Positions 1-64,000 of a DNA stretch of 64,000 bases are shown piece by piece. Where the stretch lies: assembly GCF_019649055.1 (NCBI RefSeq), contig NW_026570326.1, positions 372,001 to 436,000 on the forward strand. Direction: 5' to 3'. The position numbers and the translations under genes were made by a program. Origin of the DNA: Paramacrobiotus metropolitanus. Its lineage: Eukaryota > Tardigrada > Eutardigrada > Parachela > Macrobiotidae. Under the pieces are notes generated by a model, which did no database searches, had not been told where the DNA came from, and worked only from the letters and a program-made list of their open reading frames with translations. Position 1 is the stretch's first letter, and every line of letters starts with the position of its first letter.

Positions 1-440
1 CATATACAGTAATGATGGTCACTTTTATGCGCCCGGAAATTTTCCGAGGCCATAGCCAATTAACTATGCCCCCGGAAAATTTTTGTACTGAAATAATTAT
101 ATTGTATGTGCATATGGGAAATTTTTCGCAACTTTATTATTACAGTCCTTTGCCACACGAAACCAAAATTACTGACACCGTATGCCGTATCCCATTTTCT
201 TCTTCACGCCGAGGTAAAAAAAAATTTGTGCAATAATTTGCACAGCCTGTACATCAGTAATAATAATTTAGTGATACAATACCAGCGGTAATCGATTGCC
301 GCTGACAGTTTTGTGATTACTTAGAGATTTTTTAGCATAGATTTGTAATGCTCCACAAATATCGATGTACCTACATGTTATTTTTTTTACCTAAACGTAA
401 AGTAGAAAATGGGATACGGCAAAGCGGCTACGGTAATTTA
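1..440. other. Left-edge intergenic stretch
   Basis: AT-rich sequence without convincing coding exons on either strand. Short open frames here lack splice context and coding-like composition. I see nothing functional. Confidence 0.4.
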
Positions 441-479
441 TTTTTGACAGTTATTCATCGGCAAAGACTTTTCGAACGG

Positions 480-605
480 TATTTTAAACGGTAAATTAAA
501 ACGATAAAGGTTTTCAAGGCGGCAAAGGTAAAGGCAAAGGCAAACTGGAAAAAGGCAAAGTGAAACGGAAAAGGCAAAGGGGCGGCAAAGGTAAAGTAGG
601 CCGAC
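480..605. repeat. Purine-rich GGCAAAG degenerate repeat
   Basis: Irregular tandem copies of GGCAAAG/GGTAAAG/GGAAAAG on the plus strand just upstream of TFP-a. The same purine-rich tract occurs in inverted orientation at about 54400-54560, upstream of TFP-j on the minus strand. It could be promoter-proximal low-complexity DNA that was copied along with the gene. Confidence 0.6.
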
Positions 606-650
606 CAAACAAGTTTTACCCCAGTCAAAGTTATTGCTGCGAACAGCAAC

Positions 651-1626
651 ATGGATTTACTGAGAACTTTGCAGTGGTCACAATGTTTCTTCTGTCAAAT
701 TGAGTTTGCTCTGCTAGGCGCCATCCACTGCCTGAAGAAGGTGGAGGTGGACAAAAACGGCAAAGCCGAATGTTACGTTTGTTCAGGTAATGTTCACTGA
801 CAAAAAGGATCCATGTCTAAGTTAGCAACTTGCAGGCTTAAAAAGTAAAGAACTACATTCTACATGTCACCTAATAAAGTTATGTATTCTATAAGGTCTT
901 ACGGTTGTCAGTAAGTATGGCCTGAAATATGAACTTCACATGGTTATTTCACGTTTTCTTGTGAATAACATGTGAGCTTTAGAGGAGGACGATAGTTGCG
1001 CCGACTGGACGGGCGACCAAAACGGAGACACTTGCGACGAATCCACAGAGCAGGCCTGCTTCACTCAGGCTGTCGGCTTTCGTGTAGCTGGAGAAAGCCA
1101 TGGTAATTGCACTTTAGTCGTATTACCGCACCTAACCAGCACTACTTCGATATGTTCTTCATTTCGAGCGATTGCACTATGCGGCCCCACATACGTGTAG
1201 ACTTTCGCATGTAGGCACGTAAGTGCAGATACTAGTAGAGCAACACGCAAATGTGTGTGAAGAGTGTAAGATAATTATGTTAATACACACATGACACAGT
1301 GCAATCGTTCGAAAAGATAGCCATATCGAAATACATATGGAAGTGTCGTGAATTTATCTGATTGAATTTTTGTGGTTAGCATTCAGAGGTCACCGAAGTA
1401 TTTTATCTGTTTTACAGTGCGTTGGAGGGTCAGGAGGGGCTGTGATAAGCTTCCTAAAAATGTTGCCAGTAATAACTACTCCTATGACACTGATGCTGTC
1501 ATGTCCAAAACAGCATTCCAAACAAATAAGCGGCTGGATTATATTAAAGTAATCCAGATAGTTTGCGTGTTAGATCTCTGTAATGACCGCAGGTTTAAAG
1601 ATACGACAGCTCCGGATAATTTATAG
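651..1626 (+). CDS. Three-finger (Ly6/uPAR-like) protein, TFP-a
   Basis: Three-exon model: 651-786, 983-1102 and 1418-1626, 154 residues. All introns are phase 1 with GT-AG ends and the frames join exactly. Exon 1 ends in the Cys-x-x-Cys start of a three-finger domain (AECYVC). Exon 2 supplies three more Cys, and exon 3 ends in the finger-closing motif VCVLDLCND. The first 35 residues are a poor signal peptide, so the true N-terminus may lie in another exon. The last exon is clearly related to that of TFP-j (shared LDYIKVIQIVC / LDYVKIVQLIC). Ly6/uPAR proteins are usually secreted or GPI-anchored binding proteins. No hydrophobic GPI tail is seen, so this one is more likely secreted. Function is otherwise unknown. 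Confidence 0.6.
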
Positions 1627-2174
1627 AATTATTAATTACAGTTGTATATTTTGTAGTACATTTTCTGAGAAATTACGATTATGTTACTTATAAATGCGGT
1701 CACAGTTTCCGCTGGATGGTACACTGTATGTACAAGCTTGTTCCATAATTTGTAACCCGTGAATTTGTATTTGTCGCTGTGCTGATGCGGTAGACATATA
1801 AGGACGATAATGTACAGTATATACTGCAGTAAGTCCAGTATAAACTATAAAGTCAACCACTTTAGCCAAGCTCGTATCTTCACGGGCTTATATCAAGATC
1901 ATGTCATCCAAGATTATATCTTCACGGGCTTTTTAACATTAATGGGATCGCAAATTATTTCTAATTAACGGAACAACATGCATAATAAAGTAACCCCGCG
2001 GGCTAAATTTGAATTAAAATTTGATTAATTTTGAATTAAAATTAATGCTGTACTTGCCATGATTCTGCAGGAAACAACTCAGGAAACGGTGCACGTTATA
2101 CCTGATAACTTGTCCGCGGCAAGCCAAAACAAATTCGCGAAAAAACACAACTGTTTCGTAAAAATATTCTTAAA

Positions 2175-5088
2175 TCAGGTAATAAAGAAATTAGCAGAAA
2201 GTAAGAGCAAGCAATGGCACATATTTGTTGCGGTTGCGTCTGCGTCCGATTTAATGACTTCCAGTACGGTCTTGTTGTTACAGAGAGGGGTGTTGCAAAT
2301 ACAGTAAACATGTTGACATGGGCCAGGTGGGTTGCAATCGTCTTTTCGGTAACATCCTAGTGGCTTGTCGTATAAAAATCTGAAATGATTATCAAAGTCA
2401 TTGAACACAAATATCACCTGGAAAGAGACAAAAAACCTATAGGAATCAGATACGCCGCACAATTAAAGGATCGGTTTGGAAATGGGTTTGTCATTTGGGT
2501 GAAAAGGCATAACCAGAACTAGGAATTTAGGTGCTCTGCTTGGGCCTGGTGCCTGACAGCCGAATTTTTCTACGGAATCAGAAACTTGGGAAGTAATCGC
2601 AGCAGCGAGTTCTAATCAAACTATTTGCAACAAGAACAAAGCAATTGTCTTCGAACAAATGTCCTTAAAAGTTAAAACCAATTGTCTTACCGCTAAATGC
2701 ATTACGACGAAATCGGACGAACAGTCCGCATGGACTGTTTATGAGTAATGAGTCTAGGACTAAATTGTTCATCAATCAAATGTCCCGCGGCGACCTGTCG
2801 CTTAACCGCCTGGAATATGTAACGGCAACGTATACTTAATAAAACAGAGCGAAATACGGACACGGCTCTCAGTGTCACTTTCTACTGAGTTGTTAGGTGA
2901 TTAAGCCGCCTCCCCTTTTCAGCGATGAGACCCGATACTTTCGGCCTAAATTGAATACATGAACAAAAACTTCTCCACTTGAATTTCGCACAAAAATGCG
3001 CATACGCACAAAGATCGTTTTGACATTTTTTTCCTGTTTCGAAATGAGTTTCTCGTTTTTTCCATTTTCACACCAATGTAATTATATATATACATATGCA
3101 AAATCACTTGGCTATATAAGCAACAAAACGACGCAAGAAAGTGTTCAAAGTGCGCAAAAGTGAAACTATTCGTGAATGTACATTTTTGGAAACAAGTGAC
3201 GGCCAATGGTATTATTTTGACTTTTGTTTTGACTTAGTTCGTACATACGACTGTACGTACAGAGGCATATCACTGAAGGAATCGTCCTGGCATGATCTTA
3301 ATAGCCGTTTCTCTAAAAAAAATTTGGATTAGTTCAAATCGTTGCCATGCTTATTACGCATGCTATTGGCACTATGTATACAGTTTCACCGAAAGAATAC
3401 GGATTTGCTGCTAAGTGCCGTCATTTTCCAGACAAAGGCAAGCAAAGGTTTCCAAGCAAAGGTTTTTGGACATGCTTTATTATTTATTACTATCGAACGA
3501 ACAGTAGCTTACCGAAAGTAACTGAGTTAGTAAACGTTTGCAATTAATCATGATTTCTACTTTTGCGGTCCCGACTATCCATCTACGCTGGTAGTAAATC
3601 AATTGTGCGCCTAACATTTGGTCGCGAATAAAACCAGCTCGCGCGAATATGTTCGAATAAAATTAGCTCTGAACACTCTGGGCAATAACTATTAACAGTT
3701 ATTGCCCAGAGTGCTCAGAGAAATAAAATTAAACCTACGGAGAGCAATATTGCTCTCCGTAGGTTTCACTCCATGACGTACCCTACCTCTGCCTGTGCCC
3801 TATTTTCTGCAATGCTTAGTGCGATACGTTAGCACATCGGTGCAATTATTTATTTCTATGAATGACTTCTGTTTTTTCTTTTATTTTTCTGGCTTTGGCA
3901 ACCACTGCCAGAATTTCGAGCGAGAGGAAAGATCGAGCGAGAAGAAACTAGCGCCAGAGAAATGTCTCTTTCCTTATTTTGTCATTGACCAATAAAGTAC
4001 TACCGCCGGAAAAATTAATATATTATGTAATACTTGTACAACAAATGAAAAGACGCAGATAGTGCCTGAGTGTAGCGAATGATGATGTACGAGAGCGCTC
4101 ACTTATCTGTTGTGTGTAGATATCGTTGTAGGAGAATTACACGCAGACACGGTGCGCCAGAACCTCCCTTATAGGCCTGTCTTTTCACAGTGCGCAAAAA
4201 AAATTGTAAGCGCGGTGCGCAGATAAATAAGTTCGAAAATTAATTATACATACACCAAACCAAAGTTATCACAGTTTCTTAAAATTTTAAAATGATTATC
4301 AACGGCTTCACTACATTGCCAAATCTGAAGACTATTGTAAAATGCACTGTATTTGTTCGAAAACTGATTAGCAGGAAATTAAACGGATTCCTGATTGTTA
4401 ACCGTACATAACAGAAAGCTGGAGCTGGGATATGCGCTGTGTTCACGAATCACCAATCACAAATATGTAGATGGGTCACGTCAGCCACGCGCTGCAGTTG
4501 TTCTTCCGGTCTACTGGTTAGCGGACATATCTGTGTTGGTTGGCGACAAGCCGACAACAGTGTCGGTTTTTTAACTTTATTTCATTCCATGCCAGCCTCC
4601 ATTTAAGGCATGCTGGCCAGTTTGGATTGCTATCCGTTAATTTCTTTGAGTTGTTAACATCATACATACGGGACCGTGGCTCGTCTGCAAATCCTGTCAC
4701 AACTTCGGCGCAGTTACCCGGACAGTCCAGAATCCTGATTTCCGAAAGGGTTTTCTCAATTGGCGTGTCGGTTTTCGTTGATTTATTTAGGCAGTCAATG
4801 GGACCACCTCGAGGATTGTGATCGTAATTATTGCACCCGTAGCACTGCAGAGAGGAAACTAAAAAGAATGTGAAATTCAGTTCCATCATAAGGGTACTTG
4901 ACATATTTGTAGTTCAAAAGCAGCTAACCAATCCCGCTACGGATTGCACGAATCTAACAATGCGATGCTGTGACCCATCTACATTTATTGCTTCTGATCT
5001 ACGACAAACCTCTGCTGTGGTTAACCAACAGTACAAGTCCCACGAGGGCAAGAAAATTCGCGAAAAGACTAGATATAATGCTTTCCAT
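2175..5088 (-). CDS. Three-finger (Ly6/uPAR-like) protein, TFP-b
   Basis: Four exons on the minus strand: 5010-5088, 4670-4858, 3261-3312 and 2175-2379, 174 residues, phases consistent throughout. Exon 1 is a signal peptide (MESIISSLFANFLALVG...). Exon 2 starts the domain (LQCYGCNNYD) and carries DCPGNCAEVV. The 52-nt third exon holds one Cys. The last exon ends CICNTPLCN followed by a hydrophobic tail compatible with GPI anchoring. TFP-c and TFP-k have the identical four-exon structure, which is the strongest support for the model. The large third intron (2380-3260) and second intron (3313-4669) contain hairpins and short repeats. The likely place of action is the outer cell surface; ligand unknown. 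Confidence 0.75.
2740..2830. repeat. Fragment of a dispersed CCCGCG(A/G)CGACCTGTCGC element
   Basis: The string AATGTCCCGCGGCGACCTGT recurs with small changes near 35410-35440, where a longer copy interrupts TFP-g. This copy lies inside an intron of TFP-b. It probably belongs to a small non-autonomous DNA transposon family; ends not defined. Confidence 0.4.
3667..3720. repeat. Inverted repeat (hairpin)
   Basis: Arms 3667-3690 and 3697-3720 pair with one mismatch around a 6-nt loop. It lies in an intron of TFP-b, 10 bp before a second, perfect palindrome. Confidence 0.8.
3731..3766. repeat. Perfect 36-bp palindrome
   Basis: The sequence reads AAACCTACGGAGAGCAAT and then its exact reverse complement, with no loop. 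Together with 3667-3720 it forms two adjacent cruciform-capable units. Origin unknown; it could be the core of a fold-back element. Confidence 0.85.
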
Positions 5089-6740
5089 AATGCACAAGGT
5101 ACTTGCAACAGCATAAACTGGCTCAATAAAATAATGTAAATGAATTTTCAGCATCCAGAGCAATACCAAAAAAACAAAACTTATGCCACGATGCTAGGGT
5201 AAAAAATTCACGGAGAGATGGTTTAGTACTTTGAAGGGATAACAAATGCCAGTGTTAACATCATGATTATCTAAACAGTAAAAACTGGCTACGCAAAAAA
5301 GGACGCATTCAATAGCGTACACAATCGGGACTTATCGCGCGTCAAGCAAAACCCAATACTTTAACTTACTGTGTTGCAGCTATATGGGTACGAGCGTTAA
5401 CACATTTAGAAGTCTTAAACGCAACGCCACAATCGGTGTAATTGACGCAGTTTCCGAACGCCTTGAAGTTGCTATGGTATCCGCAATCTCAGGCGCAAAA
5501 TCTTCAGTGCCGAGGTGGTTTCTGGCATTGGTGTAAGAAGGACTGAGGCCTGAGAGCAGTGATGTTTTGCATTCTCTCCATATTCTGTCATTAGTCGTAT
5601 CAACTCGTATGATTTTTTTCTTTAGTTCATGCTTTCAGCGCCGATTAAACGTAACAATATAATACGTATTAACCCGTGAAAGTTAATTGTCCTTGCAGCG
5701 GAGGCTTCCTTGCAATATGGCTACGACGATTCAGAGAGGGCTTTGCGGGAGCGGATCCGGGGGAATCTTACTGCGCCTAAACAACCAGAAATATATTATA
5801 TAACTTAATATTTCAAAAAATAATCGGAAACATTTGGTTTTTGCAACAATAAATTCGGCATAATAATCCTGGACAAATCAGCTGTGCGCCGCGCTGTACA
5901 TCATGTTCTTATGATTCCCAAATTCTTAAGACTTTTATTCTATTCGCTTTCTTTGGTGTCCACCTTATTGCTGTTATTACAGGGCGGAAACGTATCGTTC
6001 CCTGTCGTTTCATGGGTACGGTGTCTAGCGCCATCGTTGCTTCTTACCAGTTACTACGCTTGGTTTTTAAATTTGTTGTTGCGCATTGCGCAAAAACCAT
6101 TTAGGGCAAACACCGTAATTATCGATTTTGAAGTCCTGTGTCATAAATATGTATTTGTAGTGCCTCCCATGGGGTTCTGTTTTTCGAACTGATTTTCTTG
6201 CCAAAACATCATCGCTACGAGCTGATGATTGACCCCTGAGTCTCACTGAAGCAAAGGTCAATTGTTGGAAATCACTTGTAAGAGGGAAAAAACTCTGTTG
6301 CACTTTGAATCAGCAAAAAAATGGGTGACTGAAAACTGAGATCACCGCCGCCGTAATCCTGGTCCCGATGATTAATATTGCACGAGCAAATTCGGGTTCA
6401 GTTTATTCGATCTATCAATGGCAAAAATTTGAGTCTGGCTGCCGTTAGATGGAACGCCGATGCTGTCCAGTGTTAAAATTTCGGTCGAAAACTAGGAGTG
6501 ACGATAATGACTTCGGTTGCTTCTTCCGCGTTTAAATCTGAAATATTTTTATGGTGCCTATCAGGCTTGATGTCACTTTAATTAATTAGCTACTGCCTGA
6601 ATAAAATTTAATGGTATCTAATGCACTTTATAGCAGCAAAAGTGGATGAACAGAAGCAGAAATCGTGGCGGTCCATAACAAGAGGCCGAAAACATGCACG
6701 ACTAGAAGTTAGTACCTACCAGAGCTGGTCCGTTATGAAT
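5089..6740. other. Intergenic stretch
   Basis: No exon supported. A hydrophobic open frame at 5884-6192 has no ATG at its start and no family resemblance, so I do not call it. The remainder is unremarkable AT-rich sequence. Confidence 0.35.
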
Positions 6741-6744
6741 TTTT

Positions 6745-6995
6745 CGCCTCCGTTACGATACCGATCCGATAATTAAACTCTCCGATACGATTCCGATACC
6801 GCTACGATTTTTGCTCAAAATCTCCGATACGATAAATCCGACAATCCGATTTAAAAACGAAAATTTTTACGTGAAAATTTTCCGCTACGCTATAGATTTT
6901 GCCGCTCTGCCCGATAAGCAATTTTTCCGATCCGCTACGATACCATATAAAACTTTTCCGATACCGGTTTTTCCGATGAAAACATCGGAATTATC
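6745..6995. repeat. Degenerate CCGATACGAT tandem array
   Basis: About 250 bp built from variants of CCGATACGAT, CCGATCCG and CCGCTACG interspersed with AT-rich gaps. The spacing is irregular, so this is a decayed minisatellite or a scattered-site array rather than a clean satellite. It sits about 240 bp beyond the stop codon of the secreted module gene at 7235-8011. Confidence 0.7.
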
Positions 6996-7234
6996 GGAGT
7001 TATCGAACATAGCGGCGCATTACAGTCTGCCGGTTGCACTAAGGTAAGCTCAGTGATTACGCTAATCGACCTTAGCGACTCATCGCTTGATCTGCGCAAC
7101 GCGACGTTGTCCTGTAATTTGTTCCAATAACTGCAATATATTTTATTGATTCAGAAAACGAGAAAAATATTTTCTGTTTTTGCTGGTGGCAAAACATTGC
7201 AGTTTTCACTCACTTATCGGCTGCGTCGGGCCTG

Positions 7235-8011
7235 TTACGCTACAGTACCATATATCACCATTGTTCTAATCATCTGCAAATTAATGCGACTAAAAGAGAC
7301 GTCTTTTGCCGTTAGCTGTCTCGTATCCGCATCGTATTTGGCATACTTTGTTGGATTCAAAGCGGTAAAGCGTTTCACGTAAGCCTGAATGTCTTGTGTT
7401 GGAACATTCCCAGGATCTTTCAGACTATATTTGAATCCATCGTCGTATGCACGGCCATTTGTTCTCCGGAGCTGTTCCGGAAGATAGCAATACTGATTTC
7501 GAGGAAATGCGATGACACCTAATCGAATTTGGTTGCCTTCGGACTGGATTTGCATCGGAGCTCCCTGGACATCCGAGCCAGCAAAACTTGCTACAATTGC
7601 CGACTGGTAGCAGGCGTCGGGCGCTTTCTTGAACATCTTCACTATATCGACGATCCTCACGGAGGGTCGGTCGTTGTCGTCTGGCCAGTACAGTGGATTT
7701 AGGGACGGATCTCTATCCGGCTTTGTGATGTTTCTTTCCGCAGAAAGAATCGCCATAAACAGATCAAATAGCCGCGGTTGCTGGCTGGCGCTAGCGATCT
7801 TTATCTGATCTAAGATCTGCCGAAACCACTCGGCGAGCTTATCTTCAGAAATATAAATCTCCTTCACTGTTCGAAATTTATTATCAATATCGCTATAGAT
7901 TTCCGTGCTGCGCACATGCCGGTTACCAAACCGGATCATCTCATTTTGGCCGTAATCAACCAAGAGGCCAACTAATAGGACAATGCACGTCTTTACACCG
8001 TATGATTGCAT
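7235..8011 (-). CDS. Secreted protein carrying the LLM module
   Basis: Single-exon gene, 258 residues from the ATG at 8011. Residues 1-20 look like a signal peptide (hydrophobic CIVLLVGLLV). Residues about 31-117 align by eye with the central module of the LLM proteins: RHVRSTEIYSDIDNKF against EHVQ...MYAAINQKL, then IYIS against VYLT, then QPRLFDLFMAILS against a similar TL..LI..AL segment, and finally YWPDDNDRP against FW.DDN.RP. The rest (with CYQSAIVASF, NQIRLGVIAFP and the end RTMVIYGTV) is shared only with the protein at 41758-42522. No membrane segment or Link-like domain. It lies head-to-head with LLM-1, ATGs 372 bp apart. Family not known to me; a soluble partner or decoy of LLM proteins is inference. 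Confidence 0.8.
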   Translation of the reverse strand: MQSYGVKTCIVLLVGLLVDYGQNEMIRFGNRHVRSTEIYSDIDNKFRTVKEIYISEDKLAEWFRQILDQIKIASASQQPRLFDLFMAILSAERNITKPDRDPSLNPLYWPDDNDRPSVRIVDIVKMFKKAPDACYQSAIVASFAGSDVQGAPMQIQSEGNQIRLGVIAFPRNQYCYLPEQLRRTNGRAYDDGFKYSLKDPGNVPTQDIQAYVKRFTALNPTKYAKYDADTRQLTAKDVSFSRINLQMIRTMVIYGTVA

Positions 8012-8078
8012 GCTGGCCACTCTGGATAACGCAACATGTATCAGTTTTCGTAATGGTAGAACAGTCGGAGTAAGGAAT

Positions 8079-8088
8079 TTTTATAAAA
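8079..8088 (-). promoter_or_regulatory. Possible TATA box for the secreted module gene
   Basis: The minus strand reads TATAAAA about 70 bp upstream of the ATG at 8011, inside the divergent spacer shared with LLM-1. Position fits a short 5' leader, but in AT-rich DNA such a match can be chance. Confidence 0.3.
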
Positions 8089-8382
8089 TAATACGCACAT
8101 TTGGTTGCGGCATCGGTATATGCAGTGAAAGGATTGTATTAAATAGTACTGTCTGTAAAAGGTCACAGATGTTGCGTACATGGCAACACACTATTTACAC
8201 ACAGAGGCACCTTAACTGTTTGACAGACCTATTATGTACGTAGTTACGTACTAAAACGTACTCATCTTGTAGTTGAAGCCAGGAAGATGCGCGCTGAACT
8301 GGCAGCGACCTGGGTTCGTGTTTACAGTAGCTTAATGACTGAGAGAACCCAGTTGTAATAATTTTAGCAAATTCTCGTGAAC

Positions 8383-10811
8383 ATGGCACAACGATTTCTT
8401 GCCTTTATCACTCTTCTGACAAGACGATACCTATTTGTAATTTCGTTGGTGTTTTTACTTGTTGTAATCGTGATTCTCACATATTTAATGCTCTTCAGCA
8501 GAAATGTCGAATCTGGTAAGATAAGCAACTGTTACACATTGGTTTACTTATGCATTTCATTGACGCAAACATCCCGACTGTAAATTTCAGTAAAAGGTCG
8601 CTCCGTTATTCTTTCTTATCTTCGCTAATCAATTTTTTCTAATTTCTGCGCCCGCCTGGTTGATATTTCATTTACTGTATATCCTTGCAGAAAATGAGTG
8701 CGAATGCGCGGCGACCCATCAGCGGACCACGGGCAACCAGCAATCTGCCAAAAGAGCTGACAGTAAGTCAAAGCTGCCACTCTCTTGGGACTCCGAGTAT
8801 TGAACTACGATAACTGAAACGCTTGCTTCGTAGATGTTAGTCAAAACCAACTATCTGAGACCCTGCCCGTCGAAACCCCACCTGCTATACCATGGAGCAA
8901 ATACGAAATCTCCCGTACAGCGTCCTTCTCATTTCCTTACAAGGACTTCCGCGTCCTCGTGTACGAACGAGGCCCAGTAGCCGTTGGGACCACCAAACCA
9001 TCCGTGTATTATTTTTCCCCGGCGCTGATCCTGAACACATCCAGCGCGAATACCTCGTTTAATTGGTTTGAGCAGCGTTTTGTTGTGACCTTTTCCCTGA
9101 TCATGTACAACAAGGATTACACGGACCACATCAAGGCGAAGATCTTACAGATCATGAATGTCCAAGTTAAGGATCAAAACCTGCATGTGATGCCCATCGA
9201 GGAAATGCGCCTGATTAGCTCTAACCCGGAATGGGACTCAGAGATCGAAGTGGACACGACCTGGCGATCGTACAGCAGCCAATCCGACAGCAGTGAATTT
9301 CGCATCTTCTGCAACAACGGGTTTAAGTGTCAGCGTTTAAAAGAAGGCATCGAGAAAAAAGGCAGTGAGTTTATCGGCGATATAGAAGTCCACTACGCGC
9401 TAGAATCACAGCGGAGTGCGGCGCGCCGTCTGACACTGACGGCCGAGCACATCCAAACCGGGAAGATGTTTACGGAGCTTGAGCAGCGTTATGCCGGGTA
9501 CGACGAAGTGTATTTGAACGGTGAAGATTCCAAACGCATGCAGCAAGAAATCGCCAGCAATGTCATGGCAGCGGAAATTGCCGATAGTGAATACGTGAGC
9601 GGTGAGCAGTCACCGACGTTACTCAAGTTTATCGAACAGGCGCTCAGTCTGCAGGAAGTCAGTTCGGCGAAATTCACTCCGGAAATGTGGAAATCGGTGT
9701 ACTGGAAGGACGAGAACTCCCGTCCGGATAAGATCACCCGGGAATACCAAAACTCTTTTGACAAGCAGGACCGCGAAACGCAGAGCCGGATTATGGATTA
9801 CTTTAAGAAAGCGGAGAAGGAGAGCTGGTGCGCGAAGACGGGTGGTGGTGTCAGCGAAGTGGCTTCCGGAAACCTGAAGGTGTGCTCCGACACGAGCAGC
9901 TCATCGGCTCAGCGGAACGAGATGGAGAATTATTTGCGAAATATCAATGAAGGACGGAAAGCGACGGAAATGCAGGGCGAGAAATTTGTGCCGAAAGAAA
10001 TGTCTTTGAAACGGACGAACATTGCCAAGCTGAAACAGACCAGCAGTTTGGGTACAGTTTCGGTGAGCAACTAGAAAAGAATTCAAGCGAATTTCGCTTA
10101 CAAAAGCGGTCATATGCGGCGATAGGAAAAACTTTTCCGAAACGTATGGGGTACATTACGTGCATAACACATCTTATTTTAAAAGTGAATGTTATTACAT
10201 TTATTATCATTCCTGTTTTTTTTATTTAGATCAAAATTTCGAAAATTATCGGTGTTATGAAGACCAACGTGAACTTCCTGGAAACCGTGGCTAATAGTTC
10301 CCAAGCAAACACCATATCGACAGCGCCACCCGCCGCAGAAGGAGCATCTGCTGGCCGGAAACCATTATCCGATATCCGAGAAGTATTTCACGTCCGCGTC
10401 GCCAGCTCCGCCATAACGTACAGGAAAGAAGAAGCAGCTAGTATTTGCCAGTCAGTTTTCAATTCGACGTTAGCGAGTTTAGCGAATATGCGCGATGCAT
10501 GGCTGGACGGCGCTGACTGGTGCGAAGTGGGCCACATACTGGAAGAAAGGACCTTAGCGTATCCCGCACGCGATTGTTTGCGACCAGCGACGAGCAGCTA
10601 TCGCGGGGATATTTGCTACAAAGATGTCGGGCAGATTAATAGTTATGTCGCCGCCGAATTTGGCCTAGATTATAATATGCAGCTGTCCGGGTTTAATTGC
10701 TTCGGTATTAAACCGCTGAGCGGAGGTGCGAGAATTTACGGTGGCTATGAATTACTAGTCCTGCCGTTCAACCAGAACAGAATAGGACAATATCAGCACA
10801 CAATTAAATGA
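8383..10811 (+). CDS. Type II membrane protein with C-terminal Link-like domain, LLM-1
   Basis: Four exons: 8383-8515, 8691-8762, 8834-10062 and 10230-10811, 671 residues; phases 1, 1, 0 all match. Residues about 16-39 are one membrane segment with two Arg just before it, so the short N-terminus is probably cytosolic and the rest extracellular. A 72-nt exon encodes a Cys-containing stalk. Then comes an unrecognised domain beginning near WSKYEISRT, with a conserved pair CNNGFKC (residues 228-234) and the shared module at about 271-367. The C-terminus (about 529-650) has Link-domain landmarks: EVFHVR, EEAASICQ, LASLANMRDAW, GADWCEVGH, AYPARDC, FNCFGIKP. Link domains bind hyaluronan in vertebrate proteins; binding here is unproven. 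Near copy of LLM-5. Confidence 0.85.
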
Positions 10812-11906
10812 AAGCGAAGTACCAGATTTTTTAGAAGGTTTAACCAATGCCGTACGGCTTACTCTATAGCGAGTCAAAGTTAACCATTTAACCGGTGAAA
10901 CGTGGCGTTTCAAGGCTCACCATGGGCACGCAATTTAAGCCTCATTTAAAATGCCGGGGTTGTGGCATTTAATTCGGACAGTAGATCATAGCCCACGGGG
11001 AGGAGAGATCTTGTGTCTAGCATTACAAATTACCGTAGTTATAAATGACGTCCACGATCTGCATCATTTAGTGTAATGTACTAACATTTACGAGGTAAAT
11101 GTGCTGTCGTGTTTGAAGTTTACTACTGTACTTAATTTCGACAATTTAAGGTGTGTTACCGCTACTGAGTGTGTGCGCCAGGGCGCCGCAATCAGACTGC
11201 AGTTTGTCAAAACCAACCAGCCTCCAAGAAGTCGCTGAGTCGAAGCCAGTGGCTAGCTGCCACCTCTGGGATAGTGGTGGTAGCTTGGGCATTTACTAAC
11301 CTACGTTGCCAGTATTTAATTAAGTACTTAAACACCCCGATAGCTAAAAGGTCACTGAAATAAATTACAAAGACCGAAAAGTTTTTAAGAAATAGTTATA
11401 TTCTTTAAAATTGTTTTTATCTGGTTGGCAAGCTTAACTGCGCAAAGCTGTAAATTTCTTTTATTTTTACTTTTTCAAATGCTTCTGTAGCTGGTTCAGC
11501 TGTCTTTTTTAAGCATGTTACATTTAAAAAAGCTTGAATCTATTAAAACCTTGAAGTTTTAAAATCTATTTCATACTGTAACCCTTTAAATTTTTGTAAT
11601 CTAGTTTATTGTTCCATATCTCAAACACAACTGGTCGCGCGCTAGCGCGACCGATACTTGTAAGTAGTACTTACGAAAATGCGAACGATAACATCATACT
11701 AACACAATAATGCGTATAAGGACTTGCTATTAAAAAAAGGATTCTGTCGATACTGTGTAATCGCGGACTTATCGCACGTCAAACAAAATCGTCTTTTCCA
11801 ATGCTTTGCTAACAAACGAGCTTACGTTTTGTCATTTACTTATTTATTCATTTGTATGACATTTTATTGGATTAATGAATGTTCTCTTCCAACCTCCTCG
11901 TGCAAT
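10812..11906. other. Spacer between LLM-1 and TFP-c
   Basis: The first few hundred bases are duplicated downstream of LLM-5 (57670-58020) and are probably 3' UTR and flank. The middle (about 11150-11640) has no counterpart in block 2 and holds no convincing exon. Nothing else seen. Confidence 0.45.
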
Positions 11907-14358
11907 ATGGAAGACATAATATCTTGTATCTTTAGGAATTTTGTTCTCCCTATGGGACTTGTATGCTTTACCGATCACAGAAAAGGTTTGCCGTAGTTCA
12001 GAAGTACGAGTGCAAATGTAGATAGGTCACAACATTGCTGTGTTAGTTTCGTGCATTCCGTAGTGGGTTTAGTCAACTCCTTATGCATAATAATGTTCAG
12101 TATGGTATAATGGAACTGAGTTTCACATTTTCTTTCTAGTTTCAGATTAGATCATTGGCTGCTGCCAATTCAGCCAATGATCTGTATGGTAGAACTGAAT
12201 TAAATTTTCATTGTTTTTCAGTTTCTTCTCTTCAGGGCTATGGGTGCAATAATTACGATCACAATCCTCGCGACGCAGGTTGGGCCATTCCGTGTTCAAA
12301 TAAATCAACTGCTGCGGATACGCCGATTGAGAAGACCCTTTCGGAAATCAGGGTTCTGGATTGTCCGGGTAACTGCGCCGAAGTTGTGACAGGATTTACT
12401 GACGAGCCACGGTCCCGTATGTATGGTGTTAAGGGATTTGACCCGGTACATAGTACCAAATTCGGGCACATACACGGGAACTTTCGCTGTCGTGCACTCC
12501 TAAACACGTTTTTGCATTACTTTATGACATTTTGTTGCCAAAGGATTCGTATACATAGGCGAAAAAACCGTTTTTGCGCGCAACGTCCGGTTCGGGAGTT
12601 ATAAGTGAAATAAAATTCCAAAAGTTTAATCGCGCGGAGGTGTACCAAAAGTTTCATTATGAACCGATGCTCTTGAAATTTTGCACGAAAACGCACATTA
12701 CTATGAAGATCGTTTTGGTACTGAACCAGCTTTCTACCATTTTTTTCAAATTTTAAATTAATTTTTAAAATTTTTGAAATTCATTTTAAAATTTGAAAAA
12801 AATGGTAGAAAGCTGGTTCGGTACCAAAACGATCTTCATAGTAATGTGCATTTTCGTGCAAAATTTGAGGAGCATCGGTTTATAATGAGACTTTTTGGTA
12901 CACCTCCGCGCGTTTAAACTTTTGGAATTCTATTTTCACTAATAACTCCCGAACCGGATGTTGCGCGCACAAACGGTTTTTTCGCCTATGTATACGAATC
13001 CTTTGGCTACAAAATATCATAAAGCAATGCCAAAAAGTGTTTGGGAGTGCACGACAGCGAAAGTTGCCGTGGATGTATACAAATTCGGTGCTATGTACCG
13101 GGCCAAATCCCTTAACAACTTAAGGAAATTAACGGATAGCAATCCAAACTGGCCCGTATATGCCTAAATGCGGGGGCTTGCATGAAATAAATTAAAGTTA
13201 AAAAAACGCTGTTGTTTGCTTTTTAACGAAGTTTTATTTTTAAAATAACAGGAAATAACTGTGATGTTATCCACAAAAATAAGGTACTGCACCAATATGC
13301 TGACACAGCGCACTAAACAGTGCAGAAATTAGGTTGCGGGCACAGATAAGGTGCGTTACAAAGTAATAGCTACGAGGGCGAAAAATAGTGCACAAAGTGA
13401 TTTTATATCTCATTTTATCTGACAAATCTGATTTTATCTGATTTTATCTGGCAAATCTGATTTGATATGACACATTTGATTTTATATCTGATTATCTGGA
13501 CCGCAAAATTAAAAATCGTGCCTACTTGCTAAACGTTTGCTAACTTGGCTTTTTTTTCGTAAGCATGTCCAAAAACGATAGGCCTTTGCTTGAAAAATGG
13601 CAGGTGACAGCGAACCCATGTTCTTTCATTGAACGAGGCATTCAGTGGTTCTTTCAGTCCATTGTCAAGGCTTGCGTTACTGATATGGTGCTGATTTAAA
13701 TTTTGAACTAATCCAATTTTTTTTAGAGAAGCGGATATTAAGGTCCTGCCAGGACGATACCTTCAGTGATATGCCTCTGTATGTATCAGCAAAGTCAAAA
13801 CTGAAAGCCAAATAAATAGGCAAAAGTTAATATCAGTGACCGCCACTGACCGGTGTTTCCACATGATTGTTACCAACGTTCGTGCACATTCACGAAAACT
13901 GCAGTTTTGCGTACTCCCGATTCCCGAACACTTTCGTCGTTTTATTGCATCTAAAACGGCACAGCCAAAAGGTTTTGCACATAAACAATGGTGTGAAAAC
14001 TGGAGAAACGGGCAGCTCGTTATAATACAGGAAAAAGTGCCAAAATTTTAGCTCAGTGATACAAACGACTAATTCACGTGCGACAGGCACTTAAACTGTA
14101 TTTCGTCTGTGTTAACATGCTTTTATTTTCAATGACTTCGTAATGTTTTTCAGATTTTTACACGACAAGCCGCTGGGATGTTATCGAAAGGACGACTGCA
14201 ACCCTCCTGGTCCATGTCAGCATGTTTATTGTATCTGCAACAGCCCTCTCTGTAACAACAAGACCGTACTGGAGGTCATTAAATCGGACGCAGACGCATC
14301 CGCAATAAATATCTGCCTTTTCTCGCTCTTACTTTTTCCTAGTGTCTTTAATAATTAA
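11907..14358 (+). CDS. Three-finger (Ly6/uPAR-like) protein, TFP-c
   Basis: Four exons: 11907-11985 (signal peptide), 12222-12416, 13727-13778 and 14154-14358, 176 residues. Same exon sizes and phases as TFP-b and TFP-k. Intact features are NNYDHNP, DCPGNCAEVV, SCQDD, KDDCNPPGPCQHVYCICN and a hydrophobic C-terminal tail suggesting GPI attachment. The first conserved Cys is replaced: the exon reads LQGYGC where TFP-b and TFP-k read LQCYGC, which should cost one core disulfide. Intron 2 carries a 679-bp fold-back transposon (12433-13111) absent from both paralogues. The gene may still be expressed, but the lost Cys and the insertion make decay possible. Confidence 0.7.
12433..13111. mobile_element. 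Fold-back MITE with TTAA target duplication
   Basis: A near-complete inverted repeat: it begins GGGATTTGACCCGGTACAT and ends with the matching ATGTACCGGGCCAAATCCC, with the turn near 12755. TTAA at 12429-12432 and 13112-13115 flanks it. TFP-k reads GGTGTTAACAAC at the same site (58772-58783), which is the unfilled target. A TTAA duplication is characteristic of piggyBac-type insertion, but there is no transposase here, so mobilisation would have to be in trans. A second copy lies at 53194-53824 and broken relatives near 40970-41160 and 46190-47370. Confidence 0.85.
13399..13500. repeat. GATTTTATCTG short tandem array
   Basis: Repeated variants of GATTTTATCTG and CAAATCTGATTT within intron 2 of TFP-c. 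The matching intron of TFP-k (near 59070-59103) holds a much shorter version, so the array has expanded or contracted since the duplication. Confidence 0.65.
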
Positions 14359-14773
14359 TTTAAGAATATTTGTACAAAAGATTTGTGTTTTTTTGGGAAT
14401 TTTTATTGGCAGGCCGCGGCAAAGTTATCTGCTATCACGTACAACGTTAGAAAATTTCAATGGTGTAGAAGGTATTGTTTTATGTCGAAAGAAAGGAATT
14501 TTATGTCGAAAGGACGCGTTTGCGCTCTCGATTAATAACGTGCTCGTCGCGGAGGGTGGTCTGGTGTCGAAATTCCTACGTCTCACACACTGGTATTGAA
14601 TTCGCCGGACGAAAACAAGAGTATCGAATGGTGAAAAAACATCGCTTTTAGACACAGCAAACGGGAAATAGAATATAGAATATAGAGGTCTAATAGAGGT
14701 CTATAGAGGTCTAATATATACATAGGTCTTGAATTGAGAGGACCTTCGCTACGCCCCGGTCGATTAAGACTGA

Positions 14774-14816
14774 CATACTAGAAAAATGCACGTTGGCGTG
14801 CATTTTTTCTAGTATG
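14774..14816. repeat. Hairpin (CATACTAGAAAAATGCACG arms)
   Basis: Arms 14774-14792 and 14797-14816 with a 4-nt loop and one extra base in the second arm. It lies in the spacer between TFP-c and the type I membrane gene, in a stretch not conserved in block 2. Confidence 0.75.
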
Positions 14817-15377
14817 CCGGAGCGCAGCAGCTTTTCGTTTTTGCGCGTTAATTAAGTTTTAACGTGCTACCAGTAGCGCTCGTAACAGTTAACATAATCA
14901 ATAATTTTAACTTAACAAGATTTTCGTAACAACCTTTCGTAAGGGACACAGAAACATTTTTGCATTGGACCTGAATTAAGAGAACCTTCGCTACGCTTCG
15001 GTCGATTATTCTTACGGTTAACAATCGCGATACCATCACAGAGTGACTAATAACTTGCGTTCTCTACTTGAAAATGCATAAGCTGAAAAAGTTCGCGACA
15101 TAGGAAAACTCGAATGCTGTAGCTAGAATATGGTTCAATGTTGCTAAGCGGATTTATTTATGGCAAGGTCATCAAAAACCAAAAGAACACAATTGCTTAC
15201 GGCTTACCTAATAAATGTTACGAGGAGTAAGTCGTGGTCCGAAAAAATTCTTTTTACGGTGACGGTTTATCAGCAGACGTAGATGTGCAAATGTAGCACG
15301 CCCTGTACTATTTATATCACGCTGGAACAGTACCATCGTCGACCACACAGCTAAAAGTTTCCAACAAGGCATTAAAA

Positions 15378-16599
15378 ATGATGACACCGCCAGTGATCCA
15401 CCGAATTCCATGCATCGCATTATCTGTATTAGCGTTAGCAGTGCCAATCCACGGAGGCCGTGAACAAGCCATTGCCTCCGGACTGCCGTTAATATCCATC
15501 ACCAACTGGCACGGGGAAGGGTACGGTGATTTACAGATTCGGGGCGATAAAAGTGAATACACAACAGTACCCAGCCATTACTGCTACATGAGCCAGCGGA
15601 ATGACCTTTGGGTATTACAGATGATCGGGTGTTGGTGGTCGGTACGCGGGATTCGATGACAGTTATTGCGCTTTCGTGGTCAAACACGAGCGCAGCGTCC
15701 CCAAAGTGGGCTCCTTGACGTTGTGTCGGTGTGATCAGATCCTGTACAATGCCAGATCCCCAAAGTTCCTATAGCGGACCCCTCCTCAACCGTGGCAGGC
15801 CACGGATTCCAACTGTTCTCCGTCAAAGACGGATGGGTGGATACGACGCTGGAGTACATTGAAAGTGAGGTCTGTGCTCCGGGTCCGTGCTGTTACGAGA
15901 ACGTGACAAAAACTCCGGATTTTCCACCTGGATTCGTTCCGAATTACAGGAAGAGCGCAACAACAGGTAATGTTTTTTTGCTGTTGCGATCTTGCTGAAG
16001 ATTTGTTCTGTTCCTTGCTATAATACGTTACAGCGGTTTGACTACCACTTTAATTTTGAAGTGCTCTAATTTTCTGAAGTGATGAGTTAGCCAGTACTTA
16101 GCTATTCTTGCACATAGCAAGCACAGCTGAAAACGTCAGCGCCGTTTTTCTGCAAAATTCGCAGCGAATGTAGCAGCGCCCATGCAATTGTTAGATTCCG
16201 TTAACTTCAGTTTTGTGTTTAAGGAACGACATTGTCCACGACGACAACCACAACAAGTCAAGAATCTGTGGACGAACAAAGTAAGTCTTAAATTCCTGCA
16301 ATTCAACTATTCTGTATCTTTATACATACTTCACAACACGTTGATTCTTAATTCGTAATTGGTGTTTCCAGAACAAGGACTGAGCACCGGAATTATTGTT
16401 GCCATTGCCGTTGGTGGTGGAGTAGGTAACTTCTACATAAACCGATGTACACTATAGTGCTTGTGTGATCAATTGTTTTTCTGCTTAGCTTGCCTGTATA
16501 TGCTGTGGAGCTGGGATCTATTACTACTACCGACGTCGAAATTTAAGCCAACCAAAAAAGAGGCCGACTTCAGCCAAAACCGAAAAAGAAAACGCCTAA
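15378..16599 (+). pseudogene. Type I membrane protein with Thr-rich stalk, copy 1 (frames broken)
   Basis: Same gene as 61208-62460, where the architecture is described. Exon ends here are 15966, 16224-16280, 16372-16421 and 16489 onward. Relative to copy 2 the sequence lacks one G in the GCGGGG run near 15650, differs by several bases near 15760-15815, and has one extra A in the run near 16550, which moves the stop forward to 16597-16599. Because almost all differences are single homopolymer bases, sequencing or consensus error is at least as likely as true loss. I label it a pseudogene only because the reading frame as given is not continuous. Confidence 0.5.
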
Positions 16600-17172
16600 A
16601 CCGAATGCAATTGCGTGTCGATAAAAAACTTAGACTTGCTCGCAAAAAGTAGACAGCTATTTTACACTGCTGTCCTTCAAATTTTCTGTAATTTTAGCTT
16701 TTTTTCAAGTTCTACATCACCATTTTATTTATCTGCAATACTTATAATTGCGACAAAACATTAACCGACAAAACGAAAAATAAACCTCTTTTGGCGTATT
16801 GTACTTGTGTTTAGCAATAGCAGTTCTACTGCACGGTCCGCCCTTGACTTACAACTTATCACTGAAAGGAGAGCGTATTAAAGCTGTTCTATAATATAAT
16901 TTTTTAAAAGTCTTCGCGGCAAAAATTAACGGCTCAGAAAGAAATGGAGTCCTTACAAGACGTACACTGTAATAGCCCGATGAGAGCAGGACGAGCCTTG
17001 TCGTTAGGTGTCCGTGTCCTTTCATTTTAGCGTTCCTAAGCAACACGTCGGTCAAAGAGGTTAAAAGTCCAACAGGCCGATCAGTTTTGATGCCACCAAA
17101 TCCGTTCACTGTACACTTGACTGTACCGTTTACTGTCCGCTCCGTGTTGCGAAGCGGGCCTAAAATATTTTC

Positions 17173-17728
17173 TTAATTTTGTAAGAATACAGTCAAGAAA
17201 TAATCCACTTCCTGCGTATCGGTATGGAGGACTTTGCTAGCGGTTGAATGCAACGTCAACCGTAACGACTGCCAGTGCAAGGTTTGATTATGACAATATA
17301 ACGCTAAATGCAAAATATACCGATTAATTAACATGTTATCCTACTGGTAACTATCCGACGGTTTTGGCACCACCCTTAAAGTGTCCAAAAGATGTACCGC
17401 AGAATTTATCCTGTTTGCGAAAAGTAAGGTTGGAGCGTTGTGAATAGTAAAGTGTTCTTGGAAAGCCGCGTACGTATCGCTGACGATCCGGTCCATTTTG
17501 CTCATGCAGTGAATATCAGCATTCAGGAACGCGAACTAATAATTATTATTCGTTAAGATGTCGAAGTGCTGCAATATGTTTGACCAAATCCTTGCAGTGT
17601 TACCCTGAAAAGCTTCACAACCCGTTTTAGTATTTCGTTCGAAGACAAGGAAACGGCTCTGTCGTACAAGAAATTATAAATAGAATTTTGGTAGGTTGCG
17701 TGCCCCAACAGTTGGCACCGAATCCCAT
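17173..17728 (-). pseudogene. Unknown small minus-strand gene, copy 1 (frame broken)
   Basis: Counterpart of 63012-63568. Exon positions are 17604-17728, 17374-17535 and 17173-17268. The first exon has CCC instead of CCCC after the start codon on the plus strand, so the frame is lost after ATGGGA. Exons 2 and 3 are unchanged. One-base homopolymer loss is the only lesion seen. Confidence 0.35.
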
Positions 17729-18224
17729 TTAACGCGCCCAGTTAATCTGCTGCACGGAAGAGAAATGTCTTATTATACAGTTACACTGTGCCAGATCGTC
17801 GCACGCTACCGTGCGAAGCTGAAAGAATGATGCGGTTCTTTCGTGACAGATAGGAGGCAGATTCTGTTCATCTCTTGCTGCGCCATTGCATTTTGCCATT
17901 ATCAGTGTTTCCTGCGTACTGATATGACACGTTTCCGTTTTGGTAAGCTTTCATTAGCCACATCAGGCCAATGAGGCTGTACCGAAAGCAGAAAGTCTCA
18001 TGTAAATTCTGCACTTCTACTGAACCACCTGGACGCATTAGTGAAACTAGAACGAGAAAAGCAAGAGCAAAACGTCGCGATCATGATGACTATGACAAAA
18101 TTAATCTGTTATTGTGCTTTTATAAATGCATGCATAGTATTTATTGTACGTATCCTTACTCGCATTCAATTCAGCAGGGTATAATTATATTGCATATTAA
18201 AGTAAGTATGCATTGTGCACATGC

Positions 18225-18345
18225 TGTAATTTGAAGTAATACTCGTACACATTATAATAATTGTAATACACATGCACATTATAATCACACATTACTCGTA
18301 CACATTATTATTAAGTATTATTATTATTCTTAAGTACAGTACATA
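18225..18345. repeat. CACATTATAAT-rich low-complexity repeat
   Basis: Several copies of (T)ACACATTATAAT and ACTCGTACACATTAT followed by an ATT/TTA run. Simple AT-rich repeat between the block 1 end and LLM-2. Confidence 0.6.
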
Positions 18346-18564
18346 TTGTAAAACACTGGTTTTGCGCGTTCCACATGTGCGATAGAAAAGGACGCTGTTG
18401 TCACGGAGTGTTAACGTTTTCAGGAAGGGCAGTTACAATACAGTACATAAATTTTGCTCAAAACCTTACATAGTTGACGTCGGGGTAGCTTTTGCGCTAT
18501 GTAAAGCAAAAGTGAAAGCTGCATTTTTGTGCTACTACTTACTTCTACGAGGTACTAATCGAGC

Positions 18565-20876
18565 ATGAATGACGCCGAAGCTCAAAAGAAGCCATCTTTG
18601 GACGGACAGCCCAACACTGGACAGGGCCGTATCTGGGCTGTACTTGTTCTTGCTTCGCTGCTAAATTTGCTCTTCGTCGTTCTTTTGGTTTATTTTGAAA
18701 CGAAGCCTTTGAAAGAACCAGTAGGTAAAGATCACAATTCGATTGTATGCATAAATACGTCTGGGCTATCAAATCCAGTATACAAGGCTGTTTGCGTGCT
18801 GCAAAACTGATAAAAAAAAATGTCGATACGGTTGCAACGAAAAGTCCTGTTGACAGTGCTTAAAACTAATTTTCCTGGTTTAATATCCTTGTTATCGCGA
18901 ACTTTTAAAACGTGGCCTGTTGTTGCGAATGGAAAAATGTTTTGAATGGCTTATATCCTTTTCATAGCACCATAGCATCTTCGGTAGGACATTTGGGTTA
19001 TCTGGTTTTGTGTTTGCAGAGCCAGTTAAGCAGTGCAGCGGAAATGTTACAGCTCCGGAAGGTAAGCGTGTTCGGCGCTCTCGTGGGGAAATATCAGTGA
19101 CACATTCCTACGTCATGACCGTCCCGTATTACCACCACAACGTTCTGATCTACCAGCAAACCAAGGGCCCGCTCAACACCAGCACCGATGGCCGCGAGAA
19201 GTACTACTACCAACCCGCTCTCATGATGAACACCGAAAAGACCCGCGTCTCCATGAATCCGTTCACGAACCGTTACGAACTCCTGCTGCCAGTTGTTCTC
19301 TGGAACGAAGCGTACGAAGACCATATTCGCCAGCAGATTATGGATCAAACCGGGAAGAACGATTTCCTTTTGAGCGTCATTCCCATGGAAGAGGTCCGGG
19401 TGAAATCGGTCCGACCGAAACCACAAATCCAGCTGGTGACACGGTGGATGGCCTTCGCCAGTCAGCCGTCGGTGGTGACGTTCCGGATTGTTTGCAAGGA
19501 CAACGAATCGTGCGTGGAACTGCTGCAGCAAATACGCAGCAGTCCACAACAGTTTGTCGGGGATTTGCGGGTCTTCTACAGTCTGGAGAGCCAAGGCAGC
19601 ACCGGCAAGCGTATGACCGTCACCGCGGAGCACGTACAGCACAGCTCGATGTACGCCGCCATCAACCAGAAACTCCCCAATAAAGACCCGATTTATTTGA
19701 CATCGGACGATGCGAATACGCTGCAGCGGGAGATTATGAACAACGTCCAGGCCACCGAAGTGGAAGACGAGGATTTCGTCAGCGATGCCAGCCAACCCAC
19801 CTTGATGGGCTTGATCAACGAAGCGCTGGGGCTGGCGACCCGCAGTTCCAAAGATTTCGAAGAGCACATGTGGGATTCAGTGTTTTGGAACGATGACAAT
19901 GCACGCCCGGATAAGGTCACCAAACGGCTGAACGATGTCGCGCGGAAGCTGGATGCGCAGTCGCGATCCAAATTGCGGACCGAGCAGGAGAAAACCCAAA
20001 AGTTTGGCGTGCAAGCTGACATCAGCGGGTCGTACAAAAAGGTCACCGTCGAAGCGGGCGCGAATTTCGGGCAGGAAGCGGTCGAGCTTACTAATAAAGA
20101 AAAAGAGGAATTGAAGAGGGCGGTCGAAGAATCGAAAGGCAAGTCCGTGGTCGAGGAGAATTATTCGTCCCGAAGGCGATGGAGTTAAAGCGTATTAACA
20201 ACGGTAAAACGAGCATCGCATAAAAGCAATCATTTCAAATACATTGGCAGAGTATGGCTTTCATCATAGGAAATATTCGATCTGGCGCAGCATTAACCAC
20301 CACCATCGTTCGCGTCTCCAAAGCCAAATCGCAAATAAGCGATATTATAAAGATCATTGATTTACACGGGAGAACGCGACAGCAGACCAGATCTTCGTGG
20401 CCGCGGACCGTCAGCCGGAAGTCTTTCACGTGCGCGCCAAAGAAAGCTTTATCTTGTTCACGCGTGAAGAAGCCATCGAAATTTGCCGACAGTACAGCGC
20501 GAAGCTGGCCTCCGTGGCGCAGGTGGAACGCGCCTGGGTGGAAGGAGCCGACTGGTGCTCGGCGGGCCATGCGGACGATAACCGTGTGGCCTATCCGGCG
20601 CATGTCTGCTACACGTACGCTAAGAGCTTCGACGGTAGCACGTTGCTGCCGCTACAAGAACGCTCGGCGTCGTGCAACGACGAAGAAGCCCATAAGAAAT
20701 CTTTCGTCTATCAGACTAATACGAAAGACGAAGATGGCGGGTACAAGGAGTCCTGGCGCTTTGGTGTAAACTGCTGGGGTTTGAAACCCAATTCAAAAGT
20801 AAACGTACAGCATGGCGGCAGGATGCTGCAGGTGTGGTACTTTAACTCAACCCACTACAGCCAGTTCCGCGCTTGA
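18565..20876 (+). CDS. Type II membrane protein with C-terminal Link-like domain, LLM-2
   Basis: Exons 18565-18724, 19020-20203 and 20270-20876; the last intron is only 66 bp and phase 1. Residues about 22-44 are the membrane segment (AVLVLASLLNLLFVVLLVYF). There is no separate stalk exon. The ectodomain has the pair CKDNESC, the module (AEHVQ...MYAAINQKL...FWNDDNARPDK) and the Link-like end (EVFHVRAKES, GADWCSAGH, AYPAHVC, NCWGLKP). Two frame breaks are visible against the family: one base short near 20159-20163 (before FVPK-type residues) and one near 20368-20371 in a GGG run. Without them the product would be about 650 residues. Either consensus errors or a young pseudogene. Confidence 0.65.
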
Positions 20877-21684
20877 CAGCGATAGAAACCCCATAATACT
20901 CAGTAACGAAAAATCACCGGGTCGACGGTGTGTTATGTCTGTGAACATTCATCGTAGAAATCAAGACGCACCACGAATGACCAGTGTTCGATCTTTCAAT
21001 AGCATATCTGACTTAGCTAGGTTTGAACTTTGCATCCGAAAGAATATACGACTTCCAAAGAAGTTACAGAGATGTTAGTTCTTACGCAAAGGTAAATAAC
21101 AAACCGATAGCCGGGGCAGTTTGTGCATTCGTATATTATTGCAAAAACGAGAGTTAAAGAGCAACTGAAGGGGATCGATCCAGAAGAAGGCGTAACATCG
21201 TTCCACAGCAAATACAAGTACGATTATTGACCGTAACTCAATCAAATCCTTCAAACATCTACTTTGCAGAGGCGTAGAGGCTTCAGGTTCAAGGGGTGTT
21301 TGTCAAGTATCAAAATCTGCCAATGAGTAAGAATTACCCCGGTACCGTAACATGCACGGCTACTTGCATGTGGTGTCTCCGATTTCTAGCCTTGAAAAGA
21401 ACTGAAAAGAGAGAAGACGATTTGTGAGAACCTGGCATGCGATGTGAAATCGATTAGCTGAAGCTCATCCCGAAAGTCTGTTTCCACGGTGAGTGCAACA
21501 ACTCAGCAAAAGATTGTGATGTTACCAGTATGTGTACGTACGTACCTGTACTAAACCAAGTAAAATTTCGCTTTAAGGCTTTAACCAACATTTTGTTGCG
21601 CCATTACGTAAGTACTACTCCTTACTATTTGAGCTGTACTTATCAGAAGGGACGCTGTAGTAAAATAATAACATCAGAAGAATA
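20877..21684. other. Spacer between LLM-2 and LLM-3
   Basis: No exon supported. Short frames lack family similarity. It presumably contains the LLM-2 3' UTR and the LLM-3 promoter; I see no clear core promoter motif. Confidence 0.35.
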
Positions 21685-24169
21685 ATGAGTAACACAGAAA
21701 ATCCAAAAGTCGTATTTCCTAAAGTGTACATTGCTCTTGCCATAGCTTTAACTTTAAATGGAATACTTTTACCCCTTGTAATAATCGCAGGAACAAAAGG
21801 GTTCAGGAGTCAACCTACCACAAAAGGTTAGTCCTTTTCTAATCTGGAGGTACTGACTAGCTTTGTCAGCGGTCAAAAGTAAATGTTGTTGTTCTTCTGA
21901 ACTCTTACTGTATTGAACGTAATCCTTTTTTTGTAGATGCGGCCCAATCCCACCGTGGGACTGCGCAATCCCAGTGCCCGAGCCCACAGCAAAACCAAAG
22001 CTTACGCGGTACGTGCATAATATAAAGTGTGTGTTGACTGTTTAGGATAAATTATAGGATCGCTTTCCGCCACAATATTGGCCAAAGCGCCATGGAGCAT
22101 TCTGTGTTCACAAAAACTGGGAGAGCCAGCGCAACGTATGTTACCCATAAATCGCTTCTTTGAGCGAAGACTTTAATTTATACCGTTTATAATTGGTGAC
22201 TCAAGTGTGCGTCAGGATGGTCAGTTAAGTGCTACTCAGCCTGACTAATATCCTGGCAATTCAGAAGAAAGAGAACGATTTCCTAATACGTACAACTTCG
22301 AGCATACATAATCCTTAATTATCCAGTTATTAAAATTCGCTTTGCCTAATGGTGATAATTGGTTTTTCCTCAGCGGGCGCGTCTGGAAATGCTGTCGCAG
22401 CATCGGGCAACACGACCGGAAGCACTCTATCTGCCCTCACGTGGGGTCGCTACGAAGTGGTCCATTCCTACGTGATGGTGGTCAACTACTCGCACCACAA
22501 CATCCTGATTTTCCAGCAGAATAACAACACCAAGAACGACTCCACCTTCGTGTACTACTATTACCAACCAGCTCTTTTCTTGGACCTACCTAAACTCGGC
22601 GTTATCAACAACCCCTTCACCCAGAAATACGAGCTGCATCTCTGGGTTCTGATGTGGAATCAGGCGTACGAAGAGCACATCCGTCGGAAGATCCGCGAAC
22701 AAGCCCCTACCACGAACTTCGTTCTGAGCATTCTCCCGATTGAGAGTATCCGTGTCAAACCGGGCGGACTAGCCAAGCAGTATCAATTTGTGGACCGCTG
22801 GATATCCTACACATCGCAACCGCACTACGTCATCTTCCGGATAATCTGCCCGAATAACGAGACTTGCACGGAGACCGCGCAGAGGATCCGCGAAGCACCG
22901 GGTGCGTTTATTTGGGATCTTCGGGTTCAGTACAGTCTGGAAGGGCAGAGCAGTGTGGGAAAATCAATCGCTGTACGAGCCGAGCATGTCCAGCAGACGT
23001 CGCTCTATGCCGCCATCAATCAGAAGCTTCCGCAGAAGAGTCCGGTGTACCTGACTGCGGCCGATGCCAATAAACTCTCCACGGAGATCGCCAACAACAT
23101 TCAAGGCGTGGAGATCGAAGATGAGGACTACATCGCCGAACAGAACGCGCCCACCTTGATGGCGCTGATCAACAAAGCCCTGCAGTTTGTCTCCAATAAC
23201 ACCAAGAACTTCGACAATGCCACGTGGAATTCGGTGTTCTGGTCCGATGACAACACGCGCCCCGATAAGGTCACCCAGGATGCCAACGAACTGTACTCCC
23301 AACTGGACTCCACTTCGAAGTCAAAATTCAAGCAGGAAGTTGCCAGCTCCAGCACCGAGGGATTCAACTTCAAAGTAGGCGCAACCTTTAGCGGAAAAGA
23401 TTCGTCGGGCAGTGGTTCCGTGGGTGCCAATTCCGAAAACACCCAGTCAGCATTAAGTGAAAAAGAAGTGGACAAACTGAACAAACTGCTGAAGGAAGCC
23501 AAGACCAAGAGCGAATGGCAGGGAGAGAAGTTCGTCCCGAAACCAATTGAGGTCAAACGCATGAACACCGGGAATATCAAAGTCGGAACGCAACTATCGA
23601 CGACACAGTTACGGGTGAAAGTCTCGACGTCCATATTGACTGACTCGATCAAGCTGGTGGATATCGAGCCGGGTGAAGTCAGCAACATCTTTACGACAAA
23701 ACCAGCCGGCAAGGAAGTTTTCCTGGTGAAAGCTCAGAACGATTTCACCCGTTATAACAAGACGGAGGCCGCCAGTGTGTGTAAAACCCTGAACGCTGTA
23801 CTTGCTAGTGTCGAGCAGATGCATGACGCGTACGCTGCCGGCGGAGAATGGTGCTTCACCGGGCATACGAGTACGACAAATGTAGCGGCGTATCCGGGGA
23901 CTGTCTGCCATAATTACTACAAGACTATACGAAATAACGCGACTGTTTACCTCTTGCGGACGGTCGTCTGTGATGAGATGGCGCAATACAGAAAGACATT
24001 CCTCTACAAGACCGTGGGAACACAAGGATCGGTCAGTGTGGACGCGATGCGCTTTGGGGCCAACTGCTGGGGCTTACGGCCGGCGCGGGGAGAAAAACTA
24101 AAATATAAAAGCGATGCACTAACAGTAATGCCGTTCAATAAGACACATTATAGCCAATTTTATGATTAG
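21685..24169 (+). CDS. Type II membrane protein with C-terminal Link-like domain, LLM-3
   Basis: Three exons: 21685-21826, 21937-22008 and 22374-24169, 669 residues, frame intact from start to stop. Membrane segment at about 13-37 (YIALAIALTLNGILLPLVII); the 72-nt stalk exon matches those of LLM-1 and LLM-5 in size and phase. Ectodomain: RYEVVHSYV start, pair CPNNETC, module at about 274-368 (AEHVQQTSLYAAINQKL to DDNTRPDK), then a Gly/Ser-rich stretch, and a Link-like domain from about 518 (EVFLVK, EAASVCKTL, LASVEQMHDA, GGEWCFTGH, YPGTVC, FGANCWGLRP). Five Cys lie in that domain at about 541, 565, 583, 604 and 636. The intron before the Link-like part in LLM-1, -4 and -5 is absent. This is the cleanest reference for the family. 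A poly(A) signal (AATAAA) follows near 24246. Confidence 0.85.
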
Positions 24170-25052
24170 AAACGTTTTATTTGTGACTCCATGTACAGTG
24201 TAGTAATTAGCCTTTGTTGATCGAAGCCAAAGCAAACTGTGATAAATAATAAAATATGGAAATGCCATTCGGAGCTTGGGCAAATATCACACTCTATACG
24301 AGAGAGTGAATTTCGAATCCTAACATGTGTCCTGAACTGATGTCCGAGCTGTAGAGTTGACAGGGATAGGTACTCTGGCTTACATAAGCTATAGGCGCAA
24401 TCCGGCAGTAGTGCGCTATAAGTACCAGTTCAAGCTTCGGTGCAACAACATCAGCCGACAACAGTTACTGCGACAGTGCGACTTACAACCTTTACAAAGT
24501 GAAACACAAACAAAATTCAATGATAATTCCACTGATAAAGCAAACAGAACGAAATAAAATACACAGATTACTAAATAACTGGCACGTTCGTGATAGAGTC
24601 AGCTACACAGAGATGTAGCACGCGACGAACCCATTCCCACTTCCTTTGGACCGTTTTCCTCAACGGCACTTTTCAATGGTTTGCGCATTCGCTTCAGCAA
24701 GAATTTTGCTATGGGTTGATAAGCCACCCAAAACTAAGCAGCCATAGTACAGCCAACCGCACTGTGCAGTGTCCAGGACACAACGACACATGCGGAACAG
24801 GTTTTAGAATAGTATTTGCTGAAAAACAAAAAAAAATTTATTGATTTGTCCAAAACGCTTATCAGCAGGATAACGAAATAGCTGTAGAAGTTCGTTCCCG
24901 TTAGGACTGAAACCGACTGACTGTACATAGATGAAGCCGATTAAAGGAGGTTTTAAAAGTGAATCGACCGGGACCAGAGTCACCAGACCAAGTCCTGTCA
25001 GTGCACAAAACGAAAAGGTCGCCGCTCGATTTATAGCGTGTCACTAGGGCTC
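24170..25052. other. Spacer after LLM-3
   Basis: Contains the likely 3' end of LLM-3. No other exon is supported; short frames have no family signature. Confidence 0.35.
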
Positions 25053-25688
25053 TTATATACCTGCTGGCTGATCCGAGACAGTTAGATGAGTTGGATTAGA
25101 TGGAAAGGTTGAACCAGTTCCAGTTTTTGGGAAGGCATTGCACAGATCAGTGTTACAGCGGCATTGTGTACCAGTGGCACCCTCATTAAACCTCACACCT
25201 GCTTCACACTTCATTGCCTCCCTGTCGGAATCCTTCGACCCACACCACTGTCCGTCCAATCGAAACCCCTTTTCTAAATATAAAAAGTACGAAATGATCA
25301 GATTTCATCTCCGCATGAAAGCTACTCGAAAATAAATTAAAATCAAATCAAAGCCACGTCGTTTTTTCAGCTTTAAGTCTCTAACAAGACCTTTTCCAGC
25401 AAACCCAGTCAAAGCTTGTTTGCAGACAGATTTCAGGACAAAAACATACGTTTTTTGAATTTTTCTTCGTGGATATTCAACCTTTAGCCTTCAGGATAAT
25501 CAGAACTCCACGAACCTTTCCCGCGCTCTGGATAAAACATTGTCACGTATTGACAGCTGGTTATACTCTGATCACAGTCCATAGTTTTATTGTTTAAGCA
25601 ATTCGTTTTCATCTCTAGCCAAAATTCATTATCGGGAACGCTCCCACTGGCATACTGGCATTGGTAGCATTAATTTTGATCGCTGTTC
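25053..25688 (-). pseudogene. Three-finger domain gene, partial or damaged (TFP-d)
   Basis: Two minus-strand exons join in frame: 25516-25688 and 25053-25273. They give CYQCQYASGS...MDCDQSITSCQYV followed by QWCGSKDSD and CRCNTDLCNAF, a full set of finger Cys, then a Thr/Pro-rich end without a GPI-like tail. Directly before the first CYQC the frame reads TAA: the paralogue TFP-g has CTTAAATGC where this has ATTAATGC, so one A appears missing. I found no signal-peptide exon upstream. Either a frameshifted relic or a single-base error in an A run. Closest paralogue is TFP-g at 34820. Confidence 0.5.
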
Positions 25689-26570
25689 CTAAACGAACAC
25701 ACTACTTTAGGTAAACGTTAAATGTTAACAGGATATATTTTACGAGATTGGAGGGAAATCCAGACCTACATATCTTGGTTTACAGCTTGATTTAGGTAAG
25801 CAGTAGGGCATTTCTTTGAGGGAAACGCATAAGTACATGGTGCCCACTACTCAGCCCGTAAAAAGCGAGTCTGCACTTAATCATCGCTCAAATTACGTTG
25901 CGGATACTTCTCCATGAAATATGTTACATAGCGCGCTGCTCTACCTGCGCAAACCATTGTCAGAAAAATCGTGAAATACAAGATCGACTTGCACTTCATG
26001 AGTCGTGAATACATCTGTACATGTAGCGAAAAAAGCCAAGTAACTCAATATGGGCGTTTACCAGCCCCTCTTGAGTCTAGACATCCTTCATTTTGGCCTA
26101 GAATTTTTGCTGAAATACTACAACTTATACCTCGAAACAGTCACTTTTTTAAAATACAAAGTGTATGGTAAAAGCTCGTTATTTAAGACAGTATTACTAC
26201 AAGAAGTGAAAGATTGACTACTTACTGTGAACGAAGCATGATTGCGCGCAGTAATAGGATCGATTTTTTCACAGTTAAATTAAAATTTAATAAACAGCAA
26301 TTCCACCATAGCAACACTGGCTGCAAATATTGCGGCAAATGAATCTCCCGAGCGCACATTCAGCAGACAAGCTGGATTTTTGTGGAATTAACAAGATAAG
26401 TACCACAGCGATAAGTCGTCTGCACCGTCTGCACCACAGAAATTAACAACATGCGACTGACAACAATGAACGTTTGTTGCAGATTTCTTGTATGAATTCC
26501 GACATTAGATAGTGCAGTTTTAAACTTACTTTATTTTTTTAAACACCACATTGCTAAATGATCGGATTAC
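25689..26570. other. Spacer upstream of TFP-e
   Basis: No convincing exon. It would be the place for missing first exons of TFP-d or TFP-e, but I could not identify a signal peptide with a matching splice phase. Confidence 0.35.
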
Positions 26571-26572
26571 AT

Positions 26573-27827
26573 ACTCGCAACGACAGCTCTAATTCTGAAC
26601 TTCCAAAGTATTTGCTATCATTCTAGACTATGAATGTAAAACTTATGCCCCGGATCGAAGGAATCTACTGTGCCCTTATTTAAACGAATTTCGGAGCCTA
26701 AATGATTATGTCAAAACAAACTGCACTCGCACAAATTATTGTGCTGAAGTGTCTTACGATCCCGATGGCGGCACAAGTAGGTACTTCGTCGTTTTAAAAT
26801 ATTAGAGAGACTTGCACTTTTCAAAAATTATACGATGATTTGATCTTGCGAAAAAATAAGAAACCGAAGAAGAAGAGATAACACAATTACCAACAAAACG
26901 TCACCATCACAATATTATGTAGTAATACGCTTACAGGAGAAGTCCCAAAATTTTATTTATACAGAGCGACAACCGCTCGTTGGTTAAGAGCCGCCACTAT
27001 GGCGCGCATTTCTGAGCTGGTTTTGGGCGCAGTTTTAATTGCTCTAAAGTTATTTTCAAAAATTTTTGGACTTAAGTAGGCGAACGGGAAAAGTAATCCG
27101 GTTGCTTGTACGCGATTAACAGCTCCGACGTTAACAGTTAAATTTTAATAACTCATTTTACCTTTCCGTTTCCTCTGTGCGGCTATTAAACGATATCGCA
27201 TTTCCCCGCTGTATCTCTAAGTCGCTAACAAAGAAATTTATGTGGCTTCTCTCGAACTTCCTCCGAAATACTCCGATTGGCAATGATCGTTATGTGAGGC
27301 TGTATTCTACAGAAAGACTAATATACAGTAGAATGTGTGTGTTTTTAGCACCAGTTTTAACAAAATCATGATCAGCATGTTTCACTGCAGAAAGGTTTGT
27401 GGGAAAGAACTGTCTTGGCGATGATGGTTTGTAAGTACTCAGGAAGTATAAATACTGTAACCCTACTCGCGTACGTCCAATGCTCTGCTGCATCTGACAC
27501 ACGCATTTCTAATCAATAAAGTTTTCTGTTTCAGAGCGGGAAGTCAACAGGACAAGCCTAAGCCCCGGGTGCACGATAGATGAAGGTGGCGGTGTTCGAC
27601 ATGTTACATGCTTGTGCAACACTGATTTATGCAACAATCGAACGCTCGCGGAACTACTTGTAGCACGGTCCGCTAATAACGCAATCTATCCATTTTTGCC
27701 AGTTTTAACTGTTACAGCTTTTTTAGCAAAGCGTCTGAGACACCGGGATTATGATACCGGTGTAGAATTACCCGAAATCTTGCGCAGAGAATTGCAAATC
27801 TGCCACGTGTACTTTCGGTTAATGTAG
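26573..27827 (+). pseudogene. Three-finger domain pseudogene, TFP-e
   Basis: Close relative of TFP-f and TFP-h. Recognisable parts: a degenerate first exon near 26573-26607, second exon 26627-26776 (YECKTYAP ... TNYCAEVSY), 40-nt third exon 27391-27430 (FVGKNCLGDDG) and last exon 27535-27827 (CLCNTDLCNNRT). Lesions against TFP-f: the first exon is out of phase and its intron has shrunk to about 19 bp, too short to splice, with the start of exon 2 lost; the last exon has one extra base before CCCCGG, which breaks the frame after splicing. Independent lesions make this a probable true pseudogene rather than a sequencing error. Confidence 0.6.
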
Positions 27828-28560
27828 GTAATTATTATTATTATTGGTAATTAGTTTTGGTGAATGTTCTAAAATTAGCAAGTGTAGTCAAGGCATAAAG
27901 CCGGTTGACCGCTTGCATCAACCCAACGTTTATTTTTCCTGGTGTAATTGCCGGTTGCCTAGCAGTTGAGCGAAGCTAGTACGCGGAGGTTGACGAGCGG
28001 CTGCTTTTCTACATACAAGAGACTGCCAAACGAACTGCTAGAAAAAGCTAAACAGCTTCCCTGTTCAAAGAGCAAAGATTTATAAAGTGATCAGTGTCTA
28101 TCGTTTTGTGTGCAAACCATACCGCTATCAAGGAAAGGGGGAAGAAGCGGCTGACCAGTAGAGTGAGATAGAGATTGCGTGCCATCAGCAGTCCTAAAAC
28201 AAACTAGCTAACGATTGTAAGTTAGTTTAAACTTCCTGGTTTTTACTCGAAAAAAACCCACGCGCTGTCCAGACTCCAGCGCCAGATGAAATGGCCAAAC
28301 CAAACTGATTTTACTTGAGGCACCTAAACGAGGTGAAGCCGAAAACTAACCATATGGGTAATCTCTGCTGTTTTGCTAACGTACAGTACTTTTCATGGAA
28401 TAACAGCAAATTTTTGGCCAATCTGGACTAGACCGCTTTCACAAGCAAGTCCAATTAAAAAAAAGGCTTATTCTTCCATTTGCAGGGAAGAGATCACCTT
28501 GGTCCAGGACCGGGGTTTTTTTAAATCTCCTTATCCCTTTAACGTTTCATATGTTTTGGC
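27828..28560. other. Spacer before LLM-4
   Basis: No exon supported on either strand. It should contain the 3' UTR of LLM-4 on the minus strand. Confidence 0.35.
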
Positions 28561-31045
28561 CTACTTTATTGTATCCTGATATTGCCCGAAACTAGTTTTG
28601 TTAAACGGCAACACCAGCAGTTCATGCCCATCGTAATACTTTATCTCGCGGCCCAACGGCCTTATTCCGTAACAGTTTAAGCCCGATTGGGCTTCATTAT
28701 ACCACTGCCCAGTTTCAACACCGACGTACGAAAGAATTTCAGCGGTATCCTTATAGCACACATCCGCTCTGTACGTAGCATCGGCGCGGCCGCCCATACA
28801 GGTATTCGCGGGGTACGCTAGAGTCTGCTCCTCTGCGACATGGCCAACCACACACCAGTCGGCTCCGTGCGACCAAGCGTCGCGCATGTGGGCCAGTGTC
28901 GCCAGTTCACATCTGAAGACGTCTCGGCAGATGCCACTGGCTTGGGGTTTGGTAAAGGTCACCACAGTGTGCGTTGCCCGCACATGAAAGGCTTCCCGGA
29001 TATCCGATGGCTGTTTCTTGTGAATGGTTAAGCTCCCGTCTGATGGGTTATTTGCGTCAGCGGTTTCCGTTAAACTGCCTGCGTAATTGAATCGTGTCTT
29101 CATAACGCCGATGATCTTGGAGATCCTGATCTAAAAGATACGCAAGCAAACTTTGTTTGTTACAAAATTCCTTCAAGATTCAGAAAAGCAAACGCACTAA
29201 CTTTTAGGCAAAGTAATCGCAGGTACCGAGGTTTGCCGACAAAGGTCAAACAAATGAATGAAAAAGCAAGATGACGTTTACATACCGATAAAGATCCAAA
29301 ATTCGTCGTCTGCTTCAACGCTGCCAAGTTGGTCCGCTTGAGCGCCAACTCCTTCGGGATAAACCGGGTACCTTTCATCTCGGTGACCTTTCTGCCTTCG
29401 TTGATGTTGCGCAGATAATTCTCCATCTCATCGCGCTGCGAGTTGGAACTGCCTTTATTCGTGCAGGCCGACACTTCCACGCCACCGGCCCCCTCGATAC
29501 CAAAATTGGCGTTTCCGCATTTCTTCTCGCTCTCCTGTTTCTTAAAGTAATCCATGATGCGGTGCTGGGTCTCCTGGTCCTGCTTGTCGAATGAGTCCTG
29601 GTATTCGCGAGTGATTTTATCCGGACGGGCATTTTCTTCCTTCCAGTATACCGATTCCCACATCTTGGGCGTGAACGACGCCGACGTGGTCTCCTGGAGT
29701 TTGAGCGCTTCGCCGATAAAGTGCATGAGTGTCGGCGACTGATCGCCGCCGATGAACTCCGCATCGGCAATTTCCGCAGCCATCACATTACTGGCGATCT
29801 CCTGCTGCAGCTGCTTGGCGTCCTCGCCACTTAAATACACATCGGTTCCCTGGAATTTCTGCTGCAGTTCTGTGAAAAGCTTCCCGGTTTGCACGTGCTC
29901 CGCGGTCAGCGTAATGCGGCGGGCCGATGAGCGCTGCGACTCCAACGTGTAGTACACTTCCGCGTCGCTTAATAAATTCACTGTCCCGTTAACTAGGCCG
30001 CCTTTTAGCCGCTGACATTTCCATCCAGTCGCGCAATACACACGAAAAATCACGGTATCCGCTTGGTTGGAGTACGGACGCCATGAGTTCTCCACTTCAT
30101 AGTCAGCATCCCACTCGGGATTCTCGATGGATAAACGGATGCTCTCGATGGGCATGATGCGCAGTTTCATCACAGGGTTCTCCGTAAGCTTCGTCATTTC
30201 CTGCTTAATGTGATCAAGGAACTTTTGGTTGTACATGATCGCGGAGAACTCCACAGTGAAGCGCTGCTCAAAATGGTTGAAGGAGAGATTTGTGCTGCTG
30301 GCATTAATCAAAAGTAGGGGGCGTAGTAATAGACGCCCGCTTCCGGAGTGCTGTTGGCTGTGGCGGTTTGTTCTTTCTCATAGATCAGGATCCGGTAATT
30401 TAAGTAAGGAATAGAGTATCTGGCGGTCCGCGAGATCTCGTATTTGCTCCATGTGAGAGCGGTCGGTGGGGCGGGTTCAGGATTCGTCTGTCCGTCGTCT
30501 AAGTTAGCAGAACGTAAGAAAATGCGCTCCGTAATGGTTAATATGGCACGATTACCTGCTGCTCTTTGCTGGGCTTCCCTGGCAGTTCCATTGGGCGATC
30601 GTACTGCACCGAAAACGCTGTCTGCAAAATAAAACAGCTATCTACAAAAAATGCCTTATTTTTAACCATTGCTGCTGTCGTTAAATGTTAAGTTATTGTA
30701 GAGATAATATAATTTGCTCTCATTGATAACCCTACTAAATAATGCTGTGATTAATTACAAATTTATGCTGTTTTGTCAACAAACGAAGAAAACAAGAGTA
30801 CGTTCCCGCGTGACCTTTTGTTGTTAGACACAGGTTGAAACGCATTTGTCCATTTTGCACTTAGTGCGATGAAATTCCGGACTACCTCGAACAACTCAGT
30901 ACTCACCATGAGGGGTGCTGCGTTCAACCGTTTCTCGAAATAGCATGACATAGACCAGGCTGGCAATAATCAGAAGCAAAACCATTAAAACGATCTGTAA
31001 TACCCGTACATCGGATAAAAATCTCCACAGGCGATAGCAAACCAT
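28561..31045 (-). CDS. Type II membrane protein with C-terminal Link-like domain, LLM-4
   Basis: Minus-strand exons 30907-31045, 30556-30621 (66-nt stalk), 29286-30498 and 28561-29130, phases 1, 1, 0 as in LLM-1. Membrane segment at about 19-37 (LQIVLMVLLLIIASLVYVML). The ectodomain has WSKYEISRT, the pair CATGWKC, the module and YWKEENARPDK; the Link-like end has EAFHVR, ASGICRDV, GADWCVVGH, AYPANTC and GLNCYGIRP. Frame break: a run of five G near 30316-30320 (plus strand) should be six for the frame to continue through VYYY-type residues, so the uninterrupted part starts at 30311. With that base the product would be about 662 residues. It is the only LLM gene on the minus strand, facing LLM-3. 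Confidence 0.7.
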
Positions 31046-31926
31046 TTTCTGTGTAAAAAGATTTTAGATACTACAAGCTGCAGAAACTGCAGCAAAAATT
31101 GTATTTTATTGACGCATCATTAGAGTTTAGTACAAACGAATACTGCTCTAGCAAAATATTATATCACGATATCCTACGCAGTACGGTACCTGTAATCTAT
31201 CGTGGCTGCTCATACAGATGTTCCTTAACAACAAAGCGCTACCAATACTGTAAGTCAATTAATTTAAAATAATACACATGCATCAAATTTAAACGCATTA
31301 AAAGTGGAAATACCCAAACTGGCCAAACACATTAGAAATTCGTTCGCTCAGTACCTCCCGACCTTTTTAACTATACTGAAATCAGCCTTTGTGCGGATGC
31401 GGTTATATATAACCATAATAATGCATAATTATGCACCCAGCAAAATCTTTCTGCAAATGTTCTAACTTAAAGATCCGTGGTTTACTGTTTTGGAAAAATT
31501 GCTTTGTCATGCTGACCTCACATCTAGAGCAGACTTCCTTAACGGGAAGAGACTGTTAACGCTGATTCCCCAGTTGTGACTAGCATAACAGTTCTCAGCG
31601 TAATGTCTATCGTAATGTCCGAGTCATTAATGTCCGAGTCCGACTAATTAATATTACTTATTAACTACATCCTTAATTTGATTTGTTACCTTGACGACAC
31701 AAATATTATTTTGGTTTTTTGAGGCAGTAGTCATTGTGAGGAATACTCGGTATATTCGGGCAACAACATCAGCTACAACAAAAAAATAATAATACAGTAA
31801 GAGCTTCGAGTACAGCTGAAGGTGTTTACCTATAAGGAAGTCAGGACTGCTAATTCGGATGCTTGTAGGCGTTATCCTGACACTAGTTTTGTTACAGAAA
31901 TAAACGTGTAATAATAAACAGCCAAC
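31046..31926. other. Divergent spacer between LLM-4 and TFP-f
   Basis: About 880 bp between two genes transcribed away from each other, so both promoters should lie here. AT-rich; I see no distinct motif beyond scattered TATA-like runs. Confidence 0.35.
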
Positions 31927-32996
31927 ATGATTGTGTTACTGGTTCCGCTGACTCTAATTCTGAATTGTCAAAGTATGTCGAAAACCAATCCTGCTCGAAC
32001 TGCGACATATTTCTTTTTACAGACAGTGCAATACGTTTTGATTTTCTGGATTCATTGCATTTGACCTTAGGGTCAAATTTGCACCTCCTCATTGTTTTCT
32101 TCTTTCAGGGGTCGCAGCAATCCTCTGTTATGAATGTAGAACTTCTTCTCCGCCTACGCCAAATCATTTGTGCCCCAGTGAATATGATATACAAAACATA
32201 AGCGCTCTTCCCAAAACAAATTGCACCCGAACCAGTTATTGTGCTGAAGTGTCTTACGAATCACCAAGGGGCACAAGTATGTAGATAGCTTCGAAGTTCG
32301 CAATAGCTCAAAAGGTGTGTTTTACTCGCATCCTGAATTCCACTGTGGTTTCCTCAAAGTTACCGCGAAAAGCGTTCGATAATTATAGGCTACACGATAC
32401 GGAAGAAAGGAGAATGTCAGTAGTTTTGGCTCTTAATGGTTCGCGGTCGTGAATAGTTGGCTAAGTCTGAATTTTTAGTCTGAGCAACATAGTTGATCCG
32501 TGGCCTGCACACTGTCGCCGCAACCACGTCGCGCCATAATTTGTTTAGTTGTACGTATCTTAGCGCTTATTCAAAATAAATAAAAGGCTGCCTGTATAGT
32601 ATAGTGTACAAAGTTAAAATTAGCAATGTTCCGTTGCAGAAACGTTTGTGGGAAAGAACTGCCTGGGTGGTTATAGCCTGTAAGTACAGGTACACTCAGA
32701 TTGTAGCCATCACGGTGAAGAGAGTTTTAGTACCTGTGAATGATTACGAATTTATTGTATCAAAAACTATAATTCACTGTTTCAGAGCATCCCACAGAGA
32801 AAACAATCCTAGCCCCGGCTGCGAACTAAGCCTTGGTGGCGGATCTCGATACGTTTACTGTTTATGCAATACTGATCTATGCAACAATCGAACAATACTG
32901 GAGCTAATCGCCGCACGATCCGCTTACAACAAATGCTACACCCTTTTGCCATTCTTGACGGCTACGGCAATCACTGCTCTGACTGCAGGGAAATAG
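31927..32996 (+). CDS. Three-finger (Ly6/uPAR-like) protein, TFP-f
   Basis: Four exons: 31927-31972, 32109-32276, 32640-32679 and 32786-32996, 154 residues, all phases consistent. Exon 1 is a short signal peptide (MIVLLVPLTLILNCQ). Exon 2 has CYECRTSSPP ... TSYCAEVSY, exon 3 FVGKNC, and exon 4 PGCELSLGG, YVYCLCNTDLCNN and a hydrophobic C-terminal tail typical of a GPI-attachment signal. Exon lengths 46, 168 and 40 are identical in TFP-h on the other strand, which supports both models. Probable GPI-anchored surface protein; partner unknown. Confidence 0.8.
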
Positions 32997-33017
32997 GCCT
33001 ACTGTAGCGTCGGGAAC

Positions 33018-33106
33018 AAGTTAGACCACAGAGTTCGTAAATATTGCCCGTGCAGCGTGGGTATATGCAGTGCGCATTTTTCCGGTAAACGAACTCTGGT
33101 CTAACT
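33018..33106. repeat. Inverted repeat just after TFP-f
   Basis: Arms 33018-33038 (AAGTTAGACCACAGAGTTCG) and 33089-33106, separated by about 50 bp, begin 21 bp after the TFP-f stop codon. It could fold in the 3' UTR or be a small fold-back element. Confidence 0.65.
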
Positions 33107-34100
33107 TGCTACCGTAGCTGCAGTACTACCGCACCAAATTATTCGGAATCCTGCAGTATGGTATTAAAATATCTGTACGACACTTGTAAGTTCACCTAAA
33201 TGTTCATCTGAGGCTCCCACAATTAGGAAGACTTCCTTATATGCCCCATTGACTGCTTTTAGCACCAACGCTTACGACTTTTTCAATCAAGAGATAGTAC
33301 TGAAGTTCCGCATTAATGTATACTGGCAAATCTTGTCAGAAGTATTTTTCACTTTCAATGCTTAAAATTTGGGCCCCTTTTCGTTCATCAGATTTTGTTT
33401 CTGCTGAATGTAATCTTTACAAAGCTTTAGTCACGCTGCAAGCAAAGTGAAAAAGAACAATAATACCAGCCACGCTTTATAATGCAGCATTGCGGTACAG
33501 TGTATCGGTCATGCAGCATGAGTCATGATGAACTAGCAAGTTACTGTATCTTACCGATTGCATGTCTCTGTGATTACCTAGCGTACTGTATCATGATTTT
33601 TTATGTGTGTTTTATCACGGTTTACGTACGGAACTGCACCACTGTTATCAACCAAATGGCGGCCGAATCGCAACGCAACCATGGTTGGCTTATTAAAAAT
33701 TTTGTTTGGATTCAAATAAGTAGGATTGCCGTGCAATACAAACTGTAAGAGTTGTCAGTGAACAACAATTAATACAATTACATTGCATATCTAGTAGGGT
33801 TTTCTTTGAGAATTTGTTTATCGTTGGCCGAAACGGATAGCCACCTCTTCTTCGGCATGTCACCGGTCACCGGTGCCGAATCTAAAAATAACGCGGCTTA
33901 CCGGCAACTTCCAGTTGCACGCCCAACAGAAACGCCCAGCAGCAGCAAACGAATTTTTTTGGAATTTTGTAATAATAATATGATATATATTTCGCAGTAT
34001 GGCATTAGTAATATATCGCACTGTCAGTATGATGGGGATAATTTTGAAGCTGTGAAAGCGCACTTTCATCAAAGATGACCTTATTCATCGTCTCCAGTAG
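33107..34100. other. Spacer
   Basis: No exon supported. Open frames at 33482-33748 and 33806-34078 have no family resemblance and no clear splice context. Confidence 0.3.
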
Positions 34101-34271
34101 ATGGGCATCCTCGATCGCAGTGGCAACCAGGATGATTTAGCTGAGCGGGTGCGCAAGAATTTGCTGGAGCGGGCATCATTCAACCAGGAAGTGGACGGCA
34201 AAGCCGCAGCCTTCACCGACCTTTACACACTCTCAACCGACCGCCCGTTCGCAGGCAGCGATTTCGCATAA
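34101..34271 (+). CDS. Short GC-rich open frame of unknown origin
   Basis: ATG-to-stop frame of 56 residues with coding-like composition (charged, Ala-rich: DDLAERVRKNLLERASF) and clearly higher GC than its surroundings. A stop codon precedes the ATG directly. No signal peptide, Cys or recognised domain. It may be a lone exon, a fragment of a retrocopied gene, or chance; I do not recognise it. Confidence 0.2.
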   Translation: MGILDRSGNQDDLAERVRKNLLERASFNQEVDGKAAAFTDLYTLSTDRPFAGSDFA

Positions 34272-34819
34272 AGCTAGGGCGTCAAAGTTGCGCGCAAGTC
34301 GGTAGCCGGTGGTTAAATTCGGCCCTAGTGTTATTTTGCAATATTCCTCACTACGGCTCCATCGAGCCTTCCGCCCCTGCTGTGATTCCCACTGGCAGCA
34401 CTACTTAAGTCGTCGTCTGTGATATTATTACACTATGTCGTTACTATGGTTGTAACTTGTACCGTTTTGCTTTAAGGCTGGAGAAAATATTTTGTAAAAT
34501 CTGGTTTTTTCCAGGATTACGCGGTTTTACTTACTGCATTGTAACAACTACGGCTCTTCCCGTATCTGTAACGTGTATTGTAATAATTAACGACGTTCAA
34601 AACAAATGAGTTTGTGGCAGAGTTATCCACACAACTGTTGTTTTGGAGCTAGATTGTAGTATTTGCAATAACAACTGTCAGATAAAAAAATTAAAGCTAG
34701 TGAATGCCAACTTTTGTACTACCTGGCCGCTACATAGGTATATCGAAGCACCTGACTGCTTAAGGACGTCTCGCTAACCTTCATATTCCATGTTAAAAAA
34801 TTGCTTTTGTCGAAAGAAG

Positions 34820-35179
34820 ATGAGCTGGAAGCCGTTCGTATCAGTAACGATTATTCTGATATTATCCTACGAAGGTAAGGCAATATTCTGGTATTTTAGG
34901 ATCTTTATCTTGCATTTCCTATAAGTGACAAGCTCGCATTTTTATTTGATGACTGCTAAATTGGATTTATAATAAAATTTAAATTTCCATTTGGTATAAT
35001 AAGGTTCGTGTCAATTTGATGCCATGTTTTCCTTGAGATACCCAAGGTATTTAGGGACTGCGCTTAAATGCTACCATTGTGAATACGTAAGCGGAGACGT
35101 GCCGGATGACGAGTACTGGGAAGATAAGAAAACGAACTGCCTGAATAGCAAGACCATGGATTGTGATCCCAGACCGTGA
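34820..35179 (+). pseudogene. Truncated three-finger gene, TFP-g
   Basis: Exon 1 34820-34874 encodes a signal peptide (MSWKPFVSVTIILILSYE) and ends in phase 1. Exon 2 starts at 35055 and joins in frame to ALKCYHCEYVSGD ... TNCLNSKTMDCD, closely matching TFP-d. The match to TFP-d stops after TGTGATC near 35168, and a stop codon follows at 35177-35179. The following 280 bp contain the dispersed CGACGAAATGTCC element. The remaining fingers were not found downstream, so an insertion seems to have cut the gene. Confidence 0.55.
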
Positions 35180-35184
35180 CAGCC

Positions 35185-35450
35185 CAAGTGGTTGCTGGAC
35201 ATTTCGTCGTGGGACATTTCGCCACACGTTTTTCGTCGCAGCGGCTAATTTGTTTTGGGATAACTCGTTTTGAAACCGTTTTATTGTGTGACACTTGGTC
35301 GCACGACTTTCGCGGAGTCGAAAAAATATCGACTGGTTTATGGCAACGAACAGTCATATGACTGTTTGCCACAAAAACGACTTGTCCTTAGACGAAATGT
35401 CCGTAAAACCAAATGTCCCGCGACGACCTGTCGCGTAGCCATCCAGACAT
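35185..35450. mobile_element. Small non-autonomous element interrupting TFP-g
   Basis: Begins with copies of GGACATTTCGTCGTGGGACATTTCG and ends with inverted-looking GACGAAATGTCC...AATGTCCCGCGACGACC. Related fragments are at 2740-2830 and near 46500-46560. The terminal motifs suggest inverted repeats of a DNA transposon, but I could not fix the exact ends or a target duplication. Confidence 0.45.
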
Positions 35451-36096
35451 AATTAGTTGTGTAAACGCAACGCTGTTTTACTCCCGCCGTAAGTTTCTTT
35501 TGAAAACTTGTTTCAACTCTTTCGTGTAATATGAATTTTTCGGTAGGATGATGCCTCTAAATCTTTACTTTGGGGGAATTTAATGCATTTTATGATCAAA
35601 CTGTACTGCAGTACCATGGCTTGGGTTGACTGCTTTGTAAACGCTTTGGGCGCGGAACAGCATTCCATTCAGCAACAAGACACCGCTAAATTTCGCCGAG
35701 GTTAGCTAGTCACATAATATTTGGTCGCAGACACGTCGCGGCTAATTAAACTCGCCGCTCGTGTTATCGTAAGAGGAGAGGGAATTTGGGGACGGTGTAA
35801 ACGTTAGGGACCAAAGAATCCGCATCAACCTATTCACTGAACTCATGAGCCTTTTGCCGGCAGATTGATCCGGCAGGCAGATTGATACAGGCAGATGTGT
35901 AAACCTTTCTGCAAACCTTCATCAATATTTCTCCCGGTAGCACCTGTGACCTTTCAGACATTCTGCCGGACTGCTAGCGGGATTCATTGACCAGATAGTG
36001 ACGCTCCTATGGGTCGCTATCTTGTAGGACTATTAACTTATTAGGTGGCAAGATATTTTGTCCCGGGAAGAAAAAGTCGTATTTATACGAACGTAC
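35451..36096. other. Spacer with a CTTTCTGCCGG-type repeat
   Basis: Between about 35850 and 35975 the motif GCCGGCAGATTGATCCGGCA and relatives recur; similar pieces are at 47395-47575. Probably another dispersed repeat family. No gene. Confidence 0.4.
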
Positions 36097-36380
36097 TGTT
36101 ACGTGCTTTTTCTAAGGTGGAATACGCGGATGTAAAGTAGCTTTATTGATAGAAATAAGCCAGATGTTATTAGCTAGTTGAGCCTGATGTAAAGCTAAAG
36201 AAAGATACAGTAGCAAGCCGGTTTTATACCGAGCTGCTGGTAAGAAACTGTATAAATAGAACATTGTAGGTGGAACTAAAGTAAGTGTAACAGAAGTACA
36301 TAAAAGGATACAGTACATATAAGGAGATAGTAATTATAGATATAGTGTACGTATAGTACTTATGTAATGTACTCGTAACA
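36097..36380 (-). repeat. LTR (3' LTR in element orientation)
   Basis: Starts TG and ends CA, 284 bp, matching 38899-39182. Its inner edge touches the polypurine tract 36381-36391, as expected for the 3' LTR of a minus-strand element. Confidence 0.85.
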
Positions 36381-36573
36381 TTCCCCTCCTTAAAACAAAA
36401 TCGTCCTCGATTTTAATTAGTAATAAAAGATCAAGAATAAAAAGAAAGGTAAAAATTAATGCTGAATACGTGGGAGTCCATTGCGTTGTAGGCGGACTTC
36501 GGTTAGGGCAAGAGTTCTGATCCGGTATAACGGGTGGTCCAATTTTGGCTTCTGTTTCATGGTTTCTCACTGT

Positions 36574-36918
36574 TCAGGTTCCATCCTGGTTTTCTTGATT
36601 AGTTCGGGCGAAATTTTCATTTGCTCTTTGGATCGCCTCAGGGGAATAACGTGCGGCGATTGGGCGAACCAGTCGTGCTGGCAGTATTAACGTTAATACG
36701 TGGTGAATGAACACATGCTGATAAGTCGTCATTCGAGACGCGTTGGTAAAACCACATTCGCAACAATTAAAAATGGTATTGAACTGTTCGACGTTCAGAG
36801 TGTCGATATCGTGACAAATTGTTATGTCTCGGCTTTCGATGCACAGATTTAGATGAATATATTCGTAATTAGCAGTGCAGTAGATCAAAGGCGGGCTATC
36901 AAAATTAACTGGCGGCAT
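36574..36918 (-). CDS. C2H2 zinc-finger ORF inside the LTR element
   Basis: Single open frame of 114 residues from an ATG at 36918. Residues around CCECGFTNASRMTTYQHVF with the following HH give the spacing C-x2-C-x12-H-x3-H, a canonical C2H2 finger. No retroelement domain is present. It is the only ORF in the interior with a recognisable motif and would be transcribed in the same direction as the element. It could be a captured host fragment or an element-encoded regulator. A short frame downstream (36334-36570) has no features. Confidence 0.45.
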   Translation of the reverse strand: MPPVNFDSPPLIYCTANYEYIHLNLCIESRDITICHDIDTLNVEQFNTIFNCCECGFTNASRMTTYQHVFIHHVLTLILPARLVRPIAARYSPEAIQRANENFARTNQENQDGT

Positions 36919-38877
36919 GTTAGAAAATAAACCGAAAAATGAAAACAGATATTATTTTATCGGTATATTTACCGAGCGAATTTAAACTTTCGTATGTTAA
37001 ATTGAAAAGGTTATAACAGTACTGTGCTGTCATGCGCGCTAAAATCAAAACGGAAAAAAGTAAACGAGCTCAAACTTGTTGACTTGAAAAGATTTAAATA
37101 CTAGCAGCATCAGGAAATTGTGCTATAATTTACGCGTATAAGGGTGCACTAGTGAATGCAACTTTGACTGACGGTGCACTGTTGGCAATTGCTTTAAAAT
37201 CTCTCAAAATTTGTGGATTGGCCAGATAAATATATATCAAATCTGATTTTTAAAGGAAAGAGAGAAATATTTTCAGAATGTTTTCAGAAGGAGGATCGCT
37301 TAACTTCGTACGACTCTAACGCACGTTACAGCTTCAGAGAATGAGGATGCCGGTTACCATATAAGGAAGCGTTTCGATCAGTATTACAGGAGGCATATAC
37401 ACAGGCACAGTGGTCCCACGCACTGCGCTGAGCATAAAGGGACGGCCTCAAATAAACTGAATTCAGAGATGATGTGATGCGACGGCATATAAGAGCAGAG
37501 AGCGCAAGGGAATAAAGAGCAAGATAGTAACAGACTGACAGCCTTCACGTATAGTGGATACTGCATCACTTGGACTGCGCGAGTGTACGGCATTCAAATT
37601 TCAAGAGCGATCTGTTTTTAATATTCATCTTCGTCGACGGATTACAAACTTCAATCAGTCAGCACCGCTTTGGCCAGTATAGTATAGTAAATTTTAAAAG
37701 ACGTCGTACTGATGCGCAGAATTTATAGAGGAACGTTTCAAATGCAATATGCGGTTGGCTCGGTACCGGTAAGAAATATTTTTATTGACAATAATAAGTA
37801 AATAAACTGCAGTGCGGTATAGGAGACCGATAGCTGCTTGGGATAGCAATTGCTAAAGACATAAGGAAAATATTTATAAATAATTTTCGTATAGAAAACG
37901 TATGCGGCATATCTGCCTCTTAAGTACAGAGACAATGCTGTACTATTACTGTAATAAAATTTAAAGTAAATTATGCATGCTGTGCTGACAAAAACAGATA
38001 ATAAGAAATGGAAGAAATACAGATCACTTCAACAGTACTTGGAAAGAACGTAAGGAAAACGATATCAAAGAACTCGACGATCGATAATCATATTCGAAGC
38101 GATAATAATAATGTTAATTAATTTGGTCTCGTAAATTCCAATTAAAGACGGTAGATATGGTATTTACGAGTGTTTACTCGCTTCTCATGCTGCCTCTTCC
38201 CTCCTTGCGGAATATTGATGTTGCGCATTAACAGAAATTAGGAATAAATCGAATGAATTATAGTAGCTGCACAACGGTTTAATTAATTATCGAAAAATTG
38301 CAGATGTTAATAAAATAAGATAAACACGGTGCACAGAATTCCGTAATACAAAATGTGATTTACGGACGATGTAACGAGGTTCGAATAAATTATTTTAGTG
38401 CTGCAGATAACGCAAAGAAAGTAAAGGAAAGATAGCGAATAATGATTTGCCATATTTAGGCAGCAGTAATTTCTTTTGAACAAAGGTGAAGAACATAATA
38501 ATGCTGCTAATATTTTTTTTTTTTAAAGAGATTTTTTGTTAGACAGAATTTCCCAGCATTAAAAACCCTTGCGATATTTACCAAGGACACGGTTGCACGC
38601 AGTATATTAGAATCATCCTGGGTGGCGGCATACAGCACAAGCATACGCTGAAATTATACAAAGAATGCCGGATTTACGCAATATGTGATCCTTTCTCCTC
38701 CCTGGTATCGATAAACTCATCGGTGAAATAAAGGTCATAGGGATACACTGATAAACGAAATAACAGCTCTTCACAGTATAGAACTTTAGGAAAGGTCAGG
38801 GGCATAAAATGAATTAATTAATATAGGTGGAAAAATAAAGGTCATGGGCACTCGTGTTAGTTAGGCAAAATAACCAA

Positions 38878-38895
38878 CAAAACCTGGAGCCACCA
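38878..38895 (-). other. Primer-binding site of the LTR element
   Basis: The plus strand ends CCTGGAGCCACCA three bases before the LTR, which looks like the 3' end of a mature tRNA. Its complement on the minus strand starts TGGTGGCTCCAGG. Which tRNA is used cannot be told from this window. Confidence 0.7.
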
Positions 38896-38898
38896 AGT

Positions 38899-39182
38899 TG
38901 TTACGTGCTTTTTCTAAGGTGGAATACGCGGATGTAAAGTAGCTTTATTGATAGAAATAAGCCAGATGTTATTAGCTAGTTGAGCCTGATGTAAAGCTAA
39001 AGAAAGATACAGTAGCAAGCCGGTTTTATACCGAGCTGCTGGTAAGAAACTGTATAAATAGAACATTGTAGGTGGAACTAAAGTAAGTGTAACAGAAGTA
39101 CATAAAAGGATACAGTACATATAAGGAGATAGTAATTATAGATATAGTGTACGTATAGTACTTATGTAATGTACTCGTAACA
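38899..39182 (-). repeat. LTR (5' LTR in element orientation)
   Basis: Identical by eye to 36097-36380. Followed on the plus strand by the target duplicate GTAC. Confidence 0.85.
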
Positions 39183-39189
39183 GTACTCA

Positions 39190-40426
39190 CACCTCTCCCG
39201 AAAAATTCCTTTTTAAAGGACCATGAATCTTGGAAGCAGTGTTAGAAGTGCCAGCGAACAAGTATACAATGGTGGTCGTGAAGCTGTCACCGCTGAACGT
39301 TATTAAGTTGTGCAATCGACAACACTCTTATTCACCAACTCTTCACGAACATATGCGCAAGCTGCACGCCAACCACCGGAGTGCCATCCATGCACCACGC
39401 GAACGGATCCACCAGGAGTCTGTCAGCAGCAAAGGTTCAACCTGATTGCAAGTTTACGACATGATCCCAACAGCCTACCAGAAATCATTAAGCCAAAAGA
39501 AGTTATGACCAATTTGGATGGTTTTTTCCGAGGTAAATCAACAACGGACACGCCTCTTGTAAAGGAGGTATATCAACGGAAAGTTTCGCGTGAAATCGTG
39601 CTGACCTTTAATTCTGCACAAGAAAGGGATAAGGCACAAGAACTATTGGCTTCCAGTGAAGTTTTACCCATTGAAAAGCTATCTGTTCCGAAGACTACTT
39701 TTCCCATTATCGTTAAAAACGTTGACGTGGAAAATTGTGAACATTTAAAGGAGGAAATAGAATTTAGAAACCCGTCTACCCGTGGTCAAATCGCTTCTGT
39801 TCGCGTTATATTCCGCAAGAGAAGCAATAATAGTATCACTTCGTACACCGGAACAGGACATATTAAGATCCATTTTACCAATGCAGACGCGCAACAGAAA
39901 GTTCTTGCAGCCAAGCGTTTATATGTATTCGCCACCTGCGGTTGGACTGAAGCGGTTAGCATCGACTCAGCTGTTTTACGATGTTATAAATGTAACAAAT
40001 ATGGTCACAAAGCGAGCGCATGCCAATCACTTATTCCTGTGTGTGGAAGATGCAGTGAAGCGCATTTTACTCGTGAATGCCACAAAGATTCCTCGAACTA
40101 TAAATGTTCAAACTGTTCGGAGAATCACGCTGCTGGATCTACCAACTGTCGTTCGCAACAGCGGGCTGTAGAGAAGTACCGTACTAGGTTTTGACCACTC
40201 TTCTCTCAACCCTAAATATTTGACAATTACTACGCTGAAAATCTGAAACCACTTTGACCGGTCCAATATTCTACCCTGAAAACTGTTACATCTCATCCTG
40301 GAAACCATTATGAAGACTGCAATAACATTACTGCCATGAAGAAATGACCTCAACCAAGATTTGTTGGAGCAATGGTCCATTCAAGGACTACGCTGTAAAA
40401 TCCTATCAACAACAACAACAACAACT
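39190..40426 (+). mobile_element. ORF1-only LINE-like retroposon with (AAC)n tail
   Basis: A gag-like ORF1 (39310-40194) is followed by about 210 bp and an (AAC)6-type tail at about 40407-40426, with no reverse transcriptase frame. A simple-repeat tail is typical of some non-LTR elements. The 5' limit is uncertain because the LTR element inserted at or next to it. This is either an internally deleted LINE or an ORF1-only non-autonomous element. Confidence 0.6.
39310..40194 (+). CDS. LINE ORF1 / gag-like nucleic-acid-binding protein
   Basis: Open frame of 294 codons. The last 80 residues hold three zinc knuckles: CYKCNKYGHKASAC, CGRCSEAHFTREC and CSNCSENHAAGSTNC, with spacing as in ORF1 of Jockey/I-type LINEs. 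Upstream, the segment with SREIVLTFNSAQERDKA fits the RNA-binding part of such proteins. The frame has no ATG at its beginning. A short frame starting MNLGSSVRSASEQVYNGG at about 39222 may be the true N-terminus, which would need a one-base shift near 39300. Such proteins bind element RNA in the cytoplasm. Probably a decayed copy. Confidence 0.7.
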   Translation: MQSTTLLFTNSSRTYAQAARQPPECHPCTTRTDPPGVCQQQRFNLIASLRHDPNSLPEIIKPKEVMTNLDGFFRGKSTTDTPLVKEVYQRKVSREIVLTFNSAQERDKAQELLASSEVLPIEKLSVPKTTFPIIVKNVDVENCEHLKEEIEFRNPSTRGQIASVRVIFRKRSNNSITSYTGTGHIKIHFTNADAQQKVLAAKRLYVFATCGWTEAVSIDSAVLRCYKCNKYGHKASACQSLIPVCGRCSEAHFTRECHKDSSNYKCSNCSENHAAGSTNCRSQQRAVEKYRTRF

Positions 40427-41423
40427 CTTATTATTAAGCTACGCGTACGATAGCAACCAATTTGAAAGAAACAAATTAAAAAAAACCTGAAACATACGAA
40501 AACCTTACAAAACCGATACCGTTTGTTCTGGCCCTCGCTCATTTGGGTCTCCATACTGAAACGGTTGAAGAAAACGGGAGAAGTTTCCGCTGCTAACAGC
40601 CGATAGCAATTTTTGAAAGTATGTCGAACCTTCGAACAGATTTTTTTTTGGATCTGCCAAGTTTCATCGATTGCCAATAAGCGGCCAGTCTAAGTGGCAG
40701 CGGCCAGTGATAGGTGTTGATTCCACATTTTGTACCTTCCACTTTTTGTACCTTTTATACAGCACGTTTTTGTGCCACTTATTATCTATAGAAGTATTGT
40801 GAGTCTATACCTTTTTTAAATTTCATCTTTTATACCATGCTGCTGCGATATAACTGTACGTGTGCATTTAGTAAGTAACTTGTGCCACTTGCATTTCTCA
40901 ACACTGCGATGTTTATGCGTCTCGAATATTCTCGTATCTTATCTGTATGTTACAAATCTGTGCGGTTTTTCATAACACTTTCAATGTTTCCTTGCAATTT
41001 TACCGAATCGTGTACATCCACAGGAACTTTCACTGTCACAAACTGCCAATGATATTTTGTAGCCAAAACATTTGTATACGTAGGCGTGAAAGTGCGTTTG
41101 CGCGCTACGGCCTCCGGTTGGAAAGTTATGGGTGAATCAAAATTCCAGAAAGTATAAATGCCTGCTGTTGGGGGTCTCGATCGCAACAAGAGGAAATGCC
41201 GAAGTCCCGGGTCGCTAGCTGATACACTAATAGGTTTTCTTACGTACTGGACAACAGGTACAGGTCAATAGCTCTTGCTGGTGTTTGATAGAAAAGCTAG
41301 TGTCTAAAGGAAGAAAAACTTTTAGGAGGCGAAATTTTCATCGCTTCAAAGACTTAGTAACAAATTAGTAACAAAAATATTTTTGCTGTCAAACACGAGA
41401 AAAAGAATTTGATTACCAACAAT
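40427..41423. other. Spacer with a broken fold-back copy
   Basis: About 40970-41160 resembles one half of the TTAA fold-back family (AGGAACTTTCACTGTC, TTGCGCGCTACGGCCTCCGG). No gene seen. Confidence 0.4.
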
Positions 41424-41567
41424 ATTGTGAGTAATTTTTTCCAAAGTTTCTTCCGTGAACATTCAGTACAGCAATAAATAATTTACTGCTGTACTGAATG
41501 TTCAGGGATTCCCTGACAAAGTTTCTTCCCTGAAAGGGAAGAAACTCTGAAAAAAGTAATTCACAAT
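41424..41567. repeat. Nested inverted repeat (small fold-back element)
   Basis: Outer arms 41424-41454 and 41537-41567 and inner arms 41457-41473 and 41487-41503 pair almost perfectly; 41504-41536 forms an additional stem region. It lies 190 bp upstream of the secreted module gene. A MITE-like hairpin. Confidence 0.75.
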
Positions 41568-41757
41568 ACCACCAAACACTTAATTATTATGTGTGTGGTG
41601 TAAGTTAGCAACAAACAGTAACAGCAGTTATATTTCTGAATAACAGTACAGTATCAAAAGTTTTTGAGTATCATGGAAGGTACACGAAATTAAGTCCTTG
41701 ATAGTTAGGCTCAATTTTCGCTAGGTTGGGACAGCAGATACCCCTTCCTTCAAAATA

Positions 41758-42522
41758 ATGGGCTCTATAATATGCGCACCGTTCATGACTTGTATTTTCT
41801 ATCTCACTTACGTAAACGGCGAGATCCGATTCACCTCTCGTCACATACGGAACACCGCAATATACAGCGATATCGACTATCGATTTCGGGACGTCGACGC
41901 CATCTACATGCCATATGAGCACTACCTCAACTGGTTCGAACAGATCATGGGCCAAATTGGAGGGGTTACGGCCAACCAGAGGAAAGAGCTGTTTGGAATG
42001 TTCGAGGGTCTTCTATCAGCTAAAAATGACACTTCAAAATTTGACGACGATCCTGGTATAAAAGACGTGCTACTGTGGCCGGACACGGTTAAGAAACCTA
42101 CCGCCGTTGCAATGAATGCCACCGCAGTGTACCGCGACGCTCAAAATGATTGCGTGCGGGCAGCAATTATTGATAATTTTGAAAATCGCCCTCGTTCAGG
42201 CTGGAAAGTATGGATTAACGAAGGCAATCTCATCCGATTAGGGTTACAGTTCGCCCCAGCGACCGAGTATTGCAGTCTTTCTTTAAAGAAAGAAAAATCT
42301 GCAGGGTTAAAATACAAAGACGAAGGCTCATTCTTCTCTGGCGGACAGCACGAATCCGCTCCGCCCGAGTGGTTCAGTTTTACCACAACGCTTACCTTTA
42401 ATGCAAAGGACTATATTACCTTTGTACCTACAGAATACAGGTTTGCACCGAAGCCACCGACTTTGGTTCACATGAACTTTTTATTAGTCCGAACTATGGT
42501 GACGTATGGAACTGTACCATAA
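41758..42522 (+). CDS. Secreted protein carrying the LLM module, second copy
   Basis: Single exon, 254 residues. Residues 1-20 are a signal peptide (IICAPFMTCIFYLTYVNG). Residues about 28-115 are the module: SRHIRNTAIYSDIDYRF, AIYMPYEHYLNWFEQI, RKELFGMFEGLLSAKN, LLWPD. The C-terminal half shares CVRAAI, GNLIRLGLQFAP, PTEYRF and VRTMVTYGTV with the 7235-8011 protein and with nothing else in the window. The DDN-RP motif of other module copies is degraded to PDTVKKP, so this copy has diverged most. No membrane segment. Unknown family; conservation of two intact single-exon copies argues for function. Confidence 0.8.
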   Translation: MGSIICAPFMTCIFYLTYVNGEIRFTSRHIRNTAIYSDIDYRFRDVDAIYMPYEHYLNWFEQIMGQIGGVTANQRKELFGMFEGLLSAKNDTSKFDDDPGIKDVLLWPDTVKKPTAVAMNATAVYRDAQNDCVRAAIIDNFENRPRSGWKVWINEGNLIRLGLQFAPATEYCSLSLKKEKSAGLKYKDEGSFFSGGQHESAPPEWFSFTTTLTFNAKDYITFVPTEYRFAPKPPTLVHMNFLLVRTMVTYGTVP

Positions 42523-43097
42523 TTCAGCTGATGATGTCAAGTAGTTATCGTCGAAAATTGTGCCGCAGTTCGGGCAAAATCAAATAAGCCACGATAATTA
42601 CAGACGCTGTGTATAAGGACGTAATGAAATATAAACTTCACACAGGTCAGTACAAGAATGGCCTACGTTCACAGTGTCGTGCGTATAAGACAAGCGAACT
42701 GGGCGCCCGACTAGTACGGACTGTTTAGTACACTTTTTTCGTAGCAGCCGCAAAAGCGAGTTTTTTTAAATCATTCATGAAAAGCGGCAATCAAAAGTAC
42801 TTTTTATCAGATGATAGACAACTCTCACAACCTCAGTGGAGGCGGGGTATATCTGTAAGTACTCTCACCACCTCAGTGGAGGCGGGGTATGTCTGTAAGT
42901 ATTATTGTTCGAAAATCGATCGCACTTCCGTTTAAACTTACAAAAACCCGTCTAGTGGTTCGTCAAAGAAGTCTTGGACCGGGATTGTGATTGTTCGCAA
43001 TTTTTTACTCTGCAGGCTTCTTCCACAGTACGTGTTAAAGCAGTGTATCTTGATCTAAACCAGATTTGGTCAATATATACATGCCATTATTCTACGG
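42523..43097. other. Spacer
   Basis: 3' flank of the secreted module gene and, on the minus strand, of TFP-h. Contains the 40-bp duplication at 42822-42901; otherwise nothing seen. Confidence 0.4.
42822..42901. repeat. 40-bp direct tandem duplication
   Basis: Two head-to-tail units (42822-42861, 42862-42901) built around ACCTCAGTGGAGGCGGGGTA with two mismatches. Each unit contains the small palindrome CCTCAGTGGAGG. Confidence 0.85.
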
Positions 43098-44675
43098 TCA
43101 GAGCAGCTTTGCTAAAAAGAGAGGTAAAAACGGCAATAAAGGGTACAATGTGTTGTAAGATGATCGCGCAACGAGTAGCTCAGACAATGTTCGATTGTTG
43201 CACAAATCAGTATTGCACAAACAGTAGACATATCGTACGTGACCAAGATCGCTCACTTTGCATCCTGGGGTTGGATTATCCATTTCACCGTCCGCCCTAC
43301 AACAGAAAATTTTGTCCATAACACCAGTGCTGATTTTTAGTGGCACCGCTGGCCTGATTGTGTGGGATTCAACGATGAATGTGCTTTGTACTTACACACC
43401 GTTCGAACCAAGGCAGTTCTTTCCCTTAAACCTTTCTGCAATGCAATCGGATTGTTTTGATTTTCGCACATCGTAAAACCCTTCTACCGAAACTGTATTT
43501 TAAATAAGGTAAGGCATCATGCAGCTTAGTAAGCAGACATTGCTGGTTGGTTTTATTAAGATCGTGGTAATAAGGTCGTGCGAATTTCGAAAAATCGGAA
43601 GTAGGTTGCACACATCAAGTGCTAATGTTGAGCCGTCAAAACGCTTAGGCCCGCGCTGAAGTTCGGACTTGGACTCCGAGTAGTAAAACTTGGGCTTCAT
43701 TTTACCTGGATATAGACTTCTAAACTTGGACTTTTTAAGTTAGACTTCTGAACTCGGACTTATGTTTGTTCACTTACTGTATTTTTACCTTGTGATATTC
43801 AAAATTTTCTTTTTTTTAAGTATGCAGCATTAGAGCTTAGGCTCAGCCAGGAGGTCTGCCTAAGCGATCCAAGGTATCCCAATTAAAGTTCATTTCATTG
43901 GCAGAAAGGGTTGATAGTGTACGGTCTATGAGCAGTCTACCAAAACATTTTCTGGGAAAACTATTGGAAACCGACTGCTGATTTGAAAGGCAGCAAAACG
44001 TTACGCATCTAACCGAGTTCGATGCTTTACATTTTTTAAAAAGTACGAGTATTTGATAAGATTTCAATACTGGCATTCACACCCAATTCGGTTGGCTAAC
44101 ATTTTCGGGAAGGTGGGGATTTTTTAATTTTCAAAATGTATAGTTTACTTGTAGGGTACTTTCAAATTCAGTTATAGCAGATGCAAAGTTCTTTTCAACA
44201 TTCCCAAGCTAGGCAGGCACCTGGTCACTCACTAGTCACTACCTACTTTCGCTTTCGGTCTGGTAGGATACTTCAGCACAATAATTTGTGCGAGTGCAGG
44301 TTGTCTTGGGAAGAGCGCTGATGTTCTGCTGTTCATTGTATTTACTGGGGCATAAATGTTGTGGCGTACTGGGCGATGATGTTGTGCATTCATAACAGAC
44401 GATTGCTGCGACCCCTAAAAACAAACTAGAAGCGGCTAATATCGAAACATAATTATGAAATTATCGGCTAATATCGAAACATATAAAATCAGCCTAATAC
44501 TATGGGATGACCCTACGGATGTGCATCCGTCCCTCCAAATATGTTAATTTAAAATATCTAAAATATTGAACATTCTACAGAAAAGATTTGTTAGCAGTTC
44601 CGCTTAACAACGTTCCGTGCGGGGCATACTTTGACAATGCAGAATCAAAATTATTGGTCCCAATAATCTAATCAT
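43098..44675 (-). CDS. Three-finger (Ly6/uPAR-like) protein, TFP-h
   Basis: Minus-strand exons 44630-44675 (signal peptide MIRLLGPIILILHCQ), 44247-44414, 43396-43435 and 43098-43296, 150 residues. Exon sizes 46, 168 and 40 and all phases equal those of TFP-f. Landmarks: CYECTTSSPS, TNYCAEVSY, FKGKNCLG, PGCKVSDLG, YVYCLCNTDLCNN and a hydrophobic tail consistent with GPI attachment. Full set of Cys, no break. Likely a GPI-anchored surface protein; partner unknown. Confidence 0.8.
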
Positions 44676-45100
44676 GCTGCTTAATAATTATTACAGAAAT
44701 GTTTTATGACGATCAGTGCTAAATTTCCGTACACACTAGAGCCCAAAGAGTCACAAACCAACATCAGTAAGCACTGTAAGCACTAATTTCAACTAATTCT
44801 AATTACTCCAGTAAAGATTCTCATTTATGTGTCATTATTATGCATTCTTGCTACAGTCAGTAATATTATTACAGTATTAAATTACTGTATCAAGAGTACG
44901 TACTGTACAGTGTACAGTCTGTACTCTCTGCTGAGTCTGCTCCATGTGTACAACCTTACTGCGAACTATGTTATTGTTGTTGTTGCATAAAGCCATAAAC
45001 ATACTGTACAACTTTACTGCGAACCTTCTCCCTGAGTTGCCCTTGGTAACGGTAGCAAACCAAACGTTATAATCATCTGGAATCAGAACTATACTTAGCC

Positions 45101-45160
45101 AGTGCCGCTCTACAGTAGTATAGGCTACTGGCGAAGCCTTTACTACTGTAGAGCGGCGCT
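45101..45160. repeat. Hairpin with 26-bp arms
   Basis: Arms 45101-45126 and 45135-45160 (AGTGCCGCTCTACAGTAGTA...) pair with two mismatches around an 8-nt loop. Confidence 0.8.
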
Positions 45161-45784
45161 GACTTAGCATGCTACTCAATCGATAATAACAACTGAGAAC
45201 ACCTGGGGGCAGTTTTACTAAATAAGGGTCATGTACAGTTTATTTGGAAGTTTTACATTTTGCACTCAGAAATGAAAACATGGGTGCGACTCATGTACAG
45301 CCTTACAAGTTACAGAGAACGAGAATGCTTCGGCTGTGTATTCATACACAATCCGTTAATTTAGGTCGATGCTGCATGCTCGGGAAAACATGGGAATTGC
45401 CTGCGAGCAAAATCCACACGGGTTTTGGCTGTGCTCACGAAGTTCGGACACTGGCTTTGGTTTTGGCTTTGGCTTTCTATACTGGGATGGTACCGATTAA
45501 GATACTGCAGAAATTATTCTATCTTCTTGGATTCTACGAGTACTTGTAAACAATTATAGTGGGTTTCAAGTACAGTACTTACAGTACATGCTAGTATTTC
45601 AATACATTGCCAAGTATTACTAACTTGCTAGCTTCGTATTGTATACTACAACAGTACTCTCTACAAATCTATGTGGACAAAAATTCACATACGTATGTAA
45701 TTGCGTTATGTATACAAGTATGTGTTATACAGGGCAACCTCGGCCTCCGGTCTCGGTTTGCATTTTCGTCGAATTTGTAGAATT

Positions 45785-45900
45785 TATAAGCAAATACATA
45801 ATATGTATTTACATAATAAATACAAATACATAATACATTACAAATACATAATATAGATATGTACATAATATGTACAAATATATTATTATATTTGTGGAGT
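45785..45900. repeat. ATACATAATATGTA-type AT-rich repeat
   Basis: Imperfect repeats of AAATACATAATA and TATGTACATAATATG. Simple-sequence DNA. Confidence 0.7.
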
Positions 45901-46189
45901 TGATTTTTGGGAAGTACCGTCCCATTATAATAATTTAATAATTAAGCACGTTCTTCTTTTCTGTAGTAGGTTATGTCGCAGTGATAATGACGGCTTAATA
46001 TGTAATGAATGTTCTAAAATTTTTGTAGAACACGTATGGCCTACCGAGTACGGTAGTGTTCCAGTTGAGTACCTAATGCCCATAAATATATGTCACATCG
46101 CCGTGCCAATCGCGTTTACAGCAAATTTAGAAACTAGTCCTATTATCCTAAACAAATTTCGGTAATGGTGTGAAAAATGGTGTGGCCGT

Positions 46190-47370
46190 TTAAGGGAAGT
46201 GGCTCGGTACAGGGTACCAAAATCGTGTATATGCACGAAATCTTTCACTTTCGCGCACTCCCAAACCTTTGTCCATTTGTTTTATCACATTCTGTAGTCA
46301 GATGATTTGTATACACAGGCGAGAAACGGTTTGGGCGCGCATCATCCGGTTCCAGAGCTATGGCTGTTAGAAAGTACCAAAAAGTTTAAATGCATTCAGG
46401 TATACCAAAAGTTTCGTTTTGACCCGATCTCCTTCAAATTTTAGATGAAAACGCACATTAGATTCTCCTTCAAATTTTAGATGAAAACGCACATTTTCTT
46501 TGCGGCGAAAAGTCGTGCGTCGAATTTAATTGCGGCGAAATGTCACACTCCCAAATGTCGGGGGCGGTTTGGGCACTTTGCGTGTATGCAACTTGCAACA
46601 TTCGGTTGGACGTGTGTGGCGTGTAAGCAACATTCGGTTGGACGTGTGTGGCGCGTAAGCAACATTCGGTTGGACGTGTGTGGCGTGTAAGCAACATTCG
46701 GTTGGACTCATTTTGTCACTGTTTCGGGTGTGCGCCGTTTAATTCGCACATATCTGTGGAGCGAATGACTGGAAATGCAAACATCTGCCAAAAATGCAGC
46801 TTGCCAAAAATTCAGTCTCTAATCGACCATTTCTTGAACTGCTTCGTTTCCGAAACCACTTGTTTTTAGCGCAATCAATGATTTTAATTTGCCTTAAACA
46901 ACACTATACTCGTAGTCATTAGTAATACAAAAGTACAATTGTCTGTAAAACACACTGATTGTGCACATTAATTGGCCGAATTTTCTACAGTAAACCAAAA
47001 ATTCATGCTGTGTCTAAGTTGCGCAAAAGGTTCACAGTGTAAGCATTTTGGCTGCGTCTGTGTGCACGGTTGACCTTTCGGGGTCCGCATGGGTGCGGGT
47101 TGCGTGCAAGGATTTCGGGAACAGGTGTTGGTTGCGGGGACGGCTAACCATTTTTTCCATTTCTTATTTCGTTAATTTTTAGGTAATCATTTTATTAACT
47201 ACTATGTAATTTGAAAACAAAACGGTTTGGTGGTTCGGGTTACAAATGATTTTCATGGTAATGCGTGTTTATGCAAAATTTGAAGAACATCCGTTGATAG
47301 AAGACTATTAGTACACCCCCCATGCGTTTAAACTTTTGGAATTTTGTCGTTTCACCCGTAGCAGTATGGT
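46190..47370. mobile_element. Broken fold-back MITE with internal insertion
   Basis: The left part (about 46190-46480: GGCTCGGTACAGGGTACC, TTTCGCGCACTCCCAAAC, ATTTGTATACACAGGCG) and the right part (about 47215-47345: TTCATGGTAATGCGTGTTTA, GTACACCCCCCATGCGTTTA) match opposite ends of the TTAA fold-back family. Between them lie about 700 bp that include the 32-bp tandem repeat. Ends not exact. Confidence 0.45.
46595..46706. repeat. 32-bp tandem repeat, about 3.5 units
   Basis: GCAACATTCGGTTGGAC begins at 46595, 46627, 46659 and 46691, a period of exactly 32 bp, with GTGTGTGGCGTGTAA as the rest of the unit and one or two changes per unit. A minisatellite; there are no unique spacers, so it is not a CRISPR array. 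Confidence 0.85.
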
Positions 47371-47979
47371 TGTGCATGGTTGTGCAAGCTTTCTGACGGG
47401 TCAGCCAGTTCGGCAGAAAGGTTAATTATATCAACGGTACCGCCGCCAGAAAGGCGGCAGTAGGAAGGTCAAAAAAACAACAATCTTTCTGCTGGAATTC
47501 GGTAGAAAGGCTGATACGGCTCCTTTGACCTTCAGCAATCAGCCTGGTTACCATTCTGCCGGTGATACGTAACGGTCTTCTAAAAGCATGCTGCCCGGTG
47601 GTATGCGCTACGAATTCTTTGATGTTGCTGTCCTTATTATTTCGCTGTGTAAAAATCCGTAGTTGTAGATTTTGGTCACTAACGAGCGGTCGGTAAATGT
47701 TCCCGGGAGGTTGGTGAAGATCTGAAACGGTAGATCATTTAGTGCATTATTATTATCATTATTATCGAACCCACAGTAGCCAAACTCCATTTGGGAGACT
47801 TTTAAGGCATGCACCCCAACTGTTGTATGTTCACAAAATTAAGAAACAATTTATGTTAGAGTTCCGCACAGCGCTGCTTTGAACTTAGAAGAGACGCTGG
47901 GAAATCTGCACTGAACTGAGTACTTATGTAAAGTGCTTGTAAATTTGTGAATTATAGGAATTCAACGCAGTTACCGTGA
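47371..47979. other. Spacer with CTTTCTGCCGG-type repeat
   Basis: Between about 47395 and 47575, CAGAAAGG / CTTTCTGC motifs recur in both orientations, related to 35850-35975. No gene. Confidence 0.4.
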
Positions 47980-49011
47980 TCATTTTGGCTTTGCAGTCGT
48001 AGTTGTTGTTACATTAGCACGCTCGGGAACAGTGTAGTTTGGAGTAGGGAAGGCCTCTCCCTTGCCGTTGCACAATGAACTATCACAAATAATAGCTTCC
48101 GCTTCGATAATGTAACGGGTACGGTCCTCAGCATCTATCCACACTCGACTGAAGTACCCTTTCCCGCAAGCTCTAGCATAGTGAACTTTGTCTGCAAAAC
48201 ATTGAAGTGGCACGTGTTAATTTAATAACAATTAATTTCAATATAATTCTACTAGAGTATATTTGCTGGAGAACGCACTTTTGCGGGCTATGGTAGACCG
48301 GAGCGCGGCGTGAAACATTTGATATAGTTCATTGTTGTCTTTTTAATGCTTAATTGACAAGCTGTTGCATATCAGTGCATAGTGAATAGTGTGTACGTTT
48401 AACATACAGTTTTCAGAAGTATCTTTTAAGAGGCAGAATGATTTTCTTCCTTGGTTCGTTGAAACAATTTTTTCCGCCTTTACGCCGGAAGAAGAGAAAA
48501 CAGAAATATGTGCGATAGCAAGGTTGCGGAATGATGAGGCCAGTTTTGAAAAAAACTTTAGCAGCATACCACTATAGGAAGTTTTTTATAATCGCACCCG
48601 CAACCGGCTGTGACGCCCTAGTTATCACATTGCATTTTCCAAATTTAATTACAGTTTGGCTGAACCGAAGCTGTATACTATGATGGGTCGACAAGTTTAC
48701 TGAGATTTTCTCCCTGTAATTTTTGCAGCCTCAAAACCTCCGCCGTAGGTTTTGGTCGTCCGAACATTTCGGCCGAATTGTAATTGTAATGTCGCACATA
48801 TCAGATTGCGAAGACAATTTGTATGCCTACGGTAATATACCTTATCTCATACCTCGTGACCACTTCTTCTTGTCAAGCGGAACATTAAAATGACGAACGG
48901 TGATGCACGTCGTGGTTCCAGGTTCACAAGTCTTCTTGGTGTAGTTGTATGCTTCCTTACACTCATCTCCGGTTCCAGAGCACGAGTAGCATTCCCACGA
49001 CGTTATTACAC
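47980..49011 (-). CDS. Three-finger-type protein, 5' end missing, TFP-i
   Basis: Two minus-strand exons join in frame (phase 1): 48853-49011 with SWECYSCSGTGDECKEAY ... CEPGTTTC, and 47980-48191 with ARACGKGYFSR ... IICDSSLCN and a Thr-rich end. Cys order and the closing LCN fit the Ly6/uPAR family. The first exon here starts in phase 1, so an upstream signal-peptide exon must exist, but I could not identify it. No hydrophobic tail, so probably secreted. A distinct subfamily without a close relative in the window. Confidence 0.6.
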
Positions 49012-50483
49012 CTGAAAACTGGAGTGTGTAACCGTGTACGCATAAATTTGTATTACTTGTCAGTGTACTATCCAAGAAACGGCCGCGGCTTCGCCTCCGC
49101 GTTCTGGTGGTCCACGGTCACTTGATTTGATTTTGAATGGATATTAATTTTATGAGTATAACATCTATATTTCATTGAAAGGTGAGCGATACATCGCAAG
49201 AGCAAAAAATACAGATTTTATAGAAAAACCAATTTACAATCTTCTCGACCTCGGCAGCATTCCCTTTGGCTGTACAGACAATTTATATTTTCTTTTCCCA
49301 TAAAATTTGAAATTCACAGTGTGAATGTATTGTCACTATCACTACGTCAAGTAGTTTGGTGTCCAATCACTTCACACTTTCACAGGCTATTTGCAATCGG
49401 TTCACAGTCCGGTCCTAACGGACGCTGTGCACAGGATAGTAGTGGTAACTCGTTAACTGAACATTTCTGTGCTCTAGAGAGTAACGGCAGCTCTAGCTGT
49501 CATTCGCTAACCTAACCGGATCTGTGAACCGGACAATATAGTGATATATCACGAATATGAATCATTGCCTTATCGATTTTTATAAATACATCGTGGACAG
49601 ACAACCGGCAGCAATAATCGAAGCAACCGTACTGAGATTGTCCTTTGAAAAATCACGGGAAGAAGACCAAGGAAGTGGCCAAGAAGCGTTAATTAGGATG
49701 GTGTTAAGTGGTCTGAAATCCCTAAAAAGTTATCGATAAAACTTGTCCAGTGCACAAGTCTACAAACGCAAATTATTTTAGAGGCGTGCCATTTGTGTAT
49801 CATAAAATGCTTGGAAGCTTACTGTTGAGTGTGATGGAAGAAGAACAAATTTGAAGAGATTTAGTTATCGCCTTTCAACTGTCGAATAGTAGAATAAGTT
49901 CTTTCTCTTTGGAGTTTGGATGGTTTTTCTACTGTCTAATAGCCGTTTAGTGATGACTGTATTTGGATAGCTAATAAAGGTCAACGTTGTCAGGTTGGTT
50001 GGGTTATCGTAGCATCTGAGTTAAAAATTTAGTAGAGGTCATTTACCACCATTAACACTCGCACAATTTCACGTTCGATTTACATCGGCTTTTCCTGTGC
50101 GCCGGCCAGGCAGCGCCAATCACGATCTCGCAATACGCCCATTTCCGGCTGTCTTACAAAATATCAAGCCACTTGCGCCTAATTTAAATTTTTAATTCCA
50201 GTTCGAGATATTTTCCAATATCTTCGGTGTATTTGAATTTTCACGTTTGGCTGATCAATACGAGTGCGATTTTAACTTTTATTACATTTCAATAAAAATT
50301 AAAAAATGTCTGGGTCGACCCATTTTTATTTCGACGTATTTTATTTCTGATGATCGTTGATCTGTGACTACAATTCGAATGCTGCAGCACGTTCAATGCA
50401 CTGATTGAAACGAGTCAGCAGCCTGGCAGCCCCAGCAGTTTTCGAAGTGTGTTCCTTCTTTTGATAGCAGCTATGATGTCTTG
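49012..50483. other. Spacer
   Basis: Contains copies of a short repeat (AGTAGTGGTAACTCG, about 49430-49510) related to 51900-52075. A 60-codon frame at 49557-49739 is charged and starts with ATG but lacks any other support. No gene called. Confidence 0.35.
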
Positions 50484-50747
50484 CTATGTGGAGACTACTC
50501 CCGAATCTACAAAATAAGTTTCAGGGTCTGATGATAACTCATGGCAGTCGCAGGATAATGTGGTGAAATTTAGGTAACAACGTTCAACACAGCAGTCCAG
50601 CCTACCCAGGCTAATCCTCGAACCCAACAGAAGCATAGCTTTAAAATTGGTCGAATTCAGGCTATGGCAATCGACACTAAGAAGTAAGATGTCTTTACAA
50701 AAAAACATTGAGATACTCTCGTGAAAATCTGGAGTCAACTCAGGCAA
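50484..50747 (-). CDS. Possible Cys-rich terminal exon, unknown
   Basis: A minus-strand open frame begins directly after an acceptor (TTCTTTAG at 50748) and runs 87 codons to a stop. It has seven Cys, including LDCCVERCYLN and LSCDC. No upstream exon or signal peptide found. It could be the last exon of a small secreted protein, or chance. Confidence 0.25.
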   Translation of the reverse strand: MPELTPDFHESISMFFCKDILLLSVDCHSLNSTNFKAMLLLGSRISLGRLDCCVERCYLNFTTLSCDCHELSSDPETYFVDSGVVST

Positions 50748-52945
50748 CTAAAGAACATAATCGTAACAAAGGATTCCACTGTGCTGAAAGGGCGAAGTAA
50801 CCGTGATTAACGCAGTCATCCAGTTATTATCCCACACGGGGCACATCACATTATGTAGTTGTTCCGAGGTCGACCTCGCGAGCAATTAAAAATTTCCAAA
50901 CGTGAAATCTTAAAACTAACTAGGGGAAGTAATGCAGCGAAATCTAAGCAAAAAATACAGAAACATAAAAAAACCGAGAACAATTAACCACTGTGGATGT
51001 GGAGTCTGTGGCAGGACAGCGATTTAGCGCGTTCAGTGACAAAACCTGTTCGGAGGGACGAATGCTGCTCGGAACAAGTGTTTTTTACAGTCACCCTCTT
51101 GTGAGACTTCCCTTCCCGTTTTCGAAGAAAATTTATGCCAGCGCTTCTGTAGGAATCAGTTTGTATCGAATTACAATTACTAACATCGTACGTCGACAGA
51201 ATACGAAAACAAAATTCTGTTCTTCTGTAAATACAAAAAACATGGGTACAGTGCGATTCTACGTGGTTCCCCTTTTTGTTTTCTAACTTTTCAACGCAAA
51301 CGTTTTCAAGGAATTATTTTGCGTTGTTTTGTAGCCGCTAAAATTCCCTTGGAATACATAGGTAGTTGAAGAAGGTAGGAAAAAAACTAAAGTTTCTGTA
51401 AAATTTTTAAGCATTTATTGCGCCTGTGCGGCAGTAGAAATTGTGCGAGTGTTAACCATCAGTAGTAACGTTTAAGCTTCTGACAGATAGCTCGGTTATT
51501 CGCCAGCCTAACAGGCTCAGTGGCACAGTCAATCAACGTAGCCCTCCGATTCTCCATATGTTCCATTGCATACATAATGTGCGAACAAATAAAGTGCCCC
51601 GATTTTGCAACAGCGATTTGTGCACATATGAACAAACTGCGCGCAGCGTTGAGCGGCTATCCAATGGCAGTGGACAAAGCCCGGCTGCGGCTGAAAGTAT
51701 TTTCGAGTGACCTGTGCTCTGCCGCCAGTGGGCAGCCGTCTGATACAGTTTATCCATATATGCACAAACGGCTGTTGCAAAATCGGGGCATTTTGTTATG
51801 CTTTCTCATTCAGATTGTCGGCCATCGTTTTCAGCCTGCTCGTCAAGGCTTCAAGCACACGAGCTACTACGTAGTAGTACCATTGGGCTGTGGTAATAGC
51901 AACTCAAATTCAATCACGGAAAAACTCTATGCACTAGATAGTAGCGGTAGTCCGGTCGCTCGTTCACCGAACGTTATCTTGGCAGTGGAAAGTAGTGGTA
52001 GTTCATTCACCCGGTCACCTAACGGGCTCTATGCAGTGGTCAGTAGTGGTAATTCGGTCACTCGTTCACCTGTTTTTATCCAGCACACTGCTGTCATTGC
52101 GACATCCATCCTCCAAAATTATTGTCCAGGGAACAATAATTTTAAACGCACGTAGCGCTACTTTACGGAGCAATGTCCCTTAAGGTAGCGCTATGCGCGA
52201 CAGACTGGTCCCCGTTTTAAGTGCCAATAAGCTCTGCATTTAAAAAAGGACGGAAGGAAGCCGTACTCCACCGCCTATGTTCCCAATGACAATCGACCTA
52301 TTCTTCCAGATAACAGTCAAAAATAATATATAAAAGTACAGTAGTGCCTACCCCAAAACGAGTGGCTGATCAGCGCTAGGCATAAAAGATTAATCCAGTC
52401 CATCCAGAGCTTCGATGGAATCCTTCATAAGGAAAACCATAAACCGGTTATTCTGCATAATTGGAACATTTTTGAACTGCAAAAACTACCGTAACTGAAG
52501 GAAGTCAATCTCTGCTTTGTGTTCGTGCGAGATATACTTACCTTTTTGATTGCAGTATATCAGCGTCGTCTTATTTTAGGACTTAGCAACAACTGCCAAC
52601 CGACAAGAAAAAGATTTTTCTTCCAAGTCTTAGATTATAGTGGGGTTTATGTTTACGTGCATACTCACTACAGACCGATCTGTAGTAACGCTACTGGATG
52701 GCTAAAAACGGTCAAAAATGTCCCAAAGAAAACTGCTACATATGTTGTGAAAAGTTTTCTATGACTGCTTTGTCGCTTCTGCTTGTACCGTTGTACGTAC
52801 CGGCATAAAAAGGCAAATGCAAAAGGAAAAGCGAAACAGAACTCTCTTTATACTTTTGCTCCTGCTTATGTGTACGTATATATGTACTAACATATACTAA
52901 CACCTAACACCGTAGAAACACGGAGAATCATTCTCAAACTGAGAA
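50748..52945. other. Spacer
   Basis: Open frames at 50993-51286, 51520-52155 and 52519-52764 lack family resemblance. The second covers the short repeats at 51900-52075. No gene called. Confidence 0.35.
51905..52075. repeat. Diverged tandem repeat of about 54 bp
   Basis: Three imperfect units containing AGTAGTGGTAATTCGGTCAC-type sequence followed by TCGTTCACC. A related single unit is at about 49430-49510. In one frame the units read as repeats around SSGxSxTRSP, which may be accidental. Confidence 0.6.
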
Positions 52946-53160
52946 TTAAAATGTCATCTTCGTTGGTACGGTTGGTGCCTCAAACTGAAGCTTATTGCAG
53001 TGGTCGTCTGTGCAAATCAACTGAACAATTTTGACATAATCGAGTAAAAAAGGCGCTTGGAAATAAGTTTTAGACAATAATTCCGGGGTATCCAGGTTGT
53101 ATTCAGCATTGACTTCTCTCGATGGATTGAGGTGGCAATTGCGGTCCACAAAAGTCCTCA
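52946..53160 (-). CDS. Three-finger gene, last exon only (TFP-j)
   Basis: Minus-strand exon with a good acceptor at 53161-53162 and phase 1 entry. It encodes RTFVDRNCHLNPS ... LDYVKIVQLICTDDHCN, clearly paralogous to exon 3 of TFP-a. The preceding exons were not found: a TTAA fold-back element lies 33 bp upstream (53194-53824). The purine-rich repeat at 54400-54560, also present upstream of TFP-a, suggests the rest of the gene once lay between. Probably a remnant, possibly an intact gene with a diverged first exon. Confidence 0.5.
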
Positions 53161-53193
53161 CTATAAATTAAGCGTGAACTTGGTTTTATTTGA

Positions 53194-53824
53194 GGGATTT
53201 GGCCCGGTACATAGCATTAAATTCGTTTACAGAGTACTTCCAAATATTTTGTTGAATTGCTTTTTGGCATTATTTAGCCAAATGATTTGTTTACAAAGGC
53301 GTGAAATCCATTTTCGCGCGCAACCTCCGGTTCGGGAGTTATGGCTGTTAGAAAATTTAAAAAGGTTTCAGGTGTTTGAAAAGGTTAAATTCATTCAGGT
53401 GTACCAAAAGTCTCAGTATGGACCGACCCCTTTCAAAATTTGCACTTAAATGCACATAGCCACAGAGAACGTTTTTACACGGATCCAGACTTCCATAATT
53501 TTTTTCGAATTTTAAAATAAATTTTAAAATTTTTGAAATTCATTTTAAAAAAATTTGAAAAATATGCTAGATCAGTGGATCGGTGTAAGGACGATCTTCA
53601 TGGTTTTGGTACACCTGAATGCATTTAAACTTTTTGGGATTTTCTAACAGTCATAACTAAACCGAACCGGATGTTGCACGCGAAAACGAACTTCACGCCT
53701 CTGTATACAAATTATTCGGCTACAAAATACCATAAAGCAATGGAAAAAAGTGTTTAATAGGGCGCGGCAGCAAAAGTTCCCGTGGATGTGTACATATTTA
53801 ATTCTATGTACCAGGCCAAATCCC
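53194..53824. mobile_element. Fold-back MITE, second copy
   Basis: Same family as 12433-13111: begins GGGATTTGGCCCGGTACAT and ends ATGTACCAGGCCAAATCCC. The right flank is TTAA (53825-53828), the left TTGA, one base off a perfect target duplicate. Turn near 53530. No coding capacity. Confidence 0.8.
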
Positions 53825-53957
53825 TTAATAATGAAAACTGAAGAAAACTGGACTTCAGTTTTCCTTGGCAAAACGTCGGCACGATAACTGGGATTTAAAC
53901 GGTAGCTGGCAAAGCAGCAGGTTAGCCTTGTTGCATTGATCAGACAAAGACATCACT

Positions 53958-54304
53958 ATGGCCAGTGTGGGAGGCTCCGGTAATAAGTTACAAGTATGCT
54001 GCTTTAATTGGCAAAACTATCGTTTTAAACGCGACTGTGACTTCCCGCATAAATGTGGAGAACGCAATGAAAATTATCGTGCAACGAACTGTGCCAAAAC
54101 GGTTCCCGTGCGAGGTGCGTTAATTTAAAAACGAAGCGATTGTTTTCCCGTTTGCATTCGTTTGTGTTTAATAAAATTTCAGATTATGATGTGTGTGTTG
54201 ACCATTATTTAATATTTCATTTGGGTTATTGCCGTTCTAGAGTAGCTTTGGGCGAAATTTGTTTGCGTTGTTGCGTCTACGGTTTCAGAATGGCGTGGGA
54301 TTAA
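53958..54304 (+). CDS. Possible two-exon Cys-rich small protein
   Basis: Exon 53958-54114 (LQVCCFNWQNYRFKRDCDF, HKCGERNENY, NCAKTV) ends at a GT donor in phase 1. Exon 54183-54304 after TTTCAG joins in frame (DYDVCVDHYL, GYCRSR, EICLRCCVYG) to a stop: 92 residues, 11 Cys. Cys density and the opening LQ-x-C resemble TFP exons, but no signal peptide is seen, and the closing CN motif is missing. A diverged TFP or a relic. Confidence 0.3.
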
Positions 54305-54399
54305 ATTATTGTCCCGTCTACAGACCGTTCTAACTACATTGCGCCAGATCCTGTTGGCAAAACGGAACTTCGAAAGCTCTTTTCCAGGAGTCAGAAAAG

Positions 54400-54560
54400 C
54401 CTAGGAAGTGAAAAGGTCGGCCAAGATTACCTTTGCCTCCCGTTTTCCTTAGCCTTTTCACTTCGCCTTTTTCAACTTCACCTTTATCTTTGCCTTTTCT
54501 GCCGTGAAAACCTCACCGTCTCTTTTACCGTTCGCAAACGCGGTTTAAATAACCTTTGTG
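54400..54560. repeat. CTTTGCC/CTTTTC pyrimidine-rich tract
   Basis: On the minus strand this is the same GGCAAAG-type purine-rich repeat as 480-605. See the note there. Confidence 0.6.
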
Positions 54561-54785
54561 GTCGATTATCACGGTATCATGACTTAGCACCGTCAAACAT
54601 TTAACCACCGTCAAAAATTTAACCATTTTCAGAATTAATTAATTTATCGTCGGTATCTAACGTTGGTTAAATTATTGCATTAACTGTTTACACACACATC
54701 AAACAATCACGGCCACTTAACGTGTTAATTGAGGTTAATGTTACGTCGGCGGTGCTTGCCTTCCCTGTCGGCCCACCATTCAGAT

Positions 54786-54848
54786 GGGATGCCTTTCGGA
54801 CGCTCTGATGGCCCAGCGGCGGCCATCAGAGCGTCCGAAAGGCATCCC
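54786..54848. repeat. GC-rich perfect hairpin, 28-bp arms
   Basis: Arms 54786-54813 and 54821-54848 are exact inverse copies (GGGATGCCTTTCGGACGCTC...) around the 7-nt loop CAGCGGC. The loop-adjacent GGCCCAGCGGCGGCC recurs right after the second arm. Much more GC-rich than its surroundings. Confidence 0.9.
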
Positions 54849-55249
54849 GGCCCAGCGGCGGCCGCCTGCTTTGTTGCTGTTGCGTTTTGCACACGTTTGC
54901 TTCGAGCTGTTCTTGTCGTGTCTGCTTGCACGCTGGCGTCACGAGTCTTCATTTATGTATTGCTTAGTTCTTGCTCAGAACGTCGCTGATTGTGTTCTAT
55001 ATGAGCAACCATTGACTCGGTGTGCAACTGGTCATTAAAGGTCACTGATGTTGCATACATGGCAACTCAGTATTTACTCACACATAAACTTTAATTGTTT
55101 GATAGACAAATAAATGTACGTACTACGACGTACTCATCTTGCTATCGAAGCCAGAAAGATGTGCGATGAACTGGCAGCGACCTGGGTTTACGCTTATTTT
55201 ACTGAATGAGAGAACCCAGTTGTAATAATTTTAGCAAATTCCCATGAAG

Positions 55250-57669
55250 ATGGCACAACCGTTTCTTGCTCTTATGACTCTCCTAATGAGGCGATATCTA
55301 TTTGTAATTTCTTTGGTGTTTTTACTTGTTGTAATCGTGATTCTCACTTACTTAATGCTCTTCAGTGGAAATGTCAAATCTGGTAAGACACGAACTGTAC
55401 CCCGTTCAATGGAACATATATAAACACATATTTCGTTAATGGGATTATAAATTTTAATAGAAGGTCCTTTCTTATTTCCGCTGTAGTTTAGTTTGTTGTT
55501 AAATTTCTGTGACTGCCTGATTCAAATTTCATTTACTGTATACTCGTTGCAGAAAATGACTGCGAATGCGCGACGACCCAACAACGATCCGCGGGTAACC
55601 AGCAAACTGCCAAAAGAGCTGCCAGTAAGTCAAAGCTGCCACTTTCTTTGGACTAAGAGCATTCTGAACTTCGATAACTGAAACGCTTGCTTCGTAGATG
55701 TTAGTCAAAACCAACTATCTGAGACCCTGGCTGTCGGAACGCCACCTGCTTTACCGTGGAGTAAATATGAAATCTCCCGTACAGCATCCTTCTCGTTTCC
55801 TTACAAGGACTTCCGTGTTCTCGTGTACGAACGAGGCCCTGTCGCCGTCGGAACCACCGAACCATCGGTATATTACTTTTCCCCGGCGCTAATCTTGAAC
55901 ACATCCAGCGCGAATACCTCGTTCAATTGGTTCGAGCAGCGCTTTGTTGTGACCTTTTCGCTGATCATGTACAACAAGGAGTACACGGACCACATCAAAA
56001 CAAAGATCTTGCAGATCATCAATGTCCAAGTTAAGGACCAAAACCTGCATGTGATGCCCATCGAGGAAATGCGCCTGATCAGTTCAAACCCAGAATGGGA
56101 TTCCGAGATCGAAGTGGACACGACCTGGCGATCGTATAGCAGCCAATCCGACAGCAGTGAATTTCGCATTTTCTGCACTAACGGGTTCAAATGTCAGCGT
56201 TTAAAAGAAGGTATCGAAAAAAAAGGCAGTGAGTTTATTGGCGATATAGAAGTCCATTACGCGCTGGAATCACAGCGGAGTGCGGCGCGCCGCCTAACGC
56301 TGACGGCCGAGCACATCCAAACCGGGAAGATGTTTACGGAGCTAGAGCAACGTTATGCCGGGTATGACGAAGTGTATTTGAATGGGGAAGATTCCAAGCG
56401 TATGCAGCAAGAAATCGCCAGCAACGTCATGGCCGCGGAGATTGCCGATAGTGAATACGTGAGCGGTGAGCAGTCACCGACGTTACTCAAGTTTATCGAA
56501 CAGGCGCTCAGTCTGCAGGAAGTCAGTTCGGCCAAGTTCACTCCGGAAATGTGGAAGTCAGTGTACTGGAAAGACGAGAACTCCCGTCCGGATAAGATCA
56601 CCCGGGAATACCAGAACTCTTTTGACAAGCAGGACCGCGAAACGCAGAGCCGGATTATGGATTACTTTAAGAAAGCGGAGAAGGAGAGCTGGTGCGCGAA
56701 GACGGGTGGTGGTGTCAGCGAAGTGGCTTCCGGGAACTTGAAGGTGTGCTCCGACACGAGCAGCTCATCGGCTCAGCGAAACGAGATGGAGAATTATTTG
56801 CGAAATATCAATGAAGGACGGAAAGCAACGGAAATGCAGGGCGAGAAGTTTGTGCCGAAAGAAATGTCCTGAAACGGACGAATATTGCCAAGCTCAAACA
56901 GACCAGCAATTTTGGGTACAGTTTCGGTAAGCAGCTATAAAAGAATTTGAGGAAAGTTCACTTACAGAAGCGGTTATATGCGGCAAAAGGAAAAATTGTC
57001 CCAAAACTTATGTCGTACATTACCCATCCATGGTTCTAAAATTTGAACGCTATTACATTTTGCAACACTCTGTTTTTTGCTATTTAGATAAAAATTTCGA
57101 AAATCATCGGCGTTATGAAGACCAACGTGAACTTCCTGGAAACAGTGGTTAATACGTCTCAAACAAACACCACATCTACAACGCCGCCCATCGGAGAAGG
57201 AGCTCCCGCTGGCCGGAAACCCTTATCCGATATTCGTGAAGTATTTCACGTCCGCGTCGCCAGCTCCGCCATAACGTACAGGAAGGAAGAAGCAGCTAGT
57301 ATCTGCCAGTCAGTTTTCAATGCGACGCTAGCGAGTTTAGCGAATATGCGCGATGCATGGCTAGACGGCGCTGACTGGTGCGAAGTGGGCCATATACTGG
57401 AAGAAAGGACCTTAGCGTATCCCGCACGCGATTGTTTGCGACCAGCGACGAGCAGCTATCGCGGGGATATTTGCTACAAAGATGTCGGGCAGATTAACAG
57501 TTATGTGGCTGCTGAGTTTGGCCAAGATTATAATATGCAGCTGTCCGGGTTTAATTGCTTTGGTATTAAACCGCTGAGCGGAGGTTCGAGAATTTACGGT
57601 GGCTATGAATTATTAGTCTTACCGTTCAACCAGCACAGAATAGGACAATATCAGCACACCATTAAATGA
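55250..57669 (+). CDS. Type II membrane protein with C-terminal Link-like domain, LLM-5
   Basis: Near copy of LLM-1 with the same exons: 55250-55382, 55553-55624, 55698-56926 and 57088-57669; an in-frame ATG at 55244 may also be used. All four exon lengths equal those of LLM-1 (133, 72, 1229, 582). Domain order is as in LLM-1. Frame break: one base is missing near 56869 (TCC TGA where LLM-1 has TCT TTG), giving a premature stop, and one extra T near 56910 restores the frame before the donor. Two opposite one-base changes 40 bp apart are unusual; a consensus error is plausible, otherwise the product ends before the Link-like domain. Confidence 0.75.
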
Positions 57670-58336
57670 AAGCGAAGTACCAGATTGTTAAGAAGGTTTA
57701 ACCAATGCCGTACGGCTTACCCTTTAGCGAGTCAAAGTTAATTTTGTGGTCCATGAAATCCGGCGTTTCAAAGCTTACCATTCGCAGGCAGTCACAGCCT
57801 CATTTAAAATGCCGGTGTTGTGGCAAGAAAAGCACTTAATTCGGACAGTAGACCACAGTCCATGGGATGAGAGATCTTGTTTCTAGGATTACAAATTACC
57901 CTCGCGACTTCAGGACGTCCACGATCTGCATCACTTTCTGTACTGTACTCATAATTGCGAGGTCAATATTGTGCTGCCGTGTTTGAGGTTAATTACAGTA
58001 CTTAATTTCGACAATAATTATTTATGATGAGCTAACCACTTATGGTTAGCTGCAATAGCGTAGTACTTGATATAAGTTCTTAAGTAAATGCGAACGATAA
58101 CATCATACTAACACAATAATACAAGGACTTGCTATGAAAAAACGGATTCCGTCGATACTGTGAAATCGCGGATTTATCGCGCATCAAACGAAATAATCTT
58201 TTCGTGAATGCTAATGCTTTGCTAACAACTGAGCTTTAAATTTTGTCCGTTGATACTGCTCTGCCAACTGATAATTCATTTATTTGACATTTCATTGGAA
58301 ATTAATTAATGTTCTTTTGCAATCTCCTCGTGCATT
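57670..58336. other. Spacer between LLM-5 and TFP-k
   Basis: Duplicate of parts of 10812-11906. 3' flank of LLM-5 and promoter side of TFP-k; no separate exon. Confidence 0.45.
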
Positions 58337-59953
58337 ATGGGAGGCATAATATCTTGTATCTTTGTGAATTTCGTTCTCCCTATTGGACTGATGTTGTCTG
58401 CCGATCTTAGAAGAGGTTTGTCGTAGATCAGAAGTGGTAAATGTAGAAAGGTCACAACAGCGCTGTGTTGGTTTCGTGCAGTCCGTATTGGAGTTGGTAA
58501 ACTGCAGTTGAACTACAGTATGTTAAGTATCTGTGTGACTGTGTGATGTAACTGAATTTCTCATTTTTTAGTTTTCTCTCTGCAGTGCTACGGGTGCAAT
58601 AATTACGATCACAATAGCGGTCGAGGCGGTCCCATTCCGTGTTTAAATAAATCAAAAAGTGCAGATATGCATACTGAGAAGAGCCTCGCGGAAATGAGGA
58701 TTCTGGATTGTCCGGGCAACTGCGCCGAAGTTGTGACAGGATTTACAGACGAGCCAGGGTCCCGTATGTATGGTGTTAACAACCTAAAAAAAATTAACGG
58801 ACAGCAATCCAAACTGGCCAGTATGCCTTAAATGCAGGCTTGCGTGGAATAAAATAAACTTAAAACATCGACGCTGTTGTTGGCTTTTTAACGAGATTTT
58901 TTAAAAATAACAGGAAATAACTCTGGTGTTATCCACAAAAATAATGTACTGCAACAATATGCTGACGCAGCACACTAAACAGTGCAGAAATTAGTTTGTA
59001 GGCAAAAATAAGGTGCGTTACAAAATAAAAGCTACGAGAGCGAAAAGTAGTGCCCAGAGTGCTCAAAACTGATTTTATCTGATTATCTGGATGGATTATC
59101 TGGACCGCAAAATTAAAAATCGTGCCCAATGCAAAACATTTGCTAACTTAGCTTTTTTTCGTAAGCATGTCCAGAAGCGGTAGTCCTTTGCTTGAAAAAT
59201 GGCAAGTAACAGCGAACCCATGTTCTTTCAGTGAACAAGGCATTCAGTGGTTCTTTCAGCGCATTGCCAAGGCATGCGTTACTGTTATGGTGGTGATTTG
59301 AATTTTGAACTAATCCAATTTTTTTTTCAGAGAAGCGGATATTAAGGTCCTGCCAGGACGATAGCTTCAGTGATATGCCTCTGTATGTATCACCAAAGTC
59401 AAAACTGAAAGCCAAATAAACAGGCAAAAATTATATCAATGACCGGTATTTACGCATGATTGTTACCAACGTTCGTGCACATTCACGAAAAACTGCAGTT
59501 TTGCGCACTCCCGATTCCCGAACACTTTTGTCGTTTTACTTCATCTAAAACGACATAGCCAAAAGGTTTTGCACATATACAAAGGTGTAAAAACTGGAAA
59601 AACGGGCAGCTCGTTATAATATAGGACAAAGTGCCAAAGGTTTAGCTCAGTGATACAAACGACTAATTCACGTGCGGTTGGCACTAAAACTGTATTTCGT
59701 CTGTTTCAACATTGTTTTTATTTTCAATGACTTTGTAATGTTTTTCAGATTTTTACACGACAAGCCGCTGGGATGTTATCGAAAGGACGACTGCAACCCT
59801 CCTGGCCCATGTCAACATGTTTACTGTATTTGCAACACCCCTCTCTGTAACAACAAGACCGTACTGGAGGTCATTAAATCGGACGCAGACGCATCCGCAA
59901 TAAATATGTGCCTTTTCTTGCTCTTACTTTCTGCTAATGTCTTTATTACCTGA
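58337..59953 (+). CDS. Three-finger (Ly6/uPAR-like) protein, TFP-k
   Basis: Exons 58337-58415 (signal peptide MGGIISCIFVNFVLPIG...), 58572-58763, 59331-59382 and 59749-59953, 175 residues, phases as in TFP-b and TFP-c. First Cys present (LQCYGC), then DCPGNCAEVV, SCQDDSFSD, KDDCNPPGPCQHVYCICN, LCNNK and a hydrophobic tail. Intron 2 lacks the transposon found in TFP-c and shows its intact target TTAA. Probably the functional member of the block 1/block 2 pair; GPI-anchored surface protein by family analogy. Confidence 0.8.
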
Positions 59954-61207
59954 TTTAAGAATATTTTTACGAAACAGTTGTGTTTTTTCGCGAATTTGTT
60001 TTGGCTTGCCGCGGACAAGTTATCAGGTATAACGTGCACCGTTTCCTGAGTTGTTTCCTGCAGAAGCATGGCAAGTAAAGCATTAATTTTAATTCAAAAT
60101 TAATCAAATTTTAATTCAAATTTAGCCCGCGGGTTACTTTACTATGCATGTTGTTCCGTTAATTAGAAATAATCTGCGATCCCATTAATATGTTGACAAA
60201 GATAAAGCCCTTGATATCCAGCGGAAACTAGTATATACTGTACTTATCGTCCTTATATATAACGCATAGCAGCAAATTATCGAAATTTCTCAGAAAATAT
60301 ATTACAAAATATACAACAGTAATTAATATGTGCCTTTTCTCGCTCTTACTTTTTCTTAGTGCCTTTAATAATTAATTTAAGAATATTTGAGAAAAGATTT
60401 CGGGTTTTTTGCGAATTTTATTGGCAGACCGCGACAAAGTTATCAGGTATCACGTACAACGTTAGAAAATTTCAGTGGTGTAGAAGGCATTGTTTTATGT
60501 CGAAAGGATGCGTTTGCGCTCTCGATTAGTAACGTGCTCGTTGCAGAGCGTGATCTGGTGTCAAAATTCCTATGTCTCACACATTGGTGTTGAATTTGTC
60601 GGACGAAAACAAGTATCTAATGGTAGAAAAACATCGCTTTTAGACAGAGCAAATGAGAAATTAAAATGCGCACGGAGAATTATCTAACGCCTCGGATACG
60701 AGTACTAAATAAAGCAATAAATAATTAATGCACTGCAATGTATTTATAAAATACTACGAGTTCTTCGCTGCCTCGCCACCTGTAAACCGTTACAAATTTG
60801 CACCGAGCGTGAAGTACGACATTAATTAATACTGACATATTATTATTACGGTTAACAACCACGATACCATCACAGAGTGATTAATAATTTGCGTTCTCTA
60901 CCTGAAAATGCATAAGCTGAAAAAGTTCGAGACATAGGAAAACTCGAATGCTGTAGCTAGAATATGGTTCAGTGTTGCTAAGCGGATTTATTTATGGTAG
61001 CAAGGTCATCAAAAACCAAAAGAACACAATTGCTTACCTAATAAATGTTACGAGGATTAAGTGGTGGTCTGAAACAATTTTTTTAACGGTGACGGTTTAT
61101 CCGAAGACGTAGATGTGCAAATGTAGCACGCCCTGTACTATTTACATCACGCTGTAACAGTACCATCGTCGACCACACAGCTCAAAGTTTCTAATAAGGC
61201 ATTAAAA
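59954..61207. other. Spacer with partial internal duplication
   Basis: The 3' flank of TFP-k (to about 60195) is shared with the flank of TFP-b near 1965-2170. From about 60330 a second, diverged copy of the TFP-c 3' flank begins (matches 14310-14650). So the tail of this gene family has been duplicated again without a coding exon. Confidence 0.5.
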
Positions 61208-62460
61208 ATGATGACACCGCCAGTGATCCACCGAATTCCATGCATCGCATTATCTGTATTAGCGTTAGCAGTGCCAATCCACGGAGGCCGTGAACAAGCC
61301 ATTGCCTCCGGACTGCCGTTAATATCCATCACCAACTGGCACGGGGAAGGGTACGGTGATTTACAGATTCGGGGCGATAAAAGTGAATACACAACAGTAC
61401 CCAGCCATTACTGCTACATGAGCCAGCGGAATGACCTTTGGGTATTACAGATGATCGGGTGTTGGTGGTCGGTACGCGGGGATTCGATGACAGTTATTGC
61501 GCTTTCGTGGTCAAACACGAGCGCAGCGTCCCCAAAGTGGGCTCCTTGACGTTGTGTCGGTGTGATCAGATCCTGTACAATGCCAGATCCCCCAAGGATT
61601 CCTATAGCGGACCCCCTCCTCAACCGTGGCAGGCCACGGATTCCAAGCTGTTCTCCGTCAAAGACGGATGGGTGGATACGACGCTGGAGTACATTGAAAG
61701 TGAGGTCTGTGCTCCCGGTCCGTGCTGTTACGAGAACGTGACAAAAACTCCGGATTTTCCACCTGGATTCGTTCCGAATTACAGGAAGAGCGCAACAACA
61801 GGTAATGTTTTTTTGCTGTTGCGATCTTGCTGAAGATTTGTTCTGTTCCTTGCTATAATACGTTACAGCGGTTTGACTACCACTTTAATTTTGAAGTGCT
61901 CTAATTTTCTGAAGTGATGAGTTAGCCAGTACTTAGCTATTCTTGCACATAGCAAGCACAGCTGAAAACGTCAGCGCCGTTTTTCTGCAAAAATTCGCAG
62001 CGAATGTAGCAGCGCCCATGCAATTGTTAGGATTCCGTTAACTTCAGTTTTGTGTTTAAGGAACGACATTGTCCACGACGACAACCACAACAAGTCAAGA
62101 ATCTGTGGACGAACAAAGTAAGTCTTAAATTCCTGCAATTCAACTATTCTGTATCTTTATACATACTTCACAACACGTTGATTCTTAATTCGTAATTGGT
62201 GTTTCCAGAACAAGGACTGAGCACCGGAATTATTGTTGCCATTGCCGTTGGTGGTGGAGTAGGTAACTTCTACATAAACCGATGTACACTATAGTGCTTG
62301 TGTGATCAATTGTTTTTCTGCTTAGCTTGCCTGTATATGCTGTGGAGCTGGGATCTATTACTACTACCGACGTCGAAATTTAAGCCAACCAAAAAGAGGC
62401 CGACTTCAGCCAAAACCGAAAAAGAAAACGCCTAAACCGAATGCAATTGCGTGTCGATAA
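61208..62460 (+). CDS. Type I membrane protein with Thr-rich stalk, copy 2
   Basis: Signal peptide at the start (CIALSVLALAVPIHG). Coding runs to 61801 with a change of frame near 61440: the first frame gives NWHGEGYGDLQIRG and HYCYMSQRND, the second DDRVLVVGTRGFDDSYC, LTLCRCDQ and EVCAPGPCCYENV. Either a short intron (donor near 61360 or 61384, acceptor TTACAG at 61450) or a missing base shared by both copies. Then 62061-62117 (stalk TTLSTTTTTTSQES), 62209-62258 (LSTGIIVAIAVGGG, start of the membrane segment) and 62326-62460 (ACICCGAGIYYYRRR and a basic tail ending AIACR). The last join needs donor GGA/GTAGGT. Family unknown; a surface receptor-like layout. Confidence 0.6.
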
Positions 62461-63011
62461 AAAACTTAGACTTGCTCGCAAAAAGTAGACAGCTATTTTA
62501 CACTGCTGTCCTTCAAATTTTCTGTAATTTTAGCTTTTTTTCAAGTTCTACATCACCATTTTATTTATCTGCAATACTTATAATTGCGACAAAACATTAA
62601 CCGACAAAACGAAAAATAAACCTCTTTTGGCGTATTGTACTTGTGTTTAGCAATAGCAGTTCTACTGCACGGTCCGCCCTTGACTTACAACTTATCACTG
62701 AAAGGAGAGCGTATTAAAGCTGTTCTATAATATAATTTTTTAAAAGTCTTCGCGGCAAAAATTAACGGCTCAGAAAGAAATGGAGTCCTTACAAGACGTA
62801 CACTGTAATAGCCCGATGAGAGCAGGACGAGCCTTGTCGTTAGGTGTCCGTGTCCTTTCATTTTAGCGTTCCTAAGCAACACGTCGGTCAAAGAGGTTAA
62901 AAGTCCAACAGGCCGATCAGTTTTTGATGCCACCAAATCCGTTCACTGTACACTTGACTGTACCGTTTACTGTCCCGCTCCGTGTTGCGAAGCGGGCCTA
63001 AAAATATTTTC

Positions 63012-63568
63012 TTAATTTTGTAAGAATACAGTCAAGAAATAATCCACTTCCTGCGTATCGGTATGGAGGACTTTGCTAGCGGTTGAATGCAACGTCAACC
63101 GTAACGACTGCCAGTGCAAGGTTTGATTATGACAATATAACGCTAAATGCAAAATATACCGATTAATTAACATGTTATCCTACTGGTAACTATCCGACGG
63201 TTTTGGCACCACCCTTAAAGTGTCCAAAAGATGTACCGCAGAATTTATCCTGTTTGCGAAAAGTAAGGTTGGAGCGTTGTGAATAGTAAAGTGTTCTTGG
63301 AAAGCCGCGTACGTATCGCTGACGATCCGGTCCATTTTGCTCATGCAGTGAATATCAGCATTCAGGAACGCGAACTAATAATTATTATTCGTTAAGATGT
63401 CGAAGTGCTGCAATATGTTTGACCAAATCCTTGCAGTGTTACCCTGAAAAGCTTCACAACCCGTTTTAGTATTTCGTTCGAAGACAAGGAAACGGCTCTG
63501 TCGTACAAGAAATTATAAATAGAATTTTGGTAGGTTGCGTGCCCCAACAGTTGGCACCGAATCCCCAT
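63012..63568 (-). CDS. Unknown three-exon small protein, copy 2
   Basis: Minus-strand exons 63443-63568, 63213-63374 and 63012-63107 all join in phase 0 with GT-AG ends and give 127 residues: MGIRCQLLGHATYQNSIYNF ..., MSKMDRIVSDTYAAFQEHF, INSAVHLLDTLR and DYFLTVFLQN at the end. No signal peptide, membrane segment or motif I recognise. Directly upstream, 63569-63802 is open for 77 codons in the same frame, separated only by one TAA, so the real gene may be longer and this TAA a lesion or error. It is convergent with the type I membrane gene. Low certainty, but three consistent joins are unlikely by chance. Confidence 0.4.
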
Positions 63569-64000
63569 TTAACGCGCCCAGTTAATCTGCTGCACGGAAG
63601 AGAAATGTCTTATTATACAGTTACACTGTGCCAGATCGTCGCACGCTACCGTGCGAAGCTGAAAGAATGATGCGGTTCTTTCGTGACAGATAGGAGGCAG
63701 ATTCTGTTCATCTCTTGCTGCGCCATTGCATTTTGCCATTATCAGTGTTTCCTGCGTACTGATATGACACGTTTCCGTTTTTGGTAAGCTTTCATTAGCC
63801 ACATCAGGCCAATGAGGCTGTACCGAAAGCAGAAAGTCTCATGTAAATTCTGCACTTCTACTGAACCACCTGGACGCATTAGTGAAACTAGAACGAGAAA
63901 AGCAAGAGCAAAACGTCGCGATCATGATGACTATGACAAAATTAATCTGTTATTGTGCTTTTATAAATGCATGCATAGTATTTATTGTACGTATCCTTAC

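Follow-up and report, generated by a model that had tools for sequence, protein, structure and literature searches.

Five Link-tipped genes of a tardigrade belong to a large gene family that shares one unrecognised ectodomain

The window, a stretch of 64,000 nucleotides from the tardigrade Paramacrobiotus metropolitanus, carries five genes, G1 to G5 (Table 1). They share one layout, as originally predicted, and all five loci are present at their spans in the genome. G1 alone was fully modelled; its GT-AG introns (8516-8690, 8763-8833 and 10063-10229) leave an uninterrupted protein of 671 residues, whose ectodomain matches the ectodomain profile at E 6.5e-96. The splice models of G2 to G5 are partial readings by eye. 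As sequenced, only G1 and G3 have open frames, and breaks occur in the other three of the five genes. G2 is 126 bases shorter than its copy G2' (locus L010), at the start of the ectodomain exon, and G2' has the same stretch free of a frame break. All five N-termini are short, with a single strongly hydrophobic stretch in each (best 19-residue Kyte-Doolittle mean 2.56-3.16); by the same measure the signal-peptide-like start of a relative, P0004, reaches 1.53. By eye, the C-terminus of G1 has no hydrophobic segment. Hence, a type I topology with a cleaved signal peptide seems disfavoured, and the layout looks type II-like, in agreement with the prediction. Three-finger genes had been described as neighbours. 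This was not confirmed: six chosen open reading frames of the window had no such Pfam match, though they may not be the frames that were meant. The QVR family has 2 matches in the genome, neither on C106, the contig of the window. Rfam and tRNA scans of the whole window found nothing.

Table 1. Genes, short proteins and duplicated arms in the window
Feature	Position	Strand	Description
G1	8383..10811	+	anchor, stalk, ectodomain exon 8834-10062, Link exon 10230-10811; intact, 671 aa
G2	18565..20876	+	G1-like layout; one-base frame breaks at two places
G3	21685..24169	+	G1-like layout; large last exon with ectodomain and Link domain (open frame 22349-24169)
G4	28561..31045	-	G1-like layout; a single one-base frame break, within the ectodomain's first third
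G5	55250..57669	+	copy of G1; one one-base frame break close to the end of the ectodomain exon
Short secreted-looking protein, no tip	7235..8011	-	ectodomain profile E 2.4e-5
Second short secreted-looking protein, no tip	41758..42522	+	ectodomain profile E 6.3e-4
First arm of block duplication (G1-G2-G3)	8158..24400	.	arm-to-arm alignment
Second arm (G5 in the window; G2' and G3' outside it, in L010)	55037..64000, continuing outside	.	full extent C106:427037-442367

The C-terminal domain of the five genes is, by its profile matches, a Link domain. It had been assigned from motif strings, which are exact in G1 and G5 and varied in G2 to G4, and the assignment is borne out by Pfam Xlink (PF00193) matches above the cut-off of 27 bits in all five genes (G1 35.3, G2 52.1, G3 38.6, G4 30.5, G5 36.8 bits). 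Xlink exceeded the cut-off in 0 of 14 control genomes. A profile search of the PDB agrees: the Link profile A8 matches aggrecan (1.6e-21), CD44 (3.6e-10), LYVE-1 (2e-5) and also TSG-6. The four cysteine columns C26, C50, C89 and C122 are invariant in 11/11 rows of A8. The last third of the domain is diverged; the Pfam match ends by profile position 78 of 92 in 12 ectodomain-bearing members, and the window genes end in NC-x-G-[IL]-[KR]-P. In the sole predicted structure that includes the domain, pLDDT over it is mostly below 50. Of the hyaluronan contacts one pair was checked, R78-Y79, which we take to be the contact pair of CD44; R-Y stands at the aligned site in 0/11 A8 rows, Y alone being kept in two rows that have no ectodomain.

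The ectodomain, hereafter the base, was predicted to be unrecognised and to carry a C-x5-C pair, and both points hold. It had no Pfam match above cut-off in 9 proteins (E up to 1), nor in 20 members at E up to 0.1 among the 25 of 37 families listed, and no clear fold among solved structures. Its motifs are the C-x5-C pair, found in 5/5 window genes and in 48/52 family pieces that cover the site, and W..FW...RPD. A genome search gave 93 ectodomain stretches plus 5 more, which merge into about 71 loci on 32 contigs. Both short proteins of the window show homology with the ectodomain core, over its second half, and for the one at 7235..8011, taken with its paralogue, the profile-profile comparison with the ectodomain gives a probability of 97 and E 9.2e-11. 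At the level of sequence, one base underlies a large P. metropolitanus family, and the five window genes represent its Link-tipped branch. Protein searches returned P. metropolitanus matches only (3, 2 and 1); the first and third scored about 8,000 candidates, the third matched its own first row only, and both are uninformative on absence elsewhere.

The commonest identified tip in this family is the phage tail-fibre Collar/Gp10 domain. Of 27 Collar matches over the cut-off in the genome, 23 follow downstream of an ectodomain on the same strand, at most 3 kb away, and so do 12 of 17 Xlink matches. The base is absent beside three or four Collar and five Xlink matches. The Collar search was also positive in 4 of the 14 control genomes. 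The 59 ectodomain pieces in the fetched loci divide into 13 with Link, 28 with Collar and 18 with neither, shares that are not a census because the loci were partly picked for Link or Collar matches. Base and Link tip share one open frame in G3, P0002, L013 and L009:1944-4163, and base and Collar tip do so in L022, L028, L029 and L036. Among PDB tail fibres, the family profile A6 matches a short tail fiber (4.4e-11) and T4 gp37 (1.2e-5), and Gp10_C (PF21939) is found in L054 with 31.0 bits against a cut-off of 27. P0004 matches 611 of 50,697 phage records, in the best eight of the 611 by residues 414-664 only; P0002 had no match among phages and plasmids. P0004 is the only annotated Collar member with a usable start, and its N-terminus is signal peptide-like. 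Coiled coils ahead of the Collar tip were seen by eye in some members only.

Candidates for further tips are an AIG1 GTPase (28.3 bits in L039 against a cut-off of 27; L038 and L041 below it), CUB (45.0 and 29.1 bits against 21.4) and a CarboxypepD_reg-like domain (37.4 and 40.6 bits against 32.3; L046 and L052 below it, L042 with none). Ricin-B (28.8 bits, under its cut-off of 29) is perhaps another. The CUB, ricin-B, CarboxypepD_reg and most AIG1 exons were assigned to genes by position and strand.

Relatives beyond the tardigrade were sought by pattern scans followed by tblastn. In IMG/VR, 112 of 133 pattern-matched stretches encode relatives of the Collar tip, which indicates that the method can work. 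The scans used two to six short patterns each, and absence in them is weak evidence. They confirmed no Link relative in viral contigs (18, 13 and 8 stretches) or in prokaryote genomes (95 stretches). A degenerate DNA pattern made for a Link motif matched nowhere, a result that carries no information. A viral or prokaryotic origin of the ectodomain was considered and set aside, on equally weak evidence, with no relative confirmed in viral contigs (52 stretches) or in prokaryote genomes (78 stretches).

The tree of the ectodomain family places 13 Link rows in one group (87/78), together with one headless fragment. The five genes do form a Link family, as predicted, but one that is a single group within a far larger ectodomain family. 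Tip labels change 2 times on this tree, compared to 11.8 in shuffles. The Link group sits among Collar-tipped genes with moderate support, and the direction of the tip exchange rests on the midpoint root. A second tree, of 24 tardigrade and 74 viral tail-fibre tips, decides nothing on whether the tardigrade tail-fibre tip has one origin. The tardigrade rows need two changes and form one clade in 0% of 200 bootstrap trees, and an enforced single clade is not rejected (p-AU 0.405), all from few columns, with rows covering less than 60% of columns dropped and the viral rows chosen by a tardigrade query.

We read these genes as a modular glycan-recognition family, in which a constant base carries exchangeable binding tips, and hold this reading, whose function is deduced from the tips, to be evenly poised between right and wrong. 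Link and tail-fibre tips are carbohydrate-binding folds where they have been studied (CD44 and TSG-6; T4-type tail fibres), hence we propose that the tip does the binding. The base would then be a constant scaffold or an oligomerising part. In Link members the tip would face outward at the cell membrane, and its ligand is probably a polysaccharide other than hyaluronan. Collar members would be secreted proteins, probably trimers, with microbial or matrix glycans as their ligands. The lineage-specific recognition system of the original prediction is still an inference, and the copy pairs with usable synonymous divergence are under purifying selection. More tentatively, it seems possible that this is a tardigrade kit with a new base in some 70 copies, onto which a phage receptor-binding tip was acquired and multiplied, and that Link replaced this tip once and moved onto a membrane anchor. 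The AIG1 tip fits an all-extracellular recognition family badly, since AIG1 is normally cytosolic.

The family might instead consist of structural glycoproteins that build or crosslink extracellular matrix, cuticle or egg-shell, with tips that serve assembly and not the recognition of foreign or mating partners. We consider this unlikely, though it agrees with the many gene copies, the mixed adhesive-type tips including Link and CUB, the presence of both anchored and secreted-looking forms, and the selection on two copy pairs. For G1/G5 and G3/G3', dN/dS is 0.02-0.07 at dS 0.18-0.61, which shows strong purifying selection and agrees with the recognition reading as well; for the ectodomains of G1/G4, G3/P0002 and G2/G3 it is 0.10-0.16 at saturated synonymous divergence (2 or more). 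The N-terminal membrane anchors of the Link branch would, however, be odd for a matrix protein, as would an AIG1 GTPase tip. Against the recognition reading, no diversifying selection on the Link tip is apparent from dN/dS, and the median pairwise identity of tip and ectodomain is the same (0.365 and 0.368; 55 pairs, 11 genes, excluding the C178 loci, where the stretches span an intron or frame change). The tip is therefore not marked as fast-evolving.

The local expansion to five genes was also seen correctly, but the five sit within a longer cluster and take part in a block duplication, by which G1 and G5 are copies; G3', the close copy of G3, is RefSeq LOC129597566 (P0001). The arms are 78-87% identical over the aligned parts of 8158-14669 and divergent again past about 22600. 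From about 15405 to 22600 they differ, outside one 400-base bin, by 2 substitutions and scattered single-letter gaps; the bin, which holds the 126-base difference, has 11 substitutions. G2 and G2' are identical over the 433 codons compared. Such a near-identical tract between clearly divergent flanks, together with the frame breaks in three of five genes, is what one would see if misassembly or an uncollapsed haplotype had doubled the G2 stretch and the breaks were consensus errors, so that local copy number would be partly an artefact. Recent gene conversion of the middle tract would give the same picture, however, and the dS values of G1/G5 and G3/G3' are far above usual allele differences, which marks the two arms overall as old copies. 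Link-plus-ectodomain genes occur also on contigs C357 and C178, thus the family is independent of this block. We judge the artefact quite unlikely.

That the genes are receptors for hyaluronan or a close glycosaminoglycan, working like CD44 or LYVE-1, would fit the clear Link homology and the invariant cysteines, but hyaluronan binding finds no support here: the one CD44 contact pair checked is not kept and the Pfam match stops short of the domain end. We dropped this as the leading reading and regard it as very unlikely. Compared to the hyaladherins CD44, LYVE-1, TSG-6 and aggrecan, the tardigrade genes are alike in the Link domain and its four cysteine columns and differ in the N-terminal anchor, the unrelated base, the missing R78-Y79 and the diverged last third. 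Link domains are rare outside chordates, which make up 97.6% of the taxa with Xlink hits in one survey (PMC12383584). It also describes XLINK1 and XLINK2 of Mytilidae, protostome proteins several hundred residues long that have a standalone C-terminal Link domain, as here. For these a signal peptide is reported, with a membrane segment at the C-terminus of XLINK2, and the available passages mention no shared ectodomain (PMC12383584). In the same passages, Hypsibius exemplaris Xlink hits, given without their architecture, group with bacterial and viral hits, which our pattern scans did not recover (PMC12383584).

The tip of the sister branch resembles phage tail-fibre tips of the T4 gp12/gp37 type (Collar PF07484, Gp10_C PF21939), whereas the tardigrade tip stands on a secreted-looking base and is present many times over, frequently in split genes. 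Among the literature matches listed, none describes by its title or the start of its abstract the joining of Link to this ectodomain, in line with the original prediction, or an animal domain family in which phage tail-fibre tips have multiplied, and the terms looked for occur zero times in the available parts of PMC5531438 and PMC13389597. The joining of one unrecognised base to a Link tip in these genes and to a phage tail-fibre type tip in many of their relatives may point to a modular recognition kit not yet described and, if the kit is real, to an animal that employs the host-recognition tips of phages as lectins of its own. Should the base be a constant scaffold that carries the tips as binding heads, the family would present a natural set of tip swaps on a common frame. 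Three matters would then become directly testable: how ligands are chosen, what becomes of a phage adhesin in an animal, and which route Link domains took outside chordates. FREPs and VCBPs are likewise expanded invertebrate recognition families, lineage-expanded secreted or surface proteins that combine a constant region with a carbohydrate-binding domain. The tardigrade family differs from them in that several unrelated tips stand on one base and that its two measurable copy pairs are under purifying selection.

The five genes of common layout that the original prediction had placed between 8383 and 57669 are borne out. In all five (G1-G5), the N-terminus consists of a short leading stretch and one strong hydrophobic segment, as expected of the proposed type II-like anchor, and the C-terminal domain, described as Link-like, exceeds the cut-off of the Pfam Link domain (Xlink) in each case. 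A profile of eleven Link domains from this genome matches known Link proteins in the PDB, namely aggrecan (1.6e-21), CD44 (3.6e-10), TSG-6 (1.2e-5) and LYVE-1 (2e-5). The ectodomain, reported as unrecognised, indeed has no Pfam match over cut-off, and a structure model of the G3 ectodomain (eight rows; pLDDT 70.9, pTM 0.48) found no clear match in any structure library searched. The window is part of a 169.8-Mb assembly (C106:372001-436000), and two annotated relatives, P0001 and P0002, are RefSeq entries of the eutardigrade Paramacrobiotus metropolitanus. The full model of G1 has 671 residues and three GT-AG introns, equal in length to the paralogue P0002 (671 residues). One-base frame breaks occur in G2, G4 and G5; G2', the copy of G2 beyond the window, has no frame break over the stretch matching the broken G2 and carries 126 bases that G2 lacks.

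The Link genes belong to a much larger family that shares the ectodomain. Genome searches with the G1 and G3 ectodomains returned 93 and 87 stretches, respectively; the 93 plus five from the G3 search merge under a 2.2-kb rule into roughly 71 loci spread over 32 contigs; since weak fragments are counted too, this number is approximate. Twelve of the 17 genomic Xlink matches follow an ectodomain by no more than 3 kb on the same strand, and so do 23 of the 27 matches to Collar, the tip domain of phage tail fibres. The other four Collar matches are on C15, C40, C93 and C260:527; the C260 match sits at the very start of its contig, and there a profile found a 45-column ectodomain remnant. The other five Xlink matches (two on C21, one each on C9, C200 and C39; loci L011, L014, L015 and L017) are in stretches without ectodomain; one C21 match and the C9 match reach the last position of the Xlink profile, which the ectodomain-bearing ones do not. 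Within the fetched loci, a 278-column profile recovered 59 ectodomain pieces; Link lies downstream of 13, Collar of 28 and neither of 18. These shares are not a census, since many loci were chosen on the strength of a Link or Collar match and another 16 regions lie outside the set; nor are pieces quite genes (L034 is counted twice). The C-x5-C pair is present in 48 of the 52 pieces covering that place; of 55 pieces, 53 keep the tryptophan and 47 the RPD triplet. Base and tip share a single open frame in a number of Collar genes as well as in G3 and P0002. At the level of sequence, the joining of both Link and Collar to this base is established. The remaining tips would be joined to it judging by exon position. 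They were sought by Pfam in frames downstream of the 18 pieces, leaving out L045 (two genes) and L051; the frame scanned at L047 gave nothing, and the piece at L009:837 is fragmentary. The last two of the 18 are the short window proteins listed below, which together match the ectodomain profile with probability 97 (E 9.2e-11).

Candidate tips, tip-less relatives and other features (positions in the window unless a locus or contig is given)
Feature	Locus or position	Observation
AIG1	L038, L039, L041	Pfam, downstream frames; exceeds the cut-off at L039, falls short of it at L038 and L041
CUB	L048, L049	Pfam, downstream frames
CarboxypepD_reg	L042, L043, L044, L046, L052	Pfam, downstream frames; exceeds the cut-off at L043 and L044, falls short of it at L046 and L052, no match at L042
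Ricin-B	L050	Pfam, downstream frame; just under cut-off
Short window protein	7235-8011	matches second half of ectodomain profile, 2.4e-5; no tip
Short window protein	41758-42522	matches second half of ectodomain profile, 6.3e-4; no tip
Near-identical tract (~7 kb)	~15405-22600	partner C106 ~433240-440600; flanks clearly diverged on both sides
284-bp repeats	36097-36380, 38899-39182	100% identical, same orientation
ORF (+)	39310-40194	CCHC zinc-knuckle, 18.3 bits (cut-off 20.8)
Related sequences with inverted copies	12427-13117, 53190-53831, 46190-46460	
Quiver/Ly-6-like protein (-)	L017:5273-5785	18.9 bits (cut-off 27.3); adjoins C39 Link gene

AIG1-type P-loop GTPases are an intracellular kind of domain. 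The ectodomain precedes one at L038, L039 and L041, and at L041 both base and P-loop lie in a single open frame. P0003 (RefSeq LOC129586498, C21) is annotated as a piggyBac-type transposase (PF13843) joined to ectodomain and Collar, which reflects either an erroneous gene model or a fusion with a transposase.

The ectodomain tree comprised the 53 of 59 pieces with at least 150 columns; six short ones, including both short window proteins, were dropped. One group (support 87/78) takes in all 13 Link rows and a single headless fragment, and Collar rows lie on either side of the midpoint root. Read by parsimony, Collar may be the older tip and Link a single replacement, given moderate support and an arbitrary midpoint root.

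Searched against the PDB, family profile A6 matches T4 gp37 (1.2e-5) and, more strongly, a short tail fibre (4.4e-11). P0004, a Collar member with a signal-peptide-like start, matches 611 of 50,697 phage records, within residues 414-664 and with a best identity of 34% among eight matches listed. From 112 relatives of the Collar tip found in IMG/VR, 80 were kept. A further tree combined 24 tardigrade tips with 74 viral ones. Two changes are needed to account for the tardigrade rows, which form one clade in none of 200 bootstrap trees; a single clade is not rejected (p-AU 0.405). One acquisition or a few may underlie the tardigrade Collar tip.

Hyaluronan appears an unlikely ligand of the Link tip. 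In CD44, the hyaluronan-contact pair after the second Link cysteine is R78-Y79; at this place the eleven tardigrade rows carry SA, EV, VV, FT, NL, FV, HL, KT, WY, FY and YF, and none keeps R-Y.

We propose that the base would be the constant part and the tips exchangeable binding heads, displayed from the membrane in Link members, and that at least one member with a Collar tip appears to be secreted; binding, trimerisation, secretion and the role of the family are all inferred. The Xlink hits of one tardigrade, H. exemplaris, are reported to group with bacterial and viral hits, in passages that do not describe the base-plus-tip architecture (PMC12383584). Among the literature matches listed, no paper treats this family, which is best called a recombination of known tips on an unclassified base, expanded in an animal.

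The C106 cluster, including the five window genes, holds nine of the 17 genomic Xlink matches. Its block G1-G2-G3 recurs about 46 kb further on as G5-G2'-G3', of which G2' and G3' (P0001) lie outside the window. At synonymous sites the divergence of G1/G5 and G3/G3' amounts to 0.18-0.61, that of G2/G2' to zero. The arms are 78-87% identical in their upstream parts, whereas in the near-identical tract substitutions are nearly absent, leaving single-letter gaps here and there plus a 126-base difference, whose bin holds 11 mismatches; from ~22600 the arms diverge again. This middle part of the block has either undergone gene conversion in the very recent past or been misassembled, and consensus errors in the second case would leave single-letter gaps without substitutions, as in the tract. 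For the ectodomain, dN/dS is 0.02 in G1/G5 and 0.03 in G3/G3'; for the Link domain it is 0.07 and 0.02, respectively. These genes are therefore constrained, and the copy pairs measured give no sign of an arms race.

The ORF adjoining the 284-bp repeats resembles a gag-type or ORF1 protein of a retroelement. The first of the related sequences with inverted copies is 90.6% identical to its own reverse complement, as for a foldback transposable element.
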